Positions 1 through 38,604 of a stretch of DNA of 38,604 nt are shown in pieces (the stretch's first letter is position 1; each line of letters begins with the position of its first letter). The stretch is from the NCBI GenBank assembly GCA_937867415.1, contig CALMKO010000088.1:1-38604 (forward strand), given 5' to 3'. Made by a program: the position numbers and the translations under genes. The DNA comes from an uncultured Verrucomicrobiota bacterium (GTDB lineage: Bacteria; Verrucomicrobiota; Verrucomicrobiia; Verrucomicrobiales; Akkermansiaceae). The notes under the pieces are model-generated. The model did not search any database. It was not told the DNA's origin and was given only the letters and a program-made list of their open reading frames with translations.

Positions 1-37
1 ACACCCTGGGCCGTCATTTGTTAAGATATCTTAAATT

Positions 38-568
38 TTGTCGCGTAGTGTGATCTGGAATGAACACTCGGACTCTCGCGTTCTGCACTTGCTTAGGGTG
101 ATCAAGTCCATCGATCCGCAACGTTTGGTCACGAACTCCCCGGGCTACTCTGGAGACCTCGGCAGTGATGAGGAGAATGCCGCGCTCGATTACCTCAGCC
201 CGCACACCTCGCGTGACGGGCGCTATTGGGAGATCGCCCCACAAGAGCTTGGATCACTCGTTGAAAAGTTTCACAAGCCCGTGGTGGATGACGAACCGGC
301 TCGGAACGGCACCGCAAAATTCGGTGGGCCGCAAGGTGAGACATCACCCTTCGATCATATCGTGCAAATCCTTCATGTCTGGCAAGTTGGCGCTTATCCG
401 ACCTATCACCACGACATGTTCCAAACCGGCTACGGCACACCTTCCTGCCCTCGATCCGGTATCCCCGATCCGGAGTTTAATCCCTATCACCGCGTGGTCT
501 TTGATTTCCTGGCACGTCGTGAACGGGTTCAGCCGGCTGCGCCTTCGGTGCGGTTTCCAAAACGGTGA
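38..568 (+). pseudogene. C-terminal part of a glycoside-hydrolase-like protein, probably frameshifted
   Basis: The 176-residue reading frame starts with TTG inside what looks like the middle of a TIM-barrel hydrolase: a VIWNEHSD strand end, then a segment DYLSPHTSR, then PVVDDEPARNGT and a tail with YHHDMFQ and GIPDPEFNPYH. There is no signal peptide and no plausible gene start. A stop codon (TAA, 32-34) lies just upstream in frame. A different frame (3-50) is open and reads RHLLRYLKFCR, which would fit directly before SVIWNE in such proteins. I therefore infer a gene that enters from the left edge and is broken by a frameshift at about 38-50, or a sequencing error. The exact GH family is not recognisable to me; GH5-like or DUF4038-like is a guess. 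Confidence 0.5.
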
Positions 569-578
569 ATCGCTCCAA

Positions 579-600
579 ATATGGCCCGATCAGGCCATAT
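579..600. promoter_or_regulatory. Dyad operator-like site 1, upstream of GH3
   Basis: The core at 581-598 reads ATGGCCCGATCAGGCCAT, one base from a perfect 18-bp palindrome, and the symmetry extends to 22 bp (579-600). It ends 116 bp before the GH3 start codon. It is the first of six full copies in the window. The role as a regulator binding site is inferred from repetition and placement. Confidence 0.7.
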
Positions 601-714
601 CATGCAGCGTTTCGAGTGGCTAAATCTGAATCAACCCGAATTTGCTGCGACAGGCTCGCTGAGAATCCACGACGTTTGAGGATTCAGCAGGCTTGGGTGC
701 AGCCATGTTCACAA

Positions 715-2949
715 ATGAAACCTTCCATCTTTACCCTGATTCTATTGATCTTTGGCACCATCCATATCGCCCAAGGATTGCCCCTTTATAAGGACAAAAA
801 CGCCCCATTGGAACAGAGAATCGAAGATCTGCTTGGGCAGATGACGACCGAGGAAAAAATCCAACAACTCAATCAACTCTCATTCGGCGTCAACCTAAAC
901 CCGAACAACAAGGGGGAGGCGGTCAACGATGTCGATCCACAGGTCGGCTCGCTGATTTACCTCAATGAGAACCCGGTGGAGCGGAATGCGATCCAGCAGC
1001 GGGCCATGGAAAAATCGCGACTCGGCATTCCGATCTTGTTCGGATTCGATACGATTCACGGGATCAAGACCGTCTATCCGATTCCCTTGGCCCAGGCGTG
1101 CAGCTGGAGCCCGCCCTTGGTGACCCAGGCTGCCGCAGTTGCCGCCCGTGAAACCAAGCTCACGGGAATCGACTGGACCTTTTCCCCGATGATCGATGTC
1201 GCACGCGATTCGAGGTGGGGCCGGATCGCCGAAAGTTATGGCGAAGATCCGTATGCCATCTCGATATTCGGGGCTGCAACTGTTAGGGGGTATCAGGGGG
1301 CTAGTTTGTCGGATTCAGGCAGTGTTGCTGCTTGTCTGAAGCATTTTGTAGGTTACGGCGTGTCGGAGGGTGGGAGGGACTACCGGGCCACTGACATTTC
1401 CGCGCAAGCACTTTGGGAGACGTATCTGCCACCCTTTGAGGCTGGTGTGAAAGCGGGTGCTGCCACCTTGATGAGTGGATTCAACGACATCAGCGGTGTG
1501 CCGGCGTCCGCCAATCGCTATCTGTTGACTGAAGTTCTCAAGCAGCAATGGAAGCATGGCGGATTCGTGGTTTCCGATTGGAATTCCGTCGAGCAATTGA
1601 TCGCCCAAGGCGTCGCCAAGGACCGCAAGGAGGCGGGTCTGAAGTCGTTCACGGCTGGCGTCGAAATGAACATGGTGGACCGGATCTATGCGGATCATCT
1701 CCAAGAGTTGTTACTTGAGGGCAAGGTAACCATGGATTCGATCAATGACGCGGTGTCCCGGGTCTTGCGCGTCAAGTTCCGCCTTGGATTGTTCGAGCAG
1801 CCGTACACTCCGATTGTGCCGGAAGCCGAGCGCTATCTCAGGCCGGAGGATAGGGCCGTCGCCGCCAAACTTGCTGAAGAATCCATGGTGTTGCTGAAAA
1901 ACGAACGGGCCGCTTTGCCCATTTCCTCGAAGGTCAAATCACTGGCCTTGATCGGACCGCTTGTGAAGGACCAGGAGAATCTCCTCGGCTGTTGGTCGGG
2001 AAATGGCAAGCCCAAGGATGTCGAAACCATCTTCGAGGGAGTTACCCGCGAATTCGGGGATAATGTCAAATTGTCGTATGCGCGCGGCTGCGATTTCGAC
2101 GGCACGGACGAATCCGGATTCGCCGACGCGTTCGTTGCCGCCAGCAACGCGGATGCGGTCGTGGTCTGCATCGGCGAAAAGAAAGCTTGGAGCGGCGAAA
2201 ACTCCTCCCGCTCGACGATCGCCTTGCCAGCCATTCAGGAGAAGCTTGTGGCTCGCCTGAAAGAAACTGGCAAACCGATCATTCTGGTATTGTCCAATGG
2301 TCGGCCATTGGAATTGCAGCGACTGGAGCCAATGGCCGATGCCATCGTCGAAATGTGGCAACCCGGTGTCGCTGGAGGAACTCCTCTGGCAGGAATCCTT
2401 TCCGGGCGGGTGAATCCATCTGGCAGGTTGGCCATCACCTTCCCGCTCGTTACCGGGCAGATCCCCATCTACTATGGCATGAGGTCCAGCGCCCGGCCCA
2501 ACGACGGAAACTATAAGGACATTTCCACCGAGCCACTCTATACCTTCGGACATGGCCTGAGTTATACTTCTTTCGACTATGGCAAGGCGACCCTCTCAAA
2601 CAGCAAGTTGGCCGGCGATCAGAAACTCACCGTGCAGGTTCCAGTGACCAACACAGGGTCCGTGACGGGGCAGGAAACCGCCTTCTGGTTTATCTCGGAC
2701 CCCGTGTGTTCCGTATCACGGCCCATGAAGGAGTTGAAACATTTTGAGAAGAAGACCATCAACCCGGGCGAGACCGTCGTCTTTACCTTCCAAATCGATC
2801 CAATGCGGGATCTTAGCCATCCCGATTCCACGGGCAGGAGGCTCTTGGAAGCTGGTGACTTCCACGTTCGGATCAAGGATCAGAAACTGACCTTCGAACT
2901 GGTGGACGATGATGATCGACCAACAGTTCCCGCGCCTGTCACCCCGTGA
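715..2949 (+). CDS. bglX: Secreted GH3 beta-glucosidase (BglX-like)
   Basis: A 744-residue glycoside hydrolase family 3 enzyme that should release glucose from beta-linked gluco-oligosaccharides in the periplasm or outside the cell. The ATG at 715 is preferred over an in-frame upstream ATG at 565 because it gives a classic signal peptide (MKPSIFTLILLIFGTIHIAQG) and leaves the dyad site upstream. Visible landmarks are LGIPILFGFDTIHG, the KHF motif in LKHFVGYGVSEGG, and the nucleophile Asp288 in VVSDWNS. The (alpha/beta) sandwich domain and a C-terminal fibronectin-III-like domain follow (from roughly residue 630). Length matches BglX-type enzymes. It is next to a GH16 endo-glucanase, which fits endo plus exo attack on beta-glucan. 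Family assignment is firm; the exact linkage is not. Confidence 0.93.
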   Translation: MKPSIFTLILLIFGTIHIAQGLPLYKDKNAPLEQRIEDLLGQMTTEEKIQQLNQLSFGVNLNPNNKGEAVNDVDPQVGSLIYLNENPVERNAIQQRAMEKSRLGIPILFGFDTIHGIKTVYPIPLAQACSWSPPLVTQAAAVAARETKLTGIDWTFSPMIDVARDSRWGRIAESYGEDPYAISIFGAATVRGYQGASLSDSGSVAACLKHFVGYGVSEGGRDYRATDISAQALWETYLPPFEAGVKAGAATLMSGFNDISGVPASANRYLLTEVLKQQWKHGGFVVSDWNSVEQLIAQGVAKDRKEAGLKSFTAGVEMNMVDRIYADHLQELLLEGKVTMDSINDAVSRVLRVKFRLGLFEQPYTPIVPEAERYLRPEDRAVAAKLAEESMVLLKNERAALPISSKVKSLALIGPLVKDQENLLGCWSGNGKPKDVETIFEGVTREFGDNVKLSYARGCDFDGTDESGFADAFVAASNADAVVVCIGEKKAWSGENSSRSTIALPAIQEKLVARLKETGKPIILVLSNGRPLELQRLEPMADAIVEMWQPGVAGGTPLAGILSGRVNPSGRLAITFPLVTGQIPIYYGMRSSARPNDGNYKDISTEPLYTFGHGLSYTSFDYGKATLSNSKLAGDQKLTVQVPVTNTGSVTGQETAFWFISDPVCSVSRPMKELKHFEKKTINPGETVVFTFQIDPMRDLSHPDSTGRRLLEAGDFHVRIKDQKLTFELVDDDDRPTVPAPVTP

Positions 2950-2988
2950 TATCGGGCCAACATCGTATGGTGTGTCTATCTCATGGTT

Positions 2989-3023
2989 GGCGGCGGATGG
3001 TCGCTCCTGAGTGACGCGCCGCC
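2989..3023 (+). terminator. Hairpin after GH3, possible terminator
   Basis: An outer stem of seven base pairs (2989-2995 with 3017-3023, GGCGGCG/CGCCGCC) encloses an inner stem (3000-3006 with 3009-3015, one G-U pair). There is no T-run, so intrinsic termination is uncertain; it may only shape the transcript between GH3 and GH16. Confidence 0.35.
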
Positions 3024-3095
3024 TGTGAATGGTACGATGCCCTCCATCTTGTTTCTGTCCAAGTCACCCAAACATATCCTTACTACCTTCTAACC

Positions 3096-3956
3096 ATGAA
3101 CCGCAGCCATTTACTCACCGGCAGTCTTGTTCTTTCAGTCTCCACGGTTATTGCTCTCGCTGAACCTGCCGGCCTTGGCGGTAAGTCTGCTCCGACCGTC
3201 GCCGACTCCGCCGCACAGATCGCCGCTTACGATGCCTCTGATTGGCAACTCGCTTGGTCAGACGACTTCGACCGCGAGGGCCGCCCAGATCCCGCCAAGT
3301 GGACTTACGAGCACGGTCTCGTCCGCAACCGCGAGGCCCAGTTCTTCACCCGTGACCGCCCCGAAAACGCCCGCGTCGCCGAGGGCCACCTCATTATCAC
3401 CGCCCGCAAGGAGCCTTGGGAAAATGCCTCCTACACTTCCGCCAGCCTCACCACACAAGGCAGCTTTGCTTTCACCTACGGCAAGGTTGAGATCCGCGCC
3501 AGGGTCCCCGCCGGTCGCGGCACCTGGCCCGCCCTGTGGACTCTCGGCGCCGATATCACCACCGCCGGATGGCCGGCCTGTGGCGAGATTGACCTCATGG
3601 AATTCGTCGGAATGACGCCCGATACCTTCCACTTCACCGTTCACACCAAGGCCTTCAATCACACCAAGCGCACGCAAAAAGGTGCCAACATCACAACCCC
3701 AAACGCGGCGGCGGACTTTCATCGCTTTGGCATCATCTGGACCCCCGAACGAATCGACTGGTTCTTCGACGGCCGTCCCGTCTTCAGTTTCGCCAATACT
3801 GGCAAGGGGCCCGACGAGTGGCCCTTCGGTTCGCCCCAATACCTCATCATGAACCTCGCCATCGGCGGTGCATGGGGCGGACTCAAAGGAATCGACGATA
3901 CGATTTTCCCCGCTGAGTTCCGCGTTGATTACGTCCGTATCTGGCGCCGTCCTTAG
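3096..3956 (+). CDS. Secreted GH16 endo-beta-glucanase (laminarinase-type)
   Basis: A compact 286-residue GH16 enzyme with an N-terminal signal peptide (about residues 1-22) and a single catalytic beta-jelly-roll. The active-site strand reads GEIDLMEFVG: Glu164 is the expected nucleophile, Asp166 the helper and Glu169 the acid/base. Other family signatures are WSDDFD at the domain start, GKVEIRARVPAGRGTWPALWTL, YLIMNLAIGGAWGG and the closing DYVRIWRR. These match bacterial beta-1,3(4)-glucanases. It follows GH3 by 146 bp and probably feeds it oligosaccharides. Unlike the three minus-strand GH16 genes it has no accessory modules, and I find no full dyad site in front of it. Confidence 0.92.
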   Translation: MNRSHLLTGSLVLSVSTVIALAEPAGLGGKSAPTVADSAAQIAAYDASDWQLAWSDDFDREGRPDPAKWTYEHGLVRNREAQFFTRDRPENARVAEGHLIITARKEPWENASYTSASLTTQGSFAFTYGKVEIRARVPAGRGTWPALWTLGADITTAGWPACGEIDLMEFVGMTPDTFHFTVHTKAFNHTKRTQKGANITTPNAAADFHRFGIIWTPERIDWFFDGRPVFSFANTGKGPDEWPFGSPQYLIMNLAIGGAWGGLKGIDDTIFPAEFRVDYVRIWRRP

Positions 3957-4043
3957 CTTGGTGGAATTCACCTGTGCGCCTGTCCCGGGCTTTTCAGTTT
4001 ACTCCCTCGCTGAAGATCACTTCCCTTTTTTTACGCTTTCCGC

Positions 4044-5222
4044 ATGATGACATGTTCAAGCTTCAGAATCACCAAAGCGCCTCTCTTTCAGCGACTTAAG
4101 TTCCTGACAGCTTGTATTCTTGTAACGCTCACGAATCTAGGTGGGGCAGCGGTGCCCATCGCCCCAAGTGAATTGGTCGCACCAAAAATCGAGATCGTCG
4201 GAGGAACGTTGAACCTTACCGTTCAGCCATCCGTCGCGGGACGGAGTTACCAACTTCAACATTCAGATGCGCTGGAGGGCGGAACCTGGCTAAGTCTTGG
4301 CGAGGCGGTGATAGGAGACGGAAACAACCTCGTGATGACCACTCCCTATCCACCCGGGGTTACGCGGAGGTTCTTCCGGTTGGCTCTCGACAGCTCACCA
4401 GTGGCCCCGGACGGCTTCGTGCTGATCCCTGCGGGAAGTTTTCAGATGGGGCAGGACGGGATTGCGACTCCGGTGCGGACGGTGAATGTGAGCGGGTTTT
4501 TCATGGCGAAGTATGAGACGACCAAGGAGCTATGGACCGAGGTAAGGGCTTGGGGAAGGACGGCGGGTTACACCGACATCGCGCCAGGCTTGTCGAAGGC
4601 CGTGGGCCACCCGGTGGAGTGGGTCACCTGGTATGATGTGGTGAAATGGTGCAACGCGCGCAGCGAGAAAGAAAATCTAACGCCCTGTTATAGGATTGGA
4701 GGTGCGACCTACAAGACAGGCACCAACGTCCCCGACTGCAACTGGAACGCGAACGGCTACCGACTGCCCACCGAAGCGGAGTGGGAAAAGGCGGCGCGCG
4801 GAGGGTTGATTGGAAAGCTGTTTCCTTGGGGTGACAGCATCAGCCACATTCAGGCGAATTATTACGCAACTTCCACCAACGGCTATGACCTGAGCGGGTT
4901 AGTGGAAAACTTTCATCCGACCTATGCGGTAGGGGCTACTCCATACACTTCGCCCGTGGGGAGTTTCGCGCCTAACGGCTATGGACTTTATGATATGGCC
5001 GGCAACATGAAGGAATGGTGCTGGGATTGGCGTGACACTTATGATACAGGGGATACGCAAACCGATCCGAGAGGTCCTGCCAGCGGATCCACTCGCGTCG
5101 TGCGGGGCGGCAGCTGGGGAGACAACGCGGGATACAGCCGCTGCGCAATGCGTCATTCCATTGTTCCCGTGGGCTCCTACGGCGGGACCGGTGGACTCCG
5201 CGTCGTCCAGGGTTTGCCTTAA
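4044..5222 (+). CDS. Secreted SUMF1/FGE-like domain protein
   Basis: A 392-residue protein with a signal peptide, a short beta-rich N-terminal module (SYQLQHSDALEGGTW, about residues 60-120), and a formylglycine-generating-enzyme-like domain from about residue 125 to the end. Domain landmarks are IPAGSFQMG, the YETTKELW strand, PVEWVTWYDVVKWCNA, YRLPTEAEWEKAARGG, GLYDMAGNMKEWCWD and VVRGGSWGDN. True FGEs use a cysteine pair near the C-terminus; here that stretch reads RGGSWGDNAGYSRCAMRHS and lacks the CHxxYC-type arrangement. It is therefore more likely a binding or structural member of the fold than a sulfatase-activating enzyme. No sulfatase is visible in the window. ATG at 4047 is an alternative start. 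Confidence 0.85.
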   Translation: MMTCSSFRITKAPLFQRLKFLTACILVTLTNLGGAAVPIAPSELVAPKIEIVGGTLNLTVQPSVAGRSYQLQHSDALEGGTWLSLGEAVIGDGNNLVMTTPYPPGVTRRFFRLALDSSPVAPDGFVLIPAGSFQMGQDGIATPVRTVNVSGFFMAKYETTKELWTEVRAWGRTAGYTDIAPGLSKAVGHPVEWVTWYDVVKWCNARSEKENLTPCYRIGGATYKTGTNVPDCNWNANGYRLPTEAEWEKAARGGLIGKLFPWGDSISHIQANYYATSTNGYDLSGLVENFHPTYAVGATPYTSPVGSFAPNGYGLYDMAGNMKEWCWDWRDTYDTGDTQTDPRGPASGSTRVVRGGSWGDNAGYSRCAMRHSIVPVGSYGGTGGLRVVQGLP

Positions 5223-5293
5223 TGGCAAGTCAACACCGGCTTTCTCTCCCTTCAGACCGCCCCCGCAAACGCACCCCCATCTCTGCGAACAAA

Positions 5294-5311
5294 ACGGCCT
5301 GATCGGGCCAT
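5294..5311. promoter_or_regulatory. Dyad operator-like site 2, upstream of duplicated secreted protein
   Basis: ACGGCCTGATCGGGCCAT, differing from the consensus dyad at its second base and with a C/G-shifted centre. It ends 105 bp before the start codon at 5417. Flanks (cgaacaaa on the left, ttgtttcg on the right) are also loosely symmetric. Confidence 0.65.
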
Positions 5312-5416
5312 ACCTTGTTTCGTCGGGATTGGCTAGCGTTCATAGGGTTTCGATTGCTGAACCTAAGTCTCGGCGGATCCCGCAAAAAACCCAACTTCCC
5401 GATACGACTGAAATCC

Positions 5417-7066
5417 ATGAAAACCCCTGAGTCATCTCTCGTTTGCCGAGGTTTGCTCACACTCGCGCTTCTTTCCGGCTCATCATTCTCCCACGCGGGT
5501 GACATTATCAGAATCGACTTTGATTCGTTCGCTTCCACCTTCACCTATCCGTATGCGTGGGCGGGCTATGGTTCCGGTGGGAATGTCGATGTCGGTGCCC
5601 AAGTCGTCTCAACCATGGATACAGCCCCGATCGGGATGGGTGGCACCAACGCGTTGCGGCACGCTGCAGATCTCTCTGGAATTTCCATTCCTTCGGTTGT
5701 GGACTACACCTACTGGGGATGCGGACTCAGCATGGCAGCCATTCCTGCGGCGGCTCTTCCTTCACCCTCGCTTGATCGATACCGGCTCTCGCTCGATACC
5801 ATGGTGGCGGGCCTGAATTCCGGTCTCACCCAGTCCATTGGCAGTGTGACGGTCCTCTTCTATGCGCCGGATGGCACCATCGGGACTACCGATGGTAACC
5901 GGGATTTGGTGTTGCAGGCGAGTTATCCAGTCACCCACAAATCGACTTTGACGACGACCAGTTTTCCTCTCACCAGTCCCACGGGATTCGGAGGCGGCAC
6001 CGCTCCCGCGACTTTTGCGAGCCATTATGCGGCCGTTAATGAAATCGAGGTCCGTCCGGAAATCACCCGAGGACCCGAGAATTTTTCGTTCGATGCCGGC
6101 AACGAACTGATCGTGGACAATGTCGTCCTGGTTGATGAAGCGCCGCCTGCTGAGACTCCGTTGTTGACCCTCGATTATGACAATGTTTTTCAATCCTGGG
6201 GTGGCACGTATTTCGATTACGGCGATTTCGGCGAGCCTTACACGCAAATCAACACTTCCCCAGTTCTTCGTTCCGCGATCCAGCGCACCAATGGCGGAGT
6301 GGGGGACTCCGGTTGTCGTTTCGACTGCGTGGACACCAGCGCTTGGGCCGGCAGTAACAATCCCGTGCCGCCGGGGGCAGCCTACTCCAGTTATTTGTTC
6401 GGCTCGACAATCTCCTATGACAGCGCCACCCAGAACCGCATGGCGGTTTCCTCGCGGCTGGAGGACTACCGCTTGGACTTTGATATTCAGGCGACTGGTT
6501 TTAGCACCCAGCCGACCGGTAAGGTCATTCTGGTATTGGAAGCTCCGGACGACACCATTTCCCCTCCTGACGCCGATACCAATCGGGATCTGATCCTTAA
6601 CATTCGTTTCGAGGGTCAAGCGGGTTTCCCGATTCCCAACACTTTCGGCAAGGTCTCCCGCATGCTCAGTGTGGGCGCTATCAGTAGCGGTTCGTTGGAA
6701 CGGTTCCAACAATACCATGAGAAGATCCAGTTCTTCCAGTTCCAGTTTGAAACCAACACCACCCCTGCGGCCACGGGGTTCGATGGCGACAACTGCGTGA
6801 GCTTCGACAATCTCCAGCTCCTCAGCATCAGCCCTGCCCAGACACCCTTGCGGATCACCGCATTCACGGCGACCAAGCCGGATCAGATCTCAATCACCTT
6901 TGATAGCATCGCAGGACGTCGCTATCGAGTTCATCAATCCACGACTCTTCAGGGTTTCAGCCCGATTGGAGTAATCGATGCCACGGGCACTTCCACGACC
7001 TTCTTGCGCACCCAGACGCTTCTTTCTTCCGAATTTTTCAAGGTCGAGGATCTTGGAACTCCATGA
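5417..7066 (+). CDS. Secreted protein with two internal beta-sandwich repeats, function unknown
   Basis: A 549-residue exported protein; the start at 5417 is chosen over 5315 because it opens a signal peptide (LLTLALLSGSSFSHAG). The mature protein holds two diverged copies of about 210 residues. The clearest repeat pair is DRYRLSLDTMVAGLNSG...VLFYAPDGT...DGNRDLVL and EDYRLDFDIQATGFSTQ...LVLEAPDDT...DTNRDLIL; both copies end in a conserved Phe-Asp-(A/G)-(G/D)-N-x-(L/V)-x-(V/F)-D strand followed by D/N-rich residues. A C-terminal module (RYRVHQSTTLQGFSPIG) resembles the small beta module of the SUMF1-like neighbour. A carbohydrate-binding role is possible because of fold type and context, but I do not recognise a named family. 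Confidence 0.8.
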   Translation: MKTPESSLVCRGLLTLALLSGSSFSHAGDIIRIDFDSFASTFTYPYAWAGYGSGGNVDVGAQVVSTMDTAPIGMGGTNALRHAADLSGISIPSVVDYTYWGCGLSMAAIPAAALPSPSLDRYRLSLDTMVAGLNSGLTQSIGSVTVLFYAPDGTIGTTDGNRDLVLQASYPVTHKSTLTTTSFPLTSPTGFGGGTAPATFASHYAAVNEIEVRPEITRGPENFSFDAGNELIVDNVVLVDEAPPAETPLLTLDYDNVFQSWGGTYFDYGDFGEPYTQINTSPVLRSAIQRTNGGVGDSGCRFDCVDTSAWAGSNNPVPPGAAYSSYLFGSTISYDSATQNRMAVSSRLEDYRLDFDIQATGFSTQPTGKVILVLEAPDDTISPPDADTNRDLILNIRFEGQAGFPIPNTFGKVSRMLSVGAISSGSLERFQQYHEKIQFFQFQFETNTTPAATGFDGDNCVSFDNLQLLSISPAQTPLRITAFTATKPDQISITFDSIAGRRYRVHQSTTLQGFSPIGVIDATGTSTTFLRTQTLLSSEFFKVEDLGTP

Positions 7067-7151
7067 TTTTGAACCACCGTATGATATAAAAAATGGTCGA
7101 TGAATCTTCGCCCGCCTTACAAATCAACTTCGTAGTTATAAGAATACCGAC

Positions 7152-7919
7152 ATGAATCCAAACGATTTGAAAAATCCTAACACCCAGACTGCGCGGGGAT
7201 TCACCCTCGTTGAGTTGCTGGTGACCATCACGATCATCATTACACTGGCTGCATTGATTTTTGTGGGCATGAAACGGATGAGATCCTCGGCCGACAAGGT
7301 GGTCGCGACGCGCAACATTTCGCAACTCCACGTCGCCAATGCAGGTTACGCAGCTGATCATAATGGCAGATACATGCCGGTTTATGGTTTTGACGATAAG
7401 GGCAGTTTCGGCGGGAATTGGTTCACCAACCAAGCGTTCATCTCTTATCTGAATGGTGATGGAGTCGTCATCAAGAGCAGCAAGGGTGAGAACACGGTTC
7501 CCCTCAGTCTGTTGGACCCTGCCGCAGTAAGGGCGAAACGAGCTGGTTTTGACACTTTTGAAGGTAGTTTCGGCTATAACTTCGAAGGAATGGACGGCCC
7601 GGGCCGGGGCTGGGCGATTCCCGGATCTCAACAGTCTTTCTTTGTGCACGAGATTGCCTCGCCCGAGCGTAGCGCGGCCTTCATCACCTGCACGGATTGG
7701 ATTGCCCACTACAAAGGGCGTTTTCTCTGGAAAGATTCAAAAGCGGTCGAGGGCCGCTCGAACGATGGCAAGATGGCATTCCGCCACGGAGGCAAGGCCC
7801 TCGTGGTCTATTACGACGGCCATGTGGGCGATATCACCACGGCGGACCTCAAAAAAATCGATAACTCGGGCACCCAAAAAGGAATCGCCAACATCTTCTG
7901 GAATGCCGATGGAAAGTAG
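7152..7919 (+). CDS. Pseudopilin with H-X9-DG motif (DUF1559-like)
   Basis: A 255-residue protein beginning with a type IV pilin/pseudopilin N-terminus: RGFTLVELLVTITIIITLAAL, cleaved between Gly16 and Phe17 with Glu21 as the conserved E5, followed by one hydrophobic helix. Near the C-terminus it carries the prepilin-associated H-X9-DG motif, His-GGKALVVYY-Asp-Gly. Such proteins are abundant in Verrucomicrobiota and Planctomycetota and are thought to be processed by prepilin peptidase and placed in the envelope; their role is unclear. No other pilus or type II secretion genes are nearby, so it is probably a lone surface component of this carbohydrate region. Confidence 0.88.
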   Translation: MNPNDLKNPNTQTARGFTLVELLVTITIIITLAALIFVGMKRMRSSADKVVATRNISQLHVANAGYAADHNGRYMPVYGFDDKGSFGGNWFTNQAFISYLNGDGVVIKSSKGENTVPLSLLDPAAVRAKRAGFDTFEGSFGYNFEGMDGPGRGWAIPGSQQSFFVHEIASPERSAAFITCTDWIAHYKGRFLWKDSKAVEGRSNDGKMAFRHGGKALVVYYDGHVGDITTADLKKIDNSGTQKGIANIFWNADGK

Positions 7920-7978
7920 TTGGCTTGTTTGTGTTTTTCCAATCAAGCTCTACTTACCCGATTCCTAAGGCAGCACCG

Positions 7979-9259
7979 ATGACCCATGATACGACCCGCA
8001 GGGAGTTTATAAAGAAAACCGCGCAGCTTCTTGGCATGCCCGCAATCATCCCGGCCAGCGCACTTGGCCGCGATGGTCATGTGGCTCCGAGCAACCGTAT
8101 CCAAATCGGAATGATTGGCATCGGGCCACGGGGGCGCGAGGTTTTGGCACCGTTTCTCAAACAGCCGGATGTGCAATTGATTACTGTCTGCGACGTGCAG
8201 AAGTCGAATCGCTGGACTGCCAAGATGATGGTGGATCGCGCCTATAAGAATCAGGACTGCCAGACGACTGGCGAGATGCTGGAGGTCATCGGGCGCGATG
8301 ATATCGATGCGACCATCATCGCTACCGGTGATCGGTGGCACGCCGTGGCGAGCATCCTTGCGGCAAAGGCAGGCAAGGATGTCTATTCGGAAAAGCCATG
8401 TGCAATCACCATATCCGAGTGCCGGGAACTTGATGAAGCGGTCCGGCTCTATGGCCGGGTTTTCCAGGCAGGCACCCAGAGGCGGAATGTTCCGAATTTC
8501 CGCCAAGCGGTGGAACTCGCCCGCAGTGGACGTCTCGGACGGATCCATACCGTTCATGCTTCGATTTATCATCTTGAGGAAATTCATGAATGGCTGCCCG
8601 CAGAAGAGGAACCTGCGATTGAGGAGGTTGACTGGGACCGTTGGCTCGGTCCGGTGCCGTGGCGGCCCTACAATCAAGCCTATGTGCGCGGTCAGTGGCG
8701 CGGGCATCGTGATTTCGATTCCGGTGCGCGACTTCTGGATTGGGGTGCGCATACCGTGGACCTGTGCCAATGGGCGCTCGGTCTTGATGGAACGACTCCC
8801 GTGGAGTTTACACCGGATGGCCCGACGATTCACGCCCGCTACGCCAACGATGTGAAGCTGGTGATGCGCCCGGGTGGTCCGAAGGGAAATGGTGACTGGC
8901 TTGACCTGGGAACCTGCCCGATTCGTTTCGAGGGCGAAAACGGTTGGGTCGAGGCGGGTGATTTCGGAAAGATCGCCGCGGAGCCAACGTCCTTGTTGGA
9001 GGGGTTCGCCATCGAATCGGTGCCGGGCACAGACCCAACGGCCCACGTCCGTGATTTTCTCGACTGCATCAAGTCGCGAAATGCACCGGCATCAAATTCA
9101 GCAGTGATGCGCAGTTCTCACGTCGCCTGCCATGCTGCGGCCATCGCTTCCATCGTCGGCCGAAAAGTTACCTTTGATCCGGTTTCCGAATCCTTCGCCA
9201 ATGATGACGAAGCCAATCGTCTTTGCAGTCGCGCGCGGCGTGCACCTTGGCATGCATGA
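7979..9259 (+). CDS. Tat-exported Gfo/Idh/MocA family oxidoreductase
   Basis: A 426-residue NAD(P)-dependent sugar oxidoreductase. The start at 7979 (rather than the in-frame TTG at 7925) places the twin-arginine signal TTRREFIKK at the extreme N-terminus. A Rossmann fold follows with GIGPRG (Gly47, Gly49, Gly52) and the family Glu-Lys-Pro motif at 138-140 in YSEKPCAITI. The catalytic half contains GARLLDWGAHTVDLCQWAL, typical of this family. Tat export implies folding with cofactor before transport. It lies 14 bp before a DUF1080 gene, a pairing that in other bacteria supports oxidation of glycosides at C3 before cleavage. Substrate is not determinable from sequence. Confidence 0.92.
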   Translation: MTHDTTRREFIKKTAQLLGMPAIIPASALGRDGHVAPSNRIQIGMIGIGPRGREVLAPFLKQPDVQLITVCDVQKSNRWTAKMMVDRAYKNQDCQTTGEMLEVIGRDDIDATIIATGDRWHAVASILAAKAGKDVYSEKPCAITISECRELDEAVRLYGRVFQAGTQRRNVPNFRQAVELARSGRLGRIHTVHASIYHLEEIHEWLPAEEEPAIEEVDWDRWLGPVPWRPYNQAYVRGQWRGHRDFDSGARLLDWGAHTVDLCQWALGLDGTTPVEFTPDGPTIHARYANDVKLVMRPGGPKGNGDWLDLGTCPIRFEGENGWVEAGDFGKIAAEPTSLLEGFAIESVPGTDPTAHVRDFLDCIKSRNAPASNSAVMRSSHVACHAAAIASIVGRKVTFDPVSESFANDDEANRLCSRARRAPWHA

Positions 9260-9273
9260 AAGCCCAGTGATCC

Positions 9274-10452
9274 ATGAGTCCCGAAAAATCCTCACCTGCT
9301 GAGCTAGTCGAGTTGTTAGGGTCCGATGCGTCCTTCGAATTCAAGGCGCGGGCCTGCCAACGGCTCGCCGTCGTCGGCAATGAACAGGCAATTCCGTCAC
9401 TTGCAAAGTTGTTGGGCGATGACCGCTTGTCCGATTTCGCCCGCTCTGCGCTTGAAAACATTGCATTACCCGCTGCGGGAGCCGTGTTGATCGAGGCTCT
9501 GCCAAAATTGAACGGCCGATTGCTAGCCGGCGTGGTGAACTCACTTGCCGTGCGCCAGGAAAAGGCAGCGTTGGGTGGATTGATAGAACTGGCGAAGGAC
9601 CCGGTTCGGGGCATGCGATCCGGGGTGCTGGCTGCGATTGGCAGAATTGCCGCCACCGACGCCTCAATGGAGGACCAAACTCAACGCGCCCTTGCGATGT
9701 TGTCTTCCGTTAGTGATTCGCGGAGTGAGGCAGCATTGCTGGAAATCGCTCACGCAAATCTAGCGACGTCGGCCATGCTCATTCGCGTTGGGAACACCGA
9801 TGTCGCCATCCGGATGTTGAAAAGCCTCTTATCGTCCAACGCTCCTGCCCACATCCGAGAAGCGGCGCAGGAATTGTTACGAAATTCGCAGGCCATAAGT
9901 CTTTTCGACGGACACTCGCTCGATGGCTGGAAAGGGGACCTGTCTTGGTTCCGTGTTTTTGACCGCGCGATCATTGCTGGTTCGATGACCAAGGAGATTC
10001 CTCAAAATGAATTTCTCGTCGATGATCGCGTGTTTGAAGACTTCGAGTTGCGCTTGCAGTTCCGTTTGGTCAATCCCAAGGGAAATGGCGGCATCCAGTT
10101 CCGCAGCAAACGCGTGGAGGGCAGCAGCGAAATGGAAGGCTATCAGGCGGACATAGCAGAGGGCTTTTGGGGTGGCATTTACGACGAGAGCCGACGCAAA
10201 ACCTTCCTAGGGACCCGCTGCGATCCGAGTGCTCTGGTCGCAGTCCTTAAACCCGATGGATGGAACTGCTACACCATCCGCTGCGAAGGGCCGCACATCC
10301 GACTTTGGATCAACGGCCTTCTGACGACTGACTTCATGGAGAACGATCCCGCGATCCCGCGATCAGGTCATATCGGCCTCCAGATTCATTCGGGCCCGCC
10401 TTCCGAGGTTTGGTATCGGGAGATTCAAATTGAGGATTTGTCGCCACGATGA
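9274..10452 (+). CDS. HEAT-like repeat / DUF1080 fusion protein
   Basis: A 392-residue protein. The first ~205 residues are short alpha-helical repeats of HEAT type (for example FKARACQRLAVVGNEQAIPSLAKLL). From ISLFDGHSLDGWKGD (about 207) to the end is a DUF1080 jelly-roll (3-keto-disaccharide hydrolase / keto-glycoside lyase family), with GNGGIQFRSKR, GYQADIAEGFWGGIYDE, GWNCYTIRCEGPHIRLWINGL and GHIGLQIHSGPPSEVWYREI. There is no signal peptide, and an in-frame stop six bases upstream of the ATG rules out a longer version. It starts 14 bp after the oxidoreductase and is probably co-transcribed. The helical repeats may scaffold a partner. DUF1080 assignment is firm; the enzymatic activity is inferred from the family. 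Confidence 0.88.
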   Translation: MSPEKSSPAELVELLGSDASFEFKARACQRLAVVGNEQAIPSLAKLLGDDRLSDFARSALENIALPAAGAVLIEALPKLNGRLLAGVVNSLAVRQEKAALGGLIELAKDPVRGMRSGVLAAIGRIAATDASMEDQTQRALAMLSSVSDSRSEAALLEIAHANLATSAMLIRVGNTDVAIRMLKSLLSSNAPAHIREAAQELLRNSQAISLFDGHSLDGWKGDLSWFRVFDRAIIAGSMTKEIPQNEFLVDDRVFEDFELRLQFRLVNPKGNGGIQFRSKRVEGSSEMEGYQADIAEGFWGGIYDESRRKTFLGTRCDPSALVAVLKPDGWNCYTIRCEGPHIRLWINGLLTTDFMENDPAIPRSGHIGLQIHSGPPSEVWYREIQIEDLSPR

Positions 10453-10542
10453 CCCTTCTGGGCCAATAGACTCAGGTAACCAGCCAAGATTGCGGTGCTG
10501 GTACTCTGCTCATCAGCCTTTATACCATGAGTTTTCGGAAAA

Positions 10543-10560
10543 ATGGCCCGTTCGGGCCAT
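10543..10560. promoter_or_regulatory. Dyad operator-like site 3, upstream of first PEP-CTERM gene
   Basis: ATGGCCCGTTCGGGCCAT: eight-base arms that are perfectly complementary around a TT centre. It ends 82 bp before the start codon at 10643. The arms show paired changes relative to other copies (CCG/CGG here, CTG/CAG in site 4), so symmetry rather than exact sequence is maintained. Confidence 0.7.
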
Positions 10561-10642
10561 AGCCGGAATGCATCCAAGGAAATAAAACAAACCAGTTGGT
10601 TGCGTTCCCATACACGACACTCGACCCAAAAAACACCAGAGT

Positions 10643-11425
10643 ATGAAAAAACACCGCCCCCTCACCTTGGGATTTGTCTTGGCGATCACTAGTCCGCTCC
10701 ACGCAGCCGTAAGCTTCGTTGATAACTTCGATACTTACGCCACTGGAGGCCCGAATGCGGCCTTTGATGCTGCCTACAATCGGTCTTCTGCCCCAACGAT
10801 TTCGGCAAGTACCGGACTGGGTGGTAGCCAGAGTCTTCAGAATGGTACTGACATGGTCCTCAATCGCAAAGACACTGCAATCAATCTCACCACCGTCGGT
10901 GAAAACTCAATCACTCTCGATCTGTTCTTTCAGCACGTGTCAGCCACTGGTGTCGCCCGACCGCATATCGGATTGATGCCAACGAATTCACAGTTAACTT
11001 TCAGCTCTGGAACGGAGCTTAGCGCAAGAATCGGAGGCAACAACTGGTTGGAAATCCGCTCAAACGGCAGTGAACTTTTCAACGCGGGGACCGCAACGCT
11101 GTCGTTGACCGTTGGAAATTGGTACGATCTCCGAGCAACCATCACCCGGACGGCCACTACCAATCAGTTCAACATGTTGGTGGAACTTTATAACAGCAGT
11201 AACACCGGTGTTGTGGGTACCCTCGTAAGTTCGCTTTCCAATTCCACGGCGATCACAAATGCGGCTATGTGGACCGACACTGAGGTCTTTGCCGCCCTGC
11301 GCGAAAACTCAAGTATCGTCAATATCGACCGCTTCAGCGTCGTTCAGGTCCCCGAGCCGAACGCTGCCGCACTGCTCGGTGGTCTCGGCGCGTTCGCTTT
11401 GCTGCGCCGCCGACGCATCGTTTAA
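10643..11425 (+). CDS. PEP-CTERM-type secreted protein
   Basis: A 260-residue exported protein with a signal peptide (residues 1-22, ending LHAA) and a beta-rich body starting VSFVDNFDTYATGGPNAAF. It resembles LamG or concanavalin-like folds (FNAGTATLSLTVGNWYDLRATITR is a typical strand pattern). The last 25 residues are the sorting tail: VPEPNAA, a Gly-Gly-Leu-Gly hydrophobic helix and LLRRRR. In family terms this predicts processing by an exosortase-like enzyme and surface delivery, but no exosortase is in the window. It is preceded by a dyad site and followed by a two-hairpin 3' region shared with the next gene. A glycan-binding or envelope role is inferred only from context. Confidence 0.88.
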   Translation: MKKHRPLTLGFVLAITSPLHAAVSFVDNFDTYATGGPNAAFDAAYNRSSAPTISASTGLGGSQSLQNGTDMVLNRKDTAINLTTVGENSITLDLFFQHVSATGVARPHIGLMPTNSQLTFSSGTELSARIGGNNWLEIRSNGSELFNAGTATLSLTVGNWYDLRATITRTATTNQFNMLVELYNSSNTGVVGTLVSSLSNSTAITNAAMWTDTEVFAALRENSSIVNIDRFSVVQVPEPNAAALLGGLGAFALLRRRRIV

Positions 11426-11430
11426 GAATT

Positions 11431-11458
11431 TCCCGGGGTTAATGGGTTTTCCTCGGGA
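11431..11458 (+). other. Upstream hairpin of shared 3' UTR cassette, copy 1
   Basis: Arms 11431-11438 (TCCCGGGG) and 11451-11458 (CCTCGGGA) pair over eight positions with one G-U, around the loop TTAATGGGTTTT. The same loop is present after the second PEP-CTERM-type gene, where the stem has changed while mostly keeping pairing. Confidence 0.5.
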
Positions 11459-11463
11459 CTAGA

Positions 11464-11505
11464 GCGGGGTGGCTGACTGGAGGGTCAGCGACCCCGCTAT
11501 TTTTT
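11464..11505 (+). terminator. Intrinsic terminator after first PEP-CTERM gene
   Basis: A 14-bp stem with one mismatch (GCGGGGTGGCTGAC with GTCAGCGACCCCGC), a six-base loop TGGAGG, and a T-rich tail (11500-11505). It lies 38 bp after the stop codon and is nearly identical to the terminator at 14114. Confidence 0.88.
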
Positions 11506-11655
11506 AGGAAGAAAAACCATCTTTCTGACGCATCACCGTCTAGTGTCCCAGCCCTCATGGATCCTGTTGTATTCATAAGAGATCTAACCCCTGTGCTTGG
11601 TAGTCAGCGGCAGGCAGCGGTCCTTGACTTATTCATGTCATGAAGTGCCCGGAAA
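11506..11655. other. Intergenic stretch with nothing recognised
   Basis: Together with the flanking terminator and dyad sites this makes a 374-bp gap between the two PEP-CTERM-type genes. In this middle part I see no open reading frame, repeat or convincing promoter hexamers. Confidence 0.5.
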
Positions 11656-11673
11656 ATGGCCTGATCAGGCCAT
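11656..11673. promoter_or_regulatory. Dyad operator-like site 4 (perfect palindrome)
   Basis: ATGGCCTGATCAGGCCAT is a perfect 18-bp palindrome and the best representative of the family. It ends 126 bp before the start codon at 11800. Confidence 0.75.
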
Positions 11674-11719
11674 ACCAAAGATCCGAAGAGAACGATAGAA
11701 ATCCATAGTAACTCGTTCA

Positions 11720-11731
11720 GTGGCCTGATCA
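11720..11731. promoter_or_regulatory. Half copy of the dyad site
   Basis: GTGGCCTGATCA matches the left 12 bases of site 4 except the first base, then diverges into a C-rich run. It starts 64 bp after the start of site 4 and ends 68 bp before the gene start. It may be a weaker second binding site or chance similarity. Confidence 0.4.
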
Positions 11732-11799
11732 ACCCCCTCCCCGAAACCCCCTATCCATTGGCAAAAAACCACAAACAAAAAATCCCACAAGACCCATTT

Positions 11800-14076
11800 A
11801 TGAAGCCCCGTAATTTCTGTTTCTCTTCATTCCTCCCCGCGCTTGCGGTAATCACACTTTCGGTACCATCCGTCTTTGCCGCTACGGGCATTTGGAACGG
11901 CACTGCCGGTGGCGGGGATGGATTCTGGAATGATACTGCCAACACTGAGTGGTCCGGTGTCACCGGAAATGCTTGGGATGCGACGAATGGCCCGAACAAC
12001 GTTGCCCAGTTCAACTCCGGTGCTGTTGGCTCTAATCCTGGCACCTCGGGTACGCCCGTCGCCAATGGTATCATCTGGAACGGCGTTGGTGGGGGAATCA
12101 GCTCCGGCTCGGTTAAGCTGGATGGCGCCAATCCTTTTATCAATGTCAATACTGCCGGCCAGACCAGCCAGATGTATGCAGGCTTCAGCGGCACCAACGG
12201 CTTCACCAAGATAGGCGCTGGTCAGTTCTTCCTAATCGATACGGTCAAAGCCATTACCGGCGGAATTACAGTCAATCAAGGCCTGCTGCGTTTGGATCTG
12301 ACCACTGCGGCAACGGTTTCGGGTGTAGCGAATTCAACCAACGCCCTTACCCTCTCTGGTGGCACCCTCGAAGTGACAGGCAGAAACTACGTGGGCACTT
12401 CGTCTCAAACCTTGGGCGACTTCACGCTGAATACCGGAGGCAGCACCATCCGCATCAACCCCAACAGTGGTACCGGCACCACGCTGTCTCTTGCGAATTG
12501 GACCAGAACGTCAGGAACCAATTCGAGCTTGTTTGTGGATTCCTCCACCACCGGGACCAAAACCCTTACATTGACGGGGACCATTCCGACACTCTCGAAT
12601 GGAATTATCGGTAGCTATGCCACCATTAGGGACAGTGCGACCACTTTCGGCTTTGCCACTCTCGATGGTTCGAACAATGTGGTTCGCTACACGGCGGCCA
12701 CCCCAGTTACTTCCGCCCTCGGTGCTAATACCGTCAGTGGAACCAATTACCGAGCCACTAGCGCTGGGAACTTTTTCAACGGAAGCGGCACGGCCCAAAG
12801 TCTTAACAGTTTGGATATCGCGGTGGACGGTTCGGTCGGTGGTAATACTGCAGCGACCTTTACGTTGGGTTCCGGTGGGCTATTATATTCGCTTAGCAGC
12901 ACCTTCGCTAACCCCTCAGCAAACCTGAAACTCACTTCCTCGACTTCCGAATTACAAGTTTCAGCGCTAAGTTATAACAATGGATTTGCTTCTGGCACCA
13001 TTGGAAGCAGCGGCGGTATCTATGACAACGGTAGTCCAGTGAGTTTGGTCAAGGCCGGCCCGGGCGGCTTCAAAATGAGCAGCGGTACTTTCAGCTACAC
13101 GGGCGATACGATCGTTAATCAAGGCGTGCTTGATAACATCGCAAACCTCCCGAGCGGAACCGGCAAAGGTAACCTTGTGGTGAATTCCCAAGGCATTGTC
13201 GCCCTTGGACTGGGAACGAGTGGAACCCGGACCATCAATGGATTGTCAAACACCACTCTGGGGGGCGGCACGGTCAACAACCAGAACTACACTTCAACAG
13301 CAGCCACGGCCTTTTTGAATCTTGGCAATAACGATGCTACCGCAAGTTTCTCCGGTGTGCTGAGCGGCAATTTCAGCATCATCAAGAGCGGTGCCGGCAC
13401 GCAAACTCTGGCCGGTGTAAACACCTACGCAGGATCAACAGCGGTCAATGCGGGCAAGCTCACTATCGCCTCCACCGGCACGATCAACGGAACCAGCGGC
13501 ATCACGATCGGTGCGGGTGATTTCAACTACAACTCCTCCACCGCTCTCACCAAGGCTGTCACCTTTAGCGGCACCGGCGGAAAACTCAGCGGCAACGGCA
13601 CCATCAACCCGAACGTCAACGTCACCTCCGGTAATACCCTGGCGATCGGCAATAGCGTCGGCCAGATGAATTTCGGCGGTAATTTGACAGTCGGCGGCAC
13701 CTACCTTTATGAACTCATGGGTGGCGGGACCGTTGCCGACCTTGGTGATGTAACAGGCGCATTGACCCTCGGTGGCATCCTGGATCTGGTCCAGCTCGGC
13801 ACCTATACCAATGGCAACAAGTTCACCCTCTTCGCCTATGATGGTGCCCTCAGTGGCACTTTCACCACCCCCGGATTGGTCAATATTGCAGACGACACCC
13901 TATTCACCGATGCCGGCGGAAGCTGGCAGATCAACTATAATGACAACAGCCCAGGCCTGAATGGCGGAAGCGGCTTGAACTACGTGACCGTCACCGCCAT
14001 CCCCGAGCCGAACGTCGCCACCCTGTTTGGTGGACTGGGTGTGCTCGCCCTGCTGCGTCGCCGCCGCAAGGCGTAA
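11800..14076 (+). CDS. Autotransporter-type beta-strand repeat protein with PEP-CTERM-type tail
   Basis: A 758-residue secreted surface protein; the start at 11800 gives a signal peptide (FLPALAVITLSVPSVFA) and excludes a 14-codon TTG extension. The body is a beta-helix-like series with autotransporter-associated repeats, such as FTKIGAGQFFL...GGITVNQGLLRLD, LVKAGPGGFKMSSG...TIVNQGVLDN and IIKSGAGTQTLAGVNTYAGSTAVNAGKL. The N-terminus has the usual GIWNGTAGGGDGFWNDTANTEW opening. There is no beta-barrel; instead the last 25 residues form IPEPNVA, a GGLG hydrophobic helix and LLRRRR. This tail and its downstream hairpins are copies of those of the previous gene. Probably an envelope or extracellular-matrix protein. 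Confidence 0.92.
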   Translation: MKPRNFCFSSFLPALAVITLSVPSVFAATGIWNGTAGGGDGFWNDTANTEWSGVTGNAWDATNGPNNVAQFNSGAVGSNPGTSGTPVANGIIWNGVGGGISSGSVKLDGANPFINVNTAGQTSQMYAGFSGTNGFTKIGAGQFFLIDTVKAITGGITVNQGLLRLDLTTAATVSGVANSTNALTLSGGTLEVTGRNYVGTSSQTLGDFTLNTGGSTIRINPNSGTGTTLSLANWTRTSGTNSSLFVDSSTTGTKTLTLTGTIPTLSNGIIGSYATIRDSATTFGFATLDGSNNVVRYTAATPVTSALGANTVSGTNYRATSAGNFFNGSGTAQSLNSLDIAVDGSVGGNTAATFTLGSGGLLYSLSSTFANPSANLKLTSSTSELQVSALSYNNGFASGTIGSSGGIYDNGSPVSLVKAGPGGFKMSSGTFSYTGDTIVNQGVLDNIANLPSGTGKGNLVVNSQGIVALGLGTSGTRTINGLSNTTLGGGTVNNQNYTSTAATAFLNLGNNDATASFSGVLSGNFSIIKSGAGTQTLAGVNTYAGSTAVNAGKLTIASTGTINGTSGITIGAGDFNYNSSTALTKAVTFSGTGGKLSGNGTINPNVNVTSGNTLAIGNSVGQMNFGGNLTVGGTYLYELMGGGTVADLGDVTGALTLGGILDLVQLGTYTNGNKFTLFAYDGALSGTFTTPGLVNIADDTLFTDAGGSWQINYNDNSPGLNGGSGLNYVTVTAIPEPNVATLFGGLGVLALLRRRRKA

Positions 14077-14081
14077 AGATT

Positions 14082-14109
14082 TTCCGGAGTTAATGGGTTT
14101 TCCCCGGAA
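14082..14109 (+). other. Upstream hairpin of shared 3' UTR cassette, copy 2
   Basis: Arms 14082-14089 (TTCCGGAG) and 14102-14109 (CCCCGGAA) enclose the same TTAATGGGTTTT loop as copy 1. Relative to copy 1 the second pair changes from C-G to U-A and one G-U becomes G-C; one pair is lost (A/C). Confidence 0.5.
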
Positions 14110-14113
14110 CTGA

Positions 14114-14156
14114 GGCGGGGTTGCTGACTGGAGGGTCAGCGACCCCGCCATATTTT
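14114..14156 (+). terminator. Intrinsic terminator after second PEP-CTERM-type gene
   Basis: A 15-bp stem with one T-G pair (GGCGGGGTTGCTGAC with GTCAGCGACCCCGCC), the loop TGGAGG and a T-rich tail. Its end lies only three bases before the start codon of the next gene, so that gene must have a promoter overlapping this region or depend on read-through. Confidence 0.87.
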
Positions 14157-14159
14157 AGT

Positions 14160-15158
14160 ATGAAAATGAATCCGACCACCTTGTTCGCCAGCCTTCTCTC
14201 CTTATGTCTGATTTTGAACGCTAAGGGAGCGGATCTGCTTCCTTTGGTGCCTGGAAAGGGAGTTGAAGCGCGCCCGTTCCTAATCGCCGGGGAATGGGAT
14301 ACCCGCCACCCCGAAGCACAGTCCATCTTCCTCGTGCGGGATGGAAAAGTGGCGTGGAAATACTCGATTCCCCTGTATCTATGTCCATTCGCGATTCAGC
14401 AATTCTCAGACGTGAACATGCTCTCCAATGGAAACATTCTCTTTGCTTGCATGTCGGGGGCCGGAATCATTTCGCCGGACAAGAACCTGATCTGGGAGTT
14501 CCGATGCCCTTATGGCACCGAGACTCACTCGTGCAAACCCATTGCGAAGGACACGGTGCTGCTGGCCTTGAACGGGAAAGTGGGCAAGGTTATGGTCATC
14601 AATACCGCGACGAACACGATTCTAAAGGAAATCATCGTCCCGACAGAATCCACCTTCGTGCACTATCAGTTCCGGCATGTGACGATCACGCCGGGAAAGA
14701 AGACGTTCATGGTAGGCTTGCTTGGTGAAAAGAAGGTCATTGAAATGGACTTCGACGGCAAGGTGGTCTGGTCATACAACGCGTCTTCCGCCTGGTCGGT
14801 CATCCGCTTGCAAAATGGCAATACCCTTATTACAGGTGACAGCGAGGCCTACACGAGGGAAGTGAACATCGAGGGAGAGACCGTATGGGAATTTACCCAG
14901 AAGGATGCACCGTTCAAACTCTACAACACCCAGACCGCAAATCGCTTGGCGAATGGAAACACGGTCATTTGCAACTGGGTGGCGGGTGTGAAGAACACCG
15001 AGGAATGGAAGACGTCCGTTCAGGCATTCGAAGTCACTCCGGATAAAACGGTGGTGTGGTCCTTGTCGGCATGGGACGAGCCGGATCTCGGCCCTTGCAC
15101 CTGCATTCAACTGCTCGACGAACCAAGGAATGCCGATGAAGGCGAGTGGCCGCAATGA
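14160..15158 (+). CDS. Secreted PQQ-like beta-propeller protein
   Basis: A 332-residue exported protein (signal peptide FASLLSLCLILNAKGA; ATG 14166 is an alternative start). The body is a series of four-stranded blades recognisable by repeated W/Y-x-(Y/F) strand ends and NGN turns: GKVAWKYSIP, SNGNILFACM, NLIWEFRCP, GKVVWSYNA, QNGNTLITGD, ETVWEFTQ, ANGNTVICNW and KTVVWSLSA. This pattern is typical of PQQ-like / arylsulfotransferase-like propellers often placed beside pectinolytic or hydrolase genes in Verrucomicrobiota. No catalytic residues can be assigned. It precedes the GH28-like gene by 22 bp, suggesting co-transcription. Confidence 0.82.
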   Translation: MKMNPTTLFASLLSLCLILNAKGADLLPLVPGKGVEARPFLIAGEWDTRHPEAQSIFLVRDGKVAWKYSIPLYLCPFAIQQFSDVNMLSNGNILFACMSGAGIISPDKNLIWEFRCPYGTETHSCKPIAKDTVLLALNGKVGKVMVINTATNTILKEIIVPTESTFVHYQFRHVTITPGKKTFMVGLLGEKKVIEMDFDGKVVWSYNASSAWSVIRLQNGNTLITGDSEAYTREVNIEGETVWEFTQKDAPFKLYNTQTANRLANGNTVICNWVAGVKNTEEWKTSVQAFEVTPDKTVVWSLSAWDEPDLGPCTCIQLLDEPRNADEGEWPQ

Positions 15159-15180
15159 ATCCACGAATGCGTTCCAATTC

Positions 15181-16662
15181 ATGAAATCTCTTGTCATCCT
15201 TGCGCTCTTCACCTGCCACGCCATCGCCCTTGCTGAAGAATCAGTGAGTTGGGAGAATCCGTTACGGGAGAAGCTTGTGAAAATGGCTGCCGACCTGACC
15301 GCCAATCTTAAGCCCTGGGACGTGCCCAACTGTCGCTTTGAAGTGGAGAAGCACAGTGCCGTGGCGGATGGTGTCACCCTCAACACGACCGCCATCCAGA
15401 AGACGATTGATGAGTGTTCCAATGCTGGCGGAGGCGTGGTTCTCTTTTCCAAAGGTGACTATGTGACCGGGACTCTCGTGTTGAAATCCGGCGTCATGTT
15501 GGAGATCTCCGAGAAATCCCGCATCCTCGGCAGCACGAACCTTGCGGACTACCCGGATCAGATCGCTTCAAGAAAGACGGTGATGGACACCCACATGAAG
15601 GTGAAACAGTCGCTTATTTTTGCAGAAGGAGTCGAGCGCGTCGGAATCCGGGGACCGGGGACGATCGATTTCCGCGGCACGAAATCCAACTTCCCGGGGA
15701 AACAAACCATCGCCGAAACTCCCGGCCGACCTTTCGGAATGCGGTTTATCGATTCGAAGAAAATCGTCGTCGAAAACATCACGCTCACGAACTCCGCGTG
15801 CTGGATGCAGAATTACCTGAATTGTGAGGATCTGATATTTCAAAAGATGATGGTTATCAATCATGCGAACTATAACAACGACGGTATCGACATCGACGGC
15901 TGCCGCCGGGTGATACTCCGCAACTGCATGATCAACTCGGAAGACGACGCCTTTTGCCTCAAGGGTGCCAGTCTTCGTCCGACCGAGGATTTGCTCGTCG
16001 AAGATTCCACATTTTATAGCACCTGCAATGCTTTCAAAATCGGCACCGATACCCAGGGCGACTTCCGTCGTATTTTTGCCCGCAACCTCAAGCTCGGTGG
16101 TATTGCCAAAGACATGAAAAGCTCGGCGGGTCATCAGGCCAGCACTGGTATTACACTCGCCACTGTCGATGGTGGCACGGTGGAAGACATCCTGATTTCC
16201 GACACGTCCATCGAGCGCGCGCGGTGCCCGGTCTTTTTGCGCGTCGGAAGTCGGGGCCGTCTGATGCCGGGGATGCCGGCAGCGCCTGTCGGTTCGCTTA
16301 GGCGCATTGTGATCGAAAACATTTCAGGAAGCGGGAACTTCCGCCAGGGTTCGTTCATCTCCGGCATCAAGGACGGAGTCATCGAGGATGTGGTGATTCG
16401 AAACTACCAGGTAGGTATGGAGGGCGGAGGCACTACCGAGATGATGCAGGCACCGGTGGCAGAGAGCGAAAAAGGTTATCCCGACGCCCATCAGTTCAGC
16501 GTTAAAGGACTTCCCGCGATGGGTTTCTTTATCCGTCACGCCCGACGTGTCGATTTTCATGACGTGAGCGTCACCCCTGCCGCGTCCGATGCGCGACCAG
16601 CCTTCGTGTTAGGTGCCGGGGCGGAAGACGTGCGTCTTGACGGCGAGGCAATGGCAAACTGA
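15181..16662 (+). CDS. Secreted GH28-like (polygalacturonase-fold) protein
   Basis: A 493-residue right-handed beta-helix protein. The start at 15181 gives the signal peptide KSLVILALFTCHAIALA; an ATG 51 bp earlier does not. The N-terminus has the usual GH28 opening (FGA-like VADGVTLNTTAIQKTIDEC, GGGVVLFSKGDYVTGTLVLKS). Active-site landmarks are NNDGIDIDG and SEDDAFCLKG, equivalent to the NTD and DD motifs. The third canonical motif (GHG) is not evident: that region reads CNAFKIGTDTQGDF. It is therefore related to exo-acting or rhamnogalacturonan-type GH28-like enzymes, and the exact activity is open. It probably forms a two-gene unit with the upstream propeller protein. Confidence 0.88.
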   Translation: MKSLVILALFTCHAIALAEESVSWENPLREKLVKMAADLTANLKPWDVPNCRFEVEKHSAVADGVTLNTTAIQKTIDECSNAGGGVVLFSKGDYVTGTLVLKSGVMLEISEKSRILGSTNLADYPDQIASRKTVMDTHMKVKQSLIFAEGVERVGIRGPGTIDFRGTKSNFPGKQTIAETPGRPFGMRFIDSKKIVVENITLTNSACWMQNYLNCEDLIFQKMMVINHANYNNDGIDIDGCRRVILRNCMINSEDDAFCLKGASLRPTEDLLVEDSTFYSTCNAFKIGTDTQGDFRRIFARNLKLGGIAKDMKSSAGHQASTGITLATVDGGTVEDILISDTSIERARCPVFLRVGSRGRLMPGMPAAPVGSLRRIVIENISGSGNFRQGSFISGIKDGVIEDVVIRNYQVGMEGGGTTEMMQAPVAESEKGYPDAHQFSVKGLPAMGFFIRHARRVDFHDVSVTPAASDARPAFVLGAGAEDVRLDGEAMAN

Positions 16663-16667
16663 GCGTT

Positions 16668-16790
16668 CTAGTATTTGGCCAGGATCAGTTTTCCATTGTG
16701 ATGGACATTGAGGGCCATTTCATCTTTCAGCGGCTTTCCCGTGGGGTCGATTCTGCTTAGCCTAGAGAGGGAAATAGAACCGCAGACGGA
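16668..16790 (-). pseudogene. Possible 3' remnant of a degraded gene
   Basis: On the minus strand a short frame without a start reads LSRIDPTGKPLKDEM followed by ALNVHHNGKLILAKY and a stop at 16668-16670. It has protein-like composition but is cut by a stop just upstream, next to the 10-bp tandem repeat. I do not recognise the family. It may be the last part of a lost gene. Confidence 0.3.
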
Positions 16791-16810
16791 CGCAGATTAA
16801 CGCGGATAAC
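16781..16810. repeat. Three 10-bp imperfect tandem units
   Basis: CGCAGACGGA, CGCAGATTAA and CGCGGATAAC follow each other without gap. The pattern resembles short CGCAGATTAACGCGGAT-type intergenic repeats seen dispersed in some environmental genomes. Only one locus is visible here. A 15-bp inverted repeat (16836-16850, TCACCCTCAGGGTGA) lies close by. Confidence 0.55.
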
Positions 16811-16879
16811 TAGAAAGTTGCGTCGATTGTTGCCATCACCCTCAGGGTGAAGCTAGAGTTTTTGAGAAGTTACTTAAAA

Positions 16880-17557
16880 TCAATTTTCATCAGGCACGAA
16901 TTCGCGGTTGCTGGATAGGATGAATTTGTCCATGGCAAATCCATCTTCGCGCATGCTGAACATAATCTCATTCTCGCCAGGCTTCGTGACATCGAGATAC
17001 AACTGGAGCGGCACACCAGAGTGGACTTCATCGGTCCGCTGCCTGCTGTCCCAAGCCCAGGCGTGTTTTTTCACGGTCTGCCAGCGTTGTCCGGATGCCG
17101 GCCACTCGCCGTTAAGTCCTACATGGATGCCGTTGTCCTCGGTGCCGGTCGAGAAGACTCTCACCCAGACATAGTATCGCCCGGGATTCTTGAAATGTGC
17201 TTTGTAATGGAGCACCCCCATCTTTCCGGGTTCGCTACAGAAGTTCTCTCCATCGATGAGTGGGTCGTCATGAGTCACTCGACTGTCCGGCAGAATCTCC
17301 ACATAGGCACCACCGCTGGCGCCCGGTAGGTGGGATGGATCCGGATCCGGTTTTATGTCCGGAATCCTTTCTGGTGATGCGATGTGCCACGCACGTGTCG
17401 TGGCGATACTCTGCTTGTAATAGTACTCGGCCTCCACGGAGAGCAAGCCATCATCTTCGGTAAACACCAGATCGGGTTTGGGAGCGTGCCTCTCGATTGC
17501 TAGTGCAGCACCGCAGGCGGTGATCATCAGCGCAGCGGTGAATGGCTTAAGATTCAT
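16880..17557 (-). CDS. Secreted protein with GH115-C-terminal-like domain
   Basis: A 225-residue exported protein (signal peptide FTAALMITACGAALA). The body matches the beta-sandwich domain commonly annotated as glycosyl hydrolase family 115 C-terminal: DGLLSVEAEYYYKQ, ASGGAYVEILPDSRVTHDD, NPGRYYVWVRVFSTGTEDNGIHVGLNG, EWPASGQRWQ and MFSMREDGFAMDKFIL. In larger enzymes this domain is an accessory, probably carbohydrate-binding module; here it stands alone. It is the last gene of the four-gene minus-strand operon, 32 bp after the sugar dehydrogenase. Confidence 0.8.
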   Translation of the reverse strand: MNLKPFTAALMITACGAALAIERHAPKPDLVFTEDDGLLSVEAEYYYKQSIATTRAWHIASPERIPDIKPDPDPSHLPGASGGAYVEILPDSRVTHDDPLIDGENFCSEPGKMGVLHYKAHFKNPGRYYVWVRVFSTGTEDNGIHVGLNGEWPASGQRWQTVKKHAWAWDSRQRTDEVHSGVPLQLYLDVTKPGENEIMFSMREDGFAMDKFILSSNREFVPDEN

Positions 17558-17589
17558 GGGAGGGTTAGTTGCTGGTGTTGTGTATCAAC

Positions 17590-19887
17590 TCACGGATCTT
17601 TTGCTGGCGTCTGTTGGATCCACTCTTTCAGGAGTGCGACCGCCTTTTGATCGACTTCTGACGATCCGAATGGCGGCATGCGGGTGAAGCCGTTGGTGGT
17701 GGCAAGCCGGTGATAGATAACGGAGTGGTCTGGATCTTGCGGAACGATGAGTTTGTTGAGGGGATTGCCGCCGTTGTTGATGGCCTTGCCGTTGATGAGT
17801 CCGGTTTGCTCCAGCGTGAGTTCAGGGCGCGCGTCCAATACCCCATAGGGCACCATGCCGCCGGCTTTGTGGCAGTAGGCACAGTTTACGGCGAGGTAAG
17901 AGCGGACGCGGGCTTCGAGTGGAGCTTTGTTATCATCCGTTGCGAAGTAGCGGGGAAGCTGACTGGGTGAAACGGGTGGGGCGCTGAGGTAGTCGCTGTT
18001 TTTAAGAAAGGTGAGTTGGTTGCCGCTGAAGCCCTGGAAGGCGAAGTTTCGATTGAGTTGGCGGGTGTCGAAGGAAAGCGCGTAGCCGGCCTGCGGCGAG
18101 TGGCAGGCGATGCACTCGGAGCGGCTCGGGACGTGCCAGCGCTGGGTGGTGGCCGTGCCATCCACGGTGAGCTTGAGATCGATATCGGCGCCGCTGTCAG
18201 GCACCAGCGTGGCATCGGTCCCGGCGTCATTCCATCGGTAGCTGACACCATAAGCGCCGGAAGTGCTTTTTACTAACAACCGGGTTTCAAGGCGCTTCCT
18301 GGTCGCTGGATTTCCGCGCACGGTTTCCATATCGAAGTGCTGCACCCAGATCTGCCCGGCAGGAAACGTCCACAAGCCATCGCCAGATGGGATCATTCTG
18401 TCGGTGGTATTCGGGATGATGAACCAGTTGCGGGTGATGGCGTGGTCGTTCCAGGAAGGGAGGTTGATCGTATAGGGAATCAAACCTGGGGCAGGGGAGA
18501 GTTTGGCGAGATCGGTGAAGAGACCGGTCGCACTGAGCGTGGCTGGGAAACGGGTGGTGGCCGTATCGGTCGTAAGCCGGAGGATGCGATTGCCGTCGAA
18601 GTCAGCCATGAGCAGGTCGCCATTTGACGGATCAGTCCCGAACGCGACGATCCCTACCTCACCGGCGATGCGGGTCACGGTCGGCGGCTGTGTCCCATTG
18701 CGAGTGAGCGACCAGATATGGCCGGAGACGAAGTCGGAAAAGATATAGGAACCGGTCAGGCTTGGAATCCCCGAGCCACGATAGACGAGGCCGCCGGAAA
18801 TCGACTTGCCGATGAAGTTGGAATCTCCACCACTGTGGGTGTATTCGTAGAGTGGTTTTTTGTGGAGCCTATCGAAATCGGCGGGTGCGTCTTTGGCCTT
18901 GGGGCCGTCGTGATTTCCCTCGCGGAAAGCCCAGCCGTAGTTGCCGCCCTTGGTGATGATGTCCACTTCCTCGTAGCTGTTGGATCCGACGTCGCCGACC
19001 CAAAGTTCGTTCGTTTGGGAGTCGAAGCTAAAACGCCACGGATTGCGCAGTCCGACCGCCCAGAACTCGGTGCGGACCTTCGCGGGGTCGATGGCAATAC
19101 CATTGAAACTTGTCGCGCCGACGAAGGGGTTGTCCGCCGGGACGGAGAAGCGTGCCACTCCGGCATCCAGCGGAATCGCTGCGTGGGGATTGGGGGCAAG
19201 GCTGCCGGTTTTTTTGTCCACATCGATGCGGGCAATGCCTGCGAAGAAGTCCTTCGTGATGTTCTGGCTGTTGTTGTAAAGGTCATTCTGCCAGCCTTCG
19301 TCGCCGAAGGAAATGTAGAGGTAACCGTCAGGACCGAAGTGAAGATCGCCGCCGTTGTGATTGTCAGCTTCATCTTCCTGCTGGAGCAGGACCAGTTCAG
19401 AGTCGCTGTCAGCGGAGTCGGGGTCTCTTGCTTTCGTGGTGAAACGCGAAACCCGTTCGTAAACCGTGCTGCCGATCTTCACTGAATAGAAGATATAGAA
19501 ATAGCGGTTCCTCGCGTAGTTCGGATGAAAAGCGATGCCTAACAATCCCTGTTCACTGGAGGTGCTGAGCGATTCGTTGCGCGACTTCAGCAGGGCTGGA
19601 AGATCGAGGAAAGTGGATGGCGTCGGCGTGCTTGCAGTCACGTCAGGGATCAGGCGGACAAGCCCCCCGCGATCACAAGCAAAGAGCCGCCGCGTATCGC
19701 CGGGTGGGCTGGTCATGGCCACGGGTGAGGACACTCCCGTGAAGGCCGTGACCACCTGAATGGCAAGTGTCGGCGGCGTGGCCGGAACGTTGAGATTGGG
19801 ATTTCCAACGCGAGGGGCCTGGGAAAGAGCGCCTTGAAGCGACATCGCAAACAGCCCGTTTACTGCTAGAAGTATTTTTGAATTCAT
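17590..19887 (-). CDS. PQQ-type sugar dehydrogenase with C-terminal di-haem cytochrome c region
   Basis: A 765-residue secreted protein. After the signal peptide, residues ~35-430 form a glucose/sorbosone dehydrogenase beta-propeller: EQGLLGIAFHPNYARNRYFYIFYS, NHNGGDLHFGPDGYLYISFGD, GLRNPWRFSFD, LWVGDVGSNSYEEVDII and GGNYGWAFREG. The C-terminal ~300 residues contain two haem c motifs, CIACH (Cys592-His596) and CAYCH (Cys669-His673). A likely axial Met lies in MPPFGSSEVD near the end. The enzyme should oxidise a sugar using PQQ and pass electrons through its own haems. Its ATG overlaps the stop of the upstream DUF1080 gene in ATGA, so the two are translationally coupled. Confidence 0.92.
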   Translation of the reverse strand: MNSKILLAVNGLFAMSLQGALSQAPRVGNPNLNVPATPPTLAIQVVTAFTGVSSPVAMTSPPGDTRRLFACDRGGLVRLIPDVTASTPTPSTFLDLPALLKSRNESLSTSSEQGLLGIAFHPNYARNRYFYIFYSVKIGSTVYERVSRFTTKARDPDSADSDSELVLLQQEDEADNHNGGDLHFGPDGYLYISFGDEGWQNDLYNNSQNITKDFFAGIARIDVDKKTGSLAPNPHAAIPLDAGVARFSVPADNPFVGATSFNGIAIDPAKVRTEFWAVGLRNPWRFSFDSQTNELWVGDVGSNSYEEVDIITKGGNYGWAFREGNHDGPKAKDAPADFDRLHKKPLYEYTHSGGDSNFIGKSISGGLVYRGSGIPSLTGSYIFSDFVSGHIWSLTRNGTQPPTVTRIAGEVGIVAFGTDPSNGDLLMADFDGNRILRLTTDTATTRFPATLSATGLFTDLAKLSPAPGLIPYTINLPSWNDHAITRNWFIIPNTTDRMIPSGDGLWTFPAGQIWVQHFDMETVRGNPATRKRLETRLLVKSTSGAYGVSYRWNDAGTDATLVPDSGADIDLKLTVDGTATTQRWHVPSRSECIACHSPQAGYALSFDTRQLNRNFAFQGFSGNQLTFLKNSDYLSAPPVSPSQLPRYFATDDNKAPLEARVRSYLAVNCAYCHKAGGMVPYGVLDARPELTLEQTGLINGKAINNGGNPLNKLIVPQDPDHSVIYHRLATTNGFTRMPPFGSSEVDQKAVALLKEWIQQTPAKDP

Positions 19888-20720
19888 GGATCGCTCTTAA
19901 GAAACGGCTCGGCAGGCAAATCTGCTTGAAATTCCTTGATTCGGATATTTCGATAGAATATCTCCGCGGTCTCAGCCTGGAAGGCGATCGGGCCCGTGTC
20001 CTTGGAGAGCGCGGTCGCATGGTTGACCACCTTGCCGTTGACTTTGTGGATGGTGTAGTGGCCGCCCATCACGATCAGCTCGCATTGATTCCATTGACCA
20101 ACGAGTCCGTGGACCACGGCATCCGCCGCAGCGGGATGGTCCCATTTTTTGTTGGTGAGGACGGTGCCTCCTTTGCCGGGAAGAATGAAGCAACCGTCCG
20201 GACATTGCTCCCAAGTGAAACTCACGCCCAGATCCCACAGCTCTCCCGTATAATTCGTTTGATTCAAATGTTCGTATCGGATCTGGAACTCCAAGCCCGC
20301 CGGCCAGATTTTTTGATCGATCATGTGATAGTAAAGCCCCGCGTCATACTGCCATTGACCGAAGTTGTTCAGTCTTTTTGGTCCCCACTTGTATTCAAAC
20401 TTGAGGCTGTAGCGGCTGTAAGACTTCTTGCTCACCATCATCGCATGGGTGTCATCGATCTTCTGGTCGAGCTGGAAACCGTCCTGGAAGTTTTGATAGA
20501 CGTGAATCTCGCCATTTTCGCCGGGACTGAAAACCTGAATCGCGGTTTCCGGTTTTCCATCCTTTGAGAGGAGCATCCAGTTTTCAAAACCCTTTCCATT
20601 GTAGATCGAAACATATCCCTCCGGCACCGCAGGCTCGGCCGCATGTACGGCCATGGCGGTCGAAAAAAGCAGGGCAGACGATAGAAGTTTCACTACTTGA
20701 AAAGGTTGGTTTGTGATCAT
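19884..20720 (-). CDS. Secreted DUF1080 protein (3-keto-disaccharide hydrolase family)
   Basis: A 278-residue exported protein. The ATG at 20720 is preferred over 20732 because it overlaps the GH43 stop codon as ATGA and begins the signal peptide (VVKLLSSALLFSTAMAVHAA). The rest is one DUF1080 jelly-roll: YVSIYNGKGFENWMLL, KKSYSRYSLKFEYKWG, QYDAGLYYHMIDQKIWPAGLEFQI, GQWNQCELIVMGGHYTIHKVNGK and TGPIAFQAETAEIFYRNIRI. Members act on glycosides oxidised at C3. Coupling to GH43 on one side and a sugar dehydrogenase on the other supports an oxidative glycan step in the periplasm. Substrate unknown. Confidence 0.9.
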   Translation of the reverse strand: MITNQPFQVVKLLSSALLFSTAMAVHAAEPAVPEGYVSIYNGKGFENWMLLSKDGKPETAIQVFSPGENGEIHVYQNFQDGFQLDQKIDDTHAMMVSKKSYSRYSLKFEYKWGPKRLNNFGQWQYDAGLYYHMIDQKIWPAGLEFQIRYEHLNQTNYTGELWDLGVSFTWEQCPDGCFILPGKGGTVLTNKKWDHPAAADAVVHGLVGQWNQCELIVMGGHYTIHKVNGKVVNHATALSKDTGPIAFQAETAEIFYRNIRIKEFQADLPAEPFLKSDP

Positions 20721-22042
20721 TCGAAAGTCCACCAGTCCACCAGCGGCCCGTCCTCACCTGTTACTTTGAAATCCAGTTCCACGGCATGCACGCCGCTGAC
20801 GGCGGAGGCTTCGCAGACGACCTCGGTCCATGTTACATCAGGTGCGCCCTTGATTTCGAGGGTTGCGATCTTCGATGACGAGCCATCGCCTGATTGGAAG
20901 CTGATGGTGCTGTCGGATTTCCCCGGTTTGACGCGTATTCGCAGATGTTTCGGCATTGTTTTGAAATCGAGATATTTATAAACCGCGCGGTCGCCATCGC
21001 GGATACCCGAGAGTATCTCAGTATCCTCGCCCACCGTGGAGACACGCATATTTCCCCACAGCCCGCATGCCTGTTCTGCCTCGATCCGCAGGCTGGAGTC
21101 GAGCGGCGGCTCGGCGCCTTGGGTTGTCATCTCCACCTCGGGAATACTGCCGTCATCACGAAAGGTGATCGGTTCCACACAAGTCCGCCGCATCATGACG
21201 ACTCCTTGGCTGGAACGATGGTAGAATACATACCATTTCCCGCCGAACCCGACGATAGAGCCATGGTTGTTCCAGTTTCCCGGGTTGCAGTGGGAGTTGT
21301 CGATGATCACGCCCCGATACTGGTAAGGCCCGAATGGAGATTTGCTAGTCGCATAGCCGAGGCAGCTTGGCGTTGCTGCGCGACTGACATCGGCATAGAT
21401 CAGGTAGTAAAGGCCGTTTCGCTTGGTCATGGAGGCTCCCTCGTGGAAATGATGTTCCTTCTCAGTGATGACTGGTTCTTGGATCGACCCCTCGTCAAGC
21501 GTCCGCATGTCTTTGTTGAGCTTCGCCATTTTCAGATTGAACTGCCCCCAGACAAGATAGGCTTGTCCGTCATCGTCGATGAAGGTGGCTGGATCAATTT
21601 CCAAATGCTTGCCGACGTTGAGGAAGCTTGGATTCGAGAAGGGACCGGTAGGGCATTCTGAGGTGGCAACCCCGATAGGAATCTGATCCGGTTGACAGAA
21701 GTAGAAGTAGTATAAGCCGTCCCGGTATTGGCAATCGGGCGCATAGAGAATGGTGTCATTGGCTGGCAACATGTCGTTTTTTCCCAAGGTGACAAAGCTG
21801 TCTGGATGGAACTTCCATGTCTTCATGTCATTGGTGGAAAGCACGACGTTGGAGTAGGAACAATAGTGGTCGGTTTTTTCGTCCAGCGAGCAATAGACAT
21901 AGAGCTGCCCGTCCGCGCCGACCTTGGCGGAGGGATCCGCTGGAAAAGTCGATGGCGGACCGATGGGATTGCGGGCTTGCGCTCCGGTGACGATGGCGAG
22001 GAAAATCGCAATAATGAAGTTGATATCAATGGATTTACGCAC
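20717..22042 (-). CDS. Secreted GH43 enzyme with CBM6-like module
   Basis: A 441-residue enzyme. The GTG at 22042 is chosen because it gives a compact signal peptide (MRKS then INFIIAIFLAIVTGAQA) and leaves the dyad site upstream; ATG 22069 is the alternative. The five-bladed propeller shows the GH43 triad: base Asp36 in PADPSAKV, Asp150 in LEIDPATFIDDDGQAYLVWG and acid Glu201 in FHEGASMTKRNGLYYLIYA. Residues ~320-441 are a CBM6-like beta-sandwich (RIEAEQACGLWGN, GDRAVYKYLDF, DFKVTGEDGPLVDWWTFE). Likely activities are arabinofuranosidase or xylosidase on hemicellulose or pectin side chains. First gene of the operon driven by dyad site 5. Confidence 0.92.
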   Translation of the reverse strand: MRKSIDINFIIAIFLAIVTGAQARNPIGPPSTFPADPSAKVGADGQLYVYCSLDEKTDHYCSYSNVVLSTNDMKTWKFHPDSFVTLGKNDMLPANDTILYAPDCQYRDGLYYFYFCQPDQIPIGVATSECPTGPFSNPSFLNVGKHLEIDPATFIDDDGQAYLVWGQFNLKMAKLNKDMRTLDEGSIQEPVITEKEHHFHEGASMTKRNGLYYLIYADVSRAATPSCLGYATSKSPFGPYQYRGVIIDNSHCNPGNWNNHGSIVGFGGKWYVFYHRSSQGVVMMRRTCVEPITFRDDGSIPEVEMTTQGAEPPLDSSLRIEAEQACGLWGNMRVSTVGEDTEILSGIRDGDRAVYKYLDFKTMPKHLRIRVKPGKSDSTISFQSGDGSSSKIATLEIKGAPDVTWTEVVCEASAVSGVHAVELDFKVTGEDGPLVDWWTFE

Positions 22043-22076
22043 CGAGCCACGCTGACACGTTCTTACCATTCGAGAT

Positions 22077-22094
22077 ATGGCCTGATCGGGCCAT
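22077..22094. promoter_or_regulatory. Dyad operator-like site 5, upstream of GH43 operon
   Basis: ATGGCCTGATCGGGCCAT, one base from a perfect palindrome. On the minus strand it ends 34 bp before the chosen GTG start, closer than the other copies, which would fit a repressor site near the promoter or a misjudged start codon. Confidence 0.68.
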
Positions 22095-22547
22095 TCGTTG
22101 GATCTTGAAATTCGCATTCGGCCGGTGAAGTGTCCCGGTTGGGAGACTATTGGGAATTGAGCAGGGATTCATCGGAGGAATTCGACTTGGAAGCGGAGGA
22201 AGTGATTTCCTTACATCTCGGATAATCAGCAAAAACTGTTTGATTGCGCCTGAAGAACCGGCGCAGGTCCACCCAGAAAAACAGTAGCCAAAAGCAGTCA
22301 AAAATCTCTTGGCAAAGTGACCCGGAGAGCTACCCTCGTCGCATCTGAATTTATCCGCCAGGTTCAGAGGTGATGATCACGAAATTGCTGCTGATGCATC
22401 GCGTTTTTCTTCACGGCTTACCGGTAGATTTCACTTTGTTATCACCCATTGCCTAGCCTCTGGTAAGTGCATCGACTCTTTCAACGAACTTCACCGGTAA
22501 ACTGATAATCATACAAATCCCCGAACCAACTCTTTTCACAATAAAAT
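22095..22547. other. Intergenic region between divergent GH43 and DUF1080 genes
   Basis: About 450 bp that must hold promoters for both directions. I see no reading frame of coding character and no second dyad. Two copies of ACCGGTA (around 22420 and 22494) are too short to interpret. Confidence 0.45.
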
Positions 22548-23312
22548 ATGAATACCCGAAAAATCCAATCGACCGCCATTCCGTCATTTGTTGCTGTAAT
22601 GTTCGGTCTGTCATCCCTTGCAAAAAGCGCCGAACCCATCTTTCCGGAACCTGCCGGGGCGGATACAGCAGGATTTATTTCGATCTTCGACGGCAAAACT
22701 CTAACAAACTGGGAGGCGGACCCGAAGTATTGGCGTGTCGAAAACGGAATGCTCGTCGGTGAGGTAACTCCGGAAACGCTGCTCAACGCCAACTCATTCG
22801 CCATCTGGCGCGGCGGTGCGCCTGCCGATTTCGAACTAAAAGTCGAATACCGCGTAAGCGCCGACGGAAATAGCGGAATCAACTACCGCAGCAGCCAGGT
22901 GCCTAACCCAGCCTTCGCCTTGAAGGGCTATCAGTGTGACATCGACGGCGCCTTCAGTTGGACCGGGCAAAACTACGAGGAGCGTGGACGCACCTTCCTC
23001 GCCCTCCGTGGGCAAATGACACGACTAACAGCTGATGCCAAGCCCGCGATCGTCGCCAGCACCGGCGAAAAAGACGCGCTCGCGAAGTTTCTGCGTGGTG
23101 AAGACTGGAACCAAGTCCACCTCATCATCCGCGGCAATGTCCTCACCCACTTGATTAACGGTCACGTCATGTGCGTCGTTGTGGACGAGGATTCCGCCGC
23201 GCGAACGGCCGCCGGGCTGATCGGAGTGCAGGTCCACGTCGGCCCGCCGATGAAGATTGAATATCGGAATTTCATGCTCAAGCTGCTTCCTCCGAATACT
23301 GGCAAGCCTTGA
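22548..23312 (+). CDS. Secreted DUF1080 protein (3-keto-disaccharide hydrolase family)
   Basis: A 254-residue exported protein with a signal peptide (SFVAVMFGLSSLAKSA). It is the canonical small DUF1080 form: FISIFDGKTLTNWEADPKYWRVENGMLVGE, APADFELKVEYRVSADGNSGINYRS, LKGYQCDIDGAFSWTGQNYEERGRTFL, DWNQVHLIIRGNVLTHLINGHVM and AGLIGVQVHVGPPMKIEYRNFML. It is the third DUF1080 gene of the window and is diverged from the other two. Transcribed divergently from the GH43 operon. A truncated copy of its 3' end lies 470 bp downstream, pointing to past duplication. Confidence 0.92.
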   Translation: MNTRKIQSTAIPSFVAVMFGLSSLAKSAEPIFPEPAGADTAGFISIFDGKTLTNWEADPKYWRVENGMLVGEVTPETLLNANSFAIWRGGAPADFELKVEYRVSADGNSGINYRSSQVPNPAFALKGYQCDIDGAFSWTGQNYEERGRTFLALRGQMTRLTADAKPAIVASTGEKDALAKFLRGEDWNQVHLIIRGNVLTHLINGHVMCVVVDEDSAARTAAGLIGVQVHVGPPMKIEYRNFMLKLLPPNTGKP

Positions 23313-23426
23313 GCGGTTTGCCATCAATGCTCGGTAACGTGATAGGCGAGGCGGTGGTGCGCAAGAATCCGATTAAACTTGACAGTAGATCGCCGTTGGA
23401 TCGACGCGTCTGTCGGCTCGCTGGAT

Positions 23427-23723
23427 CTATTTTTGAGCTGCTTTTCGCAACTGGCGGTCTCTTGCCGACCAGATTACAAAATAGATGGCTGTGAGCATCA
23501 GAGGGAATGCTACTGCAAATTCTAGTGTGCTTTTGAGATTCTGTTGCAACGTCTCGCCATTGATGAACCCCAGAATGAAGTATGCAGTTACGGTCAACAA
23601 TATTTTTAACCAGTTTTCACTCAAGAATGGCCGAATAAAGCCACTTGTAAGCATGAGCGACCATTGAGTGTTTCGAGCCTCCTTCGTCAATCGAAAGCGT
23701 TGATGGAGCGTTTTGATAATCAT
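23427..23723 (-). CDS. Small two-helix membrane protein, unknown
   Basis: A 98-residue protein with a basic N-terminus and two hydrophobic segments: WLKILLTVTAYFILGFI (about residues 38-54) and FAVAFPLMLTAIYFVIW (about 69-85), ending RDRQLRKAAQK. The composition is that of a real inner-membrane protein rather than a shadow frame. It has no signal for a function. It sits between a complete DUF1080 gene and a truncated copy of it, on the opposite strand, so it may have come in with the rearrangement. Confidence 0.6.
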   Translation of the reverse strand: MIIKTLHQRFRLTKEARNTQWSLMLTSGFIRPFLSENWLKILLTVTAYFILGFINGETLQQNLKSTLEFAVAFPLMLTAIYFVIWSARDRQLRKAAQK

Positions 23724-23779
23724 TTTTGGTGGGTTGAAATTCTGTCAGGTATGTTATTGATTACCGCAAGCGCCGCCCC

Positions 23780-23974
23780 CGTCTTTCCATCCGCGGCAAG
23801 GTCATCACCCACTTGATCAACGGCCGCGTCATGTGCGTCGTTGTGGACGAGTATTCCCCCGCGCGAACGGATGCCGAGCTGATCGGAGTGCTAGTCCACG
23901 CCGGCCCGCCGATGAGGATTGAATACCGGAATCTCATGCTCAAGGTGCTTCCGCTGGCTGCGGGAAGTCCTTGA
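23780..23974 (+). pseudogene. Truncated DUF1080 copy (3' fragment)
   Basis: The frame reads LSIRGKVITHLINGRVMCVVVDE then LIGVLVHAGPPMRIEYRNLMLKVLP and stops at 23972-23974. It is clearly homologous, at DNA and protein level, to the last ~65 codons of the complete gene at 22548. Homology continues for about 20 bases beyond the stop. There is no signal peptide and no start, so it is a relic of a tandem duplication. The frame has stayed open despite many substitutions. Confidence 0.85.
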
Positions 23975-24006
23975 GCAGGTCGCGATCAAGGCTTGAATGA
24001 TCCGTC

Positions 24007-26700
24007 TTATTTTACCTTTGCTGCCACGCTGCTGACGACGGTTAGTTTGTCTGAATCGGTGATTGTTACGGTAAGGACATAGGATCCTGACTTGGTGAAC
24101 GTCGCTGTGGATGATTTTGCGGCGTTGGTGCCGTTTTCGCTGAAACTCACGCTCCCCGGACCGGTCGCGGACCAGGTGTAGGTGAGAGCCGCCTCGCCAC
24201 CTTCATCGGCACCGAGCGCGGCCACTTCGCTGGTAGTTCCGGTGATGGTGTTGGGGCTTTGACGGGGCTTTGCGGGGCAGGAGGCTGGCACGACAATGGT
24301 GGGCGAGCCGGCAGGGCGGCTTGCGATGCTCAGTTTGGAAAACACCGCTGCGGTGGTCTTGCTGGTGTCACCGCTGGCGATGGCGAGTCCGGCGAAGGCA
24401 GGATCGGTCATGGCAAAAGTCCGCGGGCTTCCAAGCTGGGTCCATGCGGTTCCATCGATTGAGTAAGAAGCGGTGAAGACATCGGATGCAGCCCCGGAGC
24501 GTGAGAGGCGCAGCCAGATCGGCCCTGCCGGAAGGGTGGCCTGCTCCCAGATTGATGCTTTTCCGCCGGTTTCCCGGGTGGCCCATTGCAGGCCTGTCGG
24601 GCTGCGCCAGATCCCTGCATAGCGGGCACCTCGGCCGGCCGAGTTGTCGCCGATGGACGTGTAATCCCGAAACATCAAACCCGCCTGATTTCCCGCCGAG
24701 GACTCGACTCGAACAGTGAGTGTTTCGTTGCCTGCCACCACGGCAGGCACATATCGGAAAAAGTCCTCGCCGCCGGTGGTCGAGACGCCGGTTCCACCAC
24801 CGACGACCGTCCATCGCCCCGAATCGAATCCGGCATCACCCGGAGGCGTTCGCGTGAGGGAGGGCATGGTCCACGGACTGGGCAGAGCAATGGAGATGGT
24901 GCGGGTCACCGGAAGCCCGTTGACCTCGGCTTTGATAGTTGCTAGACCGGTTCCAACAAGTTTCGGCGCGGTATAGACACCGCTGGAGTTGATGGTGCCA
25001 CCGCCGTTCACCACGGACCACTTCACTGAATCCGTCGGCAGCTTTTCGGCGGTTATAGCATGGTTGCAGGATGCGGTGAAGGCAAGAGTGTCACCGGTTA
25101 CGACACTGCTGGCGGGTGCGGCGATGGTGGGGATGAGAGAACCCACCGTGACACAGCTGAAGATGGCGCGCGCGGGTTTCTGATAGTTGTTCTGGTTCCC
25201 TCCCATCGCGATTCCAGCCAGTAAAGTTCCAGTCATCGAAACCGGCTGCGGTGCGCCAACCGGGATCCACTTGCCTCCGCCGTCGGTCGAGTAAGCAGCG
25301 GTGATGATGTTGCCGCAGCGGACCAGCCCCAGCGTGATCGGAGCGACGTCGGATGTCGTGGCTACTGCGGGTACCGCGATGGTTTCTTCCATGGTCCCTC
25401 CGTTGGTGTTTCGGGTCTGGAGTGTGAGGCTGGTGGTGTATTGAAGGCTCGGCCAAGGAATCGAAGCCTTGTATAACAATGATACCTCCGGAGAACCTGT
25501 GTCGGCGGTGGCACGAATCGTCACCCCGGCTCTCACGTCATTGGCGGCGGATTCCGTGACATTCTGCACCGAGGCGATGATCGCGCCGTCGCCTGGCAGC
25601 GGGGTGCGCGCGAACTGGCATTGGCCGCTGGTTGCGATGGTGTTTCCTGCACCTTTGAGCATCCACTCGCCCGTGATCGGGTGCCAGGTGGCAGAGCCTT
25701 TGATGTCCGGTTTTCCGACATCCCCGACAGCCCAACCCTCAGGCAACGGCGCTGGTGCGGGGTTCGGATCCAGAACGACTTCGGCTGGCAAGAAGGTGGA
25801 CGGGGTATAGCCCTTCTCCGGTGTGACGCTGGGCAGCGATGGGTCATTTGAATAAATTCGGAAGTAGTCCATCACCATTTTTGCAGGAAAAGGAGTGGAG
25901 GCATCGACTTTCCCCGGCCAGTTGGAATCCGTGCCGACCGCTAGATCCAGAATGGTATACATCGGGATGTTGATGCGGTTAGCTTGTGTCAGAGTGGGAA
26001 CGCCATCCACATACCATGTCACGGAATCCGGCTTCCAAAGGAATCCATAGGTATGGAACTTTCCATCGAAAGGATTGATTCCCCGGTAGGAGGTGCCATC
26101 GATGCCATGCGCGCTCAAACGATCCCAAAAGTGGGTGGTCTGGCGAACCTGATAGGTAAAATAGTTCTTTGGATCCGGGTTGTTGTCTCTGCCAAGGATT
26201 TCAAACACGTCGTATTCCCCGGGCCAAGCGCCATTGTCCGTTAGAAGCCAGAAACGTGACCACAGCCCAGCGCCGGGCGGAACCTTTGCCCTCAGTTCGA
26301 AATAGCCGTAACGCTGGGTGAACTTGTGGGCGGTGCTCATCATGCCGGAAACGTAGGGCAGCTTCTGGCTGTAGGCCCCCTTTGGGGTCTTGTCCGCCTG
26401 AATGATGAGAGAGCCTTTGCCATCGGAAACGAATGGATTGTAGGCCGTGAAGCCGTCGGGCGCGAAGTTGGGGTCGCTGAACCACTGGGCTTGGTAATCA
26501 CCGCTGTTGTTCCGGATTCCGTAGAAATCACTGCTCAGCCACTTGTTGGCGTTGAATCCAGCGTTGAACTCGTCGTTATACGTCAATCGGTATCTCGCAG
26601 CCGCTTGCGCGACGACCGGGGAAGCGAGCAGTAAAGTGGCGGAAACCACCCCGGCGAAGGTGCAGGACGGGCGGAAGGGGGTGAGGATGTAGTTTTTCAT
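24007..26700 (-). CDS. Multi-modular secreted GH16 enzyme
   Basis: An 897-residue protein; the start at 26700 gives a signal peptide ending VVAQAAA. Residues ~35-285 are GH16, with GEYDVFEILG carrying nucleophile Glu162, Asp164 and acid/base Glu167, plus TQRYGYFELRAKVPPGAGLWSRFWLL and the closing DYFRIYSND. Then follow a concanavalin-like (DUF1349-like) module, an Ig/Big-like module (TDSVKWSVVNGGGTI), a second DUF1349-like module (PPGDAGFDSGRWTVVGGG) and a C-terminal PKD-like module (ALTYTWSATGPGSV). It starts 13 bp after the symporter stop and is the last gene of that operon. Likely an endo-beta-glucanase or related galactanase; the linkage is not clear from sequence. Confidence 0.9.
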   Translation of the reverse strand: MKNYILTPFRPSCTFAGVVSATLLLASPVVAQAAARYRLTYNDEFNAGFNANKWLSSDFYGIRNNSGDYQAQWFSDPNFAPDGFTAYNPFVSDGKGSLIIQADKTPKGAYSQKLPYVSGMMSTAHKFTQRYGYFELRAKVPPGAGLWSRFWLLTDNGAWPGEYDVFEILGRDNNPDPKNYFTYQVRQTTHFWDRLSAHGIDGTSYRGINPFDGKFHTYGFLWKPDSVTWYVDGVPTLTQANRINIPMYTILDLAVGTDSNWPGKVDASTPFPAKMVMDYFRIYSNDPSLPSVTPEKGYTPSTFLPAEVVLDPNPAPAPLPEGWAVGDVGKPDIKGSATWHPITGEWMLKGAGNTIATSGQCQFARTPLPGDGAIIASVQNVTESAANDVRAGVTIRATADTGSPEVSLLYKASIPWPSLQYTTSLTLQTRNTNGGTMEETIAVPAVATTSDVAPITLGLVRCGNIITAAYSTDGGGKWIPVGAPQPVSMTGTLLAGIAMGGNQNNYQKPARAIFSCVTVGSLIPTIAAPASSVVTGDTLAFTASCNHAITAEKLPTDSVKWSVVNGGGTINSSGVYTAPKLVGTGLATIKAEVNGLPVTRTISIALPSPWTMPSLTRTPPGDAGFDSGRWTVVGGGTGVSTTGGEDFFRYVPAVVAGNETLTVRVESSAGNQAGLMFRDYTSIGDNSAGRGARYAGIWRSPTGLQWATRETGGKASIWEQATLPAGPIWLRLSRSGAASDVFTASYSIDGTAWTQLGSPRTFAMTDPAFAGLAIASGDTSKTTAAVFSKLSIASRPAGSPTIVVPASCPAKPRQSPNTITGTTSEVAALGADEGGEAALTYTWSATGPGSVSFSENGTNAAKSSTATFTKSGSYVLTVTITDSDKLTVVSSVAAKVK

Positions 26701-26713
26701 GAATATTTTTTGC

Positions 26714-28138
26714 TTAGTCCGCAGCTTTGCTGGAGCCCCGGCCGACGCGATAGCCATAGAGGCCGTAAAAGGTGATGTAGGCGAAGGCGATCATTGGAAC
26801 GATGAATGAGAGTTGAATGCCAACCTTGTCCGCGATGAGGCCCTGCAAGGGAGGCAGGAGCGCGCCACCCAGAATGGCCATCACCAACAAGGACGACGCC
26901 TGGCTCTTCATGGGCCCCAGCCCTTCGATCGCCAAGGAAAAGATGTTCGACCACATCACTGAACAAAACAAACCAATACCGAGAATGGCCCACTTTGCCG
27001 TCTCGCCCGATGTGATCATACCCGCGCCGAGCAGGCCGATAATGACTAGGCTGAACAACACCAGCATGCGTTGCGAACTGGAATGCCCGAGGAAAAAGGT
27101 AACCAGCAGCAGGATCAGGGGCACGCCATAATGCAGCGCCTCGTTCCAGTTGGTGAGAATTCCCGCCGCGATGAATGCGAGGATCGGTGTCGTAATCATG
27201 AGGAGGTTTTTCGTGCTGCGTTTCATACTGCTCAGGGCGAAGGCTCCCATGAAACGTCCGATCATGAGGCCACCCCAGAAAAACGCAAGATAGTGGGTGG
27301 CCGCCTGGTGGTTCAGACCGCCAAGCTCCGGGAGCTCGAGGAAATTGATCACCGCGCTGCCAACCGCCACCTCGCCACCGACATACATGAAGATCGCAAT
27401 CATCCCCAATACGGTGTGCGGATGTTTCAAGGCACCTGCTCCACGAGTGATCGCTTCCTCATTCTTGAAGTTGGGAATGTGGGCGAATTTAAAGGCGATC
27501 GCCAACGTGACGAAGACGCCCGCGAAACAGAGATAGGGGATTTTCACCGACTCGGCTCCATGGAGATCACCACTGCTGAATACAGTGAAAATCAGCCAGC
27601 CCCCGATCAGCGGACCGATCGTCGTGCCAAGCGAATTGAAAGCCTGTGATAGATTCAGGCGGCTCGATGCGGTTTCCTCAGGTCCCAGAATGGTCACATA
27701 GGGATTCGCGGTGATTTGCAACATGGTAAATCCAAGACCCACCACAAACAAAGCGATCAGGAAGAAGGGATAGGAACTCATCATCGCTGCCGGAACAAAC
27801 ATCGCGCTACCCGCCGCAGCGATGAGCAGGCCGAGGATCACTCCGTTTTTATAACCGATCCGGTTGATCGGGTCACCGGAAACGATGGAGATCCCATAGT
27901 AGATCAAAGAGCCGACCGCATACGCGCCGAAGAACGCGAACTGGACGAGCATTGCCTGGAAATACGTCAGCGTGAATGCCTCCTTGAAGCGCGGGATCAG
28001 GATGTCGTTCCAAACGGTCATGAACCCCCACATGAAGAAGAGGACGGTCATGATGCTGAATGGCAACCGGTAGGATGGGGTGGTTGAAGATGAACCAGAA
28101 GACGGTTGGTTTGGTGTCGGTTGTGTAAGCGTAGCCAT
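26714..28138 (-). CDS. FucP-type sugar:H+ symporter (MFS)
   Basis: A 474-residue major facilitator of the fucose/glucose-galactose permease group, with 12 predicted helices. Landmarks are FFMWGFMTVWNDILIPRFKE in helix 1, GLGFTMLQITANPYV, LNLSQAFNSLGTTIGPLIGG and a C-terminal half containing FMGAFALSSMK and GALLPPLQGLIADK. It lies in the inner membrane and should import a monosaccharide with a proton. It begins 26 bp after the giant GH16 gene and ends 13 bp before the next GH16 gene, so it is probably co-transcribed and imports products of these enzymes. Which sugar is not visible. Confidence 0.93.
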   Translation of the reverse strand: MATLTQPTPNQPSSGSSSTTPSYRLPFSIMTVLFFMWGFMTVWNDILIPRFKEAFTLTYFQAMLVQFAFFGAYAVGSLIYYGISIVSGDPINRIGYKNGVILGLLIAAAGSAMFVPAAMMSSYPFFLIALFVVGLGFTMLQITANPYVTILGPEETASSRLNLSQAFNSLGTTIGPLIGGWLIFTVFSSGDLHGAESVKIPYLCFAGVFVTLAIAFKFAHIPNFKNEEAITRGAGALKHPHTVLGMIAIFMYVGGEVAVGSAVINFLELPELGGLNHQAATHYLAFFWGGLMIGRFMGAFALSSMKRSTKNLLMITTPILAFIAAGILTNWNEALHYGVPLILLLVTFFLGHSSSQRMLVLFSLVIIGLLGAGMITSGETAKWAILGIGLFCSVMWSNIFSLAIEGLGPMKSQASSLLVMAILGGALLPPLQGLIADKVGIQLSFIVPMIAFAYITFYGLYGYRVGRGSSKAAD

Positions 28139-28164
28139 GAGTTTTTCGGGGCGGTTGCCGATTG

Positions 28165-31100
28165 TTAGGGTGACACCTCGATCTGCACCCGCAAAAAGCC
28201 TTTTCCGGACAGCCCTTCCGAGTCAATCAGTCGGAAGCGGCGGTATTCGTAGCCGGCGGGTAGGGGAGTGAAACCGGTGGGAGCTGGCGCTTCACTTACC
28301 GTTCCGGTTGGGAAGCTCAGGTCGCCTGACCCTTGGATGGTATACTTGATTCCATCAACGACAGCCGACTGGATGCCACCTGCGCCCGAGGTAAAGATGG
28401 GTGAGCCGCCGGAATTTCGCACGGCGAGAGTGAGGGTGAGATCCTGCTGGCCGTTGCCATTCGTGTCCTCGGTTGTGCCCACCTGATAGCCACGGTTGGT
28501 GCTTGTGTTAGGATGGCCACCGAGGGCGAATTCGAGAAGGTTGTTGACGCCATCGCCATCCGGGTCGGCATCGGGGGCCTTTTCACTGACGGTCAACAAG
28601 GGGTAGTCGCTCATCCAGGTATCGAATGGATTCATGGCGCTGATCACGCTGATCACAGCGCTGGCGTTGATGCTGCCATGGCTGGCCCTGATGTTGGCGG
28701 ATCCAGCTGCATTCGGGGCCGTGTAGAGGCCGCTTGGGTTGATGCTGCCAACGCCGGAAACCAGGGACCAGGAGAAAGCTGGCTGCTCTAACATCACAAG
28801 GCCGAACTGATCGAAACCGTTAGTCGTGAATTGTTGGGTGGTTCCCGAGTTGATACTGGTCGTGGCAGGCGCAACCGGGTTGCTGGTCAAGGTCTGGGTC
28901 ACTGTGACATTCACGCTACTGGTGGTGGTCATGTTGTCGCCATCGGTGATCGTGACCTGAAATGTATAACTACCCGCCTTTTGAAAGGTTGCTGTGGTGT
29001 TCTTGGCCGCGTTGCTGGCATTGGCGGAGAAACTCACGGAGGCCGGGGGCGTTCCGGTAGTGGCCCATGCATAGCTTAGATTGCTTTCTCCGGAATCATC
29101 CGCCCCCAGGGCTGCCAGGGTGGCCGTCGTGCCTGCAATCACGGTCGGCGAGGCTGACGCGGGTTCGACAAGCGTGGGTGGGCCTTTCACCTGAAGCGAG
29201 ACATTGTCGAAAATGACGGTATTCGTGCTGTTGTTGCTGCTCCGTGCGGCTACGAGTCCGAAGTTGGCCGTGCTCGGCATGGTGGGAATCATGTCGGTTC
29301 GAACAAGCGTCCACAAAGAGCCATCGGCAGAGTGATAGGTGGTGAATGTCGTCCCGCGGCGCGAGACTCTCAACCAATGTGGACGGGTGGGTCCTGCTAC
29401 GGTGGTACCAAGGCTGTTGTTTGCCGCCGTGGTGCGGGCGATGGATTGGATACCGGATCCGGCGGTGGTGAAGATGCCCGATGATACTGAGTTGTTAGAA
29501 CTAGATCCGCGGATCATCAATCCGCCACGGGCGGAGTTGTTGGTGCTGGACATCGAGACGACCCGTGCGACCAGATCGGCGTCGCCGGAGACTGGGAGGT
29601 TATAGTAGTAAAAGTTGTCGGTGTTGTTTCCCGAGTCCAGCGAGCCGGCGCTGGTAACGGTATAGGAGCCGCCGCTGACGCTGGCTGACGCAGCTGGATT
29701 AAATGATCCTACTTTCGTCATGACGGTGAACAGGCCGTTCACGCTGACCGTGACGGCGCTCGTAACAGAGAGGCCTTGAGCGTTCGTGATTTTTACCAGC
29801 AGGTTGTAGGTGCCAGCCGTGGTAAAGGTCGCAGTGGCGTTCTTTGCCAAGTTTGTACCATTGGCACTGAAGGCGACCGTTGTCGGACCGGTCGCGGACC
29901 ACGTGTAGTTCAAAGCGGCTTCACCTGAATCATCTGCCCCTAAAACACTCAAGGCCGTGGTGTTACCACTAACAGGGCTGGGCGTTGCGGTGGCCGCAGT
30001 TGCCACCGTGGGGGCGGGATTGATGCTGAAGTTGGAAAACGTGGCGATGGCCGTAGCGCTCGCGCTGCCACTGGAGACCGCCATGCCGACGAGCGCAGTG
30101 GCATTCATGGTGATTGTCCGGGCGGGGCCAAGCGGGGTCCACGTTAGCCCATCTGAGGAATAGGCTGCGGTAAAGGTGTTGCCGACGCGGGTTAATCTTA
30201 GCCAGACCGGGACAGAGAATGGGACAGTCGGAGTTCGGAGGCTCGTGAAATCGCCACTCGTCCCTTCACGGGTGATCCATGCGAGCCCGGGAGTGGTGCC
30301 TTGAGTGGTGAAAAGGATCCCTGCATAGCGGGAAGAGTTGCTGGTGGAATCACGGAACATCAGGCCAGCCTGAGTCGTGTTTCCTCGATTTTCCAGACGG
30401 ACGATAGCCGTTCCATTGCCGGTGTAGGGGCGGTTCACATAGCGGAATGAATCATTGTAGATCGACCATAAGAGTCCTGTTCCACCGCCGGTGACCGTCC
30501 AGTTGCCGTTGCTTTCGCTGGAATCGCCGACGGGTGTGGCGCTGATGTCGGCAGCGGTCCATGGAGTTGGTAAAGTCCCGGGCGGGGTGACCGTGACCGA
30601 GCTCGTTCCGGTGGAGGAACCGGCGGCGGCATGCACGACGGCTGTTTGAAGAGTCACAACGGTGGGGGCGGTAAATAGCCCGTTACTGAGAATCGTTCCT
30701 CCGCCGCTCTGCACGGTCCAGGTAAACGTTGGCGGTGTGGCCATCGTGGCACCGAACTGGTCGTAAGCCACCGCGGTAAATTGCTGACTGGTATTGGAGA
30801 GGATGCTCGGCGTTAGCGGTGCAACGGCGATGCTGCTCAATATTTGGCCAACATTGACAACTACGCTGCTCACTGCCGTTAAGCCAACGACATCGGTGAT
30901 GGTAGCCGTAAACGTATAAGAGCCGGCCATGGAGAATGTCGCTGTTGAGTTCTTGGCGCTGTTGTTACTGTTAGAGCTATAGGTCACGGCTGCCGGACCG
31001 GTCGCCGACCATGTGTAACTGAGTTCGGACTCATCTCCATCATCGGCACCAAGGACGCTTAAGCTTGTGGAGTTTCCCGAGAGGCTGGTGGCGGCAGCGG

Positions 31101-34100
31101 GGAAGGTGGCGGAAGGTCCGAGATTGATACTGAAATCCGCGAAGGCGGCGGTGGCAGTGGTCGTGGGATTGCCACCAGCGACGGCGAGACCTACGAGGGC
31201 GGCAGCATTCATGGAGAATGTCCGTGCGGGACTTAGTTCAGTCCATGCCATGCCATCCGGTGAATACGATGCGGTAAATGTGTCCCCCCTCCGGACCAAC
31301 TTCAACCAGACGGGACCGGAGACCGGGACTGTCGTTCCTTGAAGGCTGGTGAAAGCACCGGCTGTTTCCCGTGTCATCCACGCCAAGCCCAACGTGTTAC
31401 CCTGGGTGGTGTAGAAAATGCCGGCATAGCGCGAATCCGCGTCGGTCGATTCCCGCAACATCAGGCCCGCCTCAGTGGTGGTTCCCGGGTCGGTCAGGCG
31501 GGCGATTGCAATCACATCTCCATTGCAAGGGCGGTTGACGTAGTGGAACGAGTCTGTGGCGCTATACCATTCGATCCCTGTGCCTCCCGCGCTGACGGTC
31601 CAGTTGTCATTGCTTACGCTGGTTTCGCCTGTTGGAGTGGCGGCGATGCCTGTTTCCGCCCAAGGGCTGGGCAGGGCGACGCGAGGTATGATGTTAACCG
31701 TGCTGGTGGCCGTGATGGATCCGCTCACCGCTTGGACGACGGCCGATTGTGATGCGACTACCGTCGGGGAAGTATAGATACCATTGCTGCCAATGGTTCC
31801 GCCGCCGCTGGGTACGCTCCAAGTAAACGTCGGTGGGTTTGTCATCGGCGTGCCGAACTGGTCGAATGCGGTGGCGGTGAACTGCTGGTTTTTTTCCGAA
31901 ACGATGTTGGTCGGCGCAGGGGTAAGTGAAATGCTGGTGATTGTCTGGTTGACGGTGACTGCGACGCTGCTCGTCGTGGTCAAACCGCCAGCATCGGTGA
32001 TCGTAGCTGTTAGGTTGTAATTGCCCGCCAGAGCGAAGGACGCTGTGGTGTTTTTTGCCGCATTGGTGCTGGTGGCGGCAAAAGTGACAACCGCCGGGCC
32101 AGTCGCCGTCCACGCGTAGGTCAGGCTTGGTTCACCTGCGTTATCCGCGCCTGCGACGCTCAGATTGGTCGTGGCGCCGGTCACTATGTCAGGTGTTGCG
32201 GCAGCCGGGGTTGCCGCGGTGGGTGGTGTGTTGACGGTGGGGGTGAAACTCAGATCCGAAAACGTGGCCGTCGCTGTAGAAAGGTTGCTTCCGCTGGAGA
32301 CCACGAAACCGACCAGTGTGGTGGAGTTCAGAGCGATCGTCTGGGTTCCAATCTGAGTCCAGTCAGCTGCTGCATCAGATTTGCGGGATGCGGTAAAGGT
32401 ATTGCCCGAGCGGACCAGGCGGAGCCATACCGGAAACGTAGTGGCGATCTGGGTGTTATGGAGCGCGGCGAATCCACCGACGGTGCTGCGTGACATCCAC
32501 GCCAGCCCGGGCAACGTAAATTCGGTGGTATGGAAAAGGCCCGTGTAGCGTGAATTTCTAGCGGTGGATTCACGAACCATCAAACCCGCTTGTGCGGCGC
32601 TTCCGCGGTCGATGAGTCTAACCAGCAAAGTTCCGTCGCCAGTGATCTGTTGATTGACGAAGTGAAATGAGTCATTGTATCTCGACCCGTTGATGCCCGT
32701 CCCGGAGAGACCCCACTGGTCACCTGCCGAGCCGCCGCCGGTGGATGTCCAGGTGCCTTCGAGGAAGGTTGAATTTCCAACCGGTGTGCTGTTGATGTCG
32801 GTTCCTACCCACGGGCTTGGCGGGGCGGTGGACACGGTGATGGTGATGGCGCTTGTAGCCGAAAAAGGACCGACCTCCGCAGTCACCACAGCGGCACCGA
32901 CAGTGGCCGGAGCCGTGAAGAGCCCGGTGCTGCTGTTGATCGTTCCGGTGCCGCTGGTGAGTGTCCAGGTGGCGCTGGCTGGCATCGGTTGTCCGAACTG
33001 GTCGATCCCGTTGGCAGTGAATTGCTGTGTCGCACTGGTGCTCACCGACACGGTGGCCGGGCTGGTGCTGATTCCAGTGAGAACCTGGCTTACAGTTAGG
33101 TTGAAACTACTCGTGATTGTCAATCCGCCTTCATCGGTGATGGTGGCGGTCATGGCATAGTTACCGCCCCTCGTGAAAGTGGCAGTAGCGTTCTTAGCCG
33201 CATTGGTATCATTGATGCTAAACGTTACTGGAGCAGGGCCCGAAGCTGACCAAGAGTAGATCAAGGCCGGCTCGCCAGAATCATCGGCCCCGAGAACGCT
33301 TAAGTTGGTGCTGGTTCCAGTGACAGGGTTGGGATTCGCGTTGGCCGGAGTTGCCACGGTGGGCGAATTGCTGCTGTTGCTTCCCACGCTGAGATCCGAG
33401 AATGTAGCGGTGGCCGTGGTATGGCGATTGCCGGTGGCTACTGCGAAACCCACGTTCGCTGGGAGAGTCGTGGGAAAGATGCGTGAGCTGCCAAGTTGGG
33501 TGAACGTCGTTCCATTCGTGGAATAGAATGCTTTGAACGTGTCGGACGACCCCCCTGAACGTTCGAGCCGCAACCAGATGGGCAGCGTCGTAATGGTATT
33601 GACAGCCCTTGATACGGCGTTTCCGGCGGAGCTTTCACGCGTTGCCCATTGCAGGCCGGTCGGAGTGCGCCAGATACCTGCGTAGCGGCCACGTGCGCCG
33701 ACAAAACCGTCAGTGTAGGTCGGCGCGTCGCGGATCACCAGTCCGGCCTGCGTGGCATTGGACGAGGTAAGTTTGACCGTCAGTGTGTCATTGCCATCCA
33801 TGGTGGAAGCGAGAAATCTGAAGCCATCTAGGTTGCTGTTGGTCGAGATTCCGTTGCCACCGCCGACCAGCGTCCACAAGTTGGAGGAAAATCCTGCGTC
33901 ACCCGGAGGGCTGTTGATGACACTGGGAACTTTCCAAGGATTAGGTAACAGAATATCAACTGGGCGAGTGACGGTATGGTTTCCGAATACTGCCTTGATG
34001 AGTGCCTTGCCAGTGCCAATCAATTGCGGGGCGGTATAGGTACCGTTGGAATCGATGGTGCCGCCTCCGCTGGCCACCGACCATGTGACCGGACCGGTGG

Positions 34101-35703
34101 TGTCGATGGAACCGTTCAACTGATTGATGAGCGAGGTGCTGCATTGGATCGTCTGGCCGGTCAATACGCTGGTGGACGAAGCGGTGAGCAGGGGAGCGAG
34201 CTGGCCGACCGATACATTGGAAAACGTGCTGCGAGAGAGGCGGAAGAACACGCTCGAGTGTCCTGCCACTGCCAGGCCCGCCTGAACGGTGCTGCCCATG
34301 GCCAGGGTCTGCGGTGTGCCGACGGTGGTCCACGTCTGGCCGTCATTGGTGGAGTAGGCAGGAGTGAAGGAGTTGCCGGACCGCATGATCCGGAGGGACA
34401 CGGGGGCGCTGACATTCGGAATGGTGGCCAAGGTGGTCGCCACTCCATTGGTGGCATTTCTGGAGATTAAAACAAGGCTGCCTCCAGTGGTCGGCTTATT
34501 GACTGCGGTGCTTGATAAAAGAGCGATTTCGCGGGCTCTGTCACTATTCGTTTCGCGAATCATCACGCCGGCTCTCACGTCGTTGTCATTCATCGCTGTG
34601 ACACTCTGCACCGTAGCAACAACTCCGCCATAGCCGGTGAGCGGCGTGCCCGTGAACTGGCACTGGTCTCCCCAGCCGCCGACGCCGTAGCCCGCACCTT
34701 TGACCATCCACTCGCCGGTTTTGCTGTTCCAAGCACTGCTGCCTTTGACTTCAACCGGCCCGATGTCACCTGCGGTCCAGCCCGGAGGCAGTTGCGTCGT
34801 GGTGGGCTGGGTGTCGGTAAACGTGATCCCTGAGCCGATGGGTGGAGCTGCGTGGCTGGTTCCCGAAGGTAAGCTGACACGAGGCAGCGACGGGTCATTC
34901 GAATAGACCCGGAAATATTCCAATTCCATATTTGCTGGCCAAGGGGTGGTAGCATCAGGATTTCCCGGCCACCAGTTGTTCGGGTCCCTCCCAACGACCA
35001 CGTCGATCAAGGTGTACATGGGAATGTTGATCCGATTGGGCTGACTCATGACTTTCTGACCATCCACATACCAGGTGACCGTTTCCGGCGTCCAATGGAA
35101 GCCGTAGTTGTGGAAGTTTCCATCAACTGGATTGATGCCAGTGGATGCAAACCCGTCTACTCCGCGGGAGCTGATCGCATCCCTGTAATGGGTCGTGTGA
35201 TGGACGGTGACGGGGTTCTCCTTGCCCAGCACTTCGAAGACGTCGTATTCGCCAGGCCAGACACCATCATCGGTCAAAAGCCAAAATCGATGCCAAAGTC
35301 CCTTGCCGGGTGGCAGTTTCGCACGTAACTCAAAGTAGCCGTAACGCTGGGTGAACTTATGGGCAGTGGTCAACTGGCCGGACACGTAAGGCATCCCAAA
35401 ACTATAGACTCCGGCAGGGGTAGGTCTTGCCTGAATGATGAGTGAACCATTACCGGTGGGGATGAATGGGTTGAAAGCCGTGAAGCCGCTGGGTGCGAAA
35501 TTCGGATCGGAGAACCACTGGTCCTGGAAATCCCCGCCGTTGGTGCGCATGCCCCAGAAATCGGCAGTCTGCCAGCGTGAGCTGTCGAAGTTGTTGAACT
35601 CGTCGTTGAAGGTCAGATGGTAGCCCGCGAAAAGTGGTGATGCCATGAGCAGGCAGGCGGCAATCACTAGCTTTGAGAGTCGTTCTAAGATTAGGTTTTT
35701 CAT
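28165..35703 (-). CDS. Giant multi-modular secreted GH16 protein
   Basis: A 2512-residue exported protein; ATG 35703 gives a signal peptide (LVIAACLLMASPLFAG), so the 32-codon upstream extension is rejected. Order: GH16 (residues ~27-270, GEYDVFEVLG with Glu152), DUF1349-like 1, Big-like 1, DUF1349-like 2, PKD-like 1, Big-like 2, DUF1349-like 3, PKD-like 2, Big-like 3, DUF1349-like 4, PKD-like 3, Big-like 4, DUF1349-like 5, PKD-like 4, DUF1349-like 6, PKD-like 5, Big-like 5. It ends with a calcium-type DADPDGDGVNNLLEFALGG segment and a final beta domain. The many non-catalytic modules suggest cell-surface display or multivalent binding to an insoluble glycan. It leads an operon with the symporter and another GH16 gene, behind dyad site 6. 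Confidence 0.92.
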   Translation of the reverse strand: MKNLILERLSKLVIAACLLMASPLFAGYHLTFNDEFNNFDSSRWQTADFWGMRTNGGDFQDQWFSDPNFAPSGFTAFNPFIPTGNGSLIIQARPTPAGVYSFGMPYVSGQLTTAHKFTQRYGYFELRAKLPPGKGLWHRFWLLTDDGVWPGEYDVFEVLGKENPVTVHHTTHYRDAISSRGVDGFASTGINPVDGNFHNYGFHWTPETVTWYVDGQKVMSQPNRINIPMYTLIDVVVGRDPNNWWPGNPDATTPWPANMELEYFRVYSNDPSLPRVSLPSGTSHAAPPIGSGITFTDTQPTTTQLPPGWTAGDIGPVEVKGSSAWNSKTGEWMVKGAGYGVGGWGDQCQFTGTPLTGYGGVVATVQSVTAMNDNDVRAGVMIRETNSDRAREIALLSSTAVNKPTTGGSLVLISRNATNGVATTLATIPNVSAPVSLRIMRSGNSFTPAYSTNDGQTWTTVGTPQTLAMGSTVQAGLAVAGHSSVFFRLSRSTFSNVSVGQLAPLLTASSTSVLTGQTIQCSTSLINQLNGSIDTTGPVTWSVASGGGTIDSNGTYTAPQLIGTGKALIKAVFGNHTVTRPVDILLPNPWKVPSVINSPPGDAGFSSNLWTLVGGGNGISTNSNLDGFRFLASTMDGNDTLTVKLTSSNATQAGLVIRDAPTYTDGFVGARGRYAGIWRTPTGLQWATRESSAGNAVSRAVNTITTLPIWLRLERSGGSSDTFKAFYSTNGTTFTQLGSSRIFPTTLPANVGFAVATGNRHTTATATFSDLSVGSNSSNSPTVATPANANPNPVTGTSTNLSVLGADDSGEPALIYSWSASGPAPVTFSINDTNAAKNATATFTRGGNYAMTATITDEGGLTITSSFNLTVSQVLTGISTSPATVSVSTSATQQFTANGIDQFGQPMPASATWTLTSGTGTINSSTGLFTAPATVGAAVVTAEVGPFSATSAITITVSTAPPSPWVGTDINSTPVGNSTFLEGTWTSTGGGSAGDQWGLSGTGINGSRYNDSFHFVNQQITGDGTLLVRLIDRGSAAQAGLMVRESTARNSRYTGLFHTTEFTLPGLAWMSRSTVGGFAALHNTQIATTFPVWLRLVRSGNTFTASRKSDAAADWTQIGTQTIALNSTTLVGFVVSSGSNLSTATATFSDLSFTPTVNTPPTAATPAAATPDIVTGATTNLSVAGADNAGEPSLTYAWTATGPAVVTFAATSTNAAKNTTASFALAGNYNLTATITDAGGLTTTSSVAVTVNQTITSISLTPAPTNIVSEKNQQFTATAFDQFGTPMTNPPTFTWSVPSGGGTIGSNGIYTSPTVVASQSAVVQAVSGSITATSTVNIIPRVALPSPWAETGIAATPTGETSVSNDNWTVSAGGTGIEWYSATDSFHYVNRPCNGDVIAIARLTDPGTTTEAGLMLRESTDADSRYAGIFYTTQGNTLGLAWMTRETAGAFTSLQGTTVPVSGPVWLKLVRRGDTFTASYSPDGMAWTELSPARTFSMNAAALVGLAVAGGNPTTTATAAFADFSINLGPSATFPAAATSLSGNSTSLSVLGADDGDESELSYTWSATGPAAVTYSSNSNNSAKNSTATFSMAGSYTFTATITDVVGLTAVSSVVVNVGQILSSIAVAPLTPSILSNTSQQFTAVAYDQFGATMATPPTFTWTVQSGGGTILSNGLFTAPTVVTLQTAVVHAAAGSSTGTSSVTVTPPGTLPTPWTAADISATPVGDSSESNGNWTVTGGGTGLLWSIYNDSFRYVNRPYTGNGTAIVRLENRGNTTQAGLMFRDSTSNSSRYAGILFTTQGTTPGLAWITREGTSGDFTSLRTPTVPFSVPVWLRLTRVGNTFTAAYSSDGLTWTPLGPARTITMNATALVGMAVSSGSASATAIATFSNFSINPAPTVATAATATPSPVSGNTTALSVLGADDSGEAALNYTWSATGPTTVAFSANGTNLAKNATATFTTAGTYNLLVKITNAQGLSVTSAVTVSVNGLFTVMTKVGSFNPAASASVSGGSYTVTSAGSLDSGNNTDNFYYYNLPVSGDADLVARVVSMSSTNNSARGGLMIRGSSSNNSVSSGIFTTAGSGIQSIARTTAANNSLGTTVAGPTRPHWLRVSRRGTTFTTYHSADGSLWTLVRTDMIPTMPSTANFGLVAARSSNNSTNTVIFDNVSLQVKGPPTLVEPASASPTVIAGTTATLAALGADDSGESNLSYAWATTGTPPASVSFSANASNAAKNTTATFQKAGSYTFQVTITDGDNMTTTSSVNVTVTQTLTSNPVAPATTSINSGTTQQFTTNGFDQFGLVMLEQPAFSWSLVSGVGSINPSGLYTAPNAAGSANIRASHGSINASAVISVISAMNPFDTWMSDYPLLTVSEKAPDADPDGDGVNNLLEFALGGHPNTSTNRGYQVGTTEDTNGNGQQDLTLTLAVRNSGGSPIFTSGAGGIQSAVVDGIKYTIQGSGDLSFPTGTVSEAPAPTGFTPLPAGYEYRRFRLIDSEGLSGKGFLRVQIEVSP
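29710..32820 (-). repeat. Tandem module repeats inside the giant GH16 gene
   Basis: Three diverged units begin with the same protein start pattern (S/T-PW-x-x-x-x-I-x-x-TP-x-G) near 32820, 31677 and 30573. The first two are about 1.1 kb each (DUF1349-like, PKD-like, Big-like); the third is about 0.86 kb and lacks the Big-like module. Recurrent strings include SRYAGI, PVWLRL and TATATFSD. Confidence 0.75.
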
Positions 35704-35817
35704 GGTGAGAAGCTGATGAACTGAAAGAGCGAAAGGCTGGAAAGCTGAGCTGGATCGAATGGATTGGCTGGGTCGACGTGGAAAACAACCGAATGACAAT
35801 TAGCGTGTCTCAAGACC

Positions 35818-35849
35818 ATAGGAAATGGCCTGTTCAGGCCATTTCCTAT
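35818..35849. promoter_or_regulatory. Dyad operator-like site 6 with extended arms
   Basis: The core at 35825-35842 is ATGGCCTGTTCAGGCCAT. The symmetry extends to 15-base arms around a TT centre (35818-35849), the longest in the family. The core ends 121 bp before the giant GH16 start and just after the stop of the preceding GH16 gene. It could also form a hairpin in that transcript, but no T-run follows on the minus strand. Confidence 0.7.
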
Positions 35850-35853
35850 TATT

Positions 35854-38223
35854 TTACTTCGATGAGCCCACCGAAAGGGCTGCTTCGTCGGCATAGACGC
35901 TGATATCGGAGAAGGTGGCGGTGGCGGTTGTCGTAACGTTTCCGCTGGCCGTCACAATACCGACTTGCGCGGTATCGCTGAGGGAGAATTTTCTGGGGCT
36001 TCCAAGCTGAGTCCATTTACTGCCATCGGCGGAATGATAAGCGGTAAAGACGTCGGATGCCTCGCCCGAGCGGGTGAGTCTCAACCAGACCGGAGTCGCG
36101 CCGGCCGACGTCTGTGCGTCTGACCTCGCTTTTCCGCCGGCCGACTCGCGCGTCGCCCACTGCAACCCGTCAGGGGTGACCCAGAGGCCAGCGAAGCGGC
36201 CACGAGCTCCTGCGAAGGAATCCTCCAGCTTGGTGGCATCGCGAATCACCAGACCCGCCTGTGTGCCGTTGGAGGATTGGACTTTTACGGTGGCTGTATG
36301 GTTTCCACTAACTGCGGATGAAAGAAAACGGAATGTATCATGATTGTTGTCGATAGAAATCCCTTTTCCCCCACCCACGAGGGTCCAGACGCCAGCAACG
36401 CATCCGGCATCACCCGGAGGAGTGTGGACGAGGGATGGAAGCGCCCAGGGATCTGGAAGCGTGATTGCGACGGTGCGGGTAACAGCATGGGACTGGAACT
36501 CCGCCCGAATGGTGGCCGTCCCAGCGCCAAGCAGTGCGGGCGCGGTGAAAATGCCATTTGCATCGATCCTGCCGCCTCCCGAGACTACCGACCACGTCAC
36601 CGGGCCGGTTGCGATTCTCGCACCCGTGATTTGACTGATCAAAGACGGTCGGCAGGCAAGTGCCTCCCCGGTGACGACGCTTTCGGCCGCGGTCGTGAGG
36701 ACAGGGGCGGTCTGTCCGACCGCCACGTTGCTGAAAATACTGCGAGACAAGCGATGATAATTGCCCTGGTTTCCAACCACCGAGATTCCAGCAACAACCT
36801 TTTCCGGCGATGCGGGAAACTTGCTTCCGCCGACGACCGTCCATGAGGTCCCTCCATCCGGTGAATAGGCCGCAGTGACGGTGTCTGCTGACCGCTTGAG
36901 GAGGAGAGTCACAGGAAGCGTGATGTTCGGAAGGGTCGCGAGGGTTTCCATTTCGCCGTTCGGCTGATTGCGGATTTTGAGCACTAGGCTTCGCGCTTGT
37001 TTGGGATGATGAACTGAAGTCATGTGGAGAAGCGAGACTTCACGGGAGTTGATGGAAGAGTCTTCGCGAATCATCACGCCGGAGCTTACGTCATTGCTGT
37101 TCATGGCAGTGGTAGTCTGGACGGTGGCGATGACCCCTCCGTCGCCAGATAGCGGCTTTCCCGCGAAATGGCGTTGGCCGCCGAAGGCCGAGCTTTTCAG
37201 CATCCATTCGCCGGTGATCGGATTCCAAGTGCTGGAGCCTTTCACCTCAGGAGAACCGATGTCGCCCGCAGTCCATTCGGGTGGAAGAACCGCTGTCGGA
37301 GAAGTTTTCCTGAGCGTGATTCCCTTGGGCGGGATCGACGGCGTGTAGCCTGGGCCCGGGGTCACACTCGGCAAGGATGGATCGTTGGAATAGACTCGGA
37401 AATAATCCATTTCCATGTCGGCGGGCCAAACGTTGGACTTGTCGGGGCTTCCCGGCCACAGGTTCCCCGGGTCGTTTCCAACCGCGAGGTCAATCAACGC
37501 ATACATCGGGATGTTGACCCGGTTGTCCTGGCGTAATGTCTCCACACCATCGACATACCAGGTCACGGACTTGGGTTCCCACAAGAATCCATACGTGTGA
37601 AACTTGCCATCCACGGGATTGATTCCGTCATAGGTCTTGCCATCGATCCCGCGTTTGGACAGCGCGTCTCGATAGTGAGTGGTCTGGTGGACCGTGACGG
37701 GATTCTCTTTGCCGAGGACTTCAAACACATCGTATTCGCCGGGCCAGCTTCCATCATCCGTGAGAAGCCAGAACCGGGCCCAGAGACCCTTCCCGGGCGG
37801 GATCTTCGTCCGGAGCTCGTAGTAGCCATAGCGCTGGGTGAAGCGATGCGCGCTCGTAAGTTGGCCTGACACATAGGGTTGCCCCTTGGAATTGGGCGGG
37901 GCGCCGGTGTAGGCCTTGTCGGGGCTGGGCTGGGCCCGGATAGTCAGGGTGCCGTTCTTTGAAATGAATGGGTTGAAGGGCTCAAAGTTAGAGCCTCCGG
38001 GAACATGTTTCGGATCGCAAAACCATTGGGCTTGATAATCCCCAGGATTGTTCCGCATTCCCCAGTAATCACAAGTCTGCCAGCGGGAGCGATCAAAGCT
38101 GTTGAATTCGTCGCTGAAGGTAAGGTGGTATTCCGCCATTAGCGGTGATGCCAGCAACAGGCTAGCAGCAACCATGGGTTCAGGGGGCAGGGAAACTCCG
38201 CAGGTTTTCGCGATCCTCTTCAC
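35854..38223 (-). CDS. Multi-modular secreted GH16 enzyme
   Basis: A 789-residue protein if started at GTG 38223, which places the hydrophobic MVAASLLLASPLMA close to the N-terminus; ATG 38310 is possible but gives a 45-residue leader. GH16 covers residues ~35-290, with GEYDVFEVLG (Glu163, Asp165, Glu168). Then come a DUF1349-like module (LPPEWTAGDIGSPEVKGSSTW), a Big-like module (GPVTWSVVSGGGRIDANG) and a second DUF1349-like module ending ATFSDISVYAD. It is a closer relative of the giant GH16 gene (shared GKENPVTVHxTTHYRDA) than of the 24007 gene, so the three probably arose by tandem duplication. Confidence 0.9.
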   Translation of the reverse strand: MKRIAKTCGVSLPPEPMVAASLLLASPLMAEYHLTFSDEFNSFDRSRWQTCDYWGMRNNPGDYQAQWFCDPKHVPGGSNFEPFNPFISKNGTLTIRAQPSPDKAYTGAPPNSKGQPYVSGQLTSAHRFTQRYGYYELRTKIPPGKGLWARFWLLTDDGSWPGEYDVFEVLGKENPVTVHQTTHYRDALSKRGIDGKTYDGINPVDGKFHTYGFLWEPKSVTWYVDGVETLRQDNRVNIPMYALIDLAVGNDPGNLWPGSPDKSNVWPADMEMDYFRVYSNDPSLPSVTPGPGYTPSIPPKGITLRKTSPTAVLPPEWTAGDIGSPEVKGSSTWNPITGEWMLKSSAFGGQRHFAGKPLSGDGGVIATVQTTTAMNSNDVSSGVMIREDSSINSREVSLLHMTSVHHPKQARSLVLKIRNQPNGEMETLATLPNITLPVTLLLKRSADTVTAAYSPDGGTSWTVVGGSKFPASPEKVVAGISVVGNQGNYHRLSRSIFSNVAVGQTAPVLTTAAESVVTGEALACRPSLISQITGARIATGPVTWSVVSGGGRIDANGIFTAPALLGAGTATIRAEFQSHAVTRTVAITLPDPWALPSLVHTPPGDAGCVAGVWTLVGGGKGISIDNNHDTFRFLSSAVSGNHTATVKVQSSNGTQAGLVIRDATKLEDSFAGARGRFAGLWVTPDGLQWATRESAGGKARSDAQTSAGATPVWLRLTRSGEASDVFTAYHSADGSKWTQLGSPRKFSLSDTAQVGIVTASGNVTTTATATFSDISVYADEAALSVGSSK

Positions 38224-38357
38224 ATGACGTAATGCATCGCTAAAAGGTGAGGGCGGACCCGGAGTCAGGGAAGAACGCCTCATCGGGCACGTTGTCATTA
38301 TACTAAACATGATTGATGTGAATTATATTTGTGGGTACATGCTTCGGGGGAATCAAC

Positions 38358-38604
38358 CTAGTTTCCATTTAAACCTTTAATCAGATTGACTTCTTCCTGC
38401 TTGAATGGTTTTCCATCCTGATATAGGATGTCATGCAGCCAAAGCTCTGGATCGGACCCGTCGCTGACAACTTCACCCCACGTGTATTTTGTATTTGTCT
38501 TTCCGGTGACAAGCCCCCAATTGATGGCACCAATATTCTGCTTTTTCAGCATTGGGGTGATGTTGAAAAAAAGGCTATTGTATTTACGAGCCAAGTATTC
38601 GGTG
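38358..38604 (-). CDS. C-terminal end of a glycoside-hydrolase-type protein (partial)
   Basis: The frame is open to the right edge and reads TEYLARKYNSLFFNITPMLK, then IGAINWGLVTGKTNTKYTWGE, ELWLHDILYQDGKPF and a stop at 38358. The INWGLVxGKTxT-x-W and WxHDIxxxDGxPF pattern is that of the C-terminus of secreted TIM-barrel hydrolases annotated as cellulase-like or 1,4-beta-xylanase-like. The gene begins beyond the window. It lies upstream of, and in the same direction as, the GH16 gene and may share its transcript. Confidence 0.7.
   Translation of the reverse strand, partial: TEYLARKYNSLFFNITPMLKKQNIGAINWGLVTGKTNTKYTWGEVVSDGSDPELWLHDILYQDGKPFKQEEVNLIKGLNGN

Follow-up and report, generated by a model that had tools for sequence, protein, structure and literature searches.

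A conserved oxidoreductase and HEAT-DUF1080 gene pair as a candidate oxidative glycoside-cleavage module in an uncultured Verrucomicrobiota bacterium

The genes at positions 7979-10452, which encode a Gfo/Idh/MocA oxidoreductase (GFO) and a fusion of HEAT repeats with a DUF1080 domain (HEAT-DUF1080), form a conserved module whose linkage in related genomes is well above background. The window, i.e., the whole stretch of DNA that was analyzed, is an entire contig (C88) of 38.6 kb. With confidence slightly above even, we propose that the pair is a two-gene system for oxidative cleavage of glycosides, with a HEAT adaptor and a third DUF1080 protein as a possible further partner, and that the GH43-DUF1080-GSDH operon and the GH16 and GH3 genes of the contig are separate neighbors of the module.

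In the proposed mechanism, GFO would be exported in folded form via the Tat system with a bound nicotinamide cofactor and would oxidize a glycoside hydroxyl, most likely at C3, outside the membrane. The resulting keto-glycoside would then be eliminated, hydrated or hydrolyzed by the DUF1080 domain of the partner, as its family and fold suggest. HEAT domains are binding scaffolds, which together with the recurring gene order suggests that this domain would be the adaptor holding both enzymes together. The components of the module are as follows:

7979-9259, plus strand: GFO, Gfo/Idh/MocA oxidoreductase with a twin-arginine motif, likely a sugar or glycoside dehydrogenase (Pfam, NCBIfam, alignment)
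9274-9888, plus strand: HEAT-repeat half of HEAT-DUF1080, without signal peptide (HEAT_2, 34.9 bits)
9889-10452, plus strand: DUF1080 (3keto-disac_hyd) half of HEAT-DUF1080 (PF06439, 136.4 bits; fold match)

Results and discussion

The GFO oxidoreductase

The reading frame of GFO is open from 7925 to 9259, with a methionine at 7979, from which the N-terminus begins MTHDTTRREFIKK. The protein scores above the Pfam cut-offs for both PF19051 (97.7 bits) and PF01408 (50.6 bits). Residues R7, R8, F10 and K139 are invariant in a 13-row alignment (A1) and H258 is retained in at least 90% of its rows; we take K139 to be the EKP lysine, and H258 the C-terminal-domain histidine, of Gfo/Idh/MocA oxidoreductases. 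The twin-arginine pattern RRx[FL] occurs in 78 of 78 N-termini of GFO relatives examined, and TatC is encoded in the same genome. The Tat profile TIGR01409 is absent among the matches of the window's GFO at E 0.001; it does match two GFOs of locus L135. Judged from its sequence, GFO is probably exported.

GFO is not an equivalog of BT2158, a periplasmic glycoside 3-dehydrogenase according to PMC11300592: it scores 142.7 bits against BT_2158_fam (NF058561), over the N-terminal part only, far below the equivalog cut-off of 750. Within its own genome it ranks 8th of 22 matches to this family, and the five best are on contigs without a PF06439 match.

Conservation of the gene pair

Genomic linkage was assessed in the best 80 of 434 GFO relatives (54-74% identity, several phyla), in counts that take no account of kinship and include many stretches that stop at contig ends. 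In this set of 80, a HEAT homologue follows GFO on the same strand in 49 loci by iterated profile and in 48 by single-sequence search. A DUF1080 domain is located within 5 kb of GFO in at least 25 of the best 80 loci (26 copies over a total of 614 kb, all but one on the strand of GFO), a lower bound because the DUF1080 profile overlooks some true members, such as that in L063, detected by Pfam only. The resulting density of about 42 per Mb is about 13 times the 3.3 per Mb of the window's own genome (16 matches over the cut-off); the phylum background is 0.84 per Mb (162 matches in 59 genomes), and if the loci had the density of the richest among these 59 genomes, only about 4 copies would be expected. 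Since the loci are related, P values for this linkage are not to be taken literally. HEAT and DUF1080 constitute one polypeptide in 17 of the 25 loci with DUF1080 near GFO. No HEAT homologue is seen near GFO in 31, and no DUF1080 in 55, of the best 80 loci, partly because of contig ends, and neither was found in the stretches examined around four distant GFO paralogues of the genome (30-36% identity; L053-L056). Thus the co-location of GFO and DUF1080, whose absence from related genomes the earlier note had named as refuting its proposal, is conserved.

The mere number of DUF1080 genes on the contig is less informative. The genome contains 17 matches to PF06439, 16 of them above the Pfam gathering cut-off of 26.8 bits, and 3 of the 17 are in the window, where the fused, second and third copies all pass (136.4, 97.1 and 112 bits, respectively); no match to the NCBIfam DUF1080 models was obtained from the DUF1080 proteins analyzed. 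Three such genes on a contig are only mildly unusual, because the Poisson estimate, 3e-4 for this contig, rises to about 0.04 across all such windows of the genome, and the trio was therefore rejected as stand-alone evidence.

The HEAT-DUF1080 protein

HEAT-DUF1080 is encoded directly downstream of GFO. An in-frame TGA at 9268 immediately precedes its ATG at 9274 and separates the two genes in the window, where a read-through or frameshift fusion had been considered. In the structural model (pLDDT 94.6), the DUF1080 half is most similar to BT3469 (4jqt; Z 22.7, with 33% sequence identity across 179 residues), followed by the 3-keto-glycoside eliminase/hydratase structures 9fbe (Z 20.1) and 8rr2 (Z 18.7) and the hydratase 8tda (Z 18.7). 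The assignment of DUF1080 proteins to the 3-keto-disaccharide hydrolase family, as put forward in the earlier note, agrees with these matches; however, a sugar-binding module, CBM66, follows within one Z unit of most of them (Z 18.6, tied with 8tda). A binding module would thus be almost as compatible with the modeled fold as an enzyme, and the fold by itself cannot demonstrate catalysis by the fused domain.

The fused domain might accordingly be a sugar-binding module, with HEAT-DUF1080 only delivering substrate to a self-contained NAD-dependent GFO acting as oxidoreductase or glycosidase. GH109 enzymes are self-contained NAD-dependent glycosidases, and a GH109 protein (6t2b) is among the weak sequence matches of GFO (E 5e-5). 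The fused domain also has Gln where 8 of the 13 DUF1080 domains of the genome have Glu, and an overlap between DUF1080 and CBM66 is noted in PMC5673643. On the other hand, the DUF1080 protein BT3469 is matched above CBM66, and N271, R277, D293, Y303 and H372 are retained in 26 to 29 of 32 aligned DUF1080 stretches. We regard a purely binding role as unlikely and retain the enzymatic one as the preferred reading.

Signal peptides and localization

Among the best 80 of 434 loci, 40 of the 49 HEAT proteins downstream of GFO carry a signal peptide, as classified by eye from N-terminal extensions together with a hydropathy score (several of the reading frames overlap GFO). By the same reading, the window's clade is without one, yet its GFO retains the twin-arginine motif. 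For the window itself, the stop at 9268 makes a signal peptide at 9274 impossible. Since HEAT-DUF1080 lacks this signal, it may occupy a different compartment from GFO. The idea that HEAT generally serves GFO as a Tat chaperone confined to the cytoplasm was rejected because most HEAT relatives have a signal peptide.

Two tentative explanations concern the signal-less clade. HEAT-DUF1080 could, with some reserve on our side, travel as a passenger, bound through HEAT to the folded Tat substrate GFO, so that a pre-assembled oxidize-then-cleave complex would be exported with one signal. Alternatively, and this too we hold doubtful, the protein of this clade would stay in the cytoplasm and act on imported keto-sugars apart from the exported GFO, which, being a statement about place, overlaps with the other readings. 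The excluded signal peptide at 9274 and its apparent lack in the remaining clade members, read by eye, are in line with a cytoplasmic location; the gene order with GFO that the clade keeps and the prevalence of signal peptides in relatives argue against it.

The third DUF1080 gene

22548-23312, plus strand: third DUF1080, stand-alone, with a signal-peptide-like N-terminus by eye (PF06439, 112 bits)
23788-23992, plus strand: relic that duplicates the 3'-terminal part of the third DUF1080 gene (84.9% identity over 205 bases)

The third gene is 13 kb away from the GFO module. Its type is the best match of 6 of the 26 DUF1080 copies near GFO (37-40% identity), found in 6 of the best 80 of 434 loci (L173, L180, L182, L186, L199 and L218), and for this reason its product may be a second, stand-alone partner of GFO. 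The relic, also reported by the earlier note, matches the last part of the gene, stop codon included, and the bases just beyond (174 of 205 bases, from an ungapped score).

The GH43-DUF1080-GSDH operon and other neighbors

16880-17557, minus strand: GH115 C-terminal-domain-like protein, final gene of the minus-strand run (PF17829, 29.6 bits)
17590-19887, minus strand: GSDH propeller with SO2930-like dihaem cytochrome c (GSDH, 119.7 bits)
19884-20732, minus strand: second DUF1080, ATG likely at 20720, with a signal-peptide-like N-terminus by eye (PF06439, 97.1 bits; subfamily alignment A3)
20717-22117, minus strand: GH43 with CBM6 (GH43, 158.3 bits; ATGA overlap with the next gene)
565-2949, plus strand: GH3, neighbor (domain match)
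3096-3956, plus strand: GH16, neighbor (domain match)
24007-26757, minus strand: GH16 with DUF1349-like domain, neighbor (domain match)
26714-28138, minus strand: MFS sugar transporter, GluP-like, neighbor (TIGR01272, 257.9 bits, cut-off 202.55)
28165-35799, minus strand: GH16 with DUF1349/PKD, multidomain protein, neighbor (domain match)
35854-38310, minus strand: GH16 with DUF1349, neighbor (domain match)

Domain matches confirm the genes that the earlier note had placed here, namely GFO with its adjacent DUF1080, GH43, the second and third DUF1080, GSDH and four GH16 genes. From these it had derived a single hydrolytic and oxidative system, in which GFO, all three DUF1080 proteins, the GSDH/cytochrome protein and the GH16 and GH43 enzymes would act jointly on beta-glucan or hemicellulose. 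The genes do share one 38.6 kb contig; ATGA overlaps join the second DUF1080 to both GH43 and GSDH; and the third type recurs near GFO as described above. Elsewhere, a relative of the second DUF1080 sits after a DUF7133/cytochrome c protein (L066), and in L135 the second subfamily lies with two GFOs that resemble BT2158 (311 and 293 bits).

Wider comparison argues against such a system. In 21 GSDH loci besides that of the window, which hold 22 copies, neither DUF1080 nor GH43 occurs near GSDH. The comparison covered 21 out of 44 further copies, with C234 in addition, and GH43 was sought by one sequence only; the negative is somewhat weaker than it appears because the DUF1080 profile overlooks true members. 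GSDH was rejected as a general oxidant partner on the ground of these loci. A Pfam-confirmed haem neighbor is present in 1 of 11 loci of the second DUF1080 type (L066). No homologue of the window's GH3, GH16, GH43, GSDH or MFS genes recurs near GFO (tblastn, 1e-8; 87 stretches, 84 different places), and the sole pointer to beta-glucan or hemicellulose as the oxidized substrate is position in this contig. We therefore consider the combined system very unlikely; of the suggested involvement of all three DUF1080 proteins, the part concerning the third is retained as a possibility, and the linkage of the second to GSDH and GH43 does not recur in the 21 other GSDH loci.

The suggested PQQ/haem sugar dehydrogenase is borne out as regards its GSDH domain (PF07995, cut-off 25) and cytochrome c domain, whereas its PQQ role is doubtful. 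The protein reaches 65.3 bits of the 434.55 required for TIGR03606, and 209 of 313.3 for the SO2930 dihaem cytochrome c family TIGR03806, over model positions 2-313 of 314. Its best solved-structure matches are hedgehog-interacting protein and then, among others, true quinoprotein dehydrogenases. Two Pqq genes were searched: PqqC had no match in the genome, and equally none in 14 controls, and PqqE had matches far below the cut-off only (81.2 of 381). For the second DUF1080 (model mean pLDDT 77.9), the fold search confirmed the family only.

Comparison with known systems

Like the keto-glycoside pathway BT2156-BT2160 of Bacteroides thetaiotaomicron, the proposed module combines a Gfo-type dehydrogenase outside the cytoplasm (probably so for GFO) with a DUF1080 protein, whose fold resembles that of BT2157, termed a 3-ketotrehalose hydrolase in PMC9007349. 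In contrast to that pathway, the window's DUF1080 is fused to HEAT and has no signal peptide; it is also nearer to the tandem DUF1080 protein BT3469, its best match in both sequence and structure, than to BT2157 (3osd), and no HEAT domain was matched in BT3469. The same paper, PMC9007349, proposes for Caulobacter an oxidation followed by cleavage outside the cytoplasm by another DUF1080 protein, a 3'-ketolactose hydrolase, where the oxidant is the LacABC dehydrogenase rather than a Gfo/Idh/MocA protein. Thermogutta, of a related phylum, likewise has several DUF1080 proteins, proposed for xanthan breakdown but as direct glycosidases in PMC5673643. A Thermogutta GFO locus (L211) shares a HEAT gene with signal peptide, but no DUF1080 was detected there.

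A literature search for HEAT repeat, DUF1080 and Gfo in two phyla, at the level of search results rather than full papers, returned no paper on the GFO/HEAT-DUF1080 pair. Some genomes of the phylum contain 10 to 27 DUF1080 matches each, and to our knowledge most DUF1080 genes of the phylum lack a tested function. The conserved pair names a partner for each of the two proteins and thus offers a testable enzyme couple, and the clades with and without a signal peptide provide a natural comparison for the way in which an enzyme complex crosses the membrane.

Gene content of the window

The genes from which the earlier note had proposed a combined hydrolytic and oxidative (3-keto-type) system for beta-glucan or hemicellulose were all found where it had placed them, and its interpretation was borne out only in part.

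4044-5222: FGE-sulfatase (formylglycine-generating-like) domain protein, between GH16 and GFO genes
7152-7919: prepilin-like N-methylation protein, directly 5' of GFO
7979-9259, plus strand: Gfo/Idh/MocA oxidoreductase (GFO)
9274-10452, plus strand: HEAT repeats with DUF1080 (PF06439, 136.4 bits) (HEAT-DUF1080)
10643-14076: PEP-CTERM-like protein (0.3 bits below cut-off) and PATR-repeat protein, the latter with a similar C-terminal tail, LLRRRR
17590-19887, minus strand: propeller and cytochrome c protein (GSDH)
19884-20732, minus strand: second DUF1080
20717-22117, minus strand: GH43
22548-23312, plus strand: third DUF1080
23788-23992: relic of the third DUF1080
28165-35799: GH16 protein of 2544 residues in which DUF1349 and PKD modules recur

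In total the window carries four GH16 genes. The open frame of GFO starts with TTG at 7925, and from Met 7979 it reads MTHDTTRREFIKK, a twin-arginine motif; its Pfam matches are PF19051, PF01408 and PF22725. The minus-strand run has the order GH43, DUF1080, GSDH/cytochrome and a GH115-C-like gene, the first three being joined by ATGA stop/start overlaps. At 95.75% completeness (4.9 Mb in 470 contigs), the genome holds 17 PF06439 matches, 16 of them above the cut-off, and a set of 59 phylum genomes, this one included, holds 162 (0.84 per Mb, in 25 of the 59); three on one contig is mildly unusual.

The GSDH cluster

The proposed link between DUF1080, GH43 and a PQQ-type dehydrogenase did not recur at the GSDH loci examined. 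Of 337 phylum genomes, 31 have a relative of GSDH (E 1e-150), and none of 21 flanked GSDH loci (22 copies) had a DUF1080 or GH43 match. GSDH itself scores 65.3 bits against TIGR03606 (cut-off 434.55); a search of its own genome gave no PqqC match, as in the controls, and PqqE matches far below the cut-off only. Relatives of the second DUF1080 are rare (6 of 337 genomes, E 1e-40), and no other case beside a GSDH of the window type was seen among the 11 loci read. This subfamily can nevertheless partner oxidoreductases, judging by its neighbours at loci such as L135, with GFO genes at 311 and 293 bits to BT_2158_fam, and L066, where it follows a DUF7133-cytochrome c protein. Another DUF1080 lies close by in L067 and L137, and in L068 the neighbour has one CxxCH.

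Relation to the BT2158 pathway

Periplasmic Gfo-type glycoside 3-dehydrogenases and DUF1080 keto-glycoside hydrolases are known kinds, according to published accounts (PMC9007349, PMC11501099, PMC10628242, PMC11003636, PMC11300592, PMC5673643); the assignment of BT2158 of Bacteroides thetaiotaomicron to the Gfo type comes from a sequence match made here. Deletion of BT2157, the DUF1080 protein, or of BT2158 is reported to leave growth on raffinose-family sugars unimpaired (PMC11501099). The window GFO may work like a BT2158-type enzyme and is at most a candidate, since it scores 142.7 bits to its best NCBIfam match, BT_2158_fam, where the cut-off is 750, and ranks 8th of the 22 matches to that family in its genome. 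Those on C236, C344, C90 and C281 score 283-340 bits, and these contigs have no PF06439 match. In L135 (4957-11901), three DUF1080 genes alternate with a pair of BT2158-like GFO genes that match the Tat profile, which looks like a fuller keto-glycoside cluster than that of the window.

Predicted structure of HEAT-DUF1080

The fold of the HEAT-DUF1080 model (pLDDT 94.6, pTM 0.80) supports membership of the DUF1080 family. In the fold search, residues 206-392 matched BT3469 (Z 22.7, rmsd 2.5 Å, 179 aligned), and residues 202-390 matched 9fbe (Z 20.1, 2.3 Å, 172 aligned) and 8rr2 and 8tda (each Z 18.7, 2.3 Å, 171 aligned); the HEAT residues matched designed alpha-Rep proteins (Z about 15). An enzyme and a binding module are not told apart by the fold, because the CBM66 structure 4azz (Z 18.6, 2.5 Å, 157 aligned) scores close to 8rr2 and 8tda.

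Conserved linkage of GFO, HEAT and DUF1080

The 145 genomes of the family yielded 13 GFO copies at 53% identity or more, six with a HEAT gene 3' (C88, the window; C213; G013:C83; G093:C40; G030:C3; G101:C55). DUF1080 adjoins GFO in C88, G013, G101:C255, G016 and G123 (Pfam, 96.3 bits), as well as in G062, where it is cut by the contig end; in G083 the gene in this position has a closely similar N-terminus.

A scan of named species genomes gave 434 relatives, of which the best 80 (54-74% identity) span Verrucomicrobiota, Planctomycetota, Lentisphaerota, Kiritimatiellota, Armatimonadota and Hydrogenedentes. Within these 80 loci, 49 have a same-strand HEAT homologue 3' of GFO (in L186 behind a second GFO), and 25 have DUF1080 within 5 kb. 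The layouts comprise HEAT alone, a single HEAT-DUF1080 protein (17 loci) and separate genes (L182, L186, L188); DUF1080 without detected HEAT occurs in five (L176, L177, L180, L199, L218). Pfam searches of five fusions (L155, L173, L175, L197, L215) gave PF06439 every time and HEAT above the cut-off four times; that of L173 also has ThuA. The 26 DUF1080 copies near these GFO genes match best the window's fused domain (19, three weakly at 25-28%), the third DUF1080 (six, 37-40%: L173, L180, L182, L186, L199, L218) or the second (L177, 25%). The third DUF1080 is thus of the kind found beside GFO elsewhere, though 13 kb away here. As controls, GFO paralogues on C305, C395, C467 and C85 had neither HEAT nor DUF1080, and 13 other DUF1080 regions of the genome had no GFO, within the stretch examined. 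Judged by title or start of abstract, none of the five papers listed for HEAT with DUF1080, Gfo and two phyla deals with the pair. What deserves to be retained is the conserved GFO-HEAT(-DUF1080) pair.

Several neighbouring arrangements were also seen. In the window's own genome, a GFO paralogue of 83% identity precedes a HEAT-only protein (L037, C213, 5479-7406), other relatives of the clade having fusions; a Glyoxalase_4 gene, not HEAT, lies 3' of a copy of 60% identity (L038, C163, 9117-9554); and a homologue (75% identity) of the window propeller gene at 14121-15158 stands about 400 bases 5' of a DUF1080 sharing 46% identity with the window's fused domain (L045, C293, 5658-7646). Three genomes of one genus (L063, L064, L065) have a DUF1080-type gene 5' of GFO and a large protein 3', in L063 a planctomycete-type cytochrome protein (PSCyt1/PSD).

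Export and the missing signal peptide

By eye, 40 of the 49 HEAT proteins from the best 80 of 434 loci carry a signal or lipoprotein peptide at the N-terminus. It is absent from L139-L144 (HEAT-DUF1080) and L166, L167 and L168 (HEAT only), and likewise from the window, C213 and G093 proteins; an in-frame TGA at 9268 leaves no room for one on the window HEAT-DUF1080. In alignment A2, the signal-less proteins begin at the start of the mature part of the others. RRx[FL] lies near the GFO N-terminus at all 78 loci with that end present, the nine signal-less ones included, and TatC is encoded in the genome (208.4 bits); the lack of a TIGR01409 Tat profile match to the window GFO in the NCBIfam search counts against Tat export.

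In the GFO tree (84 rows), the window, C213 and the six other signal-less HEAT-DUF1080 loci form one clade (100/99), and G093, L167 and L168 a second signal-less clade (100/100), with L166 apart. C213 has probably lost its DUF1080, since it nests in the first clade yet has HEAT without DUF1080. The absent signal peptide is the most interesting feature of the GFO-HEAT(-DUF1080) pair.
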